Below the pieces are notes generated by a model. It was not told where the DNA came from, made no database searches, and saw nothing but the letters and a program-made list of their open reading frames with translations. 64,000 bases of DNA from Oryzomonas sp. (GTDB lineage Bacteria > Desulfobacterota > Desulfuromonadia > Geobacterales > Pseudopelobacteraceae), in NCBI GenBank assembly GCA_031292255.1, contig JARLHN010000020.1, positions 1-64,000 of the forward strand. The letters are read 5' to 3'. This document shows, piece by piece, positions 1 through 64,000 of the stretch. How positions within the stretch are numbered: the first letter of the stretch is position 1; each line of letters opens with the position of its first letter. The translations under genes and the position numbers were made by a program.

Positions 1-17
1 CCCTGTTTCGCCCACCA
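1..17 (+). tRNA. 3' end of a tRNA gene (partial)
   Basis: The window opens with the last bases of what reads as a tRNA: part of a T-stem, a 7-base acceptor strand TTCGCCC, discriminator A and an encoded CCA at 15-17. An intrinsic terminator follows after 8 bases, as expected for a tRNA operon end. The body lies outside the window, so the isotype cannot be read. A GGGCGAA acceptor would suit a valine tRNA, but that is a guess. Confidence 0.6.
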
Positions 18-25
18 ATCAAATC

Positions 26-61
26 AAGGACTTAACCGATTCGGTTTAAGTCCTTTTTTTG
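26..61 (+). terminator. Intrinsic terminator after the edge tRNA
   Basis: AAGGACTTAA and its complement TTTAAGTCCTT form a stem around a short CGATTCGG centre, followed by a run of seven T. It faces right and would end transcription of the tRNA at the edge. Confidence 0.8.
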
Positions 62-110
62 TTGTGTGGTCTCCTACTGCCTTGCCGGGGTGAAACAAAA
101 TGAAAATGCG

Positions 111-254
111 TCAGTCCATTTTGACGTCATCGGTGGAATAGAGTGTGACTTCAGGATACTTCCTGGCAAATATGTTTGCGAGGCAATCTAAGGTAGGCTT
201 CTCGTCTTCAACAAGCAGTATGGAAATCGCGGGGAAATGATCGGATAGGGATGC
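111..254 (-). pseudogene. Response-regulator receiver fragment
   Basis: Directly after the sensor kinase stop codon, the minus strand encodes about 47 residues containing ISILLVEDEKPTLDCLANIF and ending in a stop after YSTDDVKMD. This is the first beta strand, acidic pocket and first helix of a CheY-type receiver domain, about a quarter of the usual 120 residues. No ATG or GTG start is seen in frame and the phosphoacceptor Asp region is absent. It is best read as the remnant of the cognate response regulator of the kinase upstream, truncated at 3'. What follows on the minus strand is only the terminator and tRNA end. Confidence 0.65.
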
Positions 255-258
255 CGTC

Positions 259-3200
259 TCACACCTCTATCCTGAATTGCGCCCCGATGTCAGTGTTCTG
301 TGCAGTAAGGCTCCCATTCATGTTCTTTTCGATGATGGTTTTTGACATGAACAGTCCAACTCCTGTGCCTGCCTGCGGCCCCTTGGTGGTAAAATATGGA
401 TCGAATATCTTTTCCTTGATCTCCTCAGGAATGCCGCCGGCATTGTCGGTAATGGCTATAATAGCTTTGCCGTTTTCAGTTCCTATGGTGATCGTCACAC
501 AGGGATCTTTAATTTTCCTTTCCATTAAGACGTCCCTGGCATTGCTCAAGATGTTGAGGATTACCTGCATGAATTCGTTTTGACAACCGTTGATTACGGG
601 TTCATCCTTTGCAATGGTTTCGATATGAATATTTTGATTCTTGAAACTATCCTCAATCAGCGGCAATGTCTTTGCCACAACCTCACTCGGTTTGAAATCG
701 ACCTTTTTCTTGTCTGGTCTAAAATAGTTCCGAAAATCGTCAATGGTGCAGGACATGTGCTGTATGAGTTCCATAGAACTGTTGACACAATCGTGCAAAA
801 ATTCCCTTGTAAATTCTCCGAGATCGTAATGCAACAACTGTGACTGAATAGTAAGCCCAAGAGAGTTTAGAGGCTGACGCCACTGGTGGGCAATATTGCC
901 GATCATTTCCCCCATGGCTGCTTGGCGGCTCTGGATCAATAACATTTCTTCTTTCACGCGAAGTTCCGCAGTCCGTTCTTCAACCCGCTTTTCAAGCTCT
1001 GCATTAAATTTTTCCAGCATTTCCTCAGCCTGCTTACGTTCGGTTATGTCGGTACTTGTGCCACACCAACCGACAATGTCCCCCTCTTGGTCACATACCG
1101 GCATCATCCGTGTCAGGAAGGGGCGAAACTTGCCGTCACCGCCACGAAGTGGGAACATCATGTCGAATGGCTCTCCGGATGAGATCGAAGCCTTCCAACG
1201 TTCAAGTACATGAGGCAGCACCTCGGGATCATGGACCGCCTGCCATCCCCATCCCTCCATCTGTTCAGAAGTGGTGCCGGTGTATTCGTACCAGCGCTGA
1301 TTGTACCAGACTACCCAGCCATCGGCATTCGCCATCCAGCACAGCTGCGGAATGGCATTGGCTAAAGTGCGAAAACGCTCTTCGCTCTCGCATAGTATTT
1401 CTTCCGCCCGCTTATTCTCCGTGATGTCAATGAATGACGTTACGGCGCCCAGCAGTTTGCCGTTCGTGGTGCGTATGGGCGACGCACGGACCGAAATCCA
1501 CAGCTTGTGGTCGGGAAAGGACGAAGCTAAAATTTCATTGTGCACCATCTCGCCGCGCAGGGCGCGCGTCACCGGCAGTTCTTCCAGGGAATATGGTTGT
1601 CCGTTCGCTTTCTCCCAACGCACAATTTGTAACCGTTCACCTATTGGCATGTCGAAGAAGAGTTCAGGCGGTAACAGTTCTTTTACAATATTGTTTATCT
1701 GGATGGCTTTACCATCCGCGTCATAGACGATGAGCCCGATGGCCATTGAAGAAAATGTGGCATCCGACAAGGCCGCCCGGTTCTCAACCTCAGCCAACAG
1801 GCGCGCCCTCTCTTCCTCGGCTTGTATGCGGGCGGTAATATCTTCAGCGAAGATCATGATCCCTCCTACAAGCCCATCTGATTCGTACCACGGCCTGATT
1901 TCCCATCGAACCCATTGCACCGAGCCGTCTGGCCGCTCAAAGCGATCTGCTTCCGCCTTGAGCACCTCGCCTGCCAGCCCGCGTCGATGGGCCTCTTTCC
2001 ATTCGTCGTGTATCCATGGATAAACATCATAGTGGGACAACCCGAGCAAGTTGCGGTTATCCAAGCCATAGTCCATAAGCCACCGATGACTGACATTCAA
2101 GTAACACATGTTGCGATCGAACATGGCCAGGGCAGCCGGTGCATGATCGATGAATATCTTTAGCCGTTCCTCGCTTGCGCGTAATGCCTCCATGGCTCGC
2201 TTATGCTCTCCGATGTCGCAAATATTGCCGCAGCGATATAGTGGCCGTCCGGCGTCGTCTCTGATAAGGGAAAAATGATTGGATACCCAAACATAGTCAC
2301 CATTTTTGGTGATCTGACGGTATTCAAGCTCCGCTTCGTCATTATCCCCTTGGCATGCGAACACAGCATGTATGGCAAGCAGGTCGTCGGGGTGCACCAT
2401 CGCCAACACTGTCTCAATGTTCTGCGCCATTAATTCCTCTGCTGAAAACCCTAACAGCTGCTTGGCAGACTGGCTGATGTACTCGTAACGACCTGTTTGT
2501 AAATTCAGGCGATAGATCACATCCCGGGAACTATCCAGCACTGACTTGAAACGTTCTTCGCTTTCCCGTAGCAACACCTCGGCTTTCATGCGTGCGGTAA
2601 TGTCGGTGCTGACCTCAAGAATGGCCAGGGGCTTGCCCTGTTCGTCACAGCGAAGCGCCAGCAGAATTGCCAGAAAGAGTTCGGTTCCACTCTTGTCCCG
2701 CCGCGATAGTTCTCCTTCCCAATAGCCCTGTTTCATCAGCTCGCCGGTAATCTGCTCCATTGGCGGCGATGAACGCGTCTGCAACAGCTCATCAATCAAA
2801 TGCCCTCGTGCCTCTGCTGCGTCGTAGCCGTACAAGCGGCCACCTCCCTCGCTCCAGTGTACGACCCTGCGGTTCAGGTCAAGGATCAGAAGATTCCCCA
2901 TGTTCAGGAGTGCCATATCTTGTTGTCGCGAGACGCTGACTGCCTCGGCCAAACGGGCTCGCTTCACGCGTTCCGCAAAAAGACACAGAAACATGCCCGC
3001 GCTGCCGAAGATACCCAAGGCTATCGCATCGTTTGGGTTTTTGATGGCGAATGAGCCGATTGGGGGGAAATACCAATAATCGGCGGCCAGTAACGCTAAG
3101 AGGGTGGCCAGGATTCCCGGCCCGCATCCGGCAATGGCTGCCACCAAAATGATTGCCGGAGCGAACATGATGAACGGGGGAAGTGGGCCAAAAGAGCTCA

Positions 3201-3939
3201 CCACCCACTGTCGCAGCATCATGGAAAGGGCAACCATAGCCACTGCAAATGAGTAACTGATTACGACGCCGGACCATTTTTTCTCAATGTCCCCGATTTG
3301 TGCATCATGTTTTCCAAGCCGGACTGTGCGGGTCATGACGATGGCAGCCAAAGACAACACCAAAACTGACAGGAACATGCCGATCCCCAACAACCTGGAG
3401 TGCTGCAGCTCGGCCTTGTTGACAATCCGGTTCCGATTGTCCAGCAATATCCACTCGCGAGCTTCCATCTGGTCGATAACCGTGCGGGCTTCGTCCATTA
3501 TGTGCTGGCCCTGATTTGTTTTAACAACCGACAAAGCGGCTCCCATGCCGTCTTCTTTGCGGAGCTTGATTGTCTGCTGCAACTCGTTTAACTTTGCACG
3601 GGCAAGCGACGTAAACTGGTGGAGGCTTTGTTGCTGGGCAGGGTTGTCCTTTATCAATGAAACAAGAGAGTCCGTCGTCTTCCCGATTGCGACGACAGCG
3701 GCGTTATAAGGCTCCAAATAACGCTCCTCGCCGGTCAGGAGAAAGCCACGTTGGCCGGTTTCCGCGTCCTTGAGTTGAGACAGGACATGTTCCAGCTTTT
3801 CGAGCACCTCATAACTATGCGCCACCATACGTCTTGACTCGGTAGTCTGCTGAATACCGACAAAGGAGCTGACCCCCACAACGACTATGATCAATAGTCC
3901 CAAGGCAAAGGCAATAGCGATCTTCAAGTCAATTCGCAT
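259..3939 (-). CDS. CHASE3/multi-PAS sensor histidine kinase
   Basis: A 1226-residue membrane sensor kinase. Visible in order: a first membrane helix (about 7-29), a periplasmic helical CHASE3-like region with the EERYLEPYNAAV/TGQRGFLLTG type signature (about 35-175), a second helix (about 182-203), a hydrophobic KdpD/DUF4118-like block (about 228-330), five PAS/PAC modules (about 340-970), a short coiled coil, then the dimerisation helix MGEMIGNIAHQWRQPLN with the phosphoacceptor His near 1018. The ATPase domain has an N box (NILSNARD), G1 (DNAGGIPEE) and G2 (GTGVGLFMSK). This H-box and ATPase type is common in Geobacter kinases. The signal is not identifiable. Its response-regulator partner appears broken just downstream. 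A second, truncated copy of its 3' end lies at 41.4-41.7 kb. Confidence 0.9.
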   Translation of the reverse strand: MRIDLKIAIAFALGLLIIVVVGVSSFVGIQQTTESRRMVAHSYEVLEKLEHVLSQLKDAETGQRGFLLTGEERYLEPYNAAVVAIGKTTDSLVSLIKDNPAQQQSLHQFTSLARAKLNELQQTIKLRKEDGMGAALSVVKTNQGQHIMDEARTVIDQMEAREWILLDNRNRIVNKAELQHSRLLGIGMFLSVLVLSLAAIVMTRTVRLGKHDAQIGDIEKKWSGVVISYSFAVAMVALSMMLRQWVVSSFGPLPPFIMFAPAIILVAAIAGCGPGILATLLALLAADYWYFPPIGSFAIKNPNDAIALGIFGSAGMFLCLFAERVKRARLAEAVSVSRQQDMALLNMGNLLILDLNRRVVHWSEGGGRLYGYDAAEARGHLIDELLQTRSSPPMEQITGELMKQGYWEGELSRRDKSGTELFLAILLALRCDEQGKPLAILEVSTDITARMKAEVLLRESEERFKSVLDSSRDVIYRLNLQTGRYEYISQSAKQLLGFSAEELMAQNIETVLAMVHPDDLLAIHAVFACQGDNDEAELEYRQITKNGDYVWVSNHFSLIRDDAGRPLYRCGNICDIGEHKRAMEALRASEERLKIFIDHAPAALAMFDRNMCYLNVSHRWLMDYGLDNRNLLGLSHYDVYPWIHDEWKEAHRRGLAGEVLKAEADRFERPDGSVQWVRWEIRPWYESDGLVGGIMIFAEDITARIQAEEERARLLAEVENRAALSDATFSSMAIGLIVYDADGKAIQINNIVKELLPPELFFDMPIGERLQIVRWEKANGQPYSLEELPVTRALRGEMVHNEILASSFPDHKLWISVRASPIRTTNGKLLGAVTSFIDITENKRAEEILCESEERFRTLANAIPQLCWMANADGWVVWYNQRWYEYTGTTSEQMEGWGWQAVHDPEVLPHVLERWKASISSGEPFDMMFPLRGGDGKFRPFLTRMMPVCDQEGDIVGWCGTSTDITERKQAEEMLEKFNAELEKRVEERTAELRVKEEMLLIQSRQAAMGEMIGNIAHQWRQPLNSLGLTIQSQLLHYDLGEFTREFLHDCVNSSMELIQHMSCTIDDFRNYFRPDKKKVDFKPSEVVAKTLPLIEDSFKNQNIHIETIAKDEPVINGCQNEFMQVILNILSNARDVLMERKIKDPCVTITIGTENGKAIIAITDNAGGIPEEIKEKIFDPYFTTKGPQAGTGVGLFMSKTIIEKNMNGSLTAQNTDIGAQFRIEV

Positions 3940-3966
3940 GTAGACAACTCCGGTAATAATATGGAA

Positions 3967-4533
3967 TTACATCGGTAACCCCGCCGCCGGCATTTTCTCC
4001 TGCAACTTCTTGGAGCAATATGGTTCCAGCTGATTGCGGAACAGCGCCTTCATCTCCCGCATACAAACTCCCAGCCCCACGGTCAAATCCCGCATCTTAC
4101 AGGCACGAGCGACATTGACACATTCCGCCTGGGTGCACTCCCGGATGTGGTTGGGTTCGAACCCGGCAAGCGCTCCAAAGAGATGAAATGCCAAGCGCAC
4201 GCCGGTTGTTGTAGTGTCCATATTCTCTTGCCGGCTCTTTAGGCCAACTTTCCGCTTGTTCAGTTGCTCGACTATTTGGATGAGATGTTTGAGGGAACGC
4301 CCAAGCCGGTCAAGGCGCCGGATAACCGGCGTGGCACCAGGGCGTAATACATCGAAGACAATGGTGAAACCCGGACGTTCGGGTGTGGCACCACCAATTT
4401 GGGCGGAATGGATTTTATCGCAACCGGCTTTATGCAAGGCATCATTTTGCAGGTCGAGACTCTGGTCGTTAGTTGAGTTTCTGGCGTAGTCTATGAGCAC
4501 AGGTCGCTCCGATGCGCGCAACACTCTTTTCAA
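3967..4533 (-). pseudogene. Degenerate Tn3/Pin-type serine recombinase
   Basis: 188 residues with the layout of a resolvase/invertase catalytic domain: YARNSTNDQSLDLQ in place of the usual YARVST-DQ catalytic motif (Ser kept), then RLDRLGRSLKHLIQIVEQL and ENMDTTTTGVRLAFHLFGALAGFEPNHIRE. Many normally invariant positions are altered (for example FERN-IRERT is FEPNHIRECT), and the C-terminal helix-turn-helix DNA-binding part is not recognisable. The frame is open but the protein looks decayed, so recombination activity is doubtful. It lies 27 bp upstream of the sensor kinase at the left border of the island and may be the remains of the element that brought in nearby DNA. Confidence 0.6.
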
Positions 4534-5209
4534 ACATTATAACTGGTAATTGTTAATTGGAAAGTTTTTGGATTTAAAAATGTACTCCCGTAACTGTCAA
4601 ATAGTTTGCGTCTCCCGGCAAAGCCGGGGAGTTTCCTTTCGTACTAATGGCTTCAAGCTGTTTTTTGTTGCCTGATGACCTTTTGACATACAAACCCCAC
4701 CTTGAGTAGGGAGATGGTTTTGACCGGATTACGGTTTTTGATGTATTTGTAACGCAAAAAACGCCCATTTTTGAAGCAAGAAGGGCGTTTTTTAGACTTA
4801 TGCGCCCTCTATTTGGCAGCCCGGCTATCCTCTTTTCTTGAGGACCCATGGTTTTGCGTCCTGAAGTTACCCCTGGTTTGCTATTTACAGAGAGATATTT
4901 AGTGAGATTTATTTTATTGAATGATTCTAAGCATTTTTTGTGCCGACAAATCACATCGCTGCAACCACCTGTTTTTACGCTGCAAGGAAACACTATTCTA
5001 CAATCAGCTCATTGTTCAGATCAAAAAATGTGACAAAAATATGACAAAAAATCGGTTCTGTCCATAAAAAGTTTTAAAAATTAAGAGGCTAGGAGACAGA
5101 TTTTGTGAGTTTGGAAAAGGAACGTTATTTGGAAGTTCAGCTGCATATAATTCAGGGCCTGGCGCTGATGATGGCAGGCACAAAAGTAATGACGCTTTAC
5201 AACAACCTG
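4534..5209. other. Intergenic stretch without a supported gene
   Basis: Several frames are open here but none looks like a protein. Visible structure is a CCCGG...CCGGG hairpin near 4614-4632 and a strong bidirectional terminator at 4756-4793. From 5105 a plus-strand GTG frame of 58 codons with an AGGAG about 12 bases upstream runs into the end of mnmA; no family was recognised, so it is not called. Confidence 0.5.
4756..4793. terminator. Bidirectional intrinsic terminator
   Basis: AAAAAACGCCC at 4756-4766 pairs perfectly with GGGCGTTTTTT at 4783-4793 around a 16-base loop. The A run and T run make it usable on both strands. Neither flank has a supported gene directly attached. Confidence 0.7.
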
Positions 5210-6277
5210 TTAATCGATCCAACCTCCGCCAAGCACTCTATCACCATCATAGAGGACCGCTGCCTGACCCGGAGTTACTGAAAATTGAGGTTGGTCGAAA
5301 CTCACTTCAAAGCATTCTTCCGAAGTCAAGGAGACCAAGCATGGCGCTGGCGTGTGCCGGTAACGGATACGACATGAAGCTCTAAATTTCGACCTGGTCG
5401 GCACTTGAACCCAGCTCGATCTGGTGGCAGTAAGATGTGACCGTGTCAGTTCCGATTCTTCCGCAACTACAATCCTGTCCTGTTTTCTGTCAATACTTAC
5501 AACATATAAAGGTTTTTTCCAGGCAATACCCAGTCCTTTCCTCTGTCCAACGGTATAGCGATGGATACCTGCGTGGTGGCCTAATACAGTTCCATCCACG
5601 GCTACAATGTCTCCATGTGACTGGGACAATCCGTTGCGTTCAAGAAAGCCTGCATAATCATTGTCGGGAATGAAGCATATTTCCTGGCTTTCGTGCTTCT
5701 GCGCCACAGGTAATCCAAAAGAATCAGCCAGTTCCCTGACCCGGCGTTTTTCCAGCTCGCCAACAGGGAAGATGATTTTTGACAGTTGCTCCTGGGTCAG
5801 GGTAAAGAGAAAATACGACTGGTCCTTGGTTTGGTCCACCCCGGCTCTAAGCTGATAAAATCCTTCATCATGTTGCGTAATGCGCACATAATGTCCGGTT
5901 GCCAGCAGGTCTGCTCCCATGGTCTGCGCTTTGTTGAGCAATAGATCGAATTTGATCAGGTCATTGCATTTGATACAGGGATTCGGGGTACGCCCGGCAG
6001 CATATTCAGCAATGAAGTTATCGATCACCATTTGCTTGAACTCGGCGCGGAAATCTATCACCTCAAAAGGTATGTCGATCTTTTGGGCTACTCGACAGGC
6101 ATCCATCACGTCGTCCAGAGAACAACAGGTTTTGGCCCTGCTGGCGGCGTCCCTTGCAACAGGATCATAGAGTTGAAGCGATACACCGACTACATCGTAA
6201 CCCTGCTCCTTCAACAGAGCAGCACTGACTGAAGAATCTACACCTCCGCTCATGGCCACAACGACGCGTTTGCTCAC
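5210..6277 (-). CDS. mnmA: tRNA-uridine 2-sulfurtransferase MnmA
   Basis: MnmA installs the 2-thio group on U34 of Lys, Glu and Gln tRNAs, taking persulfide sulfur from the IscS/Tus route and activating the tRNA base with ATP. The protein shows the PP-loop VAMSGGVDSS at its N-terminus, TPNPCIKCND with the first catalytic Cys, the GHYVRI motif, DQSYFLF and SQEICFIPD with the second catalytic Cys. A GTG start at 6277 gives 355 residues, the usual size, and has GGGAGG about 6 bases upstream. A longer frame exists to 6469 but its extra 64 residues have no family match. It sits alone between the edge zone and the island. A sulfur-trafficking tie to the neighbouring desulfurase is possible but not shown. 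Confidence 0.93.
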   Translation of the reverse strand: MSKRVVVAMSGGVDSSVSAALLKEQGYDVVGVSLQLYDPVARDAASRAKTCCSLDDVMDACRVAQKIDIPFEVIDFRAEFKQMVIDNFIAEYAAGRTPNPCIKCNDLIKFDLLLNKAQTMGADLLATGHYVRITQHDEGFYQLRAGVDQTKDQSYFLFTLTQEQLSKIIFPVGELEKRRVRELADSFGLPVAQKHESQEICFIPDNDYAGFLERNGLSQSHGDIVAVDGTVLGHHAGIHRYTVGQRKGLGIAWKKPLYVVSIDRKQDRIVVAEESELTRSHLTATRSSWVQVPTRSKFRASCRIRYRHTPAPCLVSLTSEECFEVSFDQPQFSVTPGQAAVLYDGDRVLGGGWID

Positions 6278-6632
6278 AGACACCTCCCAATCATAATCCC
6301 AACAACCTTGAAAATATTGTACCACGGTGGAAATGATAAAAATATGTTTGTCGTCTGACTCCGCCTTGCCCCAAAGACTCTTGTACGATTTTTCCACCGG
6401 AGTCATTGGGTCGGCCGAAGGCATGATGACATTGGAAACATTCGGCGTCAATGCCGGTTTGTTATTCATTTCCCAAGGCCGTGCCGCATCTCAAGCGTGA
6501 ATGATGGATCACAACCACTTGGCACGTAATTCCTTGACTACCTATCTCATGAAATCTTGCCGGATTACACCATTACCTTCAAACCGGCTCACATCACACG
6601 ATGAACTGTCCCGAAATGATCAAATTATTTTA

Positions 6633-6661
6633 TTGACAGTTTTATGCCGTGGGGTAATAAT
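6633..6661 (+). promoter_or_regulatory. Sigma70-type promoter of the corrinoid operon
   Basis: TTGACA (6633-6638), 17-base spacer, AATAAT (6656-6661). Just downstream lies the A/T-rich inverted repeat CTATAAATATAG (about 6666-6677), resembling sequences beside the -10 boxes at 14.3, 39.2 and 41.3 kb. It starts a leader of roughly 400 bases before the first gene. Confidence 0.6.
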
Positions 6662-6723
6662 ACACTATAAATATAGATTAAATATGATCTTCGTTTTCAA
6701 CATGCATATCCGTCAAAAATGAG

Positions 6724-6897
6724 GTCAACCGGAAAACCGGAGGCCAAGAACCCTGTCCCACAAACCGGTTTTTGTTGTTCTTTCCGGAGACACCCCGAAA
6801 AAAACACCGGCCGTCTCTCAGGACAATTGACGTAGCGGAAACCATGAGCTGCCGACCAGACACACTGGAGGCCGGGGGATGTATCCCTCGGCCTTTT
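6724..6897 (+). promoter_or_regulatory. Tandem leader attenuator (copies A and B)
   Basis: Copy B is clear: CCAG (6856-6859), ACACA loop, CTGG (6865-6868), AGG, then a 9-bp stem GGCCGGGGG/CCCTCGGCC (6870-6893) and five T, which is an intrinsic terminator. Copy A at 6724-6745 has the same first hairpin as CCGG-AAAA-CCGG followed by AGGCC, but its terminator half is degraded. The element lies between the promoter and the NifH-like gene and has relatives before other island operons (14.4, 17.3, 31.4, 39.1, 41.1 kb). A transcription-attenuation or riboswitch-like role is inferred; it was not matched to a named RNA family. Confidence 0.65.
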
Positions 6898-7069
6898 TAC
6901 GTTTTGGAGCTTGCGAGGACTACCCTTTGTGGTTAAGATTCTCATCCCGGCCGCCCTTCCGAACATCCTGACCGGTCTCAAGGTCGGCTGGGCCTTTGCA
7001 TGGCGAACCCTGACCGTCAACCTCCGGGGCATGCAACACTAACAACCATACGTGATCACGAGGTTCACC

Positions 7070-7936
7070 ATGACAAAGCACATCGCATTATACGGCAAGG
7101 GTGGCGTGGGCAAATCCACGCTTTCCTCCAACCTCAGCGCCGCCCTGGCAGAGGCCGGCTTCAGCGTCCTTCTGGTGGGTTGCGATCCAAAGGGCGATTC
7201 GTGCAGTCTTCTGAACAACGGTACCCCCATTCCGACAGTATTCGACCTGCTGCGGGAACAGGGCGACATCTCGGTGAATTCTGTTGTCCATGAGGGATTC
7301 AAGGGCATCACCTGTGTCGAGTTGGGCGACCCGTTCGATTCAGGCAGCTGCGGATCGGACGAGATAACCCGCGCCCTTGGGCACCTGAAAAGAATCGACC
7401 TGTTCGAAGCAGTCGCCCCGGACTTCGTGCTTTACGACATCTCCGGCGACAGTCCCTGTTCCAGCTTTTACACCCCGATCCAGCAACTCGGGGTCAGCCG
7501 GGTGTTTGTGGTGACCACGGCCGATTTCATGTCGCTGCACGCGGCAAATGCGATCTTCAGGATGCTGGAGCGTTACGGCGAGTCGAACGTGCCGGTCCCG
7601 GTGGGCGGACTGATCCCCAACAGCATCAACAGTTCGTTCGAGGAATCATTTATCGCCGACTTTGCCGCACAGACCCGCACGCAGACCATGGGGCGCATCC
7701 CCCGTTCCCTGATTGTCAGGCAGTGCGAATTGTACGGCAAGACCGTCATCGAGGCATCGCCCCTCTCCAACCAGTCCTACTTCTACCGCAGGCTGGCGAA
7801 CCAGATCGTTGACGACGATCAAGCGGGCGTCCCTGTCCCGATGCGCCCCGAAGAGCTGAGAGCCTGGGCCAGGGGGTGGGGCGACCGGATCCATGCCCTT
7901 GAAAACGGCCTGGTTACCGATGGCGCTGCGATTTGA
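7070..7936 (+). CDS. Divergent NifH-like ATPase of the corrinoid operon
   Basis: A 288-residue member of the NifH/BchL/CfbC family, whose members are homodimers with a bridging [4Fe-4S] cluster that pass electrons to a partner on ATP hydrolysis. The P-loop YGKGGVGKST (8-17) and switch region GCDPKGDS are normal. The two cluster cysteines are present but in unusual settings: C94 in SGSCGSDEI instead of GVGCAGRG, and C130 in GDSPCSSF instead of GDVVCGGF. The Arg used for ADP-ribosylation in true NifH is missing. The start at 7070 has GAGG upstream. It is the first gene of a run with a corrinoid protein, two methyltransferases and a RACo-like protein and has no NifDK partner nearby in that run, so its acceptor may be the corrinoid system. 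That is inference. Confidence 0.85.
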   Translation: MTKHIALYGKGGVGKSTLSSNLSAALAEAGFSVLLVGCDPKGDSCSLLNNGTPIPTVFDLLREQGDISVNSVVHEGFKGITCVELGDPFDSGSCGSDEITRALGHLKRIDLFEAVAPDFVLYDISGDSPCSSFYTPIQQLGVSRVFVVTTADFMSLHAANAIFRMLERYGESNVPVPVGGLIPNSINSSFEESFIADFAAQTRTQTMGRIPRSLIVRQCELYGKTVIEASPLSNQSYFYRRLANQIVDDDQAGVPVPMRPEELRAWARGWGDRIHALENGLVTDGAAI

Positions 7937-7970
7937 GCGGGACATATTTCAAACTGCAAGGAGAACAATA

Positions 7971-8618
7971 ATGGCGCGGAAGACCAAACAAGAACATCTA
8001 CAGGAACTGTCGGATGCTGTACTCGACATGGATGAGGAGAGGACGGTCAAAGCTGCCCACGAAGCGCTCGTCGAACATGTCGATCCCTATGATGCCATCC
8101 AGGGCGGCCTCTCCGACGGCATGGCCCGGGCCGGACAACTATTCGAGGACGAAGAGTATTTCATCCCTGAATTATTGATGTGCTCGGATGCCATGTATGC
8201 CGGCCTGGACGTACTCAAGCCGCACCTGAAACAAGTCGGCGAAAGCAGGGGCACGGTGGTGATCGGCGTCATCGAGGGAGATACCCATGATATCGGCAAG
8301 AACATGGTGCGCATCATGTTCGAGACCGGAGGATTCAAGGTCATCGACCTGGGGCGGGATGTCCCGCCCCAGCGTTTCGTGGATACGGCCCGTGAAGAAC
8401 AGGCCGATATCATTGCCCTGTCCACCTTGATGACGACAACCATGGACGGCATGGGAACCGTGGTCAGGCTGCTCGACGAGGCTGATATCCGTGACGGCAT
8501 CAAGGTCATGGTCGGTGGCGGCCCGATTTCACCCGGCTTTGCCAAACGTATCGGCGCCGACGGTTATGCCGTCAATGCCGCCGAGGCGGTCAAGGTCGCA
8601 CGTGAGCTTGTTGCGTAA
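7971..8618 (+). CDS. Corrinoid (B12-binding) methyltransferase protein
   Basis: A 215-residue MtaC/MtbC/MttC-type corrinoid protein, the methyl carrier between a substrate methyltransferase and an acceptor. The N-terminal helical cap domain (about 1-90) is followed by a Rossmann cobalamin domain with GDTHDIGKN, where H106 is the lower axial ligand, then ALSTLMTTT and the late GGGPIS loop that holds the nucleotide tail. Length and domain order are typical. The ATG at 7971 is preceded by AAGGAGAAC. It lies 34 bp after the NifH-like gene and 15 bp before the first methyltransferase, so it is clearly one transcript. The methyl donor cannot be read from this protein. Confidence 0.92.
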   Translation: MARKTKQEHLQELSDAVLDMDEERTVKAAHEALVEHVDPYDAIQGGLSDGMARAGQLFEDEEYFIPELLMCSDAMYAGLDVLKPHLKQVGESRGTVVIGVIEGDTHDIGKNMVRIMFETGGFKVIDLGRDVPPQRFVDTAREEQADIIALSTLMTTTMDGMGTVVRLLDEADIRDGIKVMVGGGPISPGFAKRIGADGYAVNAAEAVKVARELVA

Positions 8619-8633
8619 GGATACAATGCTGCC

Positions 8634-9710
8634 ATGACAATTCAAAAAAACGCATCAACAGCCGCAATGTCGCCATTGGAGCGCTTCGCCGCCTACAACA
8701 AGGGCGAGGCTATCGACCGGCTCCCCTGTGTGCCGATCATCGGCAATACGGCGGCTCGGGTGATCGGGGTCAAGGTCTCCCAGCTCCGCGGCAACGGGCG
8801 CTTGATCGCCGACGCCCAGATCGCGGCCTACCGCAGGTTCAATTACGACGTGATCCGGGTCTTTACCGACCTCTACACCCTGGCGGAGGCCATGGGGGCC
8901 GGGGTTCATTATCCCGAGGATGAAACAGCGTATCTTGAGAACCCTGCCATCTCCTCGATTGACGACATCGAACGCCTGCGCCCGGCCGATCCCCTCAAGG
9001 ACGGCAACCTGCCCCACCACCTGGAGGCCATGCAACGGGTAGTGAAGGCCCTGGGCAAAGAGGTGCCGGTTACCGGGGCCTTGACCTGTCCCTTCACCAC
9101 GGCATCATTTCTGATTGGCGCCGAAAACCTGGTGCGGCTTTCCATCAAGAATCCCGAAACGGTGCACCTGCTCTGCCGGGTGGCGTTGGAGTCGGCTATC
9201 CGTTACGCCGGGGCGATCATCGACGCCGGCTGTACCCCCAGCCTGACCGATCCCATGTCCTCCAGCACGGTCATCAGCCCGCGGCTTTTCAAGGAGTTTT
9301 CCCTCCCCTATCTCAAGACGCTGATCGAGTTCATCCATCAGCACGGAAAGAGCGTGACGCTGCACATCTGCGGCAAGACGGAGAAGGTCTGGGAAGCCAT
9401 GGCCGATGCCGGGGCGGACTGCATCAGCATCGACAACGACGCCAGCCTGAGCGGGGCAAGGGAATCCGTGGGGCATCGGCTCCGCATCATGGGCAACGTC
9501 AAGCCGTCCGAGGTCATGCTGCAGGGTACGCCGGCCGATGTGCGCCGGGCGGTCTTCGACAGCGTCGCCCAGGCCTGGGATTCTCCCAAGGGGTATATCA
9601 TCGCCTCCGGGTGCAGTCTGCCCACCGAGACCCCCTTTGCCAACATTCAGGCCATGATGGATGCCGCAACCGAGATCGGCTGGCCGGTGGCGCCGGAAAA
9701 CTTGATCTAA
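8634..9710 (+). CDS. MtaA/CmuA-type corrinoid methyltransferase 1
   Basis: A 358-residue protein of the uroporphyrinogen-decarboxylase superfamily, the MtaA/MtbA/CmuA branch. These are zinc-dependent TIM barrels that move methyl groups between corrinoid proteins and thiols. The zinc motif is visible as LHICGKTEK and, later, the ASGCSLPTETP loop. The N-terminal SPLERFAAYNKGEAIDRLPC segment and GNVKPSEVML are also typical. True heme-pathway UroD is excluded by the His-Cys...Cys zinc pattern and by the operon. The acceptor could be methanethiol, CoM or another thiol; CoM is unlikely in this organism. The stop is immediately followed by a dispersed repeat, and the next gene begins about 210 bp on. 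Confidence 0.88.
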   Translation: MTIQKNASTAAMSPLERFAAYNKGEAIDRLPCVPIIGNTAARVIGVKVSQLRGNGRLIADAQIAAYRRFNYDVIRVFTDLYTLAEAMGAGVHYPEDETAYLENPAISSIDDIERLRPADPLKDGNLPHHLEAMQRVVKALGKEVPVTGALTCPFTTASFLIGAENLVRLSIKNPETVHLLCRVALESAIRYAGAIIDAGCTPSLTDPMSSSTVISPRLFKEFSLPYLKTLIEFIHQHGKSVTLHICGKTEKVWEAMADAGADCISIDNDASLSGARESVGHRLRIMGNVKPSEVMLQGTPADVRRAVFDSVAQAWDSPKGYIIASGCSLPTETPFANIQAMMDAATEIGWPVAPENLI

Positions 9711-9899
9711 TTCCGGTTTCAAATCAAAGATGACATCAAGGCGGCAAGGATCGAGGCGACGAAGGCGTACAGGTGGTACGTTGAGGAGCCGAAGACGAGC
9801 CAACGACAATTTGCAAAGTAAATTGGACCGCGAAAGCGCCCCGTAGGGGGAGGCCGGAGGCCTCGTCAAGATGCCGCTTGGATTTGGAATTGGAATAAT
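9711..9899 (+). repeat. Dispersed 3'-end repeat, long form (R1, copy 1)
   Basis: Begins one base after a stop codon. Its ends are imperfect inverted repeats: TTCCGGTTTCAAATCAAAG at the left and the reverse complement of TTCCAATTCCAAATCCAAG at the right. The core includes GGCGACGAAGGCGTACAGG and GTACGTTGAGGAGCCGAAG. It carries an extra block of about 60 bases (around 9810-9870), shared only with the copy at 32.6 kb. Confidence 0.8.
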
Positions 9900-9922
9900 A
9901 ATTTTCGCTTCGGAGACACGAC

Positions 9923-10945
9923 ATGAGCTCGTTAAGCCCAAAAGAACGCCTGCTGCGGGTTTTGGACAACAAAGCAGTGGACCGCCCGCCGGTGATCTGC
10001 ACCGGCGGCATGATGAACGCCGCCATCGTCCAGGTGATGAACCTGACCGGCAATACCCTTCCGGCGGCCCACCACCAGGGAGAACTGATGGCGGCCCTGG
10101 CCGGGGATATCCACGACCATACCGGTTTCGAGAATATCGGCATCCCCTTCTGCATGACCGTGGAGGCCGAGGTCTTGGGCAGTGACATCAATTACGGCAC
10201 CCTGGCCTGCGAACCCAAGATCGAACGGGAGCGGTTCCCCTCCTCCGCCCAAGTCGAGTTCCGCGACATCACTACCATGCTCGGGAGCGGCCGCATCGCC
10301 GAGGTTGTCCAGGCCGGGCACCACATTGCCCGCAAAAATCCGGACCAGCCGGTGATCGGCAACCTGACCGGCCCGATCAGCACCGCCGCTTCCATCATCG
10401 ATCCGGTCACCTTCCTGAAAGAGTTGCGCAAGGATGCCGCCAATTCCCATCGGGTGCTGGAATACGTCAGTGATCTTTTGATCGCCTTTGCCTGCGAGAT
10501 GGTGGAAAACGGCGTGACCATGGTCTCCATCGGCGATCCGACCGCCACCGGCGAAATACTGGGACCCAGGATGTTCGAGGAGTACGCCGTGCGTTACCTC
10601 AACAAGGTCATCGACGGCATCCACGGCTTTGGCGCGCCGGTCATCGTCCACATCTGCGGGCGGCTGCAATCGGTCAAGCAGTTCCTGCCCCGCCTGCGCT
10701 GCGATGCGGTCAGCACCGACGCCCTGGTCAATCTCAAGCTGCTCAAGGAGGAGTTCCCCGGCCTGAAGGTAATGGGCAACGTCAGCACCTTCATGCTGGA
10801 GTTGGGGGACAGCGACAAGGTGGCCCGCCACACCGAAACCCTGATACGGGATGGGATCGACATCATCGCCCCGGCCTGCGGCCTGAGCACGGCCACATCG
10901 CTGGAGGTCATCCGCGCCATGACAGACACCGTAAAGGAGGGTTAA
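9923..10945 (+). CDS. MtaA/CmuA-type corrinoid methyltransferase 2
   Basis: 340 residues of the same UroD-superfamily methyltransferase branch as the gene upstream. Motifs: SPKERLLRVLDNKAVDRPPV at the start, GNLTGPISTAAS, VHICGRLQSVKQF with the zinc His and Cys, GNVSTFML, and ACGLSTATSLE with the last zinc Cys. It differs enough from its neighbour to suggest a distinct partner: one may demethylate the substrate and the other transfer to the final acceptor. Such pairs are known in methylotrophic and O-demethylase systems; the assignment of roles here is inference. The start has GGAGAC upstream and the gene is 6 bp from the RACo-like gene, inside the same operon despite the repeat before it. 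Confidence 0.88.
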   Translation: MSSLSPKERLLRVLDNKAVDRPPVICTGGMMNAAIVQVMNLTGNTLPAAHHQGELMAALAGDIHDHTGFENIGIPFCMTVEAEVLGSDINYGTLACEPKIERERFPSSAQVEFRDITTMLGSGRIAEVVQAGHHIARKNPDQPVIGNLTGPISTAASIIDPVTFLKELRKDAANSHRVLEYVSDLLIAFACEMVENGVTMVSIGDPTATGEILGPRMFEEYAVRYLNKVIDGIHGFGAPVIVHICGRLQSVKQFLPRLRCDAVSTDALVNLKLLKEEFPGLKVMGNVSTFMLELGDSDKVARHTETLIRDGIDIIAPACGLSTATSLEVIRAMTDTVKEG

Positions 10946-10951
10946 CGGCAC

Positions 10952-12610
10952 ATGGCTACCGTTCATTTCGTGCCTGCCGGCAGGTCTGTCTCGGTCGATC
11001 AGGGCACCACCATCCTGGAAGCCTCGCGGCGAGCCGGCGTGCTGATCGAAGCCCCCTGCAACGGAGCCGGCCACTGCGGCAAATGCACGGTGCAGATTCC
11101 GCTGGATGACCTTCCCCAGATTGTCGTCCATGTGGATGCACCGGCCGACGACAGCGGCGAGGGCGTGGTGCTGGCCTGCCACAGCGAGGTATACGGCGAT
11201 ATAACGGTTTTAGTACTCCACCGGGCCGAGGAAGGGCTGCGGGTGATCAGCGCCGGCAGCGGCGTTCAGGCCGAGCCGGATCCGTTCATTGTACGGCGCT
11301 ACGACGCAACCGCCCGTCAAACGGCTATTTGGGCCGGAGACAGGCTGCTGGCCGCTGAGCCGGGCGATACTACGGGCAAGAACTACGGCCTGGTGGTGGA
11401 TGTCGGCACCACCACCCTGGTGGCTGCCCTGGTTGACCTGGCCAACGGCCGGGAACTGACCTCGGCTTCCGCCCTCAACCCTCAAAGCCTGCATGCCCAG
11501 GACGTGTTGTCCCGCATCAGGTTCGCCGCCGATCATGACGGTTTGTCACTGCTTCAGCGCGACCTGATCACGGAACTCAATCGTCTGGCGCGGGAGGTCT
11601 CCACCAAGGCCGGCATTGACGTTGAAGAGATCTACGAGGTGGTCTTCAGCGGCAACACCTGCATGCTCCACCTGGCGGCCGGCGTCAATCCGGCCCCCCT
11701 GGGCAAAAACCCCTTCACCCCGACCCTGACCGGCAACAGTCATGTGGCGGCATCCGCACTCGGCCTCGCCATCGCGCCTTCGGGCCTAGTGTACCTCCCC
11801 CCCGTCATTTCGGCATACGTGGGCGCCGACATCAGCGCCGGTATCCTGGCTGCCGGATTGGCCGAGCTCCCGGGCGTGACCCTGTTCATCGATATCGGCA
11901 CCAACGGCGAACTGGTTCTGGCGGTCAACGGCCGCTTGACCGCCTCGGCCACGGCCGCCGGACCGGCCTTCGAAGGGATGAATATCTCCTGCGGCATGCG
12001 CGCCGCCGTGGGCGCCGTGGAGCGGGTAGCAATCGGGACAACGGGAGAGCTGGATATTGCCGTCATCGGCGCCGGCGTACCAAGCGGCATCTGCGGCAGT
12101 GGTCTGATGGACCTGGTGTCTGAATTGGTCGAGCACGGCATCATCGGCAATAACGGTCGCTTCGGCACCCCAACCGGCCTTGCCGCGCCCCTGGCGGCGC
12201 GTCTCGTCGGCGAAGGGAGCAAGGCGGCCTTCAGTATCAACGACACCGTTAGCCTTACCCAGAAGGATGTGCGCCAGGTGCAGCTTGCCAAGGGCGCCAT
12301 CCGGGCCGGAATCGAACTGCTGCTGCGGGAAGAGGGGCTTGAACCCAAACATCTCGACCGGGTCTATATAGCCGGCTCCTTCGGGTATCACCTGCGGGAG
12401 CAAAGCCTCACCACATTAGGGCTTTTGCCGCCGGAAGCGGCCGGAAAGGTTATGTTCCTCGGCAATACCGCCCGTAGCGGCGGTGAGATGCTGCTGGTTG
12501 ATCATCGCCTGCGCAGCGGCCTGAAGACGCTCGTCGATCAGGTGCGTGTGGTGGACCTGGCGGGCAATCCGGCCTTTGAGCGGGTTTTCATGGAGGCGAT
12601 GGGATTCTGA
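10952..12610 (+). CDS. RACo-like reductive activator of corrinoid protein
   Basis: A 552-residue ATP-dependent activator that returns inactive Co(II) corrinoid to Co(I). The N-terminal [2Fe-2S] ferredoxin domain shows C36, C42, C45 and C76 (EAPCNGAGHCGKCTVQ, then VLACHSE). A linker leads to the ASKHA ATPase part with VVDVGTTTLVAALVDL (phosphate 1), FIDIGTNGELVL (phosphate 2) and CGSGLMDLVSEL, IAGSFGYHLRE. Length and order match DUF4445/RACo proteins. The ATG at 10952 follows AAAGGAGGG in the end of the preceding gene. It is the last gene of the corrinoid operon. Having both this activator and a NifH-like ATPase in one operon is unusual, since both could supply low-potential electrons. Confidence 0.92.
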   Translation: MATVHFVPAGRSVSVDQGTTILEASRRAGVLIEAPCNGAGHCGKCTVQIPLDDLPQIVVHVDAPADDSGEGVVLACHSEVYGDITVLVLHRAEEGLRVISAGSGVQAEPDPFIVRRYDATARQTAIWAGDRLLAAEPGDTTGKNYGLVVDVGTTTLVAALVDLANGRELTSASALNPQSLHAQDVLSRIRFAADHDGLSLLQRDLITELNRLAREVSTKAGIDVEEIYEVVFSGNTCMLHLAAGVNPAPLGKNPFTPTLTGNSHVAASALGLAIAPSGLVYLPPVISAYVGADISAGILAAGLAELPGVTLFIDIGTNGELVLAVNGRLTASATAAGPAFEGMNISCGMRAAVGAVERVAIGTTGELDIAVIGAGVPSGICGSGLMDLVSELVEHGIIGNNGRFGTPTGLAAPLAARLVGEGSKAAFSINDTVSLTQKDVRQVQLAKGAIRAGIELLLREEGLEPKHLDRVYIAGSFGYHLREQSLTTLGLLPPEAAGKVMFLGNTARSGGEMLLVDHRLRSGLKTLVDQVRVVDLAGNPAFERVFMEAMGF

Positions 12611-12646
12611 GGCGGTTGTGGTGCAAGACGGCCGGCCCGTGGCTTA

Positions 12647-12770
12647 TTCCGGTTTCAAATCAAAGATGACATCAAGGCGGAGAGGATTGAGGCGACGAAG
12701 GCGTACAGATAGTACGTTGAGGAGCCGAAGACGTGCCAACGAAGATGCCGCTTTGATTTGGAATTGGAAT
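12647..12770 (+). repeat. Dispersed 3'-end repeat, short form (R1, copy 2)
   Basis: Same left end (TTCCGGTTTCAAATCAAAGA), core and right end (GATTTGGAATTGGAAT) as the copy at 9.7 kb but without the 60-base inner block. It fills the gap between two convergent genes. The base at its right end begins the stop codon of the minus-strand gene. Confidence 0.8.
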
Positions 12771-14044
12771 TACCCGAAGCGATAGACCCTCTGCCCATCC
12801 TGATACAGTTCTATGGGGCCGTCCTGGGAAACCTTGATAACCTTGCCGAAGAAGGACGCGGCGCTGGCGGCCGTTGTCCGCCCTCCTCCGGTGACTACCT
12901 CCCGGGCGTGGGAGGTATCGAAGATGAAACCGGTCTCCATCAGTCTGCCTCCCTTGTTGAATACCGTCATACCGTCGGCCGAGAGGATACGCAACAAAAT
13001 CCCGGCCTTCTTCAGATCGCTGATGGTCCTCTTTTTAACTCGACTGATCAGAAGCCGTCCGATCGGATCGTCACCACTCACCGAACCCTTCTTCAGCAGT
13101 GCAAGGTTGCGCGCCCCCTGGTTGTAGATCAGAATTACCGTGCCGTGCCGTTCCTTTGAGAGGGCATAGACCGTCCAGAGCAGCTCGTCGATGGCATCCG
13201 CGTCAATGCTGCCGGCCAGAAACGACCGGAAAATGTCCGGATCAAAGATGGCCCAGGCACCCTTGCGCCGCACCAGCAGCTTGGCAGTGCTGATCAAAAC
13301 CTCAATCTCCGAGGCCTCATTTACTGTCACGGCAAATGCACCACGGCCCGCGCGCCGGACGATGGAAAAGATTTCCCGCTGGGTCAGCCGTTCAATGTCG
13401 TTGTGCAGCACGGTCGGCGAAGTGCGCAGGACGCCGGTTACCTGCATCTGGATATTGGCGACAAAGAAAAGGTTGGTGCCGTCGACGAATCTGTACGGCA
13501 GGGGGTTGTCGAAAAAAGTAGGAGAAATGTCCTCGTAGGGATGCAGGGGGATCAGGGTGTGGTGCCGCTCCAGCACTTGTTTGCTCAACAGGGGAAATGT
13601 CGTGCGGTGTACGATGAAGCCGGTCGTGGCCGGTTTTCCCTCGTATTGTTGGTAGGAAAGGTTCTTCAATAGCTGAATCAGTTGCTGAATCGGCCAGAAC
13701 CCCTTGCGGTGGTCGCTCCGCAACGAGCGAGCCACAGCGATATCCATGATCGAGGCAAGCAGTGCCGTGCGAAACTGGGCCGCGTATCCCTCTTGCCGGA
13801 AACCGCTGTACAGACCCGAGAAAGCGGTCAACAACTCCCGGCAGAAAGCAACTTCGCTACGGGTAAAGGGAAGTATCTCCCGCCGGGCCATGAAACAGTA
13901 GATCCTATCTTCGATGGAAACGACCTCGCTGAAGGTATTCTCATCGACCGGCGTCCTGCAATCGCCGGGGAGCAGGTTTACAGCCGCACCACCCAGAAAA
14001 GAGCTGATATTTCCCCTGATGGCATCGAATACGGCTATCGGCAT
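12770..14044 (-). CDS. DisA/DAC-like domain protein, possibly inactive
   Basis: 424 residues in two parts. The N-terminal half (about 1-240) has no family I recognise. The C-terminal part (about 270-424) resembles a diadenylate cyclase domain: HGTVILIYNQG, DLKKAGILLRILSADGMTVF, GGRLMETGFIF, TGGGRTTAASAAS and FFGKVIKVSQDGPIELY match its strand order. The catalytic DGA and RHR motifs would be DGM and GRT here, so c-di-AMP synthesis is doubtful; it could be a nucleotide-binding sensor. DisA-type domains with unknown N-terminal sensor domains are known in bacteria. It converges on the corrinoid operon, is transcribed alone, and has no other link to the island. The start gives a plausible N-terminus but no strong ribosome site is evident. 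Confidence 0.5.
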   Translation of the reverse strand: MPIAVFDAIRGNISSFLGGAAVNLLPGDCRTPVDENTFSEVVSIEDRIYCFMARREILPFTRSEVAFCRELLTAFSGLYSGFRQEGYAAQFRTALLASIMDIAVARSLRSDHRKGFWPIQQLIQLLKNLSYQQYEGKPATTGFIVHRTTFPLLSKQVLERHHTLIPLHPYEDISPTFFDNPLPYRFVDGTNLFFVANIQMQVTGVLRTSPTVLHNDIERLTQREIFSIVRRAGRGAFAVTVNEASEIEVLISTAKLLVRRKGAWAIFDPDIFRSFLAGSIDADAIDELLWTVYALSKERHGTVILIYNQGARNLALLKKGSVSGDDPIGRLLISRVKKRTISDLKKAGILLRILSADGMTVFNKGGRLMETGFIFDTSHAREVVTGGGRTTAASAASFFGKVIKVSQDGPIELYQDGQRVYRFG

Positions 14045-14274
14045 TATCGACCTCCGGGTTCAGTCATAAAGAAAATCACTGTCGTTTCCACATGGGACCT
14101 CGCGTAAGATTTGGTAAGCTATGGATACCTGCGTCGAACAACGCACACAAGGGAAATCTGAAATAATTTTTCGTCTGAAGACCGCTGGTCATTATGTATG
14201 TCGAACGGCAATATCGGCTCACAATCTCCCGGAATGAGTTTCACTGAGATAATTGGACCCAACAGATTATTTTC

Positions 14275-14304
14275 TTGACACGGTGAAAAATTCCGTAGTA
14301 TTAA
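14275..14304 (+). promoter_or_regulatory. Promoter of metY with A/T-rich operator
   Basis: TTGACA (14275-14280), 18-base spacer, TATTAA (14299-14304). Downstream, CTACCATATTTATAGTTATA and ACTATAG give overlapping inverted repeats that resemble the region beside the minus-strand promoter at 39.2 kb (TATTAATCTATATAATTTAT). Confidence 0.6.
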
Positions 14305-14398
14305 TCTACCATATTTATAGTTATACTATAGAATATACCGCATAAGCACTATATCTATAGCAAAGCAGTACAGTCTGCATCAAACTATTCTGCGCTGA

Positions 14399-15850
<1,452 letters not shown>

Positions 15851-15931
15851 TCAGCAACCGCCAGGATTAAATTTTTTGATGTTTTCTCTCGGGATTCACT
15901 CCCAGATACAAAATGCTGAAAGGAGATGGTC

Positions 15932-16828
15932 ATGATGAAAGCAATATCTGTTGTGGCGGTTCTGACGTTGTCTGCAGCTTTATTCACAAGTTCGGCACAG
16001 GCCGACGTTCCGTTTGTTAACCTTGAAGGTGTCGGCGGGGTTGCCTTTAACCCCGTGGCCTATCCGGCCGTAACTGCCCCCAAGAAGGGTGAAGAAGAGC
16101 TGAGGTTGGGCCCGGTCGATATTGGTAAGCCACGGTTCGGGGCTTGGTATACTAATCTTAACGATTCCGATATTGACTGGCTTTCCATCGGGATCGCCGA
16201 TACATTTTTCAAACGCCTTGAGCTTTCCTATGGCTATGAATCCGTCAATCTTGGTTCAAAACTCAATGCTTTTAATACCAATCTTTCCAGCCTCAGCCAG
16301 AATGTCCATAAAAGCAATATTGGTGCAAAATTGCTTCTACTGGATGAAAACAGCTTTGGTACTAGCTTTGTACCGGCTGTTTCCATCGGAGCTATTTACA
16401 AAATCACCGATTTCAGTGTTGACAAGCTCGGAACATCACCAAAGGTTGATAAAAATGGTTTTGATGCTTACCTGGTCGCGACCAAGATGATTACCCAACT
16501 TCCAAGGCCTGTCCTTGTCTCGGCCGGTCTATTGGCATCACGCGCTCAAGTTAATGGTATTCTAGGGTTCAATGAAAACTATTCAGAAACATTCTTTGGC
16601 AATATCGACGTGCTGCCTCTGGATAATCTTGCCGTTGGCTTCGAGTATAAACAGGGCCCACACTTCGACACCTTTAAGAACGATGATTACTGGAACATTC
16701 ATGTAGGATGGTTTGCAACCAGTAATCTGACCCTCATTGCAGCCTATGCTGATGCAGGTGATCGTCATTCCACAACACACGCCGGCTTTGGTGGCGGTCC
16801 AGTCCTTAGTGCCCAGTACTCATTCTAA
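15932..16828 (+). CDS. DUF3034-type outer-membrane protein
   Basis: About 298 residues with a signal peptide (MMKAISVVAVLTLSAALF, cleavage after SSAQA) and a mature part rich in alternating short strands ending in Phe (SAQYSF), the usual end of an outer-membrane beta barrel. The segment DVPFVNLEGVGGVAFNPVAY matches my memory of the DUF3034 family. No function is established. AGGAG at 15921-15925 best suits ATG 15932; ATG 15926 is too close. It lies 81 bp after metY, so it may share that transcript. A role as a porin for sulfur compounds is possible. The codons look somewhat more A/T-rich than in neighbouring genes. Confidence 0.7.
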   Translation: MMKAISVVAVLTLSAALFTSSAQADVPFVNLEGVGGVAFNPVAYPAVTAPKKGEEELRLGPVDIGKPRFGAWYTNLNDSDIDWLSIGIADTFFKRLELSYGYESVNLGSKLNAFNTNLSSLSQNVHKSNIGAKLLLLDENSFGTSFVPAVSIGAIYKITDFSVDKLGTSPKVDKNGFDAYLVATKMITQLPRPVLVSAGLLASRAQVNGILGFNENYSETFFGNIDVLPLDNLAVGFEYKQGPHFDTFKNDDYWNIHVGWFATSNLTLIAAYADAGDRHSTTHAGFGGGPVLSAQYSF

Positions 16829-16887
16829 AAACAATAATTGTCAGTAGGCTAAAGCGCGCCTGACCCGGTGCACTCTTGGCAAAAATC

Positions 16888-16931
16888 GACGTCAAACGCC
16901 CCTGCATGCGGTAGCAGGGGCGTTTGACGTC
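16888..16931. terminator. Perfect 18-bp hairpin after the DUF3034 gene
   Basis: GACGTCAAACGCCCCTGC (16888-16905), an 8-base loop, and its exact complement (16914-16931). It ends the metY transcript region on the plus strand. No T run follows, so it may act as an mRNA 3'-end stabiliser rather than a classic intrinsic terminator. The rest of 16829-17352 holds the promoter and leader of the next operon. Confidence 0.65.
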
Positions 16932-17160
16932 CAAGCCTTATCAGATACCGCCCCGGCATCTTTTACCGTTTCCATCTCAACAAAGCGGCTGTTCCATTTC
17001 ATTGATGTGCTAAATGATGTGGCCGAGATATTCAAAACCGCCCGACATAATGTCCACGTCGATCACTCAACAAAAAAAGGCTAAAACAACATGTATTTTC
17101 AATCTGTTTTTACATGCCAAACACTGGAATATAAAATTGATAGACATACTATTATTCTTA

Positions 17161-17189
17161 TTGACACAATCACGTTGAAATGCTAGTTT
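17161..17189 (+). promoter_or_regulatory. Promoter of the nitrogenase-like operon
   Basis: TTGACA (17161-17166), 17-base spacer, TAGTTT (17184-17189). The -35 is consensus; the -10 is moderate. An A/T-rich ATAAAATTGATAG lies just upstream. Confidence 0.5.
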
Positions 17190-17266
17190 GAATGCCACTT
17201 GAGCACCACCACACAAGTCAAAAAAACTATCCCGCTTTTTTCATGAATTTCATCAGCAACGACCGA

Positions 17267-17320
17267 CCAGACACACTGGAGGTCAAGGGAGGGCGATTAC
17301 GCCCATACCTTGACCTCTTT
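17267..17320 (+). promoter_or_regulatory. Leader attenuator before the nitrogenase-like operon (copy D)
   Basis: CCAG-ACACA-CTGG (17267-17279), identical in its hairpin to copy B at 6856, then AGG and a terminator stem AGGTCAAGG/CCTTGACCT with an inner GGGC/GCCC pair, followed by a T-rich run. It lies about 77 bases after the predicted start of transcription and 33 bases before the NifX-like gene. Confidence 0.72.
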
Positions 17321-17352
17321 TTTTATTTTACACCGCCTCGTGGAGCTGACAC

Positions 17353-17697
17353 ATGGACGTAAAGATTGCCGTGGCAAGCAGCGACGGAGCGACCATAAAC
17401 GAGCATTTCGGCAGAGCGCACGCCTTCCGCATCTACCGGTTGCACGATCTGGGACATGAATTCCTGGAACTGCGGGAAAATACCCCGGCCTGCGGCGGGC
17501 AGCAGCATGACGATGATGTCTTGGACAAGGCGGCACAGCTCATTTCAGACTGCCGAGGGGTTGTTGCCGCCCAGGTTGGCCCCGGCGCCATCGACACCCT
17601 CATCGGCCACCGGATTCTGGCTTTCACCATGAGCGGCTCCATAGATGCGGCCCTCGAAACCTTGCGGTCGTCGAAGCGCTTTACCTACATCAAATAA
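17353..17697 (+). CDS. NifX/NafY-type cofactor-handling protein
   Basis: A 114-residue single-domain protein of the dinitrogenase iron-molybdenum cofactor family (NifX, VnfX, NafY, C-terminus of NifB). These bind FeMo-co or its precursor NifB-co. Visible: KIAVASSDGATINEHFGRAHAFRIY, which is the family hallmark with a conserved His, then DCRGVVAAQVGPGAIDTLIG and the closing helix. Length is that of a stand-alone domain. It opens an operon with NifH 12 bp later. Because the NifB-like protein at 31.5 kb lacks its own NifX domain, this protein may serve as its carrier. That link is inferred. Confidence 0.88.
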   Translation: MDVKIAVASSDGATINEHFGRAHAFRIYRLHDLGHEFLELRENTPACGGQQHDDDVLDKAAQLISDCRGVVAAQVGPGAIDTLIGHRILAFTMSGSIDAALETLRSSKRFTYIK

Positions 17698-17709
17698 CCG
17701 GGAGAACAC

Positions 17710-18585
17710 ATGACAAAGAAAGCAAAGCAGATAGCGATCTACGGCAAGGGCGGCATCGGCAAGTCCACCACCACCTCCAATATCACCGCCGCTCTGTCGG
17801 TTGCCGGTTACCGGGTCATGCAGATCGGTTGCGATCCCAAGAACGACTCTACCGTTACCCTGCGAGGGGGCAACTACATCCCCACCATCCTCGATACGTT
17901 GCGGGAAAAGAAAAACGCCAAGGCCGAAGAGGTCGTTTTCTCAGGCTTCAACGGGGTCTTTTGCGTGGAGGCCGGCGGACCGGCACCGGGGGTCGGCTGC
18001 GCCGGACGCGGCATCATCACCGCCATTGAACTTCTCAAGCAGCAACGGGTCTTTGAAACACTGGACCTGGATTACGTCATCTACGACGTTCTGGGAGACG
18101 TGGTCTGCGGCGGCTTTGCCGTGCCGATCCGGGAAGGAATCGCCGAACATGTCTTCACGGTGTCGTCGTCGGACTTCATGGCCATATACGCCGCCAACAA
18201 CCTTTTCACCGGCATCAAGAAGTACTCGAACAACGGCGGTGCGCTCCTGGGCGGCGTGATCGCCAACTCTGTCAATGCGCCATACGCCAAGCACATCATC
18301 GACGATTTCGTGGCACGCACCAACACCCAGGTAATAGAGTACGTGCCCCGCTCGATCACCGTCACCCAGTCCGAGTTGCAGGGCAAGACCACCATCGAAG
18401 CCTTTCCCGATTCCGAACAGGCCCAGGTCTACAAAAAACTTGCCCACAGGATCGCCAACCATACCGAATCCAGGGTACCGGAACCGTTGAGCGCGGAGGC
18501 ATTGAGAAAATGGGCGGCCGAATGGTCCGACCAGATCCTGGCCGTTGAAACCGGGGAAATCCGCAGCAACGGGGCAAGCATTTAA
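17710..18585 (+). CDS. NifH-like reductase component
   Basis: 291 residues with all features of the iron-protein family: P-loop [14 protein letters not shown] (11-24), GCDPKNDS switch, cluster cysteines C97 (GVGCAGRG) and C133 (GDVVCGGF), and R100 next to C97 as in true NifH. It would be the ATP-driven electron donor for the NifDK-like proteins 3 kb downstream. Full nitrogenase is unlikely: there is no nifEN and no other nif regulator nearby, and sulfur genes surround it. It fits the nitrogenase-like group that includes methylthio-alkane reductase, chlorophyllide and coenzyme F430 reductases. RBS GGGAG precedes the ATG. Confidence 0.93.
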
Positions 18586-18603
18586 TTCCGCGAGGATATC
18601 ACC

Positions 18604-19419
18604 ATGTACGAAGTAACGTTGTCGAACGTCGATTATTCCTACAGTGACCACCGGGTGTTGCAGGGCATCACCTTCACGGCCGAGGCGGGAGATTTCGTTT
18701 GCCTGCTGGGTCCCTCCGGGTGCGGCAAGAGTACCCTTTTGCGGCTTTTGGCAGGTCTTTCCTTTCCCTCGTCGGGTGACATCACCCTGGACGGTAAGCG
18801 GATCACAGGTCCCGGCCTGGACCGGGGCGTGGTCTTTCAGGACTATTCGCTGTTTCCCTGGATGACTGCCGGCCAGAATATCGTCCTGACCCTGGAGCAG
18901 GCTTTTCCCGGGAAGAATAAAGAGGAATACCGCCAGGCGGCGGCCGACTACCTGGAGATGGTCGGCCTGGCGGGTGCCTATGGCAAACTGCCCGGCCTGC
19001 TTTCCGGAGGAATGCGCCAACGTGCGGCAATTGCGCGGGCCTTTGCCATTAACGCCCCGGTACTCTTGATGGATGAACCATTCGGTGCGCTGGACGCCAT
19101 CACCCGAGCCCGCCTCCAGGACCTGCTTCTCCAACTCTGGCAACAACGGGAGGGGGAGCGCAAGACGGTATTCTTCGTCACCCACGACGTGGAGGAGGCC
19201 ATCCTGCTGGCCAATCGCATCATTGTATTGGGGCTCAATCCCGGCACCGTCAAGGGCATCTTCGAGGTTGACCTGCCCCGTCCGCGCGTACGCCAGGAAC
19301 TCTACAAGACGGAGGCGTTTGCCGCCCTGCGGGACAGGCTGGTGACGGTGCTCCACGAGAACATACTCTCCGAGCTGGATGGTGGACAGACGGTGCGTTC
19401 CGATGGAGAGGGAATATGA
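18604..19419 (+). CDS. SsuB/TauB-type ABC transporter ATPase
   Basis: A 271-residue ATP-binding subunit. Walker A is GPSGCGKST, the Q-loop VFQDYSLFPWMT, the signature LSGGMRQR, Walker B VLLMDEPFGALD and the switch His is in FFVTHDVEEA. The sequence type is that of importers for nitrate, sulfonates, taurine and similar small anions or neutral sulfur compounds. It lies 18 bp after the NifH-like gene and overlaps the start region of the binding-protein gene, so the importer is made with the reductase. The substrate is probably an organosulfur compound processed by the NifDK-like enzyme; this is context only. Confidence 0.93.
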   Translation: MYEVTLSNVDYSYSDHRVLQGITFTAEAGDFVCLLGPSGCGKSTLLRLLAGLSFPSSGDITLDGKRITGPGLDRGVVFQDYSLFPWMTAGQNIVLTLEQAFPGKNKEEYRQAAADYLEMVGLAGAYGKLPGLLSGGMRQRAAIARAFAINAPVLLMDEPFGALDAITRARLQDLLLQLWQQREGERKTVFFVTHDVEEAILLANRIIVLGLNPGTVKGIFEVDLPRPRVRQELYKTEAFAALRDRLVTVLHENILSELDGGQTVRSDGEGI

Positions 19420-19451
19420 CGCGTATTACACATTATGAAAGGAGATGTACG

Positions 19452-20501
19452 ATGAATCGCATGCTGATTGGACTGTTGGCGCTGGTAATGATGGTTATAG
19501 GTGCAGGGAACGGTTTCGCCGCCGACCTGAAGAAACTGAAGGTCGGCTATCTACCCACCTCCGGACACCTGCTGTATTTCGTGGCAAAAGAAAAAGGGTT
19601 CTTCCAACAGGAGGGTCTGGATGTGGAGTTGGCACGCTTCACCAATTCCGGCGAGGGCCTGACCGCCATAAAGACCGGAAAGCTTGATGCCGGATCATTC
19701 GGCACCTCGGCCCCGCTGGCATTCATTGCCAAGGGAGCCGACTTCACCATTTTCGGCGGCCAGATGGGCGAAGGACATGGCCTGATCACCCGGCCCGAGA
19801 AGGCGGAACGGTTCAAGAACTTGAAAAGTTACAAGGGAGCCACCATCGGCACGGTACGGCTTGCCACCGGTGATGTGGTCTTTCGCGCCGCACTGCAAAA
19901 TGCCGGTCTGGACTTGAAGAAGGACCTGACCTTCAAGGAATTCGATTCTCCCGCCGCCGTGCTTGAAGCCGTCAAGAAGGGGGGTGTTGACGCGGGTCTG
20001 GTCTGGATCCCTTATACGACACTCGCTGAAAAACAGGGCCTTAAAGTCGTGAAGTATTCCGGAGACATAATCAAGGGACACACCTGCTGCCGCCAGGTAG
20101 CCCTGACCGCTACGCTCAAGGGACGCCAAGCGGACTTCGAGCACTTTTTGACCGCACTGCTCAAGGCCTACCAATATTACCACACGGACAGGAGCGGTAC
20201 GGTGGATGCGGCCGCAAAATACGTGCAGATCAACAAGGCCGACCTGATAAAGGATATCTACGGCGGACACCTGCTGGTCAGCCCAGATCCGCACCGGAAA
20301 TCGGTGCTCCAGTTCTGGGACTTCATGAAGAAGGCAGAGTACATTACCTCCAACGAGGCGATCGACAATCACATCAATACCAAGCTGTACGCCAGTGCCC
20401 TGTCAACATTGGAACAGCGTGAACCAAAGGAAAAACTCTGGAAAAACCTTGAGAAGGAATTCAAGAGCGGCGACCCAAATCTGCATATCATGGCTCATTA
20501 G
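19452..20501 (+). CDS. ABC transporter substrate-binding protein (NMT1/SsuA type)
   Basis: 349 residues with a signal peptide (MNRMLIGLLALVMMVIGAGN, cleavage near GFAA). The mature protein begins LKKLKVGYLPTSGHLLYFVAKEKGFFQQEGLDVEL, the standard opening of the NMT1/THI5/SsuA group. Later GTSAPLAFIAKGADF lines the ligand cleft in this family. ATG 19452 with AAAGGAG upstream gives the correct signal sequence; an open frame to 19416 is not needed. It is the periplasmic receptor of the importer encoded with the two flanking genes. The ligand is unknown; members bind sulfonates, nitrate, thiamine precursors and related small molecules. Confidence 0.9.
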   Translation: MNRMLIGLLALVMMVIGAGNGFAADLKKLKVGYLPTSGHLLYFVAKEKGFFQQEGLDVELARFTNSGEGLTAIKTGKLDAGSFGTSAPLAFIAKGADFTIFGGQMGEGHGLITRPEKAERFKNLKSYKGATIGTVRLATGDVVFRAALQNAGLDLKKDLTFKEFDSPAAVLEAVKKGGVDAGLVWIPYTTLAEKQGLKVVKYSGDIIKGHTCCRQVALTATLKGRQADFEHFLTALLKAYQYYHTDRSGTVDAAAKYVQINKADLIKDIYGGHLLVSPDPHRKSVLQFWDFMKKAEYITSNEAIDNHINTKLYASALSTLEQREPKEKLWKNLEKEFKSGDPNLHIMAH

Positions 20502-20510
20502 GTTCATATC

Positions 20511-21416
20511 ATGAAAAAGATCGCAAATATATCGAACCTGTTGTTCATAGCCCTGTTGACGGCCCTTTTCTGGCCATCGACAGGGCGGCAGATTCCCTGG
20601 CATATCCTGCTTGTCGCCGTTGTCATCAAGGCCGTCGTCCAGATCCGGCAAGCCACGTCTAAAAACAATGAAGCCCGCCAGGGAGCCGTCGATGTGAGCG
20701 CCATCATCTTTGCCGCCCTTCTGGCATGGTATCTGGCCACTACTCGCTTCGTGCTGCTGGACACGATGCTTTTCCCGCAGCCCGAAGCGGTACTGGCGCT
20801 GTTTGTGACCGAGCTGCCCACCATGCTGAAGGGTTTGGTCAATTCGCTGATCCTGCTGGTGAGCGGCTATCTGCTGGCATTGGCAATCGCCCTGCCATTG
20901 GGGCTCTTGGTCGGCTGGCGGGCACGCCTGTTTCACGCGATCAACCCGTTTACCAAGGTGCTGGGGCCGATCCCCCCCATCGTCTACATCCCCTATGCCA
21001 TCGCCCTGTTGCCGACCTTCCGGGCCGCTTCGATCTTTGTGATCTTCATCGGAGCCTTCTGGCCGATCTTTATCAACACCGTCCACGGCGTCTTCAACAT
21101 CCCCAAGGGGCTATTGGATTCCGCGCGGGTGCTCAACCTGAAGGAGCGTACCCTGCTGGCCCGCGTCATCCTTCCCGGTGCCATGCCCTCCATCTGTACC
21201 GGGGCTACCCTGGCATTGGTCCTGGCCTTTATTTTGTTGGCAGCCGCGGAACTTATCGGCGCCAATTCCGGCATAGGCTGGTACGTCAAGAATTTTGCGG
21301 ATTACGCCGACTACCAGCGGGTGATCGTCGGCATCATCTTCATCAGCATCGTGGTAATGACCATCACCTGGGGCACGGAACGGCTTGAGCGCCACCTGTT
21401 GCGGTGGAGAAATTAA
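20511..21416 (+). CDS. ABC transporter permease (SsuC/TauC type)
   Basis: 301 residues with about seven hydrophobic segments. The first two helices (about 5-45) precede the standard BPD permease domain. The EAA coupling loop is recognisable around LDSARVLNLKERTLLARVILPGAMPSI, and LAAAELIGANSGIGWYVKNFADYADYQRVIVG is typical of SsuC/TauC permeases. Ends 30 bp before the NifD-like gene, which has AAGGAG upstream. It completes a three-gene importer inserted between the NifH-like gene and its NifDK-like partner, an order that argues the imported molecule is the reductase substrate. Confidence 0.92.
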   Translation: MKKIANISNLLFIALLTALFWPSTGRQIPWHILLVAVVIKAVVQIRQATSKNNEARQGAVDVSAIIFAALLAWYLATTRFVLLDTMLFPQPEAVLALFVTELPTMLKGLVNSLILLVSGYLLALAIALPLGLLVGWRARLFHAINPFTKVLGPIPPIVYIPYAIALLPTFRAASIFVIFIGAFWPIFINTVHGVFNIPKGLLDSARVLNLKERTLLARVILPGAMPSICTGATLALVLAFILLAAAELIGANSGIGWYVKNFADYADYQRVIVGIIFISIVVMTITWGTERLERHLLRWRN

Positions 21417-21446
21417 TTATATGCCAGCTCCCAAGGAGACAAATTT

Positions 21447-22968
21447 ATGAGCTACATCGACCTGAAATCCCCGCCCAAGCGCGAAGACCGGCTCAAGGCC
21501 TGCATTGCCCACGGCGGCACGATCTGCGAAATGGCCGGCGCCAAGGGCAAGAAATCCTGCCTGCAAGACGACGGCGAACGCTCCTTCACCCAAGGGTCCA
21601 TCTGCCTGATCCTGCCGGCCCTGGCCATGCTCAACTCCATGCCTGACAACGTGGTGCTGCTGCACAGCGCCATCGGCTGCGGCGGCTGCACCCACTCCCA
21701 GAACGCCAATGTACGCTTCGGTGGCAACGTGCGCTGGGGGCACGCCAAGGACGGCGTCTGGCTCTCCACGGCCATGGACGAGACCGATGTCATCAGCGGT
21801 GGCGAAGAGAAGCTGGAACAGGCCATCATCGAGGCCGACCGGCGCTACCGGCCGTTCAGCATCACCGTGGTGGCCGGTTGCGTGCCCGGCATCATCGGCG
21901 ACGACATCGACGGCGTGGTGCAGCGGGTCCAGCCCCAGGTCACCGCCAAGCTGCTGCCGGTACATTGCGAAGGTTTCAAGACCAAAATCTGGGCCACCGC
22001 CTACGACGCGGTCTATCACGGCATCGGCCGCACCCTGCTGCGTGAGGGAGAACAGGCCTCGACCGGGGACGGCTTGGCGCCCTTCAAGGGGCTGGAGCGG
22101 CTGCCCCGCACCGTCAATCTGATGAACGTGTCGTCCATGGGCCGTGTCGATGAGGTGGAACTCGAACGTCTCCTGACCACACTCGGGCTGGAGGTCAACG
22201 TCTTCCCGGTCTTCGCCCACCCAGAAAACATGGTCAAGGCCACCCAGGCCGCACTCTCCGTCAGTACCTGCCCGACCCATGACGACTATTTTCTCGGGTA
22301 TCTGGAGGAGCGCTTCGGCGTTCCCTCCCTGATCCGCCACATGCCGATCGGCATCGAAAACACTGGCCTCTGGCTGCGAGATGTGGCGGCGCGTTTCGGC
22401 GAGAAGGAGAAGGCACAACGGATCATCGAACATGAGGAGCGGGAACTGAAGGAGGCGCTGCAGGTTTTTCGTCCGCTGTTCGAAGGCAAAAAAGTCTTCA
22501 TCAGCGCCGGCGAGTTCCGCGCCCTGGCCACGGCCCGTCTGCTTGAAGAGCTGGGGTTCATCGTCTCGGGTATCCGCTCCTTCCACCACGACGAATTTGC
22601 CGAGGTGGAATACCGGAAACTGGCCGACTCCAGCAAGGATGATTACGTGATCGATATCGCCAACGTACAGCCCTTCGAGGAGGCCAACCTGCTGAAAAGG
22701 CTCAAGCCGGACCTGTTTCTGGGACATGCCAACGGCAACGGCACCGCCGCCAAGCTGGGCATTCCCACCCATGTCATCTACAACACCGGCTTGGCCTATA
22801 TCGGCTACAAAGGGGTCTACGAGATCGCCCGCCGCCTGTACCGCCAGCTCAAAAACCCGATCTATAACCGGCAAGCTGGCCGAAAACTTAAGGCTCCCCT
22901 ACAGCGATGCCTGGTACACGTCGGACCCCTTTTCCCATATCGATCAACGTGGAGGTGTGGCTGCATGA
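21447..22968 (+). pseudogene. NifD-like catalytic subunit with a one-base frameshift
   Basis: The alpha subunit of a nitrogenase-like reductase. P-cluster type cysteines are seen as C53 (GSICLILPAL), C78/C81 (SAIGCGGCTHS) and C145 (AGCVPGIIGDD). C275 (STCPTHDDYF) and H442 (IPTHVIYN) fall near the cofactor-binding Cys and His of NifD, though the His register is unsure. The original frame runs cleanly to YNR near 22,871 and then becomes meaningless (QAGRKLKAPLQ). In the neighbouring frame the sequence KLAENLRLPYSDAWYTSDPF continues a proper NifD-type C-terminus and stops at 22968, overlapping the NifK-like ATG. Removing one base in CGGCAAG (about 22870-22875) restores a 506-residue protein. As given, the frame instead reads through into the NifK-like gene as a 953-residue fusion. 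Confidence 0.85.
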
Positions 22969-24308
22969 GTGACAATTTTATCGAACGCCCCCGTTACGTG
23001 TGCGCCCTTGGTGGTGCGGCAGCAACCATATCGGCCCTTCCCGGAGGTATCCCCATCCTCCACTCCGCCTCAGGCTGCGCCGGCAACTTTGCCTGGGCCC
23101 AAAACGGAGGCTCGGGGCTCCAGGTCGGGGGTTATTGCGGTACCCTTTCCATCCCCAGTTCCAACGTCCAGGAGCGCGAGGTGGTCTTCGGCGGCGATGA
23201 GCGCCTGCGGGAACAGGTCGAATCCACCCTCAAGGTCATGGACGGCCAGATCTACGCCGTATTGACCGGCTGCGTCACCGAGGTGATCGGCGACGACATC
23301 AAGACGGTGGTTTCCGACTTCCGCAATCAGGGTGTCCCGATCATCGGCGCCGAGACCGGGGGATTCAAGGGAAACTCCTACTGGGGATACGATCTGGCTT
23401 TGCAGGCGCTTTTCCGGGGGTTCGTGGAGCGCGGCACGGCAGAGGTCAAAAACAGCGTCAACCTGTGGGGCGTCGTGCCATCGGCCGACCCCTTCTGGCG
23501 CGGCAACCTGGAAGGGGTGCGCCGCCTGTTGGAGGCCCTGGGAGTGACCGTCAACTCTTTCTTTACACCGGAAGATACGATAGAGAATATCCGCAGGGCC
23601 GGGTCAGCCGCATTGAACATCGTCGTGTCACACGTCTACGGTGTCGAGGCCGCCAAACTGTTCGAAGAGATTCACGGCACACCATTTCTGAGCCTGTCGT
23701 TGCCGGTGGGCGCCAGCGCCTCGGAGGCCTTTCTGCGGAGTGTCGGCAAGGCCCTGAAGATATCCAGCCAGAAGATCAACACGGTCCTCAACCGCGAGAA
23801 ACAGGCCTACTTCCGCTTCATAGAGCCATTGACCGATTGCTTCAACGACCTCGACCTGCAACGCTACGCCGTAGTGGTGGGCGACGCCAACTACGCCACG
23901 GCATTGACCAAGTTCCTGGCCGACGACTTGGGGTGGTTGCCCGAGCTGACCGTCTGCACCGACCTCCTGAAGAACGACGAAAAGGACCGGCTGACCAGCC
24001 AGCTCAATGTTCTGGAATCCCGCTACAAAACCACGCTGGTGTTTGAAACCGACGGTAGCCGGGCCATCGAGCATCTTCAAAAAAAATGGCCGCCATCCGG
24101 TGGCCCAAAGTACCATAACGCCTTCAGCCCGGCCTTTGTCATCGGCAGCTCTTTGGAACGGGAACTGGCTCAGGCCATTGGCGCTGTGCACCTCTCGGTC
24201 AGCTTTCCGGTGGCCAACCGCGCCGTGCTCGACCGGGGATACACCGGTTTCCGCGGCGGGCTGCGCCTGGCCGAGGATATCCTCAGCGCTGTCGTGGCGG
24301 GAAGGTAA
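22965..24308 (+). CDS. NifK-like subunit of nitrogenase-like reductase
   Basis: 447 residues starting at ATG 22965, with GGAGGT at 22951-22956 and ATGA overlap with the restored stop of the NifD-like gene. Cysteines C13 (YVCALGG), C38 (SASGCAGN) and C103 (LTGCVTEVIGDD) sit where NifK holds its P-cluster; C58 is an additional one. HSASGC and GCV-EVIGDDI are the family landmarks. It would pair with the NifD-like protein to form the catalytic heterotetramer. Because of the apparent frameshift upstream, in this sequence it is translationally fused to a NifD-like protein with a scrambled last 31 or so residues, though its own ribosome site remains. Family choice within the nitrogenase-like group (methylthio-alkane reductase or another) cannot be fixed by eye. 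Confidence 0.88.
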   Translation: MSDNFIERPRYVCALGGAAATISALPGGIPILHSASGCAGNFAWAQNGGSGLQVGGYCGTLSIPSSNVQEREVVFGGDERLREQVESTLKVMDGQIYAVLTGCVTEVIGDDIKTVVSDFRNQGVPIIGAETGGFKGNSYWGYDLALQALFRGFVERGTAEVKNSVNLWGVVPSADPFWRGNLEGVRRLLEALGVTVNSFFTPEDTIENIRRAGSAALNIVVSHVYGVEAAKLFEEIHGTPFLSLSLPVGASASEAFLRSVGKALKISSQKINTVLNREKQAYFRFIEPLTDCFNDLDLQRYAVVVGDANYATALTKFLADDLGWLPELTVCTDLLKNDEKDRLTSQLNVLESRYKTTLVFETDGSRAIEHLQKKWPPSGGPKYHNAFSPAFVIGSSLERELAQAIGAVHLSVSFPVANRAVLDRGYTGFRGGLRLAEDILSAVVAGR

Positions 24309-24320
24309 GAATCAGGGTAC

Positions 24321-24360
24321 AATTAGTTTCCATCCGGAGTTTACGGATGAAAACTAATTA
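24321..24360. repeat. Short palindromic repeat (R2, copy 1)
   Basis: AATTAGTTTCCATCCGGA, three to four central bases, and the complementary half TACGGATGAAAACTAATT form a near-perfect palindrome of 40 bases. It sits between the NifK-like and DsrE-like genes. Same family as sites at 27.4-27.6, 48.8, 53.7 and 62.8 kb. Confidence 0.85.
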
Positions 24361-24397
24361 CCAAAAAGTAAAGTCGCCTCGTGCAAGGAGTCCGGAT

Positions 24398-24877
24398 ATG
24401 GCGGAAAAGAACAAGCTTTCGATCATCAGTATGAGCGGTGATTTCGACAAGGTAATTGCGGTTTTCACCCTGGCCTCCGGAGCGGCGGCAGTAGGTTACG
24501 AGGTGAACATCTTCTTCACCTTCTGGGGCCTGAACAGCATCAAGAAAAAAACCGGCAGAAGTTTTATCGGCACCGGATTTCTGGCTCGGTTCTTCAACTT
24601 CCTGCTGGGCGGAAGAAGGGCACTGCCGCTCAGTCGTCTCAATTTTGGCGGTCTCAGCCCCGTGCTCATGACCGGGATGATGAAGGGAAAGAACGTGGCC
24701 ACCCTGGAGGAGTTGTTTGATGCCTCAAAGGCCCTGGGAGTCAACTTCTACGCCTGCGAGATGGCCATGCATGTGCTTGGGTTGACGAAAGACGACTTTA
24801 TCCCGGAAGTGAGGGGCGTCCTGGGAGTTGCAAGCTTTCTGGAGATGTCGAAAGGCGGCCAGACTCTATTCATTTAG
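24398..24877 (+). CDS. DsrE/DsrF-family sulfur-handling protein
   Basis: 159 residues. LSIISMSGDFDKVIAVFTLASGAAAVGYEVNIFFTFWG opens a DsrE-like Rossmann fold, and VNFYACEMAMHVLGLTKDDFI holds the conserved Cys of this family, which carries persulfide in sulfurtransferase members. An internal basic stretch (FFNFLLGGRRALPLSRLNFGG) is typical of the peroxiredoxin-family DsrE/F/DrsH-like branch. AAGGAG precedes ATG 24398; a longer frame starts inside the palindromic repeat and is not favoured. Next gene is CysE after 22 bp. Its likely job is to relay sulfur between the reductase or desulfurase and acceptors; the partner is not known. Confidence 0.82.
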   Translation: MAEKNKLSIISMSGDFDKVIAVFTLASGAAAVGYEVNIFFTFWGLNSIKKKTGRSFIGTGFLARFFNFLLGGRRALPLSRLNFGGLSPVLMTGMMKGKNVATLEELFDASKALGVNFYACEMAMHVLGLTKDDFIPEVRGVLGVASFLEMSKGGQTLFI

Positions 24878-24899
24878 CGTAGGTGAAAGGGAGGGCGAT

Positions 24900-25709
24900 A
24901 TGAACACACTGAAGAATGATGCCTTGGACCCTGTATGGGCACGGCTTCGTCATGAGGTTGAAGAGATGGCGAGGAATGAGTCCATGCTTGCAGGATTTCT
25001 CCATGACATGGTTCTTAAGCACCGCTCACTCGAAGCGGCGATCTCTTATTTTCTGGCCAACAAGCTGGCATCTCCCTACCTGACGACAACGTCACTGCGC
25101 GACGTTATCTTTGAGGCTTTGCAAGACTCTGCCGATATTCGGGATGCCATACGAAAAGATCTTGAAGCGGTGGTGGAGCGCGACCCGGCTGCACGCAGCA
25201 TGGCCTTGCCGTTTTTATATTTCAAGGGTTTCCAGGCGCTACAGTCCTATCGTGCAGCCCACTGGCTCTGGAACCAGGATAGAAAACCTCTGGCGCTCTA
25301 TCTGCAAAGCCGGATATCTGAAGCATTCGACGTGGATATTCACCCGGCCGCGCGTATCGGCAAAGGGATACTCATTGATCACGGCACCGGCGTTGTCATA
25401 GGAGAAACCGCTGTTGTCGGAGACAATGTTTCCATGCTTCACGAAGTTACACTCGGAGGCACGGGGAAGGAATCGGGCGACCGGCACCCGAAAGTCGGCC
25501 ATGGAGTTCTGATCGGCGCCGGGGCAAAGATCCTCGGGAATATCAGAATCGGCGACGGCTCAAAGATAGCGGCCGGCAGCATTGTGCTGGATGAGGTTCC
25601 TGCCCACACCACCGTTGCAGGAATTCCGGCAAAAACAGTTGGAAGGCCTAAATCATTCGAGCCCGCCCTGCTGATGGACCAAGAGGTCGAACACGATTAC
25701 TGTATCTAA
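24900..25709 (+). CDS. cysE: Serine O-acetyltransferase CysE (EpsC type)
   Basis: 269 residues. CysE makes O-acetylserine, the carbon acceptor for sulfide in cysteine synthesis. The N-terminal helical domain (about 1-140) ends in FKGFQALQSYRAAHWLW; the left-handed beta-helix has hexapeptide repeats in VDIHPAARIGKGILIDHG and VVGDNVSMLHEVTLGGTGK, with the catalytic Asp-His pair around IDHGTGVVIGE, and ends in IPAKTVGRP. The ATG at 24900 follows GGGAGG. It is encoded just upstream of the encapsulin shells, and CysE genes commonly accompany Family 2 encapsulins that carry cysteine desulfurase. No matching cysK is intact in the window; only a possible stub is seen at 31.3 kb. Confidence 0.93.
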   Translation: MNTLKNDALDPVWARLRHEVEEMARNESMLAGFLHDMVLKHRSLEAAISYFLANKLASPYLTTTSLRDVIFEALQDSADIRDAIRKDLEAVVERDPAARSMALPFLYFKGFQALQSYRAAHWLWNQDRKPLALYLQSRISEAFDVDIHPAARIGKGILIDHGTGVVIGETAVVGDNVSMLHEVTLGGTGKESGDRHPKVGHGVLIGAGAKILGNIRIGDGSKIAAGSIVLDEVPAHTTVAGIPAKTVGRPKSFEPALLMDQEVEHDYCI

Positions 25710-25835
25710 TCCCTCAAGCAAGGTGTGCGACTAAACACTGCTAATCGGTGTAGTATCTGGCTCTAACAAAAATTATAGTCTACCAAACTAGTAGATTTAG
25801 TAAACATAACTACTTGTTTTTTATATTTTTTATGA

Positions 25836-25863
25836 TTGACAGCCATAGTTTTGATGGTACTCT
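25836..25863 (+). promoter_or_regulatory. Promoter of the encapsulin genes
   Basis: TTGACA (25836-25841), 16-base spacer, TACTCT (25858-25863), about 60 bases before the first shell gene. Upstream, CTACCAAACTAGTAG near 25777-25791 is a short inverted repeat that might be an operator. No leader attenuator of the island type is present here. Confidence 0.5.
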
Positions 25864-25926
25864 TTTTCCATTGAACAAAACTGTTGATTGATCTGACGAA
25901 TAAACCACCCAGAAAAGGAAGCGACC

Positions 25927-27384
25927 ATGTCCGACAGTCTCTTGCAGCGAAGCGTGACCACGGCGGTAGCCAGAAACCTGGCAAGCACCACCAAGACCAA
26001 CCCGAAGATGATGTCCATCACCCCGCGTCTGCTGTTGAGTCTTCTGCCGTGGGTGCAGGTGAACGGCGGCACCTACCGGGTCAACCGGACCAAAGTGGAG
26101 CTGTCCCGGGCAGAGCGGATCGAGGTGGACCTCGAAGGAGGAGCACCCACGTTCACCCCTGAGGCCCTCCGCAGCGTCCCGCTTTTTTCACGCCTCCCCG
26201 ATACGGTTGTCACCAGGATGGCGCCAAGATTCAGGACGGAAGAGGTCGCTCTCGGCAATAACCTGATCATCGAGGGAGCCGAGGAGAACAAGTTCTTCGT
26301 CATCGCCCAGGGGCAGGTGGAGGTACTGAGCAAGGGTGCGCACGGCAGCGACCTGCGGATCGCCCTCTTGACGGAGGGTGAGTATTTCGGCGAGATCGAA
26401 CTCCTCACCAACCGCACCTCCGACGTCACCGTCCGGACCATTACCCCCTGCACCCTGCTGACCCTGTCGCGAAAAGAGCTGGATTCGATCCTGGCGGAGG
26501 TCCCCAGCCTGCTGGGCGAGTTCAGTAAAGCAGTGGATGAGCATCTGGAACTGCTCACTACGGTCAACAAGTATGGCGAGCGGAACATCGACCTGGTCTC
26601 CGGCTTTGCCGAGAATGTCGAGATCCCGGAAACCTTTGTCGACTATTCCGCCTCTCCCCGGGAATACTCCCTTTCCGCCGTACAGACCGTGGTCCGGGTG
26701 CACACCCGCGTGTCAGACCTTTTCAATGGCCCCTATGATCAGCTTGAGGAGCAGATGCGGCTCACCATCGAGGGTATCAAGGAGCGGCAGGAGTGGGAAC
26801 TGGTCAACAACAAGAAATTCGGGCTGCTGCACTCGGTTGCTCCATCGTTTAGGATCAGTACCCGCTACGGAGGGCCGACACCGGACGACATCGACGAACT
26901 GCTGGCGCTGGTCTGGAAAAAGCCGGCCTTCTTCCTGGCCCACCCCAAGGCGATTGCCGCCTTTGGTCGCGAATGCACCTGGCGCGGTACCCCGCCACCA
27001 ACGCTGAACGTCTTCGGCACTCCGGTGATTACCTGGCGCGGCGTGCCGTTCATCCCCTGCGACAAACTGGAGATCAAGAGCCGCTATAGCTCCCACCGTT
27101 GGCTCGGCACCACCAGCATCCTGCTGATGCGGATCGGCGAGGCCGATCAGGGGGTTGTCGGGCTCCACCAGACCGGCATACCGGGCGAAATTTTACCAAG
27201 CCTCTCCGCCCGATTCATGGGCACCGATACCCTCGGGGTTTCTTCGTATCTGCTCTCACTCTACTCATCGTGCGCAGTGCTTACCGACGATGCCTTGGGC
27301 GTTTTGGAGAACGTGGAGGTCGGTTACTACCACGACTATGCGCATCGCGAACAGGGCGGTTTCAATCATGGTCTCGGAATATAA
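25927..27384 (+). CDS. Family 2B encapsulin shell protein 1 (cNMP-binding domain)
   Basis: 485 residues. The N-terminal arm (1-80; LLQRSVTTAVARNLA, PKMMSITPRLL) is followed by a CRP-like cyclic-nucleotide-binding fold at about 82-205 (FFVIAQGQVEVLSK, LLTEGEYFGEIELLTNRTSDVTVRT with the phosphate-binding cassette). A HK97-type shell domain fills the rest: NKYGERNIDLVSGFAENVEIPETFVDY, WKKPAFFLAHPKAIAAFGREC, IPCDKLEIKSRY, GLHQTGIPGEILPSLSARFM. This domain insertion defines Family 2B encapsulins, which build T=1 protein nanocompartments. The cargo is almost certainly the desulfurase two genes on. The bound nucleotide, if any, is unknown. Confidence 0.9.
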   Translation: MSDSLLQRSVTTAVARNLASTTKTNPKMMSITPRLLLSLLPWVQVNGGTYRVNRTKVELSRAERIEVDLEGGAPTFTPEALRSVPLFSRLPDTVVTRMAPRFRTEEVALGNNLIIEGAEENKFFVIAQGQVEVLSKGAHGSDLRIALLTEGEYFGEIELLTNRTSDVTVRTITPCTLLTLSRKELDSILAEVPSLLGEFSKAVDEHLELLTTVNKYGERNIDLVSGFAENVEIPETFVDYSASPREYSLSAVQTVVRVHTRVSDLFNGPYDQLEEQMRLTIEGIKERQEWELVNNKKFGLLHSVAPSFRISTRYGGPTPDDIDELLALVWKKPAFFLAHPKAIAAFGRECTWRGTPPPTLNVFGTPVITWRGVPFIPCDKLEIKSRYSSHRWLGTTSILLMRIGEADQGVVGLHQTGIPGEILPSLSARFMGTDTLGVSSYLLSLYSSCAVLTDDALGVLENVEVGYYHDYAHREQGGFNHGLGI

Positions 27385-27568
27385 TTAGTTTCCGTCCGGA
27401 TAGGGTTCTTTTTCGCCCATGCGGCGTCAATCTTCGGGCTTGCTTGTGCGGCGTACCGATGTACGCCTCCGCGCAATCCCTTGATTTCCTTGCCTGGACA
27501 AAAAAGCCCTCCTTTCCGAATCGGAAACCAATAGTTTTTCACCCGGCGTTTCCGGATGAAAACGAATT
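27383..27568. repeat. Composite palindromic repeat between the shell genes (R2, copy 2)
   Basis: The left half of the palindrome (AATTAGTTTCCGTCCGGA, 27383-27400) and a complete copy (27530-27568, ending TCCGGATGAAAACGAATT) flank about 130 bases that contain GCGGCGTACCGATGTACGCC. The outer halves are inverted repeats of each other, so the whole looks like a miniature inverted-repeat element. It fills most of the gap between the two shell genes; its left edge overlaps the stop of shell gene 1. Confidence 0.75.
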
Positions 27569-27619
27569 AACCCTGCTGGTGGCGCCTGATTGCCAGGTCG
27601 CCGGAAAATGGAGGCAACG

Positions 27620-29062
27620 ATGTCTGAGAATAGTCTGTTGCAGCGAAGTGTAACGACCGCGGTTGCCAGGAATTTGGCTACCACGTCCAAGACCAACCCG
27701 AAGATGATGTCCATCACCCCGCGCTGGCTGCTCAACATGCTGCCTTGGGTGCAGGTGAACGGCGGCACCTACCGGGTCAACCGGACCAAGGTGGAGCTAT
27801 CCAAGGCCGAGCGGGTCGAGATCGACCTGACCGAAGGGAAGGCAAGCTTTTCGCCGGAATCCCTGAGAAGCGTGCCGGTCTTCTCAAGGCTCCCCGACGC
27901 CCTGATCTCACGAATGGCCGCCGGCTTCAGGACCGAGCAGGTCTCTCTCGGCAACAAGCTGGTAGTAGAAGGTGCCGAAGAGAACAAGTTCTTCATCATC
28001 GCCCAGGGGCAGGTGGAGGTGCTGAGCAAGGGGGCACACGGCAGCGACCTGCGGATCGCTCTCCTTACCGAAGGGGAATATTTCGGCGAGATCGAACTGG
28101 TCACCAACCGCACCTCCGACGTGACTGCCCGCACCATCACGCCTTGTGTCCTATTGACCCTGTCGCGAAAGGAGTTGGAGGGTATCCTCAAGAAGACCCC
28201 CAGCCTGAGCGAAGAGTTCAAGAAGGTCACGGACGAGCACCTGGAACTCTTAACCACGGTCAACAAGTACGGCGAGCGGAACATAGACCTGGTATCCGGC
28301 TTTGCCGAAAACATCGAGATCCCCGAGACCTTTGTCGATTACTCCGCCCATCCCCGGGAATACTCCCTGTCGTCCGTACAGACGGTGGTCCGGGTCCACA
28401 CCCGCGTGTCGGACCTCTACAACGGCCCGTACGATCAGCTCGAAGAGCAGATGCGGCTCACCATCGAGGGGATCAAGGAGCGGCAGGAGTGGGAACTGAT
28501 CAACAGCACCAAATTCGGCCTGCTCCATTCGGCGGACCCGTCAATGCGGATCAGTACCCGCTACGGCACACCGACCCCTGACGATCTGGATGAACTGCTG
28601 GCGCTGGTCTGGAAGAAACCGGCCTTCTTCCTGGCCCACCCCAAGGCAATTGCCGCTTTTGGCCGCGAATGTACCTGGCGCGGCGTACCGCCACCAACAG
28701 CCAACCTTTTCGGCACCGAGGTCATTACCTGGCGTGGCGTGCCGCTCATCCCGTGCGACAAACTGGAGATCAAGAGCCGCTTCCATTCGAACCAATGGCT
28801 CGGCACCACCAGCATCATCCTGGTGCGGGTCGGCGAAGCGGATCAGGGCGTAGTCGGACTTCACCAGGTCGGCATCCCCGGCGAAATCCTGCCGAGCCTC
28901 TCGGCGCGGCTGATGAAAACCGACAACCTGGGGGTTGCTTCGTACCTGCTCTCTCTCTACTTCTCCCTTGCCGTTCTGACCGATGATGCACTGGCGATCC
29001 TGGAAAACGTCGAGGTCGGGTATTACCACGACTACGAGCATCGGAAACCGAAAGTCAAGTAA
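27620..29062 (+). CDS. Family 2B encapsulin shell protein 2 (cNMP-binding domain)
   Basis: 480 residues, a close paralogue of shell protein 1 along its whole length with the same order: N-terminal arm, CRP-like domain (IIAQGQVEVLSKGAHGSDLR, GEYFGEIELVTNRTSDVTART) and HK97 shell domain (NKYGERNIDLVSGFAENIEI, GLHQVGIPGEILPSLSARLM). Differences cluster in the arm, the surface of the nucleotide domain and the C-terminus (DYEHRKPKVK against DYAHREQGGFNHGLGI). ATG 27620 follows GGAGG and aligns with the start of protein 1. Two-component Family 2B shells are known, so the two probably co-assemble, perhaps with the C-termini or nucleotide domains giving two surfaces. Confidence 0.9.
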   Translation: MSENSLLQRSVTTAVARNLATTSKTNPKMMSITPRWLLNMLPWVQVNGGTYRVNRTKVELSKAERVEIDLTEGKASFSPESLRSVPVFSRLPDALISRMAAGFRTEQVSLGNKLVVEGAEENKFFIIAQGQVEVLSKGAHGSDLRIALLTEGEYFGEIELVTNRTSDVTARTITPCVLLTLSRKELEGILKKTPSLSEEFKKVTDEHLELLTTVNKYGERNIDLVSGFAENIEIPETFVDYSAHPREYSLSSVQTVVRVHTRVSDLYNGPYDQLEEQMRLTIEGIKERQEWELINSTKFGLLHSADPSMRISTRYGTPTPDDLDELLALVWKKPAFFLAHPKAIAAFGRECTWRGVPPPTANLFGTEVITWRGVPLIPCDKLEIKSRFHSNQWLGTTSIILVRVGEADQGVVGLHQVGIPGEILPSLSARLMKTDNLGVASYLLSLYFSLAVLTDDALAILENVEVGYYHDYEHRKPKVK

Positions 29063-29128
29063 GGCTCTGGCAGAAATAAGCAGTAATGTCCGGTCAGGAA
29101 ATTGCTTTGACTGAAACATGCCATAAAA

Positions 29129-29155
29129 TCCCCCCTCCCCTTGCGGGAGGGGGAG
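29129..29155. terminator. GC-rich hairpin after the second shell gene
   Basis: CCCCTCCC, a short TTGC-type loop and GGGAGGGGG form a strong stem about 65 bases after the shell stop and 50 before the desulfurase. There is no T run, so it might moderate rather than end transcription, for example to give more shell than cargo. Confidence 0.4.
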
Positions 29156-29205
29156 CTAACTGCAAATACCAAACCGGACAAAGCTGAGAAATAAGGGGCA
29201 AACGC

Positions 29206-31089
29206 ATGAATGATATAACACCCGAGTTGATTGCGTCCATCGCGACAAGGCTCTACAACGAGATACCGGGAGCGAATCTGGTTCCGAAAACGGAAGCCGA
29301 TCTGCCCCAGGGGATTCCCGATATCGGAAGCCTGCCGGGAGCGCCGGCACAGGTGACTACCGGAAACTTCGCCCTGCCAACAAGACCGGGAGGTTCAAGC
29401 ATCCCCGGCTTGGCCGCTGCCACACCAAACATTACCGGCATACCGTCACTGTCGGCCACCTCTCCCGACGGCTACGGACTGCCGGGGCTGTCCGGCCTGA
29501 CTCCTTCCGGGCCCGGCTCCACGGGCGGCGCCGGCAACAGCGCCGAAAGCTTCACCCTCCCCGGCGCCGCCGGGCTGGGACCTCACGGCTACAGCGTCCC
29601 CAGCCCCAAGGCTATCCCTGCCGATACCGTCGGTATTCCCGGTCTCTCCGGAATATCGCCGTCCTGGCCCGGGACTCTGCGTGAAACACCGGCAACATCC
29701 GAGAGCTTCACGGTTCCCGGCGGCACTACCGATTCGACCGACGGCCTGAGCGCGTTTGTGCGGAAGATCCGCTCCGGTCATATCCGCAATGAGGACGGCA
29801 CCTGCCGGGCCGGGCACGACCCGGACATCCTGCAGCGGCTCTTCGCCCCCAAAACCGCAACGGACGGGGGCGCCCGGCCGCTGGACATCCCGGCCATCCG
29901 CAAGGATTTTCCGGCATTGAACCAGAAGATTCACGGCAAACAACTGGCCTGGATGGATAACGGCGCCACCACCCAGAAACCGCAGAGCGTCATCGATGCC
30001 GTCTCCCGGTTCTATGAGAACGATAACTCGAACATCCACCGCGGGGCGCACACCTTGGCCGCGCGGGCCACTGATGCCTTCGAGCAGGCCCGGCAGAAGG
30101 TGCAGACCTTTCTCGGCGCCTCATCCAGCAAGGATATCGTCTTTGTCCGGGGAACCACCGAAGGGATCAACCTGGTTGCACAGACCTACGGACGCAAATT
30201 CCTGCAACCGGGTGACGAAATCGTCCTTTCCACCCTGGAGCACCACGCCAATATCGTACCCTGGCAGATGATCGCCAAGGAGAAGGGGGCCGTCATCCGG
30301 GTGATTCCGGTAAACGACCGCGGCGAAGTCATGCTGGATGCCTACGAGGCGTTGCTTGGGCCGCGCACCAAGCTGGTGGCCCTCACCCAGGCATCCAACA
30401 GCCTCGGCACGATCCTGCCGGTGGCGGAGATGACCCATGCCGCCAAACGCTACAACGCCCGGGTGCTGATTGACGGCGCGCAGTCGGTGTCCCACATGCC
30501 GGTGAACATGCAGGAAATCGGCTGCGACTTCTTCGTGTTTTCCGGCCACAAGATATTCGCACCGACCGGTATCGGCGCAGTCTACATCAACGAACAACTC
30601 CATGAAATTCTTCCACCATGGCAGGGAGGCGGCAACATGATCAAGAACGTCACCTTCGAGGAGACCACCTATAACGAGGCACCGGCCAAGTTTGAGGCAG
30701 GCACCCCCAACATTGCCGATGCCGTCGGTCTTGGAGCCGCCCTGGATTATGTCAACCGGCTGGGGTTGGTCAATACCGGCAAATACGAGCATGAACTGTT
30801 GGTCTATGCGACGGAACAGCTCTCCAAAATCAATGGGGTCCGTTTACTCGGCAACCCCCGCGAAAAGGTGGCGGTCATCTCCTTTGTCATTAAGGACCGC
30901 AAGACCGAAGAGGTAGGCCAACTCCTCGACCAGGAAGGGATAGCCGTGCGGGCGGGACACCACTGCGCCCAGCCGTCGTTGCGCCGGTTCGGCGTCGAAT
31001 CGTCGGTTCGTCCCTCTTTCGCCTTCTACAATACCTTTGACGAGATTGACCGGCTGGCGGACGCCGTCAGGAGAATTACGCAAAACTGA
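29206..31089 (+). CDS. Encapsulin cargo: SufS-type cysteine desulfurase
   Basis: 627 residues, about 220 more than SufS. Residues 225-627 are a class II cysteine desulfurase: LDIPAIRKDFPALNQ, EHHANIVPWQ, PLP lysine K449 in FSGHKIFAPTG, and catalytic C587 in RAGHHCAQPSLRRFG. It strips sulfur from cysteine as a persulfide or elemental sulfur, leaving alanine. Residues 1-20 form a short helix; about 25-185 are Gly/Pro/Ser-rich and disordered, with a ten-residue unit repeated at 65-74, 78-87, 91-100 and 143-152 (for example GLPGLSGLTP, GIPGLSGISP). Such N-terminal extensions are the loading region of Family 2 encapsulin cargo. A TusA-like acceptor lies 9 bp downstream. Confidence 0.94.
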   Translation: MNDITPELIASIATRLYNEIPGANLVPKTEADLPQGIPDIGSLPGAPAQVTTGNFALPTRPGGSSIPGLAAATPNITGIPSLSATSPDGYGLPGLSGLTPSGPGSTGGAGNSAESFTLPGAAGLGPHGYSVPSPKAIPADTVGIPGLSGISPSWPGTLRETPATSESFTVPGGTTDSTDGLSAFVRKIRSGHIRNEDGTCRAGHDPDILQRLFAPKTATDGGARPLDIPAIRKDFPALNQKIHGKQLAWMDNGATTQKPQSVIDAVSRFYENDNSNIHRGAHTLAARATDAFEQARQKVQTFLGASSSKDIVFVRGTTEGINLVAQTYGRKFLQPGDEIVLSTLEHHANIVPWQMIAKEKGAVIRVIPVNDRGEVMLDAYEALLGPRTKLVALTQASNSLGTILPVAEMTHAAKRYNARVLIDGAQSVSHMPVNMQEIGCDFFVFSGHKIFAPTGIGAVYINEQLHEILPPWQGGGNMIKNVTFEETTYNEAPAKFEAGTPNIADAVGLGAALDYVNRLGLVNTGKYEHELLVYATEQLSKINGVRLLGNPREKVAVISFVIKDRKTEEVGQLLDQEGIAVRAGHHCAQPSLRRFGVESSVRPSFAFYNTFDEIDRLADAVRRITQN

Positions 31090-31098
31090 GGGGATACC

Positions 31099-31323
31099 AT
31101 GAGCACTATCACACTCGACATAACCAAAGACCACTGCCCGATGACCTTCGTGAAAGCAAAGCTGAAGCTGGAGCAGTTGGAGGAAGGGGATATCCTGGAA
31201 ATACTGCTCACCGCCGGGGAACCGCTGGAGAACGTGCCGAGAGCATGTACTGAGCAGGGATTCCAGGTGTTGGAAACAACGCACATCAAGGACAATATCC
31301 ACAAGATCGTTGTGAAGAAATAG
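31099..31323 (+). CDS. TusA/SirA-like sulfur carrier
   Basis: A 74-residue single-domain protein. ITLDITKDHCPMTFVKAKLKLEQLEEGDILEILL has the CPM-type motif with C13 where TusA carries the persulfide, followed by GEPLENVPRACTEQGFQVLET, the second helix and strand of the fold. TusA takes sulfur from a desulfurase and hands it to tRNA or cofactor enzymes. Here it directly follows the encapsulated desulfurase (9 bp), suggesting it collects sulfur leaving the compartment. Whether it enters the shell or docks outside is unknown. RBS GAGGGGAT lies just upstream. Confidence 0.85.
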   Translation: MSTITLDITKDHCPMTFVKAKLKLEQLEEGDILEILLTAGEPLENVPRACTEQGFQVLETTHIKDNIHKIVVKK

Positions 31324-31333
31324 GAGATGCCGC

Positions 31334-31375
31334 ATGTCACGTATCTATGAATCCATCGACGGCAGCGGCATTTAG
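31334..31375 (+). pseudogene. Possible stub of cysK
   Basis: An AGGAG-preceded ATG ten bases after the TusA-like stop opens a 13-codon frame MSRIYESIDGSGI, then a stop. The first eight residues match the common start of cysteine synthase CysK (MSRIY-SI followed by a TIGNTPLV segment), but the rest is absent. It may be the remains of a deleted cysK that completed this CysE-desulfurase operon. With only eight residues this could be chance. Confidence 0.35.
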
Positions 31376-31441
31376 CAAGCATACCCTCCCCTTCAAAGGG
31401 AGAAGCAGTACAACTCAACAGAATACCTCATACCGCGCCGA

Positions 31442-31484
31442 CTAGACAACTGGAGGCCGGGGGAACCATTCCCTCGGCCTTTTC
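31442..31484 (+). promoter_or_regulatory. Leader attenuator before the nifB-like gene (copy E)
   Basis: CTAG-ACAA-CTGG (31442-31453, one G-T pair), AGG, then GGCCGGGGG/CCCTCGGCC around AACCATT and four T. The stem sequence is the same as in copy B at 6.87 kb. It ends 25 bases before the gene. No clear consensus promoter was seen in the 120 bases upstream. Confidence 0.68.
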
Positions 31485-31508
31485 CGTTTTAATACGGGAG
31501 ATCGCACC

Positions 31509-32351
31509 ATGACCATTGCCTCATGCACCAAGGACCGCGTTACCCATGGCCACCCCTGCTTCGGCGGGAACCGGCACCAAAACGGCCGCATCCATCTGGC
31601 GGTCGCGCCGCGTTGCAACATCAAATGCGGCTACTGCGACCGCAAGCACGACTGCGCCAACGAATCACGCCCCGGTGTCACCAGCCGCCTGCTCTCGCCC
31701 CAGGAGGCCCTGGAGCATGTTCGCAGCATCATGGCCGATGATGAGCTTGGAAAGGTCATCAAGGTGATCGGCATCGCCGGCCCCGGCGACCCGTTAGCCA
31801 ACGAGGAAACCTTTGAAACCTTCCGGCTGGTGAAGAGCGAATTTCCGGAGTTACTGTTCTGCATGAGCACCAATGGCCTATTGCTCCCCGAACGGATCAA
31901 GGATCTGACGGCGCTCAACCTGCATAGCCTTACTGTGACCATCAATGCGGTTGATCCGTCCGTCGGGGCGCGGATCTATCCCCACGTGATCCACCACGGC
32001 ACCCATTACCGGGGAGAGGAAGGGGCCGCCCTCCTGATCGGGAACCAGTTCGAAGGGGTGCGGCTGGCCGCCGAACACGGCCTGGTGGTCAAGGTCAACA
32101 CGGTACTGACGCCCGGCATCAACGATACACAGATACCGCTCATAGCCGACAAGGTCCGCGAGTATGGGGCGTTTGTCATGAATATCATGCCGATCATTCC
32201 CCAGTCGGAGTTGTCGCATGTCGCTCCGCCGTCGCCGGAGGACCTTGAAACGGTGCGAGCGGCCAACGAGCAAATAATCAACCAGTTCAGGGGCTGCCGG
32301 CAGTGCCGTGCCGACGCGGCAGGCCTGGTCGGCGGCGGCTGTGCCTTATAG
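31509..32351 (+). CDS. NifB-like radical SAM protein without NifX domain
   Basis: 280 residues. NifB builds the eight-iron carbide precursor NifB-co used by nitrogenases and some relatives. The N-terminus HPCFGGNRHQNGRIHLAVAPRCNIKCGYCDRKHDC carries the radical SAM triad C36, C40, C43; NESRPGVTSRLLSPQEAL, GIAGPGDPLANEETFETF and the C-terminal CRQCRADAAGLVGG (C263, C266) are all NifB hallmarks. It lacks the fused NifX-like domain, which here is encoded separately at 17.4 kb. Its presence implies that the NifDK-like enzyme uses a NifB-derived cluster rather than only 4Fe-4S centres as in chlorophyllide reductase. Preceded by its own attenuator, followed by an acylphosphatase gene after 10 bp. 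Confidence 0.93.
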   Translation: MTIASCTKDRVTHGHPCFGGNRHQNGRIHLAVAPRCNIKCGYCDRKHDCANESRPGVTSRLLSPQEALEHVRSIMADDELGKVIKVIGIAGPGDPLANEETFETFRLVKSEFPELLFCMSTNGLLLPERIKDLTALNLHSLTVTINAVDPSVGARIYPHVIHHGTHYRGEEGAALLIGNQFEGVRLAAEHGLVVKVNTVLTPGINDTQIPLIADKVREYGAFVMNIMPIIPQSELSHVAPPSPEDLETVRAANEQIINQFRGCRQCRADAAGLVGGGCAL

Positions 32352-32361
32352 GGAGAACACT

Positions 32362-32658
32362 ATGCCGGTATGCAAAAACATTCGGGTCAAGGGATTTATC
32401 CAGAGGGTTTCCTATCGTACGCATACCAAGCGGATCGCGGACAACCTCGGCGTCAACGGCTGGGTGCGTAACCTGGCAAACGGAGATGTGGAGGCCTGCC
32501 TGGAAGGGGATGAAAGCGCCGTTGATGCCCTGTTGGCCTGGTGCGCCTTCGGACCCAAGCTCGGCCGGGTCGATGAGGTACTTGTCACGAATGATAATTA
32601 TCGCGGCACATTCACCGAGTTCAGCATCATTACCTCAAATCAAGGCGGCGAGGATTGA
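32362..32658 (+). CDS. Acylphosphatase-like protein
   Basis: 98 residues. Acylphosphatases hydrolyse acyl phosphates with a fixed Arg and Asn. Visible: IRVKGFIQRVSYRTHTKRIADNLGVNGWVRNLANGDVEACLEG, matching the V-G-x-V-x-x-R...GW-(V/R)N-x-x-(D/N)G-V pattern, with the glycines of the phosphate loop partly changed (GFIQRVSYR rather than GVGFR). The end IITSNQGGED and the stop come from a dispersed repeat that begins at about 32634, so the native C-terminus has probably been replaced. ATG 32362 follows GGGAGAAC. Why it is linked to NifB is unknown; it may be a co-transcribed housekeeping enzyme. Confidence 0.8.
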   Translation: MPVCKNIRVKGFIQRVSYRTHTKRIADNLGVNGWVRNLANGDVEACLEGDESAVDALLAWCAFGPKLGRVDEVLVTNDNYRGTFTEFSIITSNQGGED

Positions 32659-32804
32659 GGCGACGAAGGCGTACAGGTAGTACGTTGAGGAGCAAAAAGA
32701 CGAGCCCGTGACAATTTGCGGAACAAATTGGACCGCGAAGGCGCCCCGCAAGGGGGAGGCCGGAGGCCTCGTCAAGATAGCGCCTTGATTTGGAATCGGT
32801 ATTA
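32634..32804 (+). repeat. Dispersed 3'-end repeat, long form (R1, copy 3)
   Basis: CTCAAATCAAGGCGG at the left and the inverse CGCCTTGATTTGGAAT at the right frame the shared core (GGCGACGAAGGCGTACAGG, GTACGTTGAGGAGC), with the same extra 60-base block (GGACCGCGAAGGCGCCCCG, GGAGGCCGGAGGCCTCGTCA) as the 9.7-kb copy. It provides the stop codon of the gene on its left and touches that of the minus-strand gene on its right. Confidence 0.82.
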
Positions 32805-33959
32805 GCGGCTACGCGTTGTCAAAGCCTCCTCCATCCGCCGCAACGCCTCCTTCAACAGTGTCCGTGAGCATCCGAAGTTGAGCCGCGCAAATCCCGGCGC
32901 ATCGAAATCGGCGCCATCGGACAACCCAACACCGGCCGCCTCGAAGAAGCGGCCCGGATTGTCGATACCGGCGGCACGGGTGTCGATCCAGGCCAGGTAG
33001 GTGGCCTCCACGTGGTAGGTCGTCAGGCCGGGCATGCGCGCCACGGTTTTCGTTATCAGGTCGCGGTTGCCACGAAGGTACGAGAGCAGGGCTTGCCGCC
33101 ATTCTTCGCCGTGTCGGTAGGCCGCTTCGGCGGCGGTGTACCCGAGCAGGTTGACGTGCGGCACGATCCTGCCGGCCGCCTTGATGAAGTCGCGGCGAAG
33201 GGCGGGGTCGCCGATAACCGCAAAGGAACACCCCAGGCCTGGGATATTGTAGGTCTTGCTGGGCGCCAGAAGCGTAATCGTCCGACGGGCCGTTTCCGTT
33301 GAAAGGGTGGCAATCGGCAGGTGACGTGTCCCCTCGTCCAGGATCAGGCCGGCGTGGATATCGTCCGATCCGATCACCAGGTCGTGGCGCTCGGCCACGG
33401 CGGCGAACTGCTGCAACTCATCACGGGTCCAGGCCCGCCCCACCGGATTGTGCGGACTGCAGAGCAAGAGCAGTTTGGTGCGCGGTGTGATGGCCCGTTC
33501 CAGAGCTTCCAGGTCCGCCACCCAACGGCCGTTGTGCAATTGCAGGGGCACTTTGACCGTGGTGCGCTGCGAGAGGGTCGGAGCCGACAGAAAGGGGGGG
33601 TAGATCGGGGTGAAGGTTATCACCTCGTCGCCCGCTGCTCCCACAGCCCTGCTGAGCACGTTCAGACCGCACACCAGGCCGGGCAGCCAGACCAGCCACT
33701 CCGGATGGACCTGCCAGCCGAAATCACGTTCCAGGTGCCCCAACACCGCCTCCACCAACCCCTGCGGCGGATGGGTGTAGCCGAAGACTCCGTGCTCGAT
33801 ACGCTCGTGCAACGCCGTGATCACCGCCGGCGGAGAGCGAAAGTCCATGTCCGCCACCCACAGCGGGATGACGTCCCGCCCCCGGTATTTGTCCCATTTT
33901 TCACTGTTGGTACCACTACGGTCAACAGGGGTATCGAAATCGAAAACTACATCGTTCAT
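32802..33959 (-). CDS. MalY/PatB-type cystathionine beta-lyase
   Basis: 385 residues. A class I PLP aminotransferase-fold C-S lyase that splits cystathionine or S-substituted cysteines to a thiol, pyruvate and ammonia. WDKYRGRDVIPLWVADMDFRSPPAV and ERIEHGVFGYTHPP are the PatB opening; LLLCSPHNPVGRAWTRDEL and SDDIHAGLIL hold cofactor residues; the PLP Lys is in LLAPSKTYNIPGLGCSFAV; FARLNFGCSRTLL has the carboxylate Arg. ATG 33959 with AAAGGAGCG upstream gives the family-standard length; the longer frame to 34112 does not. It could release methanethiol or homocysteine for MetY. It is convergent with the NifB-like gene across a repeat. Confidence 0.9.
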   Translation of the reverse strand: MNDVVFDFDTPVDRSGTNSEKWDKYRGRDVIPLWVADMDFRSPPAVITALHERIEHGVFGYTHPPQGLVEAVLGHLERDFGWQVHPEWLVWLPGLVCGLNVLSRAVGAAGDEVITFTPIYPPFLSAPTLSQRTTVKVPLQLHNGRWVADLEALERAITPRTKLLLLCSPHNPVGRAWTRDELQQFAAVAERHDLVIGSDDIHAGLILDEGTRHLPIATLSTETARRTITLLAPSKTYNIPGLGCSFAVIGDPALRRDFIKAAGRIVPHVNLLGYTAAEAAYRHGEEWRQALLSYLRGNRDLITKTVARMPGLTTYHVEATYLAWIDTRAAGIDNPGRFFEAAGVGLSDGADFDAPGFARLNFGCSRTLLKEALRRMEEALTTRSR

Positions 33960-34167
33960 CGGGTAAGACGCTCCTTTAGGTATGGTTTGGTAACAAGCGG
34001 TGCCCCGGGAGATATCTTCATGCGTCAATTCCCCCTGTGAAGCCGGAATAAAACGGTAGCCCCGATAAAATAGCACCAGAGGACCATCCGGCCGACGCGA
34101 AGATCCCGGCATAGGAGTGTAGGGAGCTCATCCGTAACCTCCGGTCTTCCCACGTAATCGGCTGTGG

Positions 34168-35289
34168 TCACGAACGGGCAAGGTCATCATCGACAATTGC
34201 CAGCACCCACTCCGTCAGCAGAACCAGTTGCGCAAGCGGTATTCGTTCCGCCGTTGTATGGACCTTTTCGTAACCGCAGCTCAGCACCACGGATGGAACC
34301 CCCCTGCTATTGAAGATGTTGGCATCCGATCCGCCGCCTGTGGGCTTGAGGCGAACCGGCACGCCTATCCGCCGGGCTGCCCGGACGGCCTTCTGCACCG
34401 GTTCAGCATCTTCCTCCTGTTTGTACGCCGGATAGCTCGGCACCACAACTATTTCCACCGTGCCACCATGCTCCGCTGCCGCCGACTGCATGGCTTCGGT
34501 CAAGGCCTCTATCTGAACCCGTAATTTTGCCGGGTCCAACGAGCGGACCTCTCCTTCCAATGCACAACGTTCCGGCACGATATTGGTCGGTCCAACGGCC
34601 GATATACTGCCGATATTGGCGGTCGTTTCCGCATCGATCCGCAGCAGTTGCATCCTGCTGATGGCTACACCGGCCATCTGGATGGCCGACACGCCTTGCT
34701 CCGGGGCACATCCCGCATGGGCGCTTCGGCCAAGGAAAACCGCCTTGAACTTTACCTGCTCCGGGGCTTGGACAACGATCTCACCGACCGCACCGCCCGC
34801 ATCCAGCACAAACCCGGATCTGGCGGTAATCTGCGTAGTGTCGAAATGAATGGAGCCGATCAGGGCCATTTCTTCGGCAACCGTCAAAACCAACTCGATC
34901 GGAGGGTGGGATACCTGCCGCTCCCTGAGCGTTGTGAACACCTCCAGAAGGGCTGCCAGCCCGGCTGCATCGTCGGCGCCAAGTACGGTTGAACCGTCGC
35001 TGACAATGAATTCCCCCTCGATGCGCGGCTTAACCCCGACGCCCGGAACGACCCGATCCATGTGGCAGGAAAAAAGAAGCGGCACACCCGGCCCGGTACC
35101 CGCCAGGCGGGCGATGAGATTCCCCGCGTTGCCGCCGATCTTTTCTCCCGTATCATCTTCCGTAACAGTAAAACCCAGTCCCAACAGGAGTTCCTTCAAC
35201 TTATCCGCCAACAGGCGCTCCCTGGTCGGTTCCGAGTCTATGCTGCAAAGCTCCATGAACCTGGAATAGAGCCGATCCTTATTGATCAT
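34168..35289 (-). CDS. M20-family peptidase, PepT-like
   Basis: 373 residues of a dinuclear zinc aminopeptidase/deacylase. Metal and catalytic positions are visible in FSCHMDRVVPG (His and catalytic Asp), GADDAAGLAAL (bridging Asp), TVAEEMALIGS (general-base Glu pair) and, near the end, VVLSCGYEKVHTTAERIPL (last His). A dimerisation domain lies between. The SIDSEPTRE start and FELGGGA-like centre are typical of PepT-like tripeptidases in this phylum. It is cytoplasmic, with no signal peptide. The gene follows others on the minus strand but the 200-bp gaps leave co-transcription open. It might process gamma-glutamyl or Cys-containing peptides, but nothing shows this. Confidence 0.88.
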   Translation of the reverse strand: MINKDRLYSRFMELCSIDSEPTRERLLADKLKELLLGLGFTVTEDDTGEKIGGNAGNLIARLAGTGPGVPLLFSCHMDRVVPGVGVKPRIEGEFIVSDGSTVLGADDAAGLAALLEVFTTLRERQVSHPPIELVLTVAEEMALIGSIHFDTTQITARSGFVLDAGGAVGEIVVQAPEQVKFKAVFLGRSAHAGCAPEQGVSAIQMAGVAISRMQLLRIDAETTANIGSISAVGPTNIVPERCALEGEVRSLDPAKLRVQIEALTEAMQSAAAEHGGTVEIVVVPSYPAYKQEEDAEPVQKAVRAARRIGVPVRLKPTGGGSDANIFNSRGVPSVVLSCGYEKVHTTAERIPLAQLVLLTEWVLAIVDDDLARS

Positions 35290-35377
35290 ATTGTTCCTTT
35301 CCCTGTCGAGTTTTGCTTACCGTACCGTTGTTAACCGAAGAAAGGAGACTGCTCGGACAGATCCCGATATCCCGCGT

Positions 35378-35526
35378 CTATCCAACTATTCTTGCGTCAA
35401 TCCACTTCCCGTAGCAGCAAAACGGCAATTCGCGCCGGGGAAAACAGACGGTTCCGGCACCCCGCTCATACCCGTGCCGTTCGTAGAACGCCAGTGCACG
35501 AAGGTTGCCGGTTTTGCATGAAGCCG
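35378..35526 (-). pseudogene. C-terminal remnant of a GNAT acetyltransferase
   Basis: Read on the minus strand, this gap encodes about 49 residues containing GNLRALAFYERHGYERGA and ending in a normal stop. N-x-R-A-x-x-F-Y-E-x-x-G-(F/Y) is the last conserved block of GNAT N-acetyltransferases. The acetyl-CoA loop and everything before it are missing; upstream it abuts the end of the hydrolase gene. It is a decayed fragment of a lost gene. Confidence 0.7.
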
Positions 35527-35537
35527 CCTGTCACGGC

Positions 35538-36290
35538 CTATCTTCCGTCTGCCAACTCGGCGATGCGTCGGTTGGCGTTGCCGCGGTAAACGCCGCCGTG
35601 ATAGCAGATGACGGTTTCGATGTCATAGGCGGCAAGTTTTTTTAGAGACGCCAGGGCGGTTGCCAAGTCAGGCGTATAGACCGGGTTCGGTCCCGCCAGA
35701 AGGCCGTCGCTGACGTTCAGGGCATCTCCGGAGATCAGCGACCTGCTCCGCTTGTGGTACAGGCAGAGATGCCCCGGTGAATGGCCGGGCGTGTGAATGG
35801 CCACGATTCCGCCGGCATGGGGCAACTCTTCGCCATCGGCCAGGGTCCGGTCGACCGCGACGGGCACCGGTGGGGACAAAAACGCTTTCAGGCGCGGTTT
35901 CAACTCCTCGGGAAGGGCATTGAACTGGGCCTCGCGCTGGGCCAGTCGCTCCGGGGTCTGCTTGACCGGCGGCAATTCCCCTTGGATATAGGGCACCTCC
36001 CCTGCATGGGCCAGGACCTCGATGCAGCCAACCGTCTCCCGGCGGATATCGGCCAGGCTGCCGATGTGGTCCAGGTCGTGGTGGGTGATGATGACCTTGT
36101 TCACGTCGGAAAACGGTACGCCTGCCTGCTCGACCGCGTCGCGGATCTGGGGCAGTTGCCCCGGATAACCGGCGTCCACCAGGAGAAACGTATCATTGTC
36201 CCTGATCAATACGGGGTTGATAACGCTCCAAGAGCCGGTCAGGTTCAGCGAGCGCAACTCCAGTGTCTCGATTCCATCGGAAATTTTCAT
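35538..36290 (-). CDS. Metallo-beta-lactamase-fold hydrolase
   Basis: 250 residues. The metal motif VIITHHDLDHIGSL (H-x-H-x-D-H), later VAIHTPGHSPGHLCLY and SLISGDALNV supply the other ligands, and VICYHGGVY the last His. The overall length and spacing are like lactonase and small glyoxalase-type hydrolases, for which substrates range widely. Not a persulfide dioxygenase by obvious signature. It is downstream of larE by 165 bp on the same strand, with AAAGGGA before its ATG. No specific role in the island is evident. Confidence 0.85.
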   Translation of the reverse strand: MKISDGIETLELRSLNLTGSWSVINPVLIRDNDTFLLVDAGYPGQLPQIRDAVEQAGVPFSDVNKVIITHHDLDHIGSLADIRRETVGCIEVLAHAGEVPYIQGELPPVKQTPERLAQREAQFNALPEELKPRLKAFLSPPVPVAVDRTLADGEELPHAGGIVAIHTPGHSPGHLCLYHKRSRSLISGDALNVSDGLLAGPNPVYTPDLATALASLKKLAAYDIETVICYHGGVYRGNANRRIAELADGR

Positions 36291-36454
36291 AGAGTTCCCT
36301 TTAACCCGAATTTTCCATTAGGGCACGAGATGCTGCCGAGGCATATTCCGTTGTAGCTTGTCGTCCGGTTCACGAACAGAGCTATTGGGAGGAAAACCGG
36401 GCGGGTCGTGCAGGAGCTTTGCTCCGCCTAATGGAATATCTGGGTTCAACTCCA

Positions 36455-37288
36455 TCAGGCCGGATTCATGCTGCCGGTGCGGTATCCGGCCAGATCCAGG
36501 GAGACATAGCGGAATCCGGCCTGTTGAAAGGCTTCATGAATCCTGTCCCGGAAATTTTCATCCAGAATCCGCCCGATTTCCTCCCTGCCGACCTCAATGC
36601 GCGCCAAGTCTCCGTGCGCCCGTACCCTGAAGGTTTTGAAGCCTTCATCGTGCAGCAGGTTTTCGCATTTCTCTACGACCGCCAGTTTTTCAGCGGTAAT
36701 TTCAATCCCATGGGGAAACCGGCTGGAGAGACAGGCAAAGGCCTGTTTTTGCCAGGTGGGAAGCCGCAGCATCCTCGAAGCCTGCCGGATATCGTCTTTT
36801 CCGAAGCCCGCTTCCTCCAGCGGACTGCGTACCCCCACCTCGCGAGCGGCAATCCTGCCGGGCCGATGGTCGTTCCGGTCGTCGATATTGGCGCCGTCAA
36901 CCACGTGCGCAAACCCTTCTTCGCCGGCAATGGCCCGCAGCTTGCCGAAGAGTTCCCTCTTGCAGTAATAGCAGCGGTTCGGCGGATTGTTCCGAAATTC
37001 CGGTATATCCAGCTCTTCCGATACGATCTCCCGATGCCTTCCGCCGATTTGTCCGGCCAGTTCCCGCGCCTCCCGCAGCTCACGCTCCGGATAGGTGTGG
37101 GACGTGGCGGTGACCGCCACTACGCGATCCCCCAGGACATCGGCAGCCACGGCAAACAGAAAGGTCGAGTCCACACCGCCGGAAAAGGCGACGACACAGC
37201 CGCCGAGTTCGGCCAGGATCGAGCGCAAACGGTCATACTTCTCTTGAACCTGCGGCAAAAGCTTTTCAACAGCAATTGGTTGAGTCAT
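36455..37288 (-). CDS. larE: LarE-type ATP-dependent sulfur transferase
   Basis: 277 residues of the PP-loop LarE family. LarE donates its own cysteine sulfur (or uses a [4Fe-4S]-bound sulfur) to make the dithio-nicotinate part of the nickel-pincer nucleotide. VVAFSGGVDSTFLFAVA is the PP-loop; TSHTYPERELREARELA, NPPNRCYYCKRELFGKL and RPGRIAAREVGVRSPLEEAGF are diagnostic, with the CYYCK block holding the cysteines. LarB and LarC are not in the window, so the NPN pathway may be completed elsewhere, or this paralogue may serve another sulfur insertion. It is the second gene of an attenuator-led minus-strand unit, 91 bp after gapN. Confidence 0.9.
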   Translation of the reverse strand: MTQPIAVEKLLPQVQEKYDRLRSILAELGGCVVAFSGGVDSTFLFAVAADVLGDRVVAVTATSHTYPERELREARELAGQIGGRHREIVSEELDIPEFRNNPPNRCYYCKRELFGKLRAIAGEEGFAHVVDGANIDDRNDHRPGRIAAREVGVRSPLEEAGFGKDDIRQASRMLRLPTWQKQAFACLSSRFPHGIEITAEKLAVVEKCENLLHDEGFKTFRVRAHGDLARIEVGREEIGRILDENFRDRIHEAFQQAGFRYVSLDLAGYRTGSMNPA

Positions 37289-37379
37289 GGTTTTCTCCAG
37301 CGCACGGCGGCAGACGGTTATGATTGAGTGTTGTGTCCAAAAGGCTTCATGATCCAGGGTGAAATACTGCGTATGTTGA

Positions 37380-38999
37380 TCAGAGAATAAAGTCCGTGGT
37401 CAGGAAATGGGACTTGCGGTCCCTGACTATGCCGTTAATGATCTCCCGGTTGAGTTCGGTCTCCCTGGTGGCCACCACGATGCGGATTGAGAAGATCCGC
37501 AGGGCATCGGCCACCGACTGGGTCCCCTCGGCGGAATTCTTGCGGCCGTTGAAGGGGAAGCTGTCCGGACTGCGCTGGCACTGGCTGTTGATGTTGATCC
37601 GGCAGACCTGGTTGACCAGTGCATCCACCAACCGGGCCAGTTGGTCGCTGTCCTTGCCGAAGATGCTGGCTTGCTGGCCATAGGGCGAAGCGACCACATA
37701 GTCGATCGCTTCATTGATATCGTCGAACGGCACCACCGGAATGACCGGCCCGAACTGTTCCTCGTGGTAGACGCGCATGGCGGGGGAAACCGGGTAGAGC
37801 AGCGCCGGGTAGACCAGCGAGTCGCTGGCGGCGCCGCCATCCGGATTCGCCACCCTGGCGCCGTACCGGAGGGCATCCTTTACCAGCTCTTGCAGAAAGG
37901 CCGGCTTTTCCGGCTCGGGCAGCGGCGTGATGGTCACCCCCTCGTCCCAGGGCATGCCGCATATCAACGTCTTGATTCCTTCGGCCATGGCGGAGATAAA
38001 TTTATCGGCAATGCTGCGGTGGACGAAGATGATCTTCAGCGCGGTACAGCGTTGGCCGTTGTAGGTCAGGCTGCCCCGGATGCACTCCTGCACCGTCTGG
38101 CCCAGGTCGGCGTCCGGCAGGATAACGGCCGGGTTCTTGGCATCCAGTCCGAGCACGCAACGCAGGCGATGAGGCCGGGGATGGATGGCGCGCAGGGCGT
38201 CGGCCACCCGGTGGGTGCCGATGAAGCCGAGCACATCCACCTTACCCGAGGCCAAAAGCGGCGGGATAACCGTCTCCCCCTCGCCGTAGACCGTGGTGAC
38301 CACCCCCGGCGGAAAGGCGTCACGGAACGCCTCCAGGAGCGGTTGGAAGACCAGTATTCCGAAACGGGGCGGTTTGAGCAGAATGGTGTTTCCCATGACA
38401 AGCGCCGGGATCAGGGTGGTGAAGGTCTCGTAGAGCGGGAAGTTGTACGGCCCCATGCAGAGCACCACCCCCAGCGGGGCGCGGCGGATCTGGCCGATGA
38501 TCCCCTGCTGGATGGTGAAGCGGGATGACTGCCGGTCCAGTTCCTTGAGGGCGTCCAGTGTGTCGCGAATATAGGCCAGGGCCCGGTTGAACTCGGCCGT
38601 GGCCTCCTTGACCGACTTGCCGATCTCCCACATCAGCAAGCGGACGATTTGGTCCTTCTTTTTGCGCACAACGGCGGCAAAGTTTTGGACGCAAAGTATC
38701 CGTTCCCCGACCGCCATGGTCGGCCAAGCCCCGCGGCCGTTGTCGTAGGCCCGCTCTGCAACGTCGAGGCCTTCCAGAGCGGCTGCTTCGTCCAGCAGCG
38801 GGGCAACCCCGAGCAGTATCCCGGAACTCGACTTCCGGCCCCCGACACGGATCGGGGAATGAATTTCCTGGAGCGGACCACTCCAACGGCGCAACTCGCC
38901 GTCGATCAGGAAGTAGTCCTGACGGATCGCCTCGGGGATACGGAAGGCGTCGGGGATGGCCCGATCCTCCGGGAACAGTGCGGCAATACTCTTTTTCAT
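37380..38999 (-). CDS. gapN: NADP-dependent non-phosphorylating GAPDH-type aldehyde dehydrogenase
   Basis: 539 residues of the aldehyde dehydrogenase family. GPYNFPLYETFTTLIPALVMGNTILLKPP (cofactor and general-base region), GFIGTHRVADAL, LGLDAKNPAVILPDADL and NGQRCTALKIIFVH with the catalytic Cys are seen. The C-terminal INSQCQRSPDSFPFNGRKNSAEGTQSVADALRIFSIR is the mark of the plant-type GapN group, which oxidises glyceraldehyde-3-phosphate to 3-phosphoglycerate with NADP. It would supply NADPH and 3-phosphoglycerate, the precursor of serine and thus cysteine. Another aldehyde as substrate cannot be excluded. GAGGAAA precedes the ATG. It is the first gene after leader copy F. Confidence 0.88.
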   Translation of the reverse strand: MKKSIAALFPEDRAIPDAFRIPEAIRQDYFLIDGELRRWSGPLQEIHSPIRVGGRKSSSGILLGVAPLLDEAAALEGLDVAERAYDNGRGAWPTMAVGERILCVQNFAAVVRKKKDQIVRLLMWEIGKSVKEATAEFNRALAYIRDTLDALKELDRQSSRFTIQQGIIGQIRRAPLGVVLCMGPYNFPLYETFTTLIPALVMGNTILLKPPRFGILVFQPLLEAFRDAFPPGVVTTVYGEGETVIPPLLASGKVDVLGFIGTHRVADALRAIHPRPHRLRCVLGLDAKNPAVILPDADLGQTVQECIRGSLTYNGQRCTALKIIFVHRSIADKFISAMAEGIKTLICGMPWDEGVTITPLPEPEKPAFLQELVKDALRYGARVANPDGGAASDSLVYPALLYPVSPAMRVYHEEQFGPVIPVVPFDDINEAIDYVVASPYGQQASIFGKDSDQLARLVDALVNQVCRININSQCQRSPDSFPFNGRKNSAEGTQSVADALRIFSIRIVVATRETELNREIINGIVRDRKSHFLTTDFIL

Positions 39000-39117
39000 G
39001 TGCCTGGTTTCCTCGTGGTGATATTACGTCCGCCGGCGCATCGGCAAGCCGCCGGGATCGGATCGAGAGCAGCCTGCCGGCTTTGCCCGGTAAACGCCTG
39101 CACGAGCCTGCTGCAAG

Positions 39118-39163
39118 AAAAAAGACCGGGGAACAGTCTCCTCGGCCTCCAGTTTATCCAGTC
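39118..39163 (-). promoter_or_regulatory. Leader attenuator before gapN-larE (copy F)
   Basis: On the minus strand: GACTGG-ATAAA-CTGGAGG, then a stem GGCCGAGG/CCCCGGTC with one mismatch and a G-T pair, then six T. It is a weaker member: the first hairpin depends on G-T pairs. It lies about 40 bases below the predicted start of transcription and 120 before the gapN start. Confidence 0.6.
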
Positions 39164-39202
39164 AGCGATTTATCAACGCCATATAACTATAAATTATATA
39201 GA

Positions 39203-39231
39203 TTAATATACCGACGTACTGACAAAGTCAA
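39203..39231 (-). promoter_or_regulatory. Promoter of gapN-larE with A/T-rich operator
   Basis: Minus strand TTGACT (39226-39231), 17-base spacer, TATTAA (39203-39208), followed by CTATATAATTTATAG, an inverted repeat like those beside the promoters at 6.65, 14.3 and 41.3 kb. The remainder of 39232-39573 holds nothing I can identify. Confidence 0.6.
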
Positions 39232-39573
39232 GAGAAGTGTGCAAATTGTCATGCGGAGCCCGGCTTTCCGATAACCGGAAGGTCATGAGCATCCCGCTTC
39301 TCTATCCACCAGCGAGCCTTGATTTCACCCACGCAATGGAAATTTATCGGCTCCGTCATTATCGGCAGATTTTACCACCATTCCTGTCCAAAAACAATAC
39401 ACTGCCCGATGGCAAGTATGCTTCCAATACCAATACCCCCGGCGCCGACCGGACAGGCGAACAGACAGAGTCCGCAGGAATGTTTTTTCCCAATGTGGCA
39501 ATATATTTTTCACGCTTCTTGTGAGGAGCCGAAAACGATCCGACAAAGATAACATCTCGATTTTGAGGCTGTA

Positions 39574-40641
39574 TTACTGGAAGCGTGCCGGGTCCAGGGG
39601 CCAGCGGCCATAATCGCGGGCCGCCCGGACCAGGGCGTGGAGATTCGCAGGGGGCGTGTCTATGGGCAGTCCACACCCCAGGCCGAGAATGTACCCTTTG
39701 GGGCTGTCCCAGGCCTTGGCCAGGCATTCCTTGGCATTATCCCGCACATTGTCCGGCGTTCCCAGATACATGACCGTTGTGGGACGGACATTGCCCAGAA
39801 GCGCCACCTTGTCCCCCACCCTGGCCTTGGCCTCGCCGATGTCGACCATGTCGTCCAGGGAGAGGATCCCGGCGCCGGTAGCGACCATATCCTCCCAAAT
39901 CTTTGAGGTATTGCCGCAGATGTGCAGCGAGGGAGGACCGCCGGCCAAGGCGGTGATCCGCTGCACGGTCTCCGTGAGGTACGGCAGGGCGAACTCCCGG
40001 AACTGGCGCGGACTGATCAGGGTGCCGGAGGAGGTTGGGTCGGCCAATCCGGGGCGCACGCCGACCTGAATAGCCCTTTCGGCAAAGCGGACGATGCTTT
40101 CGGTGGCGAATCGCAACAGGCGATGGGCAAACCCGGGGTTTTTGTGCAGGTCGCGCAGAAAAATATCGGTACCACGGATATTGGCGGCAGTGGTAAAGGG
40201 ACCGGACGTGGTCATGGAAACCGGCACCTGGTCGCCGACCTCCCGTACGACGATGGCGCCGGCTTCCAGAAAGAGCGGCAAGCGGCCATCCTTCTCCGGG
40301 TCGGGAATCTTCAAACGGTCCAGGTCCGCTTCTTCCTTGACGATAAATTCCGCGATATACGGCGTATTGTCGGGAAAGGCCACCTTGCTGCCGATGGCTT
40401 CGGGAATACCCGACAGCCCTGGCCCGGTATTGACCAGATCCGAACCGTATCTTCGCCATGCGGCGATCTGTCCTTTGGCCAACAACCGGGCCGAGTTGTT
40501 GTACTCGCCGACACTTACCCCGATCACCCGGGCGGCATGGTCGCTGATCAGCAGGTTAACCGGGATGCGGTCATATGGTTTGCCGCTCAGGGCAGCTATG
40601 GTACGTTCCTTGGAAGTCATGGTTTCGATGGCTGCCGTCAT
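39574..40641 (-). CDS. MtaA/CmuA-type corrinoid methyltransferase 3
   Basis: 355 residues of the UroD-superfamily methyltransferase branch, most like methyltransferase 1 at 8.6 kb: TSKERTIAALSGKPYDRIPV start, TTSGPFTTAANIRGT, PSLHICGNTSKIWEDM with the zinc His and Cys, GNVRPTTVMYLGTP and LGLGCGLPIDTPPAN with the last Cys. ATG 40641 follows AGAGG; an open frame to 40725 is not needed. It has no corrinoid protein beside it and probably works with the one at 8.0 kb. The shared leader element, present here twice, supports joint control with that operon. Confidence 0.88.
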   Translation of the reverse strand: MTAAIETMTSKERTIAALSGKPYDRIPVNLLISDHAARVIGVSVGEYNNSARLLAKGQIAAWRRYGSDLVNTGPGLSGIPEAIGSKVAFPDNTPYIAEFIVKEEADLDRLKIPDPEKDGRLPLFLEAGAIVVREVGDQVPVSMTTSGPFTTAANIRGTDIFLRDLHKNPGFAHRLLRFATESIVRFAERAIQVGVRPGLADPTSSGTLISPRQFREFALPYLTETVQRITALAGGPPSLHICGNTSKIWEDMVATGAGILSLDDMVDIGEAKARVGDKVALLGNVRPTTVMYLGTPDNVRDNAKECLAKAWDSPKGYILGLGCGLPIDTPPANLHALVRAARDYGRWPLDPARFQ

Positions 40642-41070
40642 GATCTGGTTACCTCTTTTCTGCTGGGTTGGGGTGGTGGGCGGGGTGACGAAAGCGGCTC
40701 CGCACGTGGACAACAAGTGTGTCAATCAACCTGCCTCGCCGGCTGTAGGCCTCCAGCGCCCGATTGACCTCCGCTTGTACGGCAAAAACCATGATTCACT
40801 TGGTGCGAAGTAAGAGCGCCGTCTCCTTCGGCACAGAAGCAGCCAGAATGACGCCGACATCGGTCAGCAGCAACGCCGCGGCCTGAGGTATCAGCGGCAG
40901 ATGTTCGCAACGGGGCCGGGGTGGAGTCGAGCGCCGCTCCTCGAAGGCGCAGGCGCCACGTCCACCGGGCCTTTCAGGGCAAAGGAACGGATGGCCAGGA
41001 GCGCGTCAGTTTTGATATCAACGTGCTTCCTGCGGATAATGGTCGGCTGTTGCCCCACATATTCCCCCGT
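40642..41070 (-). other. 430-bp leader or decayed region before methyltransferase 3
   Basis: Between the attenuators and the methyltransferase start there are only short minus-strand frames (for example one reading MVFAVQAEVNRALEAYSRRG near 40790) with no family match and with stops between them. Either an unusually long untranslated region or the remains of a lost gene. Confidence 0.4.
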
Positions 41071-41203
41071 AAAAAAAGACCGGCGCGAGTAACGCGGCCG
41101 GTCTCTGGTTTTTCCAGTCAACCTTGGATTTCCTATTTGTTTTTGAGCACATACAAATAAAAAGAGGCCAAAGGAATATCCCTTGACCTCCGGTGTTCCG
41201 GTC
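41071..41203 (-). promoter_or_regulatory. Tandem leader attenuators (copies H and G)
   Basis: Transcribed first, copy H (41159-41203): CCGG-AACA-CCGG, AGG, then TCAAGGG paired with CTTTGGCC-type bases and five T; its AGGTCAAGGG matches copy D. Then copy G (41071-41119): CTGG-AAAAA-CCAG, AGACC, a stem CCGGCCGCG/CGCGCCGG and seven T. Two attenuators in a row also occur at 6.7-6.9 kb. Confidence 0.68.
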
Positions 41204-41310
41204 AGCCTTTTTATTCGCGTGTTCCCCCCGGTGTCTCACCTGATGGGCAAAACCCGCATTTGATAAACGGAAATCTCGCAAAAACTATTACTTCTACAAA
41301 TTTTATAGGT

Positions 41311-41339
41311 AATTTATCGGGGAAAATTTGGTTTGTCAA
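41311..41339 (-). promoter_or_regulatory. Promoter of methyltransferase 3
   Basis: Minus strand TTGACA (41334-41339), 17-base spacer, TAAATT (41311-41316), followed by CTATAAAATTTGTAG, the same kind of inverted repeat as at the other leader promoters. Confidence 0.55.
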
Positions 41340-41398
41340 TGTTTTTTGAATGTTTTAAGCCTCAACATTCATGTTGCCAGACGCCGCATGATTTCATT

Positions 41399-41685
41399 TC
41401 ACACCTTTATCCAGAATTCCGCTCCATTAGCGGTATTCCGTACGGCGAGCATCCCACCCATATTCTTTTCTATGATGGTTTTCGACATGAACAGGCCGAC
41501 ACCTGTTCCTGTCTGCGGCCCCTTGGTGGTAAAGTAGGGGTCAAAGATCCTGCCCATGATCTCCTCGGGGATGCCGCCGGCATTGTCGACAATGGTTACG
41601 ACTGCACTGCCGTTTTCACTGCACTATGGTGAGCCATACTTTGGGCTCTTGGATTTCCCTTTCCAATGAATCACCCCGCAGCAAG
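41399..41685 (-). pseudogene. Truncated sensor-kinase ATPase domain
   Basis: The minus strand encodes the end of a histidine kinase: VDNAGGIPEEIMGRIFDPYF, KGPQTGTGVGLFMSKTIIEK, NMGGMLAVRNTANGAEFWIKV and a stop. It matches the last 80 residues of the kinase at 259-3939 closely. Upstream LEREIQEPKVWLTIV continues the match but in another frame, so there is a frameshift near 41632, and everything before about 41685 is gone. It is a dead duplicate in the same orientation as the intact kinase, and the two lie at the two ends of the island. Confidence 0.8.
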
Positions 41686-41913
41686 CTACGGGGTATCAAA
41701 CAAGGAATTGTTGCTTTCGCATCGAAGCAAGCTTCGGGGAATTGGACCCGGAGAGATTAAAACAATATAATTCAATACGTAAGTCAGATCTCAGGCAGAA
41801 CGAGAGTCGATGCATTTCAGGATCTCCTGCGGGCTTAGGTTATTGTCGCTTGCGTCGAGTTGCTTTCTCCGTCTCTCGTGGTACTATTAAATCGTCTCTA
41901 TTCGGAGGAGGCC

Positions 41914-42909
41914 ATGGCAAGGAATCTTCTCAAACGCGATTCTATCTCGTTTTTTCTGGAAATCCTCGCCACCTTCGGTAAATTACACGGCCCGATCCTG
42001 ACAGATGACGGGGTATTGGCATTCAGACCACTTGGCTCCGGGAATGACCTGCTTCTCGAATATAGCCGCACCCTCGTTCCCCCGAAAAAGTACCTCCTTC
42101 CCCCCCGCGATGCCGTTCTTTTTTTTGCCCCGGATGAGTGGTATCACCAGCTGGCCGCCGCCGTTCCCGAAACCATCCTGGTCGGCCTCCACCCCTGCGA
42201 CTTGCAGGGGATCGCCTACCTGGACAAGGTTTTCTTGGGAGACAGAATCGACCCCCTGTACCGTGCCAGACGGACCGCATTGACTTTGATCGGCCTCTCT
42301 TGCGAACCTGACGAAAACTGCTTTTGCGGTGACCTTTCAGCGACTGAAACCCATGGCTGCGACCTGTTCATGCACCAGTCCCCCGGAGGGTTCAACCTTA
42401 AGGACAATACCCCCAAAGGCACGGCGATCCTGGACAGGCTGACTCCGATCCTGGCGGAGGGAAAATCTCTGCCGGCCGTTTCACGGACCTGCGACATGGC
42501 GGCAGCAATCCAACTGGCTTCCGTTCGAAGCGAGACCCATGGAGAAAGTGCGCTGTGGGACGAATTTGCAGAACGCTGCCTCTCCTGCGGCGCCTGCTCC
42601 CTCTGTTGTCCAACCTGTTACTGTTTCGACATTCGGGAATACGGGGCTCTGGACGGAGAATCAACCGTGCGGCTGCGTGAATGGGACAACTGCCTCTTCA
42701 AGGACCATGGCGAAGTGGCAGGCGGCTTTAATTTTCGCAAGAGCCGCCAGGAACGTTTTCAGTACCGTTATCGGCACAAATATCTCGGCTTCGGTCCGAC
42801 TCGCGGCATCGCATCCTGTGTCGGCTGTGGCCGCTGCCGCGCAGTCTGTCCGGTTGGAATTGACCTGCTGGAGCTATTCAAGGAACGTCAAGATGAGAAA
42901 CAGCCGTGA
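41914..42909 (+). CDS. hydB: Group 3b hydrogenase (sulfhydrogenase) beta subunit
   Basis: 331 residues. The [4Fe-4S] electron-transfer subunit of cytoplasmic NADP-linked NiFe hydrogenases, which also reduce elemental sulfur or polysulfide. Cysteines are grouped in CEPDENCFCGD, CLSCGACSLCCPTCYCFD and CVGCGRCRAVCPVGIDL, the last two being the ferredoxin-type clusters. LVGLHPCDLQGIAYLDKVF is a family block. GGAGGAG at 41904-41910 sets the start at 41914. First gene of a tight four-gene operon; the next start overlaps its end by 17 bases. Confidence 0.9.
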   Translation: MARNLLKRDSISFFLEILATFGKLHGPILTDDGVLAFRPLGSGNDLLLEYSRTLVPPKKYLLPPRDAVLFFAPDEWYHQLAAAVPETILVGLHPCDLQGIAYLDKVFLGDRIDPLYRARRTALTLIGLSCEPDENCFCGDLSATETHGCDLFMHQSPGGFNLKDNTPKGTAILDRLTPILAEGKSLPAVSRTCDMAAAIQLASVRSETHGESALWDEFAERCLSCGACSLCCPTCYCFDIREYGALDGESTVRLREWDNCLFKDHGEVAGGFNFRKSRQERFQYRYRHKYLGFGPTRGIASCVGCGRCRAVCPVGIDLLELFKERQDEKQP

Positions 42910-43741
42910 TATGACCATTGTCCCGCTCCCGGCGACCATCATTGGACGGAAAGCGTTGTCCGCCGATACAACCCTGTACAGGCTGGCCCTGGAGAGCAGT
43001 GAGGAAGACGGGTTCGACTTCAACCCCGGGCAATTCGTCCAGCTCTCGGTACCTTCGGGCGGTGAAGTCCCCATCTCCCTGGCCGGTCCGCCGCGGCACC
43101 AGAACAGCTTCGAGCTATGCATCAGACGGGTCGGACACGTAACCGATATGCTGTATCAACTCCTCCCACCCAATCGGGTAGGGATTCGCGGCCCGTTCGG
43201 CAATGGGTTTCCCTTCAGCGAATGGGCCGGTCGCAACATCCTGCTGATAGCAGGCGGCCTGGGCATAGCTCCTCTCCGGTCACTGCTCTATGCACTTCTC
43301 ATGCAAAGGGGAGAGTTCGGCGAGATCACCTTCATGTACGGCGCCAGGGAACCGTCAGCCATCCTTTTCAAGGAGGAACTTGCGGAATTGAGCGGCCGCA
43401 AGGACATGCACCTCTTTGTGACCGTGGATTTTACCAAGGAGGAATCCCCTGGCGGCTTGACCTGCAACACCGGTCTTCTGCCGACTCTTCTCAGGGGGGT
43501 TAATTTCAGTACGACAGATACCGTTGCTGCCGTTTGCGGTCCACCCGCACTCTACAAATGTCTCTTGGAAGAGTTGCAGGATCTTGGCATTCCTGCTGCA
43601 CACATTTACCTTTCACTGGAACGAAGAATGAAATGCGGGGTCGGGCTTTGTTGCCATTGTGCCGTGGGTGATCTTTTCTGCTGCAGCGACGGCCCGGTTT
43701 TCCGCTACAGCCAACTCAAAGGGATCAGCGGGGCCATATGA
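42893..43741 (+). CDS. hydG: Group 3b hydrogenase gamma subunit (FAD/NAD(P)-binding)
   Basis: 282 residues of the ferredoxin-NADP reductase type. FNPGQFVQLSVPSGGEVPISLAG binds FAD, LLIAGGLGIAPLRSLLYALL is the NAD(P) site, AAVCGPPALYKCLLEEL follows, and CGVGLCCHCAVGDLFCCSDGPVF gives the [2Fe-2S] cysteines. The ATG at 42893 has AAGGAACG before it; a second ATG at 42911 is possible. It links pyridine nucleotide to the hydrogenase module. Ends in ATGA overlap with the delta gene. Confidence 0.92.
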   Translation: MRNSRDMTIVPLPATIIGRKALSADTTLYRLALESSEEDGFDFNPGQFVQLSVPSGGEVPISLAGPPRHQNSFELCIRRVGHVTDMLYQLLPPNRVGIRGPFGNGFPFSEWAGRNILLIAGGLGIAPLRSLLYALLMQRGEFGEITFMYGAREPSAILFKEELAELSGRKDMHLFVTVDFTKEESPGGLTCNTGLLPTLLRGVNFSTTDTVAAVCGPPALYKCLLEELQDLGIPAAHIYLSLERRMKCGVGLCCHCAVGDLFCCSDGPVFRYSQLKGISGAI

Positions 43742-44493
43742 AGAAGCCTATCATCGCCATAGCCGGATTGACCGCCTGTTCCGGTTGCCAGTTGACCCTC
43801 TTGAACTGCGAGGAAGAGTTGCCGGAGATCGCTCAGCGCTTCATTATAGATTATTTCCCTTTGGGGCTTACCGAACGACTCATTACGGGTCCAATCGATG
43901 TGGCTATTGTTGAGGGTGCCGTTTCCACTCCGTCCGACCTCGAAATACTCATGAAATTGCGCAACAGCAGCCACAGCCTCGTGGCCTTGGGCACGTGTGC
44001 CCTTTGGGGCGGGATTGCAGCCATGAAGAACCAGGAATCGAGAAAGGATCTCGCCGAAACGGTTTACGGCTCTGCCGCTGACGGGCTGAAAACATTTAAC
44101 CCGCAGCCGTTGCATCGCTTTGTCAAAATCGACTTTGCCATTACCGGTTGCCCACCGGAAACGGGAGAACTCCTGGCGACCCTTGCCGCATTGCTCCGGG
44201 GAACCTTCCCCGTGTTCCCCCACTACCCGGTCTGCTCCGAGTGCCGCAGCCGGGAAAATCTCTGTCTCCTCATCGAACGTAACGAAATGTGCCTCGGGCC
44301 GCTCATTCAGGCTGGGTGCAATGCCAGATGCCCGGCTGTGGGAATCGGGTGCGAGGGGTGCCGCGGGCCGGTGACCGAGGCCAATGTCGCAGCGGAGACG
44401 GAACTGCTTCTGAAGAAGGGGTTTCCCATGGACGAGATTGTCAGCCGCATGCAACGTTTTTACCCGGAGTGGGATTATGAGCAGCGTTCTTGA
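43738..44493 (+). CDS. hydD: Group 3b hydrogenase delta (small) subunit
   Basis: 251 residues. The small subunit that carries iron-sulfur clusters close to the NiFe site. The proximal-cluster cysteines are in LTACSGCQLTLLNCEEEL, LVALGTCALWGG and ITGCPPETGEL; the C-terminal part VCSECRSRENLCLL and GCNARCPAVGIGCEGCRGPV binds additional clusters. No twin-arginine leader is present, so the enzyme is cytoplasmic. It overlaps both neighbours (ATGA at the start, 17 bases at the end), indicating translational coupling. Confidence 0.92.
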   Translation: MKKPIIAIAGLTACSGCQLTLLNCEEELPEIAQRFIIDYFPLGLTERLITGPIDVAIVEGAVSTPSDLEILMKLRNSSHSLVALGTCALWGGIAAMKNQESRKDLAETVYGSAADGLKTFNPQPLHRFVKIDFAITGCPPETGELLATLAALLRGTFPVFPHYPVCSECRSRENLCLLIERNEMCLGPLIQAGCNARCPAVGIGCEGCRGPVTEANVAAETELLLKKGFPMDEIVSRMQRFYPEWDYEQRS

Positions 44494-45754
44494 GATAAGC
44501 CCCCTTACCCGCGTGGAAGGACACGGACGCATCGAGGTTCACTTCGCGGGAACGAAGGTTGAGACGGTCTCCCTGTCACTCTACGAGTCGCCCCGTTTCT
44601 TCGAGGCCCTTCTCAAGGGGAAGAGCTACGCAGAGGTACCGGAGATCATCTGCCGCGTCTGCTCGCTCTGCTCCACAGTCCACCGTATCTGTTCCCTCCA
44701 CGCCATAGAAAGAGCCATGGATATTCAGGTGTCCGAGCAGGTCAGGCTCTACCGGGAACTCATCCTCTATGGCGGACATATTCAAAGCCACGCCCTCCAT
44801 CTCTTCTGCCTGGTTCTCCCCGACTGTTTTAATGTTGCCGGCCTTGCCGGTCTGGCCGACAAGGCCCCGCAAGAGTTGCAGAGGTGGTTGCGAATCAAGT
44901 CGGCCGGGAACTTGATCCAGGAAACCGTTGGCGGCAGAACCATTCACCCGGTCACCCTCATTCCCGGCGGCATGGGGAAACCGGTAGCCAGGGAAGGCTT
45001 GCTGAAGCTGAAGGAGGCCCTGCAGCGTGTCCTGCCCGAAACGCACCAGGCATACGAGTTGTTCCGCCCCTTTCTCCCGAATGGGGATAAACTGGCAACA
45101 CCCCGTTATTTGAGCGTGCGCCCGGAGGGGGCGTCGCCATTTCTCGGAGACAACCTGACCATGGGGAATGGCGAAACAATTCCCGCGGACTCGTACATGA
45201 ACCTGCTTTGCGAACGAATGTCCGGAACCGGCAATGCCAAGACAATCCTCGTCAAAAACCAACCCGCCACAGTCGGAGCCCTTGCGAGACTGAACCTGGG
45301 TATGCCGTTGACGCCGATGGCGGCCGCGGCCTTTGAAGAATCCAGGATGCTGCTGACGGACGCCGATATCCGCGCCAACAACCTGGCCCAGGCAGTCGAG
45401 TTGATCCTTACGGTGGAGCGCTCTCTGGATATTATCGAAATCCTGCTCAAGGCGGACTTTACCCGGGAAGAACCGGCCAGGATCGTGCCCAAAAAAGGTC
45501 GGGGAAGCACCGCGGTAGAGGCGCCCCGCGGGTTGCTCATCCATAGCTACAGCTTCGATGGCAGGGGGATCTGCCGGGGCGCCGACATTATAACTCCCAC
45601 CGTTATCAATCAAGCCGCCATGGAACGGGACCTGCTCGCCCTGGCCACACACATGGAGGGGGCGGATGATGAAGCGTTGACCGATGCCCTTGAACGGCTG
45701 GTGCGTGCCTATGACCCCTGCATTTCCTGCGCAGTGCATGTGCTGAAGATATAG
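44477..45754 (+). CDS. hydA: Group 3b hydrogenase alpha (large, NiFe) subunit
   Basis: 425 residues. The NiFe ligands are visible at both ends: C62 and C65 in ICRVCSLCSTVHRI and C415 and C418 in DPCISCAVHVLKI. LTRVEGHGRIEVH is the standard start. The protein ends seven residues after the last Cys with no long tail to be removed. It catalyses H2 oxidation or production and, with its partners, reduction of sulfur to sulfide. Its place next to the sulfur island makes a sulfide-forming role attractive, but it lacks the leader element found on the island operons. Ending at 45754, it closes the operon; maturation genes are not in the window. Confidence 0.93.
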   Translation: MSSVLEISPLTRVEGHGRIEVHFAGTKVETVSLSLYESPRFFEALLKGKSYAEVPEIICRVCSLCSTVHRICSLHAIERAMDIQVSEQVRLYRELILYGGHIQSHALHLFCLVLPDCFNVAGLAGLADKAPQELQRWLRIKSAGNLIQETVGGRTIHPVTLIPGGMGKPVAREGLLKLKEALQRVLPETHQAYELFRPFLPNGDKLATPRYLSVRPEGASPFLGDNLTMGNGETIPADSYMNLLCERMSGTGNAKTILVKNQPATVGALARLNLGMPLTPMAAAAFEESRMLLTDADIRANNLAQAVELILTVERSLDIIEILLKADFTREEPARIVPKKGRGSTAVEAPRGLLIHSYSFDGRGICRGADIITPTVINQAAMERDLLALATHMEGADDEALTDALERLVRAYDPCISCAVHVLKI

Positions 45755-45817
45755 AAGTGCGTTGGAACCAGCGGCGCTCCCGGCCTGAGCTTGCACCGGC
45801 ACATACCGGTTGACGCC

Positions 45818-46105
45818 CTACTTGAAGCGGGAGGCAGCCTTGTGCAGAGCGTGTTTCAACTCTGCCGCGGCCTTTTCCACCCCTTCCTTCAGAGTGTCCC
45901 AAAGCTCGCCACCCGTCTTTTCCAACTCATTCAACCTTTCCTTTACGACCATCTTTTTCCGGCGCAGATCCTCGATTTCCTTCATCAGTTCGGCCTTTAC
46001 CTCCGCGGAGACCAGCGATGTCCCGGCTTCGAGCCTATCGATCTTCACCTTCCACTCCTTGAGCTGCGCTTCCAGCCTCTCCAGATAATCCTCTTTCCTG
46101 TCCAT
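45818..46105 (-). CDS. Small coiled-coil protein
   Basis: 95 residues, strongly charged and helical: EDYLERLEAQLKEWKVKIDRLE, then KAELMKEIEDLRRKKMVVKERLNELEK show heptad spacing through most of the length. No signal or membrane segment. Such short helical proteins are frequent in this phylum and have no assigned function. It is downstream of a dodecin-like frame by 5 bp on the same strand and converges with the hydrogenase operon. Confidence 0.65.
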   Translation of the reverse strand: MDRKEDYLERLEAQLKEWKVKIDRLEAGTSLVSAEVKAELMKEIEDLRRKKMVVKERLNELEKTGGELWDTLKEGVEKAAAELKHALHKAASRFK

Positions 46106-46109
46106 ATCG

Positions 46110-46298
46110 CTACCCCTTTACGTGGAAGACCGCCTTGACCACCACCCGGTATTCGATGATTTTGCGGTTCTTGTCGTAAACAATAGCACAGTGGGGGCCA
46201 ACCTCAACCCATCCCCCGACATTCTTCTGAAATAAAGAAATCAAAAACTGAAGCGTATTGAGGCGCACCGCTTGACTTATTGCCGCGACCATACACAA
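46110..46298 (-). CDS. Dodecin-like protein, N-terminus uncertain
   Basis: The last 35 residues (VGGWVEVGPHCAIVYDKNRKIIEYRVVVKAVFHV) match the C-terminal two strands of dodecin, a flavin- or CoA-binding dodecameric storage protein, where -W-E-V-...-K-I-x-E-Y-x-V-x-x-K-V-x-F-x-V is normal. The N-terminal part (MCMVAAISQAVRLNTLQFL) does not match the usual helix well, so the gene could be truncated, frameshifted or simply divergent. It starts very close to the oppositely directed cfa gene. Confidence 0.4.
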   Translation of the reverse strand: MCMVAAISQAVRLNTLQFLISLFQKNVGGWVEVGPHCAIVYDKNRKIIEYRVVVKAVFHVKG

Positions 46299-46337
46299 TT
46301 ATATTATTACAACTCGATTCCACCAAGGGGACCTGCC

Positions 46338-47615
46338 ATGAAAGTTCCCAAGCCAAGCACATGCGTAGCACCGTTTTCGTGCAACAGCCGCAAGGAGGCC
46401 ATCGGTCGCAGGGTGTACGGAACCGACACCTGGTTGGCGCGCAGATTCCTGCAAACCATAGGTGACCCGCCATTACTGGTGACGTTGTGGGATGACACGA
46501 AAATTGCGCCACCCGGCTCCACACCGGCTGTCGGCATGATAATCCGCGACCGTGGCGCCTTGTTGCGGCTCTTGTCCAATCCCCAGCTCCACTTCGGTGA
46601 TGATTACTGCACCGGTCGGATCGAGATCGAAGGCGGGTTGGCGCAGTTCATGGAAACCGTTTACCGGGCCATGGGCCAAACTCCCCGATTCCGACGGACC
46701 TCGGAACCGGCCGCATATCGCCGCCATCAACCCCACCTGAACTCGCTTGAGGGCTCACGGCAAAACATCCATCACCACTACGATATCGGCAACGATTTTT
46801 ACCGGCTTTGGCTGGACGATGAAATGCTCTATACCTGCGCCTACTTTCCAGACCCGAACGCCTCGCTGGAAGCCGCACAAATCGCCAAGATGGACCTGGT
46901 CTGCCGCAAGCTGTGCCTCCGGCCAGGGCAGACCGTGGTGGAGGCGGGCTGCGGCTGGGGCGCATTGGCACGCCACATGGCCAGACACTACGGGGCCATC
47001 GTCAAAGCGTACAACATCTCCCATGAGCAGATCGCCTATAGCAGGGAGCGCGCCAAGCTCGAAGGGCTGGAGGGACGGGTCGAGTATGTGGAGGACGATT
47101 ATCGGGCCATTGCCGGAACATATGACGCATTCGTTTCCGTTGGGATGCTGGAGCATGTGGGACCTGACCATTATCAGGAACTGGGCGGGGTGATTGAACG
47201 ATCCCTGACGGAACAGGGCCTCGGACTGATCCACACCATCGGGCAAAATGTGGCGGCGCCCTTGAGCCCCTGGTTTCTGAAGCGGATCTTCCCCGGCAGC
47301 TATCCCCCTACCCTGCGGGAAATGATGGCACTCTTCGAACCCTTCGAATTCACCATTCTGGACGTGGAAAACCTGCGGCTGCACTATGCCAAAACGTGCG
47401 AAAACTGGCTCGATCGTTTCGAACAAAACCGGGACCAAATACGGGAGATGTTCGATGAGCGATTCATCAGGGCCTGGCGTCTCTACCTGTCCGGTTGCGT
47501 CGCTAATTTCAGCATCGGCGAGCTACAACTGTTCCAGGTGGTTTTCTCCCGCCCCGGCAACAACCGGATTCACCTGACCCGTTCCCATATGATCGCCGAC
47601 ACGGGTGTCCCCTGA
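46338..47615 (+). CDS. cfa: Cyclopropane-fatty-acyl-phospholipid synthase
   Basis: 425 residues. Cfa adds a methylene from S-adenosylmethionine to unsaturated acyl chains of membrane lipids. The N-terminal lipid-binding domain (about 1-130) contains LHFGDDYCTGRIEIEGGL; then NIHHHYDIGNDFYRLWLDDEMLYTCAYF, the SAM loop VVEAGCGWGALARHMAR, VSVGMLEHVGPDHY and FPGSYPPTLREMM are family landmarks. ATG 46338 follows AAGGGGAC. It overlaps by one base (TGATG) the next gene, an FAD oxidoreductase, so the two form a lipid-modifying unit. Confidence 0.93.
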   Translation: MKVPKPSTCVAPFSCNSRKEAIGRRVYGTDTWLARRFLQTIGDPPLLVTLWDDTKIAPPGSTPAVGMIIRDRGALLRLLSNPQLHFGDDYCTGRIEIEGGLAQFMETVYRAMGQTPRFRRTSEPAAYRRHQPHLNSLEGSRQNIHHHYDIGNDFYRLWLDDEMLYTCAYFPDPNASLEAAQIAKMDLVCRKLCLRPGQTVVEAGCGWGALARHMARHYGAIVKAYNISHEQIAYSRERAKLEGLEGRVEYVEDDYRAIAGTYDAFVSVGMLEHVGPDHYQELGGVIERSLTEQGLGLIHTIGQNVAAPLSPWFLKRIFPGSYPPTLREMMALFEPFEFTILDVENLRLHYAKTCENWLDRFEQNRDQIREMFDERFIRAWRLYLSGCVANFSIGELQLFQVVFSRPGNNRIHLTRSHMIADTGVP

Positions 47616-48760
47616 TGGAGTCGTGCGATGTGCTCATTGTCGGCGCAGGACCGGCAGGATCGACCTGCGCCGGAAGGCTTGCGCAAGCCGGGCTCGACGT
47701 GCTGTTGCTGGACAGGCAGGTCTTCCCGCGGGCCAAGCCGTGTGCCGGCTGGATAACGCCGTCGGTGTTGGAGACCCTGGCCATCGACCCGGAGGAATAC
47801 GGCCAGGGTCGGGTGCTCCAGCCAATCGCCAACTTCCGTACCGGTTTGATCCATGGACCTGACTTGATTACCCGTTATGGTCGCACCGTGAGCTACGGTA
47901 TCCTGCGGAGCGAGTTCGACCACTACCTGGTGCAACGTAGCGTAGCGCGCCTGGTGCCGGGTGAACCGGTAACGGTTTTTGACCGAAAAAACGGGGGCTG
48001 GCTCGTAAACGGGCGTATCAGAGCCCGGCTCCTGGTTGGAGCGGGTGGCCATTATTGCCCGGTAGCGCGCTTTCTGGGGGCACGGATCGGCCATGAGCCG
48101 GTCATTGCGGCACAGGTAACGGAGCTTGCCATGACCCCGGACCAGGAGCGTCTCTGCCGCATCCCTGCCGATACGCCGGCCCTGTTTTTCTGCAGGGACA
48201 TGAAGGGATACGGGTGGCTGTTCAGGAAAGGGAAGTTTCTCAATGTCGGCTTGGGCCGGATGGATACGAACCATTTGGGCAGCCATATGAAGGATTTCTG
48301 CACGTTTCTCGAGGGGCGCGGGTATCTGGCACCCGGAAGCGTCGCCGGCATCCAAGGGCATGCCTATCGGTTATACCAGCGCCAGGGGGGGCGCGCCCGC
48401 GTTGGCGACGGGGTGCTGCTGATCGGTGACGCGGCCGGGCTTGCCCAGCCGCAGAGCGGCGAAGGTATCCTGGCGGCGATCGAGTCGGCCCTGCTGGCAA
48501 GCGATGCCATTCTGACGGCCAACGGCGACTATGGACGCAACAGACTCAGGATGTATAATGAACGACTCTCCGGCCGCTTTGGCGTCAATGGCAGGGAAAT
48601 CCCCGCCTCGCCCTTATTGTCCGGACCCATGCGGTTTCTCGGGGCCAGGCTTCTCTCCAGCAGATGGTTTTGCCGTAATATCGTGTTGGACCGCTGGTTT
48701 TTGCATAAATATCAACAAGCACTTTATGCGGCTCCGAATCGTGAGTCGGCGGACAGGTGA
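47615..48760 (+). CDS. FAD-dependent geranylgeranyl-reductase-family enzyme
   Basis: 381 residues. DVLIVGAGPAGSTCAGRLAQAGLDVLLLDRQ is the FAD-binding Rossmann start; PRAKPCAGWITPSVL and GVLLIGDAAGLAQPQSGEGILAAIESALLAS are typical of the geranylgeranyl reductase group, which saturates isoprenoid or other lipid double bonds. It overlaps cfa (start at 47615), so a membrane-lipid substrate is likely; quinone or carotenoid tails are alternatives. No membrane segment is predicted by eye. It is followed by a strong terminator. Confidence 0.85.
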   Translation: MESCDVLIVGAGPAGSTCAGRLAQAGLDVLLLDRQVFPRAKPCAGWITPSVLETLAIDPEEYGQGRVLQPIANFRTGLIHGPDLITRYGRTVSYGILRSEFDHYLVQRSVARLVPGEPVTVFDRKNGGWLVNGRIRARLLVGAGGHYCPVARFLGARIGHEPVIAAQVTELAMTPDQERLCRIPADTPALFFCRDMKGYGWLFRKGKFLNVGLGRMDTNHLGSHMKDFCTFLEGRGYLAPGSVAGIQGHAYRLYQRQGGRARVGDGVLLIGDAAGLAQPQSGEGILAAIESALLASDAILTANGDYGRNRLRMYNERLSGRFGVNGREIPASPLLSGPMRFLGARLLSSRWFCRNIVLDRWFLHKYQQALYAAPNRESADR

Positions 48761-48796
48761 CCAACGCGATGCCCATTGCCGGGCGCACAAACGACA

Positions 48797-48823
48797 AAGG
48801 CCGCCCCGGAATGAGGCGGCCTT
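48797..48823. terminator. Intrinsic-type hairpin after the reductase gene
   Basis: AAGGCCGCC and GGCGGCCTT pair perfectly around a 9-base loop, 37 bases past the stop. The T run is short, so efficiency is uncertain. Confidence 0.65.
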
Positions 48824-48838
48824 ACGGTAATGCACTCC

Positions 48839-48877
48839 AATAGTTTCTCATCCGGAGCTGCCGGATGGCAACTAATT
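48839..48877. repeat. Short palindromic repeat (R2, copy 3)
   Basis: AATAGTTTCTCATCCGGA and CCGGATGGCAACTAATT flank GCTG. Same family as at 24.3 kb, with a few mismatches between arms. Confidence 0.8.
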
Positions 48878-48886
48878 TGAATCAGG

Positions 48887-49015
48887 TTAATCATCTCCTT
48901 CGTCTCCAGCCATTAAGTCGAAATGACAGGAATCAACATGCCTTGGGTGCCCGCCCCATACTGCTTCGAGGAGCAAGACCGTTCCGATAATAAGCATTAA
49001 CATCAGGATTATCAT
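48887..49015 (-). CDS. Putative 42-residue membrane peptide
   Basis: A short minus-strand frame: MIILMLMLIIGTVLLLEAVW forms one hydrophobic helix, followed by a polar, acidic tail with His and Cys. The ATG is preceded by AAAGGGGGCG at a good distance. It stands alone between a palindromic repeat and an empty region. No family is recognised, but the ribosome site and membrane-helix composition make it more than a random frame. Confidence 0.45.
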   Translation of the reverse strand: MIILMLMLIIGTVLLLEAVWGGHPRHVDSCHFDLMAGDEGDD

Positions 49016-49245
49016 ATTCTTCGCCCCCTTTCTCCGCATAGACCGTCCCTTACATTCAAATTATAACCCTCTTGGATGGTTTGGTCATTTGGAAAATGGG
49101 CCTCTGTCCGTGGATAGGCTTCAACGTTATTAGATCCGTTGACGGGGCTATCTTCAACCTCCCCTCCTAGTTTAGGAGGACCCTCTGGGGCCTAAAGGTC
49201 CGGGGGTGGTAGCCATCCGAGGCTCCAGGCGGCAAACAGGTGAAA

Positions 49246-49605
49246 CTACTCAACCGAGTACTCTGCGACACCAATCTCCAGTAAGTACAGACGAATATCA
49301 ACCGAGTATTTCTCAGCAAACGCTGAGAATAATGAAACAATTTTTTCAAGAATCTCTCTTGCCAAGGTGTGTTTTGACGACAATCGCGGCTCGTTGCTGC
49401 TGGATAATATCTTGATCCTGATATCGGAACCGACATCACGAGTGCTCGCTTGTGAAAATTCCAAAGAAACTTGCTCCGGTTTGAGCAAAGCCATATAACC
49501 ACCCGGCACTTCCAACAATCCTGAAATAATGGCAGGTAATTCCTTTGCCATAATATCCAGTGCTTCCGATTTAACATTTGACTTGGTGATGACCGAAACA
49601 TTCAT
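49246..49605 (-). CDS. Hypothetical protein, 119 residues
   Basis: MNVSVITKSNVKSEALDIMAKELPAI starts from ATG 49605 with AAAGGAG nine bases upstream. The mix of a first strand, a long helix (EALDIMAKELPAIISGLL), central strands (VSLEFSQ, DIRIKIL) and a second helix (TLAREILEKIVSLFSAFAEKY) is reminiscent of the tautomerase/MIF fold, but the N-terminal catalytic Pro is missing. I do not recognise the family. It stands alone. The rest of 49016-49245 contains nothing I can call. Confidence 0.6.
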   Translation of the reverse strand: MNVSVITKSNVKSEALDIMAKELPAIISGLLEVPGGYMALLKPEQVSLEFSQASTRDVGSDIRIKILSSSNEPRLSSKHTLAREILEKIVSLFSAFAEKYSVDIRLYLLEIGVAEYSVE

Positions 49606-49983
49606 AAAACTGCTCTCCTTTTTGCATAATTCCGGGTTTTTCAAGTTCGGCTACCGAGAACATTTATCGACCCGTTTATCAATAAAACCTGATCGTGTTT
49701 CTACACGACATTTTCGTTTATTTCAAACGCAATTTCAGCCTGTTAAAAAATTAACACTCTTTTCCGGATGATAAAAATAGTACCATTTCACGAACGTTTC
49801 ATTAACCTTCTTGATTTACACGGAAAAAAAAGACAGGAGCACATCTGAATACATCATTTTGATACATCGTCAAACGCCCTGAGTCAATGCTTCCGAACGG
49901 CAGTTCATGCCTTTCGTGGACAACCGCTTTTTCCGGGATACAACAAAAAGAAGGTCGGCATAAAAATGGCAACCCACTTTTCA

Positions 49984-50012
49984 TTGACAAAATAAAATCG
50001 GTTTGATATATA
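49984..50012 (+). promoter_or_regulatory. Promoter of tRNA-Asp
   Basis: TTGACA (49984-49989), 17-base spacer, TATATA (50007-50012), about 50 bases before the tRNA. The region 49606-49983 shows no gene. Confidence 0.7.
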
Positions 50013-50061
50013 ACGTATTCCTGTTTCCGACCCATCCATTAGTTCCATCAGGCGCCTTATT

Positions 50062-50138
50062 GGGGTTGTAGCTCAGTCGGTTAGAGTGCCAGCCTGTCAC
50101 GCTGGAAGTCGCGGGTTCGAGCCCCGTCAACCCCGCCA
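50062..50138 (+). tRNA. tRNA-Asp (GTC)
   Basis: Complete cloverleaf: acceptor GGGGTTG/CAACCCC, D-arm AGCTCAGTCGGTTAGAGT, anticodon stem CCAGC/GCTGG with loop CTGTCAC giving anticodon GTC (50096-50098), T-arm with GGTTCGAGCC, discriminator G and encoded CCA. Confidence 0.97.
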
Positions 50139-50142
50139 TTTA

Positions 50143-50173
50143 AAAAGGGTATCCGCCAAGCGGATACCCTTTT
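50143..50173. terminator. Terminator of tRNA-Asp
   Basis: AAAAGGGTATCCGC and GCGGATACCCTTTT pair perfectly around CAA, beginning 5 bases after the tRNA; a T run closes it. Confidence 0.9.
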
Positions 50174-50197
50174 CAAACATGGAAAGCCGCGTATCCC

Positions 50198-50647
50198 ATG
50201 AACGAATCCGATTACTCTATGCCTGTTGTCAAAGATGCCCCCCTTCCCTTTCGCATGCCGGACTGGATTGCCCTAGCCCCATTTGAAACCTACCTCGGGA
50301 TGAGCATAGACGAGGCTGCCGATGGCAGGGCGGTGCTTTCCATGCCGTTTAGCGTGGCCCATTGCCAGGGCGCGGGACTCATGCACGGCGGCGCCATGAC
50401 CTCGCTGGCCGACACAGCGCTCGCCATTGCCATCAAGACCCTCCTTCCCGAGGGGACTCACTTCGCAACCATCGAATTGTCCATGCAATTCAAGAGTCCG
50501 GTGCGGTGGGGAACGATACGGGGAATTGCCGAAGTGACCGACAGGACGGAAAGGGACATAACCGGCACGGTGGCCATCGTGGACGAGGACGGGATAACGG
50601 CCGCCACCTTCCAGGCACGCTTTCGCGTCAAAAGACTTCACAATTAA
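50198..50647 (+). CDS. PaaI-type hotdog thioesterase
   Basis: 149 residues of the hotdog fold. LAPFETYLGMSIDEAADGRAVLSMPF, then HCQGAGLMHGGAMTSLADTALAIAIKTLL (the HGG-x(3)-LAD motif with the catalytic Asp on the long helix) and FATIELSMQFKSPVRWGTIRGIAEV are typical of PaaI-like acyl-CoA thioesterases. The substrate is not specified by sequence. TAATG overlap couples it to the TonB-like gene that follows. Confidence 0.88.
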   Translation: MNESDYSMPVVKDAPLPFRMPDWIALAPFETYLGMSIDEAADGRAVLSMPFSVAHCQGAGLMHGGAMTSLADTALAIAIKTLLPEGTHFATIELSMQFKSPVRWGTIRGIAEVTDRTERDITGTVAIVDEDGITAATFQARFRVKRLHN

Positions 50648-51384
50648 TGACTCTCTCACAAATACTCGACACCAACCCGCTGGGAGCGTCTTATGTTCAC
50701 CGCAAACGCTGGATGGGATGCGCATTGGCAATCTCGCTCATGCTGCACCTGCTGGCGGTTGCCTTTATAATCGCGGCCGGAAGCACCATCAGGAACACCC
50801 CTGCCACAAGCGGCATACTGGTCGAGAACGTTGCGCTCTCTCCGGCAATCAGTCGGCCCAAGCCGGCGGAGACCTTGCTTGCCCCAACACCACCCGAGAC
50901 AGAGCCCCCATCCAACGTTTCACCCGGCGAAAAACCTCTCCAAGCCCCTCCTGCCGCGCAGCCATCCCCCAAGGGAAAGGCTCCCGAGGAGATGAAGGAA
51001 CTGATGACAACTCCGCTGGGGCTCGGCATGACCTACGGCTATGTCAGCAGCCTGGGAGAAGGCAACTCGCTTAGGGAGGATATCCGTGGATATTATTTTG
51101 AATTGGTGGAGAGGATTAACCGTGAATGGTGGAAAAGGGCAGTTGGGCTGAAAGAGCCGATCCGCCAGGATGGAATCATCGAATTGTACTTGCGGCCCGA
51201 TGGTTCCATCATCTCTCAGAGGATGTATCAGGGGACGGGATCGCAGGAAGCCGATCAGATCCTCCAGGATGTCATCAAGGCGGTGTCGCCCCTGCCACCC
51301 CTCCCGGCCAGCTTTGACCGGGATATGTTCCTGGCGCCGCTCAGAATAAAGGCGCCCTCCTATCTTTTCCGTTTCAAAGGCTGA
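50647..51384 (+). CDS. TonB-like envelope protein
   Basis: 245 residues. One N-terminal membrane helix (MGCALAISLMLHLLAVAFIIAAG, about 23-45), a Pro-rich stretch (about 70-112), then a C-terminal domain (about 150-245) with FELVERINREWWKR, IIELYLRPDGSIISQRMYQGTGSQEADQILQDVIK typical of TonB/TolA C-terminal folds. It probably spans the periplasm and transmits force or binds an outer-membrane partner. ExbB/ExbD are not adjacent. Start by TAATG overlap with the thioesterase gene. Confidence 0.75.
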   Translation: MTLSQILDTNPLGASYVHRKRWMGCALAISLMLHLLAVAFIIAAGSTIRNTPATSGILVENVALSPAISRPKPAETLLAPTPPETEPPSNVSPGEKPLQAPPAAQPSPKGKAPEEMKELMTTPLGLGMTYGYVSSLGEGNSLREDIRGYYFELVERINREWWKRAVGLKEPIRQDGIIELYLRPDGSIISQRMYQGTGSQEADQILQDVIKAVSPLPPLPASFDRDMFLAPLRIKAPSYLFRFKG

Positions 51385-51396
51385 TCGAGACTAAAA

Positions 51397-53259
51397 TCAC
51401 TTCAGCTCAAAGTCCCGCAACTCCTCATCGGAAAAATCAAGGGAGTCGCCGGCATTCTTGAGGCGTGCGTGGACGTCGCGGAAGTCGGCATTCACGGCAT
51501 CGATCTCCGCCATCAGCGCGGAAGCCTTCTCGTCATGTCCCTGTGCCTCCAAAACCAACGCCAGTTCATACTTTACTATGCAGGCATCCTCAAGGCTCAA
51601 CCCCGGCTTCATCAGGGCGTTCAAAACCCCTTCGGCGGCGTCCAGGTCCCCCCGCTCGCGCAGGCAGACCGCTTGCAATGCAAGGCACTCCACCCTGCGG
51701 GCAGGGTCGCCGGCGGCTTGCTGAAACTCGTTGATGGCCTCGTCATACAGCCCCATCTCTTTAAAAGCGACCCCCAAATCATAATGGGACTGGGAATCGG
51801 AACCGTCCAGACTGCTGCCGAACCTGACGCTGCGCGGAGTACTGGAGATTGAGTCCGTGACATCGCCGAAAGCCTCAGGCCACCCCCCGTCAGGAGCGCC
51901 ACCCCCATCCATTCCGGCAGCAGGACTCTCAAACGGAAAATCATCGATGTCCAGCTCTATCTCGATTTCATCCTCATCCGGCAGTGCGTCGACGCCGCCT
52001 TGCACGCCAACATCGACGGCAGCGGCAATCTCCGCAGCCGGTTCGGTCTTCTCCGGCATATAGACGCCGGCATCCATGCCCGCAAGGTCATCCGGCAATG
52101 CTGAAGCCTCAGAGGCATCTTCGCCTTCATCTACGAAGTCCTCCGTCCCGGCAGGCGATTCGGTCGATTCTGGAAGGAGCACATTCTTTGACGAGAATTT
52201 GTTCAACGCCTGGATCTTGGCCTCCAGCTGGCCTGCCTCGTCAAGCATGCCCGCCGCCACGCAGACCTTTCGGTATCCTTCAAGAATACGGGAGTTTATG
52301 GGATCAAAGTCGGCAAGGCTCCGATAGATGGCCACCAGTTCGGCATACGCACCGGAAGAGATGACATCATGCTCGAACCGGTCAAGCAGGGCCAGCGCCC
52401 CCTTGATGTCTTTCAGGTCGGCATGGCACGCTATCAAACCGGTCTTGGCCGAGACCTCGTCGGGAAAATATCGCATAAAATGTTGATAAACTCCCAAAAG
52501 CTGCTGGGGTTGCTCAAGACGGCGATATGCCCGGATGATCAGTTCCCATACCTTTTTATCTTTGGGATTGTTTCGCAGCAGCACCTGAAGACCGCTGACC
52601 GCCTTGGCGATATTCCCTTCTTCCAGCTGGTTGGCAAGCACCTCGACGACGAATTCCGTCTTTTCCGGAAAGAGCTGCTGAACGCGCGTATTCAGATTGG
52701 CAAAAGATCCGGATTCCCCCCGCGCCTGCAAGAGCAGTGCAAGTTGTCCGAACAGGGCGTATGACTCTTGTTTTCTGTCGGCGTGGAAATATGCCTCGGC
52801 CAGCTTGAATTTGATGTTGGCGTTCTGCGGGTCAACATTCTGCATCTTTTCGAGTATCTTGAGCGATTCAGCCGCATTGGATTCCCGCTCGTAATAGTCA
52901 TACGCCAGCTTGTATTCGGCAAGGGCATTGCCGACCAGGCCGTGTTTTTCGTTCAGGCCGGCAAGGGTCAGGGTAGTGGCGACGTCGCCGGGGAAAAGCT
53001 TCTGCACCTGCTTAAACACAGCGATCGCCTTCTGGTAGAAACCACCCGAGGCGTAATGCTTGCCGATGGTCTCATACTCGGTTCGCGCACTATCGGGCTG
53101 CCCCGCCTTGACGAAAAGTTCTGCCAGTTTCTGGCGCAGGTTGATGGCGGAAGGCTCAAGGGACAGTACCTGCACGTAGATCTTGACGGCCTTATCCAAC
53201 TGGCCGCGTTGAATGAACTTTTGAGCCTCTTCTATCAGTTTGTCCTTATTGGAACTCAC
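51397..53259 (-). CDS. Tetratricopeptide-repeat protein
   Basis: 620 residues. Repeating helix pairs with TPR spacing fill residues 1-345 (EEAQKFIQRGQLDKAVKIYVQVLSLEP; KAGQPDSARTEYETIGKHY; YHMRYF-type units) and again 475-600 (SQSHYDLGVAFKEMGLYDEAINEFQQAA). Between them (about 355-470) is an acidic, low-complexity linker rich in Asp, Glu, Ala and Pro (EDEIEIELDIDDFPFESP). No enzyme domain or signal peptide. It is probably a scaffold for a protein complex, as with FrzS/SgmX-like or pilus- and motility-linked TPR proteins in the group; the partner is unknown. Confidence 0.85.
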   Translation of the reverse strand: MSSNKDKLIEEAQKFIQRGQLDKAVKIYVQVLSLEPSAINLRQKLAELFVKAGQPDSARTEYETIGKHYASGGFYQKAIAVFKQVQKLFPGDVATTLTLAGLNEKHGLVGNALAEYKLAYDYYERESNAAESLKILEKMQNVDPQNANIKFKLAEAYFHADRKQESYALFGQLALLLQARGESGSFANLNTRVQQLFPEKTEFVVEVLANQLEEGNIAKAVSGLQVLLRNNPKDKKVWELIIRAYRRLEQPQQLLGVYQHFMRYFPDEVSAKTGLIACHADLKDIKGALALLDRFEHDVISSGAYAELVAIYRSLADFDPINSRILEGYRKVCVAAGMLDEAGQLEAKIQALNKFSSKNVLLPESTESPAGTEDFVDEGEDASEASALPDDLAGMDAGVYMPEKTEPAAEIAAAVDVGVQGGVDALPDEDEIEIELDIDDFPFESPAAGMDGGGAPDGGWPEAFGDVTDSISSTPRSVRFGSSLDGSDSQSHYDLGVAFKEMGLYDEAINEFQQAAGDPARRVECLALQAVCLRERGDLDAAEGVLNALMKPGLSLEDACIVKYELALVLEAQGHDEKASALMAEIDAVNADFRDVHARLKNAGDSLDFSDEELRDFELK

Positions 53260-53716
53260 CGTTTAAAATTCCTTTCGACCCATACCACCGAAATGAGGCG
53301 GAAATCTTTTGTAACCATCATAAATAGTTAATCAAACGGCCATGACATGTCAAGCATATTAAAGTTGTTGAGAAACGTCATGGGGAAGGTCGGATGACAG
53401 GTGTCGAAAACGGAGCAGCCGAGGCTTAACAATCGGTTATGCCTCTGTGGCGAGTACCGCGCAATGCCGCGGAAGGCTCTCCGCAATGATTTTTCAACAA
53501 CCAGCAAAGCCGTGACAATACCCATTTCGTTCGCTTTTCTTCGCCGCTTCATCCCGGAATTACATTTTGACATGATCGGGTAAATACAGTACGCTGAATT
53601 CCTAGCGGGTGAAAAGTGGGCTTAAGCCCCGGTCACTACTGTATTCATCAGAATTTTAGATAGTTTTCATCCGGAGTTTCCGGACGGAAACCAGAGATCT
53701 GTTCCGGGGACAGAAC
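53260..53716. other. Intergenic region without a supported gene
   Basis: Contains the palindromic repeat at 53659-53693 and otherwise only short frames without ribosome sites. The two flanking genes are divergent, so both promoters should lie here, but no consensus pair was clear. Confidence 0.5.
53659..53693. repeat. Short palindromic repeat (R2, copy 4)
   Basis: GATAGTTTTCATCCGGA and TCCGGACGGAAACCAG flank GTT. It lies 24 bases before the next start codon, close enough to affect its expression. Confidence 0.8.
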
Positions 53717-54676
53717 ATGCATGTTTTGCCGAAAGCAAACCCTCTGTATGAAAAGATTCCCGCCCAGAAGATCGTGCTTACCGATGTTCTGAACAAGCTG
53801 GCCAAGGGAAGCTTTTCCGGCTATCTCAGTTACACCGATGCCGATTTTGTGGCGGATTGCATCTTTGTCCAGGGGATACTGATCTGCGTCGGCGCCTGTG
53901 AAAAAGAGCGGGAGAGGACCGGTTTCGAAGCCTTTTCTCTATTATTTGACAGAATCCTCTCTTCCGGCGGAGAAATCAACATCTATCGCATGACGGCCGA
54001 CGTGGCCGTGTGCGCCCATGCGCTGCTCCTCGGCGCCAAGCTGTTTCACGGCAGTGAGGTTCGCCGGATCGACATCAAAGGGACGCTGGCCCAGCTCAGA
54101 AACCAGGGACTGAACGGTGTAGTCCGTTTTTACACGCAAAAACGCTCTGCGATGATTTTCTACAAGGACGGCAAAAAGATCGGCTATTACCACGACGACG
54201 CCCAAACCATCGAAACGTCTCCCGAAGAATCCCGCAAGATTGCCGCGCTGCCGGGGGCTCTCGTCGATGTATGCTCCACCAAGCCGATGGAAGAGTTGAT
54301 GCGCAACAATCTGCTGCACATGGTCAACCTCGAAAAACTATGGGAAGCGGCACAGGCCCGGCAGACGACCCCACGCCCTGAAGCAGCGGCCGCTGCACAA
54401 AAGATCGCCACAGACGGTCCGGATGATGTGAAGTTGCAGGGGCTGGTGGAAGACCTCAAGGAAATCGCCGCGGCATATCTTTCCAAGGAGGGGCGGATCG
54501 CAGTTGAAAAGGGGCTTCAAGAGGCAGGCGGCAAACGGATTCTCTTCGATGACGGAAAAACCGCGGTATTCATCACACAGCTTGAAAAAGAGGCCAGAAA
54601 TATCGACAGCAATGCCCGCATCGACGAAATGATCGACCTGATGAAATCGGAAATCGCAGGACGCCTGGCGGTGTAG
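53717..54676 (+). CDS. Hypothetical protein, 319 residues
   Basis: No firm family is recognised. The N-terminal half (LTDVLNKLAKGSFSGYLSYTDADFVADCIFVQGILICVG; GVVRFYTQKRSAMIFYKDGKKIGYYHDD) has two similar units of alternating strands in which a hydrophobic pair is followed by FYKDGK, like the DUF4388/PatA-N sensor-type domain that accompanies regulators in this group. The C-terminal 100 residues (LVEDLKEIAAAYLSKEGRIAVEKGL...FITQLEKEARNIDSNARIDEMIDLMKSEI) are helical. It is cytoplasmic. It is followed directly by dedA (3 bp after the stop), perhaps co-transcribed. Confidence 0.6.
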   Translation: MHVLPKANPLYEKIPAQKIVLTDVLNKLAKGSFSGYLSYTDADFVADCIFVQGILICVGACEKERERTGFEAFSLLFDRILSSGGEINIYRMTADVAVCAHALLLGAKLFHGSEVRRIDIKGTLAQLRNQGLNGVVRFYTQKRSAMIFYKDGKKIGYYHDDAQTIETSPEESRKIAALPGALVDVCSTKPMEELMRNNLLHMVNLEKLWEAAQARQTTPRPEAAAAAQKIATDGPDDVKLQGLVEDLKEIAAAYLSKEGRIAVEKGLQEAGGKRILFDDGKTAVFITQLEKEARNIDSNARIDEMIDLMKSEIAGRLAV

Positions 54677-54679
54677 CAG

Positions 54680-55318
54680 GTGGTGCACTTCCAGCAATTA
54701 CTCAAAGATTATCTTCAATTCCACGGTTATTGGGTCCTGTTCGCCGGCACCTTTCTCGAAGGAGAGGCGATCCTGATCATGGCGGGATTTCTGGCTTTCC
54801 AGGGTTATCTGAATGTGGTTGGCGTCATCCTCACCTCATGGGCCGGCTCCTTCCTCGGCGATCAGTGTTACTTCTACCTCGGCCGTCTCAAGGGCAGGAG
54901 CCTGCTGCGGCGTTTTCACCCCATTGCCCGCAAATTCCGCGAAGCGCTTCATCTGATCGAAAAGTACGGATCGTTCGTGGCATTCATTTCCCGCTACACC
55001 TACGGGTTCCGCATCGTGCTTCCCATCATTCTCGGCATTACGGGTCTGACGCCCCGGACATTCCTCTGGATCAACCTGCTGAGCGCCTTTTCCTGGGCGG
55101 TCGTGTTCTCGCTGGCCGGCTACCTGTTCGGCAAAAGCGCCTCGCTGGTGCTGGATGACGTCGGCAAATACGAGCAGTACCTGATGCTGGCGCTGGCGGG
55201 ATTCATCATGATCACCTGGTGTTTCCACGCCTACCACGCCTTCAAATTCAAAGAGCCGGCCCGGCAGAGACTTGCCGGCATGCGTGCCCGGCGGAGAGCA
55301 AGGAAGAATACCTTATGA
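54680..55318 (+). CDS. DedA-family membrane protein
   Basis: 212 residues from a GTG start at 54680. DedA proteins are flippases or transporters for lipid carriers and affect membrane potential. Visible: YWVLFAGTFLEGEAILIMAGFLAFQG, with the acidic re-entrant motif, GSFLGDQCYFYLGRLKGRSLLRR, and FVAFISRYTYGFRIVLPIILGITG, with the conserved Arg and Gly-rich segment. Four or five hydrophobic segments and a basic tail (MRARRRARKN). It overlaps trmJ by four bases. Confidence 0.88.
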   Translation: MVHFQQLLKDYLQFHGYWVLFAGTFLEGEAILIMAGFLAFQGYLNVVGVILTSWAGSFLGDQCYFYLGRLKGRSLLRRFHPIARKFREALHLIEKYGSFVAFISRYTYGFRIVLPIILGITGLTPRTFLWINLLSAFSWAVVFSLAGYLFGKSASLVLDDVGKYEQYLMLALAGFIMITWCFHAYHAFKFKEPARQRLAGMRARRRARKNTL

Positions 55319-56058
55319 AAGCCATCCTGGACAACATCTCAATCGTGCTGGTGGAACCGCAGTCACCCGGCAACATCGGCATGACATGCCGCGCCATGAA
55401 GAACATGGGGCTCTCCCGTCTTCGCCTGGTCAACGGGTGTGACCGTTTTCATCCCGAATCGCTCAAGTTTGCCGTAGCAGCCAGAAACCTGCTGGAGCAG
55501 GCGGAGCTGTTCCCCGACCTGGCCTCGGCCTTGGCCGACTGCACTCTGACCATTGGAACCACCCGGCGCCACGGCAAGTACCGCCAGGAGATCCTCTCGC
55601 CGACTGAGGTCGCCGCCAACCTCAGGGGAGAGGCCGGCCCGGATTGCCGGGCGGCAATCGTCTTCGGACGGGAGGACAGCGGGCTGACTACCGAGGAGTT
55701 GGCTCTCTGCCGTTGGCATGCGACCATCCCATCGGCGGATGAATACGGTTCCCTCAACCTGGCCCAGGCGGTCCTGGTGTTCTGTTACGAGCTGGGCAAG
55801 GCGGGCACCCCTCCCGGCGGCGGCCGGAACACGCCGCTTGCGACCTCCGGGGATATGGAGTCGTATTTCGACCAGTTGCGTTCCTGTCTGCTGAAGATCG
55901 GCTTTCTCAACGAGCAAAACCCGGAGCACATCATGCGTACAATGCGCCGGATATTTTTCCGGGCCGAACTCGACAGCCGCGAAGTTGCCATCCTGCGGGG
56001 CGCACTATCGCAGATCGACTGGGCCAACAGCGATTTTGACGGTAGGAAGCGGCCGTGA
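55315..56058 (+). CDS. trmJ: tRNA 2'-O-methyltransferase TrmJ
   Basis: 247 residues of the SPOUT class. It methylates the ribose at position 32 of several tRNAs. ISIVLVEPQSPGNIGMTCRAMKNMGLSRLRLVN is the N-terminal substrate motif; AAIVFGREDSGLTTEELALCRWHATIPSADEYGSLNLAQAVLVFCYEL is the trefoil-knot SAM site, and the C-terminal helical extension (EHIMRTMRRIFFRAELDSREVAILRGALSQI) is TrmJ-specific. ATG 55315 overlaps dedA; an open frame upstream is not used. GTGA overlap joins it to the SemiSWEET gene. Confidence 0.92.
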   Translation: MKAILDNISIVLVEPQSPGNIGMTCRAMKNMGLSRLRLVNGCDRFHPESLKFAVAARNLLEQAELFPDLASALADCTLTIGTTRRHGKYRQEILSPTEVAANLRGEAGPDCRAAIVFGREDSGLTTEELALCRWHATIPSADEYGSLNLAQAVLVFCYELGKAGTPPGGGRNTPLATSGDMESYFDQLRSCLLKIGFLNEQNPEHIMRTMRRIFFRAELDSREVAILRGALSQIDWANSDFDGRKRP

Positions 56059-56318
56059 GCCCAACACTCGTCGGATTGGTTGCCGGCGCGCTAACCGGCA
56101 TGGCGGCCATCCCCCAGCTCGCAAAGACCCTGCGCACCCGCCATGCACGGGACATCTCGGTCTGGCAGCCGCTCTTGCTTTCCACCGGTATTGCTCTCTG
56201 GATAGTTTACGGTATGCTTATTCACAACCTGCCGTTGATTCTGACCAATATCATACCGCTGGTGTGCAATATCCTGCTCACCGGCCTGAAGTTCCACTAT
56301 CGAGACAACGCCGCGTAA
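56055..56318 (+). CDS. SemiSWEET-type small transporter
   Basis: 87 residues with three membrane helices. VAGALTGMAAIPQLAKTLRTRHARDISVWQPLL has the PQ (P-Q-L-x-K) hinge of SemiSWEET/PQ-loop proteins; GIALWIVYGMLIHNLPLILTNIIPLVCNILLTGLKFHY carries the conserved Trp and Asn of the binding cavity. These form dimers that move sugars or related small solutes. The GTG at 56055 overlaps the trmJ stop. Confidence 0.85.
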   Translation: MSPTLVGLVAGALTGMAAIPQLAKTLRTRHARDISVWQPLLLSTGIALWIVYGMLIHNLPLILTNIIPLVCNILLTGLKFHYRDNAA

Positions 56319-56362
56319 CGGCGACCCACATTATATCACCAGGCGCAAATGGAGGAACGACC

Positions 56363-56947
56363 ATGAAAAAAATCATCGCCAAGCTGCCCATCCTGCTGCT
56401 GCTGACACTGTTGTCGGGCTGTGGCTACAACACCATGCAGGCCAACGAGGAGGCGGTCGCCGAGGCCTGGGGAAACGTGGAATCATCCTACCAGCGCCGG
56501 GCCGACCTGGTTCCCAACCTGGTGGAGGTGGTCAAAGGGTATGCCAAGCACGAGGCCGATACGCTCAAGGCGGTCACCGAGGCCCGCGCCAAGGTCGGCT
56601 CCATGCAGGTCAGCAAGGATGTCCTCAACAACCCCGACAGCCTGAACAAGTTCCAACAAGCCCAGGGCGAACTCTCCGGCGCCCTCTCCCACCTGATGGT
56701 CGTGGTGGAAAAATACCCGGACCTGAAGGCCAACCAAAACTTCATGGATCTTCAGAAGCAGCTTGAGGGGACCGAGAACCGCATCAACGTGGCACGGGAA
56801 CGCTACAACAGGTCGGTGCTGGAGTTCAACACCAGCATCCGCACCTTCCCCAACTCCGTGACCAACTCATTGCTGCTGCACCTGAACCGGAAAGAGCCGT
56901 TCAAGGCCGAAGAAGGGGCAAAAACGGCGCCCAAGATCAAGTTCTGA
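56363..56947 (+). CDS. LemA-family lipoprotein
   Basis: 194 residues. The start MKKIIAKLPILLLLTLLSGCGYN is a lipoprotein signal with lipobox LSGC. The mature part QANEEAVAEAWGNVESSYQRRADLVPNLVEVVKGYAKHEADTLKAV is the LemA signature, followed by a long helical bundle and ARERYNRSVLEFNTSIRTFPN. GGAGGAACG precedes ATG 56363. LemA and TPM-domain proteins are often encoded together, as here, and are linked to envelope stress or photosystem-type protein turnover in other bacteria; the exact role is unknown. Confidence 0.92.
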   Translation: MKKIIAKLPILLLLTLLSGCGYNTMQANEEAVAEAWGNVESSYQRRADLVPNLVEVVKGYAKHEADTLKAVTEARAKVGSMQVSKDVLNNPDSLNKFQQAQGELSGALSHLMVVVEKYPDLKANQNFMDLQKQLEGTENRINVARERYNRSVLEFNTSIRTFPNSVTNSLLLHLNRKEPFKAEEGAKTAPKIKF

Positions 56948-56955
56948 GCCAACTG

Positions 56956-58080
56956 GTGTTCCGTGCCGGTCAGTCCGCGCGGGACATCGATGACAACGGG
57001 GGCATGTTCATGAGGGTACGACGAATCTTACTGCCTGAATCCGTGACGGCGGAATGCCGCAGTGGCCGAAAGAGCCGGAGCCTGCACGCCGCCCGTGCCG
57101 CAGCGAGTCATTCACTCAGTCGGTCCTTCGCCGGGGTGCCGCTATCTTCTGAAAGGCAAAGGCTGAGGCCTTCCGGACAAACGAAGGCATGGAGGCGTCA
57201 CGGATTCAGGCTCTTACTGGCCATTCTGGTCCTGCTGCCGCTGCCGTTGCCGGCCCTCGACGTACCGCAGCTCAGCGGGCGGATCAACGACTATGCCCAC
57301 ATGCTGTCGCCGGGAACCGCGCAACAACTGGAACAAAAACTGGCTGCCTTCGAACGCGACCAATCCACCCAGATAGCCGTGCTTACAGTTCCCTCGCTCC
57401 AGGGGGACGATATCGACCAATTCTCCATCCATGTGGCCGAGCAATGGAAGCTCGGACAAAAGGGCAAGGACAACGGCGTACTTCTGATCCTGGCCCAGGC
57501 CGAACACAAGGTGCGCATCGAGGTCGGCATGGGGCTCCAGGGGGTGCTGCCGGACATAACCACGAGTCATATCATCCGGGACGTCATGCGCCCGTATCTC
57601 AAAACCGGAAACTTCGACCAGGGTGTAACCGCCGGAATCGATGCCATCATCTCAGCCACCAAGGGGGAATTCAAGGCATTACCCCAGGGGGCGGGCAAAA
57701 CGGCATCCCAAAAGACATCTTCCTCGTTTCCCGTACTCCTCTTACTGATCGCTGTTGTTGTTGTCCTGCTCGGTGCGTTTTCCCGCTACCTGAGCGGCCT
57801 GGCCGGGGCGATCGGCCTGCCGCTGGCCGCGTTTTTGGCCTTTCCCGGCATGGGGATCACGATGCTCTTGATCCTGGCCGGAGCCGGCCTGGTGGGGGGA
57901 TTTCTGCTCAGCCTCCTGTTTTCCGGCATGTTCGGGGGTGGCGGCAGAGGCGGTTTTTACGGGGGCGGCTGGGGGGGCGGCGGCTTTTATGGCGGAGGCG
58001 GCGGTTCATCCGGCGGCGACGACGGTTTTTCCGGCGGCGGTGGCGGTTTCGACGGCGGCGGATCGTCCGATGATTACTGA
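56956..58080 (+). CDS. TPM-domain protein with Gly-rich tail
   Basis: About 374 residues if the first frame start is used. The region LDVPQLSGRINDYAHMLSPGTAQQLEQKLAAFERDQSTQIAVLTV, then IEVGMGLQGVLPDITTSHIIRDVM marks the TPM (YgcG/Psb32) domain. It is preceded by a signal-like helix (FRLLLAILVLLPLPLPAL) and followed by two hydrophobic segments and a tail of Gly and Ser (GGGGRGGFYGGGWGGGG). The first 75 residues before the signal helix (SARDIDDNGG...QTKAWRRHG) do not look like protein; the real start is probably later or the upstream part is damaged. It lies directly after lemA, its usual partner. Confidence 0.82.
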   Translation: MFRAGQSARDIDDNGGMFMRVRRILLPESVTAECRSGRKSRSLHAARAAASHSLSRSFAGVPLSSERQRLRPSGQTKAWRRHGFRLLLAILVLLPLPLPALDVPQLSGRINDYAHMLSPGTAQQLEQKLAAFERDQSTQIAVLTVPSLQGDDIDQFSIHVAEQWKLGQKGKDNGVLLILAQAEHKVRIEVGMGLQGVLPDITTSHIIRDVMRPYLKTGNFDQGVTAGIDAIISATKGEFKALPQGAGKTASQKTSSSFPVLLLLIAVVVVLLGAFSRYLSGLAGAIGLPLAAFLAFPGMGITMLLILAGAGLVGGFLLSLLFSGMFGGGGRGGFYGGGWGGGGFYGGGGGSSGGDDGFSGGGGGFDGGGSSDDY

Positions 58081-58160
58081 TACCTAATCAAAACAAGAAC
58101 AAAACCGGTAAAAAAACTACTCCCAATTGGAACCAATCCCCAGCCAAATTTGTTTGTTCA

Positions 58161-58257
58161 GTTCCCTCCCCCAGCGGGGGAGGGTCAGGGAGGGGGAAAT
58201 AGGCTGCAAATTCAACTGATCCCCCCTCCTAGCCTCCCCCCGCTGGGGGGAGGAACT
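58161..58257. repeat. GC-rich inverted repeat pair
   Basis: GTTCCCTCCCCCAGCGGGGG on the left and its near-complement CCCCCCGCTGGGGGGAGGAAC on the right are separated by about 55 bases. The whole can fold into two local hairpins or one long stem. It lies between the convergent TPM and ruvA genes and may end transcription from both sides. Confidence 0.6.
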
Positions 58258-58308
58258 GTCGTGAGACCACATAGTATCCATACAGCAGCGTGAGGTGCTA
58301 TTCAGGTA

Positions 58309-58908
58309 TTACTTCATCAGTATCTTCAAGGCCTGCTTGAGCAACTCCTCCACCGTTGCGCCGCCCGCGGCGTCAAGTCCCGCCAGGGCCTTTCGTACCT
58401 GCGGTTCCTTGTATCCCAGATTGAGCAACGCCGAGACGACATCATCCATGACATCCTCCGTCGGGATTTCCCGCGCCTCAAAGGCCGGAAGAGAGGAAAG
58501 ATCCAGTTTGCCGGCCTTGTCCTTCAATTCCAGGACCAGACGTTCGGCGGTCTTCTTGCCGATGCCCGGAATCGTCGAGAGTTTGTGGACATCTCCCTGG
58601 GCAAGGGCCTGGGCAAGCGGAGCAGGCTGGATATTGGAGAGTATGTCGCGGGCCATCTTGGGGCCGATGCCCGAGACCGAAATTAGCAGTTGAAAAAAGG
58701 ATTTCTCCAGGCGGGTGCGAAAACCGTACAGTTGGATGGCGTCCTCCCGCACGCTGGTATGGATATGGAGCGAGGCGGCGCCCCCTTCTTCGGGCAGTTC
58801 GTAATAGGTGGAAAATGGGATCAACACCCGGTATCCGACGCCATGCACGTCCAGAATGATGTGATCGGGCGATTTGTAGGCAATGACTCCCGTCAACAGT
58901 GCGATCAT
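58309..58908 (-). CDS. ruvA: Holliday junction DNA helicase subunit RuvA
   Basis: 199 residues. RuvA binds four-way junctions as a tetramer and loads Ruv[32 protein letters not shown] is domain [20 protein letters not shown] and [22 protein letters not shown] are the two helix-hairpin-helix motifs of domain II; the C-terminal RuvB-binding domain ([20 protein letters not shown]) is complete. Its ATG overlaps the ruvC stop. ruvB is not in the window downstream. Confidence 0.96.
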
Positions 58909-59441
58909 ATCTTCAGGTCCCTCCAGGAACTCGGTTTCCGCGACAACGGTTTGGTTCCCCCGGTCCTCTGCTTCAGGGCGTAGGAGTTGATATGGCAGAC
59001 CGCCACCGCCAAGGCATCGGAGGCGTCGGCCTGGGCGATCTCCGGCAACCCGAGGAGCGCCTTGAGCATCTTCTGCACCTGCCCCTTTTCGGCCCTGCCC
59101 TGCCCCACCACGGCCTGTTTGACCTGCAGCGCCGTATATTCGGCCACCGGCAGATCGGCATGCACCGCCGCCACGATCGCTGCGCCCCGTGCCTGGCCAA
59201 GCTTGAGGGCACTTTGCACGTTGGTGGAAAAGAAGATGTTCTCCACCGCCACCTCATCGGGCCGATATTCGGCGATGACGGAGCAAAGACCGTCGAAGAT
59301 CCTTTTCAGGCGGCCGGGAAAGTCAGCGGCGCTGTCGGTGAAGATTGCGCCGTTGTCGACGTGAACGAGCCGATTGCCCTCTTGTTCAACGATGCCGTAA
59401 CCGGTGATGCGCGAACCGGGATCGATGCCCAACACTCTCAT
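58905..59441 (-). CDS. ruvC: Holliday junction endonuclease RuvC
   Basis: 178 residues from ATG 59441. [22 protein letters not shown] holds the first catalytic Asp; [26 protein letters not shown] the Glu; [21 protein letters not shown] the DNA-binding loop; and [15 protein letters not shown] the last acidic residues. The longer frame to 59549 runs into a dispersed repeat, and the added residues are encoded by that repeat, so the start at 59441 is preferred. Overlaps ruvA by four bases. Confidence 0.96.
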
Positions 59442-59455
59442 GGCTGTGCCGCTGC

Positions 59456-59581
59456 ATACCAGTGCCAAATCAAGGATGAAATCAAGGCGGTAAGGATTGA
59501 GGCGGCGAAGGCGTACAGGCAGTACGTTGAGGAGCCGAAGACGAGCCAACGCAGATAGCGCCTTGATTTGGAATCGGTATC
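59456..59581 (+). repeat. Dispersed 3'-end repeat, short form (R1, copy 4)
   Basis: GCCAAATCAAGGATGAAATC at the left and CGCCTTGATTTGGAATCGG at the right frame the same core (GGCGGCGAAGGCGTACAGG, GTACGTTGAGGAGCCGAAG) as the other copies. It separates ruvC from the small membrane protein upstream on the minus strand and contributes the first bases of that gene's stop codon. Confidence 0.82.
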
Positions 59582-59762
59582 AGGCATTCAGCAATCCGGC
59601 GATCCATACGGCATAGAACACAGCCAGGACACACCCCCATACCATGGCTGGCCGCTTTTCGAAACGTCCCCGCTCGGGAAACGATCTAAAAAGAAAAAAC
59701 AGGGACGCCGACAGCCATCCGGCAAACCCGATGATGGTAACAATGGCCCACACCTCGTTCAT
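59580..59762 (-). CDS. Small two-helix membrane protein
   Basis: 60 residues: VWAIVTIIGFAGWLSASLFFLF and PAMVWGCVLAVFYAVWIAGLLN form two hydrophobic segments joined by a short basic loop. The start has a purine-rich site (AAAGGATAAT) and lies 7 bp after the glycosyltransferase gene, implying co-transcription. No known family. Its stop codon falls at the edge of a dispersed repeat. Confidence 0.65.
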   Translation of the reverse strand: MNEVWAIVTIIGFAGWLSASLFFLFRSFPERGRFEKRPAMVWGCVLAVFYAVWIAGLLNA

Positions 59763-59769
59763 GACGATA

Positions 59770-60516
59770 TTATCCTTTCCCGATCAGGCGCCTGAAGAGC
59801 GTCCCCAGGCGAAGCTTCCATACCATGGTGACCGCTTCCCTGACGATCTTGCCGGACATCTTTGAGGTGCCGGCGTGACGGTCGATAAAGATGATCGGCA
59901 CTTCAACAATCCTGAAACCCTTTTCCATGCAGTGATAGTTCATTTCGATCTGAAACGAGTAGCCGTCCGATTTGATACTGTCCAGGTCAATGGCCTCGAT
60001 CGCGGACCGGCGAAAGCATTTGAAGCCGCTCGTGCAGTCATTGACCCGCAGGCCGGTCACAATACGGCTATAGACACTGGCGAAGTAGCTGAGCATCAGG
60101 CGGCGAAGGGGCCAGTTGACGACGCTGATGCCGTTCAAGTAGCGCGATCCTATGACCAGATCGGCGTCCTGAATGGCTTCCAGGAAGAGCGGAAGCACTG
60201 TCGGGGAATGGGAAAAATCCGCATCCATCTCGATCAGGTAATCGGCTCCAGCGGCAAGGGCCAGCTTGAAACCCTCCCGGTAGGCCGAACCCAGACCGAG
60301 CTTGCCGGAGCGATGGAGCACCTTGATGCGTTCGTTTGCAGCGGCCAGTTCATCAGCGAGCTTTCCGGTGCCGTCGGGCGAGCTGTCGTCGACAAACAAT
60401 ATCTGCAGGTCGGGGTGCTGCGCCAGGATTTCTCCGGAAAGGCGGGTGATGTTGTCCCGCTCGTTGTAGGTGGGAATGATGACGATGGCTTTCAAATTCC
60501 GAATTCTCCAAGGCAC
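59770..60516 (-). CDS. Family 2 glycosyltransferase (polyprenyl-phosphate mannosyltransferase type)
   Basis: About 240 residues. KAIVIIPTYNERDNITRLSGEIL and ILFVDDSSPDGTGKLADEL form the nucleotide-sugar site; YLIEMDADFSHSP holds the DxD metal motif; GSRYLNGISVVNWPLRRLMLSYFASVYSRI and DCTSGFKCFRRSAI, EVPIIFIDRHAGTSKMS complete a dolichol-phosphate mannosyl synthase-like protein without C-terminal membrane helices. It would make a lipid-linked sugar for envelope glycans or protein glycosylation. A TTG at 60495 starting at LKAIVII may be the real start rather than the ATG at 60516. Confidence 0.9.
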   Translation of the reverse strand: MPWRIRNLKAIVIIPTYNERDNITRLSGEILAQHPDLQILFVDDSSPDGTGKLADELAAANERIKVLHRSGKLGLGSAYREGFKLALAAGADYLIEMDADFSHSPTVLPLFLEAIQDADLVIGSRYLNGISVVNWPLRRLMLSYFASVYSRIVTGLRVNDCTSGFKCFRRSAIEAIDLDSIKSDGYSFQIEMNYHCMEKGFRIVEVPIIFIDRHAGTSKMSGKIVREAVTMVWKLRLGTLFRRLIGKG

Positions 60517-60604
60517 GTGGAATGGGTGTCGCCGGCACGCTCCGCAACGCTTGAATGTACGGCATGACCGACGTAAAAGTCAAGGCTGGATACACCCGCA
60601 TTAT

Positions 60605-60704
60605 CCCCTCACCCGGCCTTCGGCCACCCTCTCCGGGAGGGAGAGGGTAACATTTATACCCTTCTCCCTCGGGGAGAAGGTGCCCCGGTGGGGCGGATGA
60701 GGGG
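60605..60704. repeat. GC-rich inverted repeat with CCCCTCA ends
   Basis: CCCCTCACCC at the left and GGGCGGATGAGGGG at the right enclose two local hairpins (CCCTCTCC/GGAGAGGG and CTTCTCCCTCGGGGAGAAG). This type of intergenic repeat is widespread in proteobacteria. It fills the space between two minus-strand genes. Confidence 0.65.
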
Positions 60705-60748
60705 AATTTTGACGTGCCGCAAAAAAACCACGACGGACATCGCCGGGT

Positions 60749-61762
60749 TCAGGTGAATATTCCGGCAAGTTCCGCGCCACACTCGGGGCAAACACCCCCA
60801 ACGAGCCTGTTATCGACCATTTGAAACCCTGCGCGCCTGATAACCGTGGCACTGCACGCCGGACACTCGGTATTTTCGCGGCCTCCGTCCAGGTTCCCCA
60901 CGTAGAGGAAACGCAATCCGGCCCGACGGCCCGCCTCGACCGCCCGTGCCAGGCTTGCGCGGGGAGTGGCCTCCCGGTCCATCATCCGGTACTGGGGGAA
61001 GAAACGCGAGATGTGCCACGGCACGTCTCGGCCAAGTTCGTCGGCAATAAACTGGGCGATTCCGTTCAATTGTTCATCAGAATCGTTCTCGCCGGGGATC
61101 ACCAGGGTCGTGATCTCAATCCAGATCTCGCGCCGTCGGTAATCGCGAATGCAAGCCAGGACCTCCTCCAGCCTTGCCCCGGCAACACGCCGGTAAAAGT
61201 CGTCCGTAAAACCTTTCAGGTCGATATTCGCAGCGTCCAGAAAGGGGGCAACGGCATCCAGGGCCTGGGTGGTGATATAGCCGTTGGTGACGAATATATT
61301 TTTCAGGCCGGCCGCGGAAGCCAGCCGGGCGCAATCGAGCGCAAATTCGCAGAAAATGGTCGGCTCGGTGTAGGTGTACGAGATGGAGCGGCACCCATTC
61401 CCGAGAGCCTGTTCGATGATTTGTTCGGGTGTTGCGGACTGTCCGGGGATATTCGCGGCAGGCCCCGGATCGTACTGGGCAATGGTATGATTCTGACAGT
61501 AGCGGCAGCGGAAGTTACACCCAACCGTGGCTATGGAGTAACTCGTAGTGCCGGGCAACACGTGGAAGAGCGGCTTTTTTTCCACGGGATCGACATGTTC
61601 GGCCACAACCCGGCCATACACCAGCGACATGAGCCGGCCGGCCCGATTTTCCCTGACGCGGCAGATGCCGCGCATCCCCGGTGCAATCCGGCAGCGGTGG
61701 CGACATAGATTGCATCTGACGGTATCGTGCGGCAGTTTTTCGTAGAATAAAGCCTCGCGCAT
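60749..61762 (-). CDS. amrS: AmrS-type radical SAM enzyme (AmmeMemoRadiSam system)
   Basis: 337 residues. VRCNLCRHRCRIAPGMRGICRVRENRAGRLMSLVYGRVVAEHVDPVEKKPLFHVLPGTTSYSI is the AmrS opening; the radical SAM triad is in GCNFRCRYCQNHTIAQ; YTYTEPTIFCEFALD and FFPQYRMMDREATPR follow; the C-terminal CPACSATVIRRAG...GGVCPECGAELAG adds a zinc-ribbon-like Cys set. In other genomes AmrS is encoded with AmmeMemoRadiSam A and B; they are not next to it here. The chemical reaction is not firmly known. It stands alone between two repeats. Confidence 0.9.
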   Translation of the reverse strand: MREALFYEKLPHDTVRCNLCRHRCRIAPGMRGICRVRENRAGRLMSLVYGRVVAEHVDPVEKKPLFHVLPGTTSYSIATVGCNFRCRYCQNHTIAQYDPGPAANIPGQSATPEQIIEQALGNGCRSISYTYTEPTIFCEFALDCARLASAAGLKNIFVTNGYITTQALDAVAPFLDAANIDLKGFTDDFYRRVAGARLEEVLACIRDYRRREIWIEITTLVIPGENDSDEQLNGIAQFIADELGRDVPWHISRFFPQYRMMDREATPRASLARAVEAGRRAGLRFLYVGNLDGGRENTECPACSATVIRRAGFQMVDNRLVGGVCPECGAELAGIFT

Positions 61763-61897
61763 GACACACCTCCCATGCCGTATCCGAATGCTGATGATAT
61801 TGCTTCGGCAATTATTACGGAACTAGGTAAACAACCATATCAAGGGCAGGAGCGGCGCTTGCCCCGCCCAATCGGGGCGCGGCAAGCAGCGGGAAGA

Positions 61898-62599
61898 CTA
61901 CGGCAGGGCAATATAACGGTTTTTCCCGGCTCTCTTGGCCTGCTGCAATGCATGGTCGGCCCTGCTGACGCACTCGTACACGCCCGGGCCCGGTTTATGC
62001 TCGCTGAGCCCAATGCTGATAGTGGTACGGATGCCCGGCTTGAAGGCCTTGAATTCGGTCATCGCGACCGATTCGTGGATCTTCTGGGCCACCGCAAGAG
62101 CGCCATCGATCGTGGTTTCGGGAAGGAGAATGAGAAACTCCTCGCCACCCCAACGGGCACAGATATCCTCATTGCGGACGCACCCCCTGAAAACGCGCGA
62201 GATCTCCACCAAAACGTCGTCGCCGGCATTATAGCCGTAGGTGTCGTTGATCTTCTTGAAGCAGTCGATATCGGCCAGGATAATGGAAAAGGTGCGGTTG
62301 TGACGCTGCGCGCGACTGTACTCCTGCTCGATCATTTCCTTGATGTGGCGACGGTTTGTCAGGCCGGTCATGGGATCTATCCTGGTTGCCAGGTCGAGCG
62401 AGCGGTCAAGTTCCACAAGCCGCGTTTTCAGGATTCCATTCTCATGAGCCAGGTTTTCCGAGCGGCGGGCCAGCTTCGTATAGCTCTCCAGCAACAACTT
62501 GAACTTGGGGTACAGAGGGCTGCCGTCTGCAATGATATTCTCGAACTGGCTCATATCCTCGGACAATGCCAATCCCGCTGCTTTTCTGTTCAAGGCCAT
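61898..62599 (-). CDS. Diguanylate cyclase (GGDEF)
   Basis: 233 residues from ATG 62599, which has GGAGG eight bases upstream. An N-terminal helical region with a coiled coil (AHENGILKTRLVELDRSLDLATRI) leads into DPMTGLTNRRHIKEMIEQEY, FSIILADIDCFKKINDTYGYNAGDDVL (metal-binding Asp) and RWGGEEFLILLPET, the active GG(D/E)EF site in the GGEEF form. No inhibitory RxxD is obvious just before it. It synthesises c-di-GMP; the N-terminal part has no recognised sensor domain. Monocistronic. Confidence 0.93.
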   Translation of the reverse strand: MALNRKAAGLALSEDMSQFENIIADGSPLYPKFKLLLESYTKLARRSENLAHENGILKTRLVELDRSLDLATRIDPMTGLTNRRHIKEMIEQEYSRAQRHNRTFSIILADIDCFKKINDTYGYNAGDDVLVEISRVFRGCVRNEDICARWGGEEFLILLPETTIDGALAVAQKIHESVAMTEFKAFKPGIRTTISIGLSEHKPGPGVYECVSRADHALQQAKRAGKNRYIALP

Positions 62600-62792
62600 G
62601 GTCCATCCTCCGGACGGTACTGCGAAGGTCATTGCCGGGAAATCCCGGCATCAGGCTTAAGCTGTAATTTTAGTCGATAATATCCTATTTGTCACGCATC
62701 ATCACAGGTAAAAACCCAGGCTCGTCCCGGCGGCGCCCAATCGCCCGGTCCCGGTCGGCGCGCCTCAAGCCTTGCGTCATATGATGAAATAA

Positions 62793-62826
62793 GATAGTTT
62801 CTCATCCGGAGTTTCCGGATGGAAGC
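62793..62826. repeat. Short palindromic repeat (R2, copy 5)
   Basis: GATAGTTTCTCATCCGGA and TCCGGATGGAAGC flank GTT, 63 bases before the cupin gene. Apart from this repeat, the 290-bp gap between the divergent GGDEF and cupin genes shows nothing distinct. Confidence 0.78.
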
Positions 62827-62888
62827 GGACAGACTCCGGTTGAACGATTCGTGTATTTTCCGATGCATCGGCCAATGCAAGGTGAACA

Positions 62889-63218
62889 ATGACGGAATCC
62901 GGTAATATATTCGGCCACATCCCTCCTTACCTGCCCACAGAGTTGTTCGAGACCCTGGCCCGCAAGGGGACCGTCCGCATTGAACGGATCCTGTCCCATG
63001 GCCAGGCCACGCCGGAGGGGGAATGGTACGACCAGGACCAGGATGAATGGGTGCTATTGCTGGCCGGTAGCGCCGGGCTGTTTTTCGAAGGAGAACCTGA
63101 ACCGCGCAGCCTGATGGCGGGCGATTACCTCTTGATCCCTGCCCGCCGGCGCCACCGGGTGGCCTGGACCTCCACGAACGAAACAACGATCTGGCTGGCG
63201 GTGCATATTGGCGGATGA
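62889..63218 (+). CDS. Small cupin protein
   Basis: 109 residues, one cupin barrel: GEWYDQDQDEWVLLLAGSAGLFFEG (motif 1 with Glu), then GDYLLIPARRRHRVAWTS (motif 2 with the metal His). The family is a common accessory in this phylum (a cupin-domain phosphoribosylaminoimidazole-type or unknown role); the substrate is not known. Upstream AAGGTGAAC suits ATG 62889. Alone on its strand until the LysE gene 99 bp later. Confidence 0.82.
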   Translation: MTESGNIFGHIPPYLPTELFETLARKGTVRIERILSHGQATPEGEWYDQDQDEWVLLLAGSAGLFFEGEPEPRSLMAGDYLLIPARRRHRVAWTSTNETTIWLAVHIGG

Positions 63219-63316
63219 CGTTATTCCGGCATTCGATGTAATCGGAATCAGCAAAAAAACGGCGATACGGCTTCAACCGTGACGCCCCTGCAGGCCTCTT
63301 CAGGAAAGGATATCCC

Positions 63317-63937
63317 ATGACGGCAACAACCTTGCTCTACTTTCTCGGCGCATCCATTGTGCTTAGCCTGGTGCCCGGCCCCGACAACATCTTTGTGCTA
63401 ACCCAGGGGATCGCCCGCGGCAGAAAAGCCGCCATCGTCACGGCGCTCGGCATGTGCAGCGGCGTCAGCGTCCATACCACGGCGGCCGCTTTCGGGATTT
63501 CCGCCCTTTTCTATTCATCGCTGGTCGCCTTCAATATCATCAAATACGCCGGCGCCGCCTATCTGCTCTACCTGGCCTGGAAGACACTCAAGGAACGTTC
63601 CGCCATACGGTTGGCCAAGGCCGACGAACGGCCCGTCGCCGCTCTGTTCAGGCGGGGTTTCATCATGAACGTGCTCAACCCCAAGGTGGCCATGTTCTTT
63701 CTGGCCTTCCTGCCCCAGTTCGTATCTCCCAAGGCGGGCCATTTCGCCCTGCAGATGCTGCTCCTGGGATTCATATTCATGCTGCAGGCGATAGTCATCT
63801 TCTGCCTGATCGGCTACTTTTCCGGCAGCGTCGGCAACCTGATCCTCACCAGGCCCAGAATCGGCACATACCTCGATTTCCTGACCGCAGGGGTTTTCAC
63901 GTCGTTGGGAATCAAGCTGGCACTGGCGGAACGGTGA
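63317..63937 (+). CDS. LysE/RhtB-family exporter
   Basis: 206 residues and about six membrane helices. LYFLGASIVLSLVPGPDNIFVLTQGIARGRKAAIVTALGMCSGVSVHT is the family start with the PGP(D/N) motif, and FRRGFIMNVLNPKVAMFFLAFLPQFV is the second signature. RhtB-type members export amino acids such as homoserine, threonine or leucine. The solute is unknown. AGGAAAGG precedes the ATG. The stop overlaps the next start (TGATG). Confidence 0.92.
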   Translation: MTATTLLYFLGASIVLSLVPGPDNIFVLTQGIARGRKAAIVTALGMCSGVSVHTTAAAFGISALFYSSLVAFNIIKYAGAAYLLYLAWKTLKERSAIRLAKADERPVAALFRRGFIMNVLNPKVAMFFLAFLPQFVSPKAGHFALQMLLLGFIFMLQAIVIFCLIGYFSGSVGNLILTRPRIGTYLDFLTAGVFTSLGIKLALAER

Positions 63938-64000
63938 TGAAACCCCATATCCACGTAGCCTGCGCCATCATCGAGCATGACGGGATGATCCTTGCCGCCC
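63937..64000 (+). CDS. NUDIX-type hydrolase, 5' end only
   Basis: The frame MKPHIHVACAIIEHDGMILAA runs off the window. It is the usual first strand pair of MutT-like 8-oxo-dGTP hydrolases (V-A-x-x-I-I-x-x-x-G-x-I-L-A/L-A). The NUDIX box lies beyond the edge, so the assignment rests on 21 residues. Confidence 0.6.
   Translation, partial: MKPHIHVACAIIEHDGMILAA

Follow-up and report, generated by a model that had tools for sequence, protein, structure and literature searches.

The window analysed here (the whole 64,000-nucleotide stretch of Oryzomonas DNA) carries seven copies of a small RNA element, e2 to e8, and a degenerate one, e1, located relative to the neighboring genes as follows:

6722..6773, + strand: e1, degenerate copy in tandem with e2 (17.3 bits; fold)
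6849..6900, + strand: e2, antiterminator/terminator element before genes for a NifH-like protein, a corrinoid protein, two UroD-type methyltransferases and a RACo activase (63.2 bits; downstream genes by Pfam)
7052..12610, + strand: genes behind e1/e2 (NifH-like, corrinoid protein, UroD twice, RACo)
14392..14457, + strand: e3, before an O-acetylhomoserine sulfhydrylase/homocysteine synthase gene (55.9 bits; NCBIfam)
17260..17322, + strand: e4, before a Nitro_FeMo-Co protein gene and a long sulfur/nitrogenase-like run (56.5 bits)
17353..31089, + strand: the long sulfur/nitrogenase-like run behind e4
31334..31375, + strand: scar just 5' of e5, a 13-codon ORF, MSRIYESIDGSGI (translation; comparison with relatives)
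31435..31483, + strand: e5, before a NifB-like radical SAM gene (52.9 bits)
39117..39168, - strand: e6, before a gene of the aldehyde dehydrogenase family; LarE, a sulfur transferase, lies further down (57.7 bits)
39574..40725, - strand: UroD-type methyltransferase gene behind e7/e8, MtaA/CmuA-like (below cut-off)
41071..41124, - strand: e8, second of a tandem pair, with a compensatory lower stem GGTT/GACC (54.4 bits)
41159..41208, - strand: e7, first of the tandem pair before the UroD-type methyltransferase gene (54.8 bits)

The original prediction had listed eight sites with one common layout, and this holds for seven of them (6856, 14399, 17267 and 31442, and, on the minus strand, 39163, 41203 and 41119), where two CYRG arms enclose an A-rich loop of 4-5 nt and are followed by an A and by an intrinsic terminator, which starts with GGCC, GGTC or GACC and ends in a T-run. 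These seven sites form a single family, at 52.9-63.2 bits with a model built from the same copies (and circular to that extent); with the same model and the filters off, the best window match not overlapping any element reaches 11.7 bits. The site that departs from the layout is e1 (6722/6724), in which folding and sequence reading give a hairpin with an extended lower stem (GGTC-AA-CCGG-AAAA-CCGG-A-GGCC) and no matching terminator. Six of the seven copies precede nitrogenase-like, corrinoid or sulfur operons, as had been claimed for all of them, the exception being e6. The run behind e4 encodes, besides the Nitro_FeMo-Co protein, a NifH-like protein, an ABC transporter whose binding protein is of the SsuA family, fused subunits of nitrogenase-like type, a DsrE-like product, a serine acetyltransferase, encapsulins and a cysteine desulfurase.

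A pattern independent of the model, and hence non-circular (GACYNGN{3,6}CNRGAGRYC), was searched in the 3.72-Mb genome and matched 25 times, seven of them inside the 64-kb window, for which 0.32 matches are expected (P(>=7) = 4.7e-8; about 20-fold enrichment over its own genome); the reversed control pattern matched 18 times genome-wide. No terminator was present at the three matches inspected (L003, L006 and L009) among the 18 outside the window, and the model search of the same genome, at E <= 0.05, returned the seven window copies only.

The conserved part of the element is a 23-nt hairpin, formed by a lower stem GGCY/GRYC around a GA/A internal loop, an upper stem CYRG/CYRG and a loop A-N-A-N-A. 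The lower stem, absent from the earlier description, arises because the terminator 5' arm, GRYC, also pairs with the bases 5' of the hairpin (GGCY, or GCY), making the 23 nt an antiterminator. Since GRYC is at the same time the antiterminator 3' strand and the terminator 5' arm, the two folds are mutually exclusive. In the same-order alignment (the best 150 of 169 matches, with 149 distinct sequences and the seven window copies included), 89.6% of the lower-stem and 99.3% of the upper-stem positions pair, and the cells changed on both sides of a pair number 95, compared with 29.8 in shuffles (which ignore kinship); the lower-stem pairs were absent from the model that produced the alignments. 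Copies from other lineages (47, with 45 distinct sequences) pair at 90.9% in the lower and 97.2% in the upper stem. By one other covariation measure, a count of those pairs in which both sides change, the large set does not exceed shuffles, which again ignore kinship (172 of 500 shuffles reach the value). The loop, with 4-5 nt in the seven window copies and in nearly all aligned relatives, has an A at position 1 in 147, at position 3 in 149 and at the last position in 145 of the 150 copies. By computed energy, the fold with terminator and upper hairpin has a higher stability than the antiterminator for 150/150 same-order and 46/47 other-lineage copies, and the lower stem appears in no minimum-energy fold of the 197 sequences. 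The terminator is the computed default fold, and the antiterminator helix, which excludes it, is conserved by covariation.

Additionally, the regulon claimed for the island has a scope wider than the island: the element occurs in many relatives of Geobacter, as well as in Bacillota, one Coriobacteriaceae MAG and contigs of phages. Among the first downstream ORFs (n = 195, picked by script, each family being named from one checked representative), 134 belong to 12 families of the sulfur, nitrogenase-like or corrinoid kind: NifH-like (24), CysK (18), rhodanese (15), NifB-like (14), ABC ATPase (14), MetK (11), MetY (9), UroD (9), DsrE-like (6), NMT1/SsuA-like (5), nitrogenase-like (5) and sulfate-binding (4). 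Since the element precedes core genes in relatives, metK and cysK among them, the statement that no copy stands before housekeeping genes is valid for the window only. Cytobacillus spongiae has an S-box first, upstream of both YezD and the element, and a sulfate assimilation operon after them, all in a row.

It could be argued that the element has no regulatory role and is just a terminator present in several copies, or else an operator in the DNA, given that weak model matches are plain GGCC terminators and that the CYRG arms are palindromic. We regard this as very improbable, since the lower stem covaries across the asymmetric GA/A loop, the loop bases are strict, and the element keeps a fixed position before mostly sulfur-linked genes. 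Both observations that had been named in advance as damaging to a regulatory RNA were looked for and neither held: covariation is found in homologues (both helices, 150 same-order and 47 other-lineage copies), and strong matches in relatives are not a plain repeat before unrelated genes, being mostly before sulfur-linked ones. The original view of a conserved RNA leader that marks a regulon, possibly a new attenuator, is supported.

The weak matches determined how genomes were counted. At E <= 0.05, 131 of 147 genomes would carry the element, a count that was discarded. When 24 loci from seven genomes were inspected, 13 whose E was no better than 8.9e-6 resembled plain GGCC terminators and were left uncounted, and matches at 2e-9 to 4e-9 in G096, G116 and G087 were unconvincing; genome counts therefore use E<1e-12 and E<1e-10. 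Pattern matches in Frankia (L123) and Rhodocytophaga (L128) were dropped as chance.

No Rfam family matches an element in the window at gathering score (tRNA and c-di-GMP-I being the only matches, elsewhere), and for L043, which has three elements, the best E is 0.46, far under gathering scores; the claim that no known riboswitch matches, and no ANTAR-target RNA either, stands. An ANTAR-target RNA is hardly credible here: its mode of antitermination is known and ANTAR proteins exist in this order, but the element shows no second hairpin and no hexaloop with A1/G4. ANTAR proteins are found in 61 of 64 element genomes (E<1e-10) vs 74 of 83 others (p 0.23), being absent from G093 (12 matches, 99% complete) and present in element-free genomes. 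On grounds of co-occurrence and loop structure, ANTAR was rejected as the partner.

The genome comparison, which covered DUF2292, ANTAR and DUF2325, points to DUF2292 (YezD/OscA, PF10055), a 60-aa protein that is conserved at the protein level across lineages and scores above the Pfam cut-off in 64 of 147 relatives and in 35 of 199 genomes of a second set (from the phylum of Heliobacterium mobile). Against the NCBIfam OscA equivalog (NF033785) it reaches 33.1 bits (cut-off 85 bits; E 4.2e-8); judged by these sequence scores, the candidate partner is a relative of OscA and not its equivalog. DUF2292 is present in 53 of the 55 relatives whose best element has E<1e-12 vs 11 of 92 others (p 2e-26). 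At E<1e-10, 57 element genomes have it and seven lack it (others: 7 with, 76 without), and at E<1e-8 the corresponding numbers are 60 and 14 (remaining genomes: 4 and 69). In the second set it occurs in 19 of 21 element genomes vs 16 of 178 (p 4e-15), or in 17 of 19 when two known carriers in the draw are left out (p 1e-13). DUF2325, another occasional regulon member, was rejected as partner: it lies directly behind the element twice and occurs in 54 of 147 genomes, being absent from the element-rich G018, G021 and G024 (p 0.02).

The two distributions do not coincide entirely. Seven of the 64 element-bearing relatives (E<1e-10) have no Pfam DUF2292 (G000, G091, G034, G081, G009, G012 and G015), and an alignment search up to E 10 gave nothing in five of them and, for the other two (G034 and G081), no match beyond marginal ones with E above 1. 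G000 is the window genome itself (seven elements, 88% complete), and relics of DUF2292 adjoin elements in G000, G034 and G081. In the window, the scar MSRIYESIDGSGI reads as a CysK N-terminus adjoining the C-terminal tail of DUF2292; at the equivalent place in two relatives, G001 and G005, DUF2292 is intact. In G091 (six elements, 98% complete) DUF2292 was likewise not detected, and no relic accounts for the absence. Conversely, the complete genome G025 has DUF2292 and no convincing element, and no element was found on Novosphingobium plasmids that carry DUF2292, or in 14 of the 16 second-set genomes counted as having DUF2292 only.

The two are also neighbors. When every fourth entry in the list of DUF2292 genes was taken (20 genes), 11 had an element 27-221 nt past the stop codon and three more had one within about 1.0 kb, and DUF2292 is the commonest gene ending <=150 nt upstream of 191 elements (25 cases; the next families have nine each). 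The DUF2292 stop codon falls at the element edge in some copies, as would be expected if the fold were set in cis by ribosomes that translate DUF2292 and so reach the element. We consider such leader-ORF attenuation quite improbable, as the distance between stop and element ranges from overlap to more than 120 nt, 166 of the 191 elements are not preceded by a DUF2292 ORF that ends within 150 nt, and DUF2292 is conserved as a protein. With so many elements lacking a nearby upstream DUF2292 gene, a role in trans is assumed.

At six of nine distinct phage or phage-like sites, a DUF2292-like ORF either runs into the element or stops at most 103 nt short of it, two of these ORFs being the top two scores of 1363 small ORFs. 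Packaging genes adjoin L093, L445 and L447, and the ORFs inspected beside phage elements are not sulfur genes. Given the gene content read at these sites, the DUF2292-element link is not merely a shared sulfur lifestyle. The ORF is absent at the remaining three sites (L443, which scores 42.6 bits, L359/L135 and L129), and a tblastn search of INPHARED with a phage DUF2292-like ORF gave a single weak match (E 0.3). Eight viral pattern matches without a terminator (L357, L358, L360, L444, L446, L448, L449 and L450) were dropped as chance.

Based on this close co-occurrence and adjacency, DUF2292 probably works the switch. The same attenuator might instead be worked by another protein, such as an Rrf2 regulator or some unknown factor, DUF2292 being a mere member of the regulon: an Rrf2 family is found in the fetched islands (24 genomes), with some of its genes directly behind the element, and G000 and G091 keep their elements although DUF2292 was not detected there. 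We find this unlikely, because DUF2292-like ORFs precede the element in phage contigs whose inspected neighboring ORFs are not sulfur genes, DUF2325 (likewise an occasional regulon member) is only weakly associated, and Rrf2 regulators are, as far as known, DNA-binding. Less likely still is a very small riboswitch, whose hairpin would bind a sulfur metabolite with DUF2292 as a bystander. The strict loop and internal-loop bases and the position of cellular copies, mostly before sulfur-linked genes, would suit it, but the conserved part spans only some 23 nt, has no Rfam riboswitch match, and there would be no reason for DUF2292 to accompany it in both genome sets and also in phage contigs. Between the two kinds of effector first suggested, the evidence leans to a protein (DUF2292/YezD) and away from a small molecule on its own.

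Our preferred reading, to which we assign a probability of roughly 60%, is a default-off attenuator that DUF2292 opens under sulfur limitation, a reading in which the binding to RNA, the direction of control and the signal sensed are inferences. RNA polymerase would make the 23-nt antiterminator hairpin first and, without a helper, the terminator would prevail (as computed), keeping the sulfur operon off. Upon sulfur shortage, DUF2292 may bind the two conserved hairpin loops and keep GRYC from the terminator, letting the polymerase read through. Where its gene lies just before the element, DUF2292 would exert feed-forward control over its own operon, and it would act in trans on the remaining copies. 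The predicted DUF2292 fold shows no likeness to solved RNA-binding proteins (0 of 71 fold matches at E <= 0.001), and no sequence relative of it was found in the PDB.

A rather doubtful extension concerns the signal. YezD would be a new family of RNA-binding antiterminators and CysK the sulfur sensor, holding YezD through its C-terminal -GxGI tail, in the same way as CysE, at low O-acetylserine, and freeing it when O-acetylserine rises; phages would carry a tail-less stand-alone module near packaging genes. In CysE, the C-terminal Ile docks into CysK and O-acetylserine releases it, according to passages of PMC5562914. Of 112 unique DUF2292 genes, 47 end in -GI (DGSGI 24, DGGGI 7, YGDGI 3, plus further variants); elsewhere in the islands the ending is seen in 88 of 7314 ORFs, a count uncorrected for kinship. 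Of the 47 genes, 28 directly follow cysK, as do four tail-less ones.

Passages of PMC2996968 and PMC3596284 tie OscA of Pseudomonas corrugata to sulfur starvation and chromate resistance and place it in one unit with sbp; it is described as a small protein of unknown function (PMC2996968), and those passages contain no link to RNA. In the literature accessible to us (subscription papers being mostly outside reach), no recognised description of the element was found, whether under the element or under YezD/OscA. If true, our reading would give a function to YezD/OscA, linked to sulfur starvation and chromate resistance (PMC2996968), and would add a regulatory layer to the way anaerobes scavenge sulfur. 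This would extend to corrinoid methyl-sulfur gene clusters, whose expression changes the relevant part of PMC10418091 reports without giving the control mechanism. The proposed RNA-protein pair is compact and also found in phage contigs. The element looks like a two-state on/off RNA signal before sulfur-scavenging genes, common to distant bacteria.

Among known systems, the RAT of BglG/LicT consists of one small hairpin, which has an asymmetric internal loop and overlaps the terminator 5' arm, termination being the default and the regulator often lying next to its own terminator. The element resembles it in its one hairpin with an asymmetric internal loop overlapping the terminator 5' arm, in default termination and in the frequently adjacent gene of the candidate regulator, and differs in size and sequence, DUF2292 having 60 aa and no known link to the sugar PTS. 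With the S-box (SAM) and other sulfur riboswitches it shares transcription attenuation of methionine/cysteine genes, but it has no Rfam match and only about 23 conserved nt. The ANTAR-target RNAs of EutV and NasR, in the part of PMC3369931 that describes them, have two hairpins with hexaloops bearing A1 and G4, and control a metabolic regulon by protein-dependent antitermination of intrinsic terminators, as is proposed here; our element has one hairpin, an A-N-A-N-A loop and no ANTAR-protein association. Finally, CymR of Bacillus subtilis is, in passages of PMC4961446, a sulfur regulator that works with the enzyme CysK. A CysK link is proposed here too, from the CysK-docking-like C-terminus of the 47 DUF2292 genes, with the difference that CymR acts on promoter DNA whereas the present proposal places control at an RNA attenuator.

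The original prediction had united eight sites in one leader family; seven of them share a common layout, in which a 23-nt antiterminator hairpin overlaps the 5' arm of an intrinsic terminator, and one is degenerate:

6722, plus strand, degenerate copy (extended-stem hairpin present, matching terminator absent in the computed fold)
6856, plus strand, common-layout copy
14399, plus strand, common-layout copy
17267, plus strand, common-layout copy
31442, plus strand, common-layout copy
39163, minus strand, common-layout copy
41203, minus strand, common-layout copy
41119, minus strand, common-layout copy

A covariance model trained on the seven copies (R1) gives them 52.9 to 63.2 bits, which is circular, site 6722 17.3 bits and the best window match free of element overlap 11.7 bits. 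As a non-circular check, we used the pattern GACYNGN{3,6}CNRGAGRYC, which matches 25 times in the 3,724,464-base genome, seven of them inside the window; its reversed form, the control, matches 18 times genome-wide. From the 18 matches outside the window, 0.32 are expected per 64 kb, and the probability of at least seven is 4.7e-8. Single operons can be preceded by tandem elements, both intact at 41159-41208 and 41071-41124 (minus strand), or with the degenerate copy (6722-6773, plus strand) ahead of its neighbor (6849-6900); tandem copies also occur in relatives (loci L043 and L247). Additionally, AT-rich near-palindromes separate a TTGAC box from the element at 14317-14331 (plus strand, ATAGTTATACTATAG) and 39181-39210 (minus strand, TATATAATTTATAGTTATAT), and these might be DNA operators of a second regulator, acting on initiation.

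The layout first described left out the bases 5' of the hairpin and missed their pairing with the terminator's 5' arm. Directly before the hairpin stands GCC, GCT, ACC or GTT followed by GA, as in the copies at 17267 (GACC-GA-CCAG-ACACA-CTGG-A-GGTC) and 41119 (GGTT-GA-CTGG-AAAAA-CCAG-A-GACC). Because of this pairing, two folds are mutually exclusive: one is a 23-nt antiterminator made of a lower stem, a GA/A internal loop, an upper stem and an A-rich loop, the other is the upper hairpin followed by the terminator. In the seven copies both structures lie above slid controls, and above shuffled controls on most measures (for the antiterminator, the count of further pair types was matched by 44 of 500 shuffles). 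By computed energy, the terminator state is the default in 150/150 sequences from this order and in 46/47 from other lineages, so the sign of control would be antitermination.

The claim that the RNA structure is kept was borne out by searching homologues: R1 found strong matches throughout the order, and both stems are paired and co-vary in relatives. In the alignment of this order (the top 150 among 169 matches from the fetched stretches, seven window copies included; 149 distinct), the upper stem is 99.3% paired and the lower stem 89.6%, the latter outside the fit, which in this and the second alignment covered the upper hairpin and the terminator. Cells with both sides changed number 95, versus 29.8 in shuffles that leave kinship in place; the pairs with any two-sided change are four, not above shuffles (172/500). 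The third lower pair is G-C in 111 sequences, A-U in 25 and G-U in 13, and A occupies the first loop position in 147 of the 150, the third in 149 and the last in 145. Among 47 sequences from other lineages (45 distinct), the stems are 97.2% (upper) and 90.9% (lower) paired, with the outermost pair being G-C in 19, A-U in nine, G-U in three, U-G in one and unpaired in 12.

The genes behind the window elements include a NifH-like gene with those for a corrinoid protein, two UroD-type methyltransferases and a RACo activase, an O-acetylhomoserine sulfhydrylase, a NifB-like gene, another UroD gene, a gene of the aldehyde-dehydrogenase family (LarE follows at some distance) and a long run comprising an ABC transporter with an SsuA-family-like binding protein, a fused nitrogenase-like protein, a serine acetyltransferase, encapsulins and a cysteine desulfurase. 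Scripted selection of the first downstream ORF succeeded for 195 of the 197 elements in relatives, and 134 of these ORFs belong to 12 families, one representative of each being verified by Pfam or NCBIfam: NifH-like (24), CysK (18), rhodanese (15), NifB-like (14), ABC ATPase (14), MetK (11), MetY (9), UroD (9), DsrE-like (6), NMT1/SsuA-like (5), nitrogenase-like (5) and sulfate-binding (4). The remaining 61 are members of smaller families or single genes, some of them without an assigned family.

Several neighbors deserve mention in their own right. At 21447-24308 (plus strand), behind a NifH-like gene and the ABC transporter, a 953-aa protein carries two nitrogenase component-1 domains, and may, as a guess, be a fused nitrogenase-like enzyme cleaving C-S bonds. 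Two successive type 2A encapsulin shell genes (SrpI-like, with a cNMP-binding domain), accompanied by a cysteine desulfurase gene of the cargo type, lie at 25927-31089 (plus strand), in the run behind the element at 17260. Rrf2-family regulator genes stand close to or directly behind the element in L048, L071:6072-6539 and L207:5308-5637, and a role as partner regulator of the same regulon is possible. DUF2325 small proteins follow it immediately in two lineages (L187:10149-10199 and L253:6483-6552). In L063:13780-13837 and L087 the next gene, which by recognition we take to be exporter-like (MIRKIAEKIIRYRVQVLL...), is no obvious sulfur gene. A c-di-GMP-I riboswitch (54.7 bits) lies at 4812-4892 (minus strand); downstream of it are a resolvase-type gene and the gene of a large PAS histidine kinase.

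ANTAR proteins, which had been the obvious choice, were discarded as partner, being present in 61/64 element genomes versus 74/83 others (p 0.23). Clustering the ORFs of the fetched islands brought out, in 34 genomes, the 60-aa family DUF2292 (PF10055; YezD, OscA relative). Genome-wide, it occurs in 53/55 relatives with a best-element E<1e-12 versus 11/92 others (p 2e-26); in seven of these 11 an element falls within the E range 1e-12 to 1e-8, and the other four are G025, which is complete, and three genomes 70-81% complete. In a second set (an even draw of 199 genomes across the phylum of Heliobacterium mobile), the element was found at E <= 1e-5 in 21, and DUF2292 in 19 of these 21 versus 16/178 others (p 4e-15), or in 17/19 without two previously known carriers (p 1e-13); two of the 16 (G327 and G232) have an element directly behind DUF2292 that the search missed. 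Of the pattern-scan genomes from outside the order, 11 were followed up. Eight carry DUF2292 (E <= 1.5e-13), a weak match in G155 (4.3e-5) ends just ahead of the element there, and none was found in G156 and G157.

Exceptions exist on both sides. Novosphingobium plasmids carry DUF2292 without the element, and seven of 64 relatives with an element at E<1e-10 lack it by Pfam. Of these, G034 and G081 keep relics beside their elements; G009, G012 and G015 each show a single strong element or few elements; G091 (98% complete, six good elements) yielded none; and the window's own genome, G000 (88% complete), yielded none at Pfam E up to 1 or alignment E up to 10. Upstream of the element at 31435, a 13-codon ORF (MSRIYESIDGSGI, 31334-31375, plus strand) has first residues that match a relative's CysK (L330, MSRIYEDNS) and ends like the DUF2292 tail (IDGSGI); at this position G001 and G005, which are relatives, carry an intact DUF2292. 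A deletion would be the simplest reading of this scar, an assembly fault being possible.

The two are also neighbors. In a sample of 20 DUF2292 genes (every fourth row of the listing), a pattern scan that took no account of terminators placed an element-like hairpin 27-221 nt past the stop codon in 11, within about 1.0 kb downstream in three more and upstream in two; it gave none in four (L363, L364, L368 and L379). DUF2292 ends <=150 nt before the element in 25/191 cases, the next families reaching nine each, and only this ranking is informative, as the 191 were selected as element carriers with enough upstream sequence.

Nine distinct phage or phage-like sites also carry the element. A collection of viral contigs is the source of L359, L361, L443, L445 and L447, packaging genes were confirmed in L093, L445 and L447, and the phage nature of L129, L135, L395 and L401 is a guess. 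At six sites (L093, L361, L395, L401, L445 and L447) a DUF2292-like ORF overlaps the element or ends <=103 nt before it, with profile scores of 7.7 to 21.6 bits; at L443, L359/L135 and L129 none was found there. Those of L445 and L447 rank first among 1363 small ORFs of the phage loci and window (14.4 and 12.8, next 4.3). The terminase large subunit lies ahead of the L445 element, and the gene behind it has no PHROG match; behind the element stand the portal in L093 and the terminase small subunit in L447. As no sulfur gene was recognised among the ORFs read beside these sites, DUF2292 is apparently linked with the RNA element as such, and ORF and element could together form a phage antitermination module.

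A possible sulfur sensor for DUF2292 is suggested by its C-terminus. Among 112 unique genes, 47 end in -GI (mostly as DGSGI, 24, or DGGGI, 7, and three times as YGDGI), versus 88/7314 other ORFs with kinship left in; 28 of the 47 directly follow cysK and 19 do not in the sequence at hand, four genes directly after cysK lack the tail, and in G001 the cysK stop overlaps the DUF2292 start. The C-terminal Ile of CysE docks into the active site of CysK, from which O-acetylserine releases CysE (PMC5562914), and B. subtilis CymR acts in complex with CysK (PMC4961446). Tail, adjacency and precedents make a CysK-YezD sensor plausible, if more speculative; it cannot be universal, since 65/112 lack the tail. 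AlphaFold2 on 33 aligned proteins predicts a helix (11-23) and a beta hairpin (27-45), with mean pLDDT 78.8 and pTM 0.51; G27, Q40, E45, K46 and R48 are invariant. Searches by sequence and by fold turned up no related solved structure, and the predicted fold neither supports nor refutes RNA binding.

Beyond the order, an exact-core scan of 84,980 species genomes gave 65 stretches, the majority in Geobacter relatives and others in Syntrophomonas, Clostridium ljungdahlii, two species of Heliobacterium, a Peptococcaceae, a Coriobacteriaceae and a Planctomyces MAG (contamination being possible in MAG assignments). Whole-genome searches found several copies in these Heliobacteria, C. ljungdahlii and one Bacillota MAG. 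Downstream of those in C. ljungdahlii lie what we take, by recognition, to be NifB/NifHDK-like genes, a sulfonate-type transporter accompanied by APS reductase and CysND-like genes, an amino-acid transporter, and a run that includes methylthioribose-salvage-like genes. A Cytobacillus spongiae plasmid (L384:4760-5176) has, in order, an S-box riboswitch (86.6 bits), YezD, the element (39.2 bits with the model R2, in whose training it had no part) and genes for phosphoadenylyl-sulfate reductase, a transporter, sat, cysC and sulfite reductase, that is, two sulfur controls in series ahead of one sulfate assimilation operon.

Taken together, we regard the element as a real, sulfur-linked transcription attenuator (probability about 0.9). 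The original prediction of a new attenuator sensing a small molecule or a protein thus stands firmly as to attenuation; with less assurance, we favor DUF2292 as the protein, probably acting as an RNA-binding antiterminator of the element. Neither the RNA family (in Rfam or the searchable literature) nor RNA binding by DUF2292 (in the searchable literature) was found described. Compared with known attenuators, the kind of mechanism is familiar, whereas this RNA family and the role proposed for DUF2292 would constitute a new variant of it.
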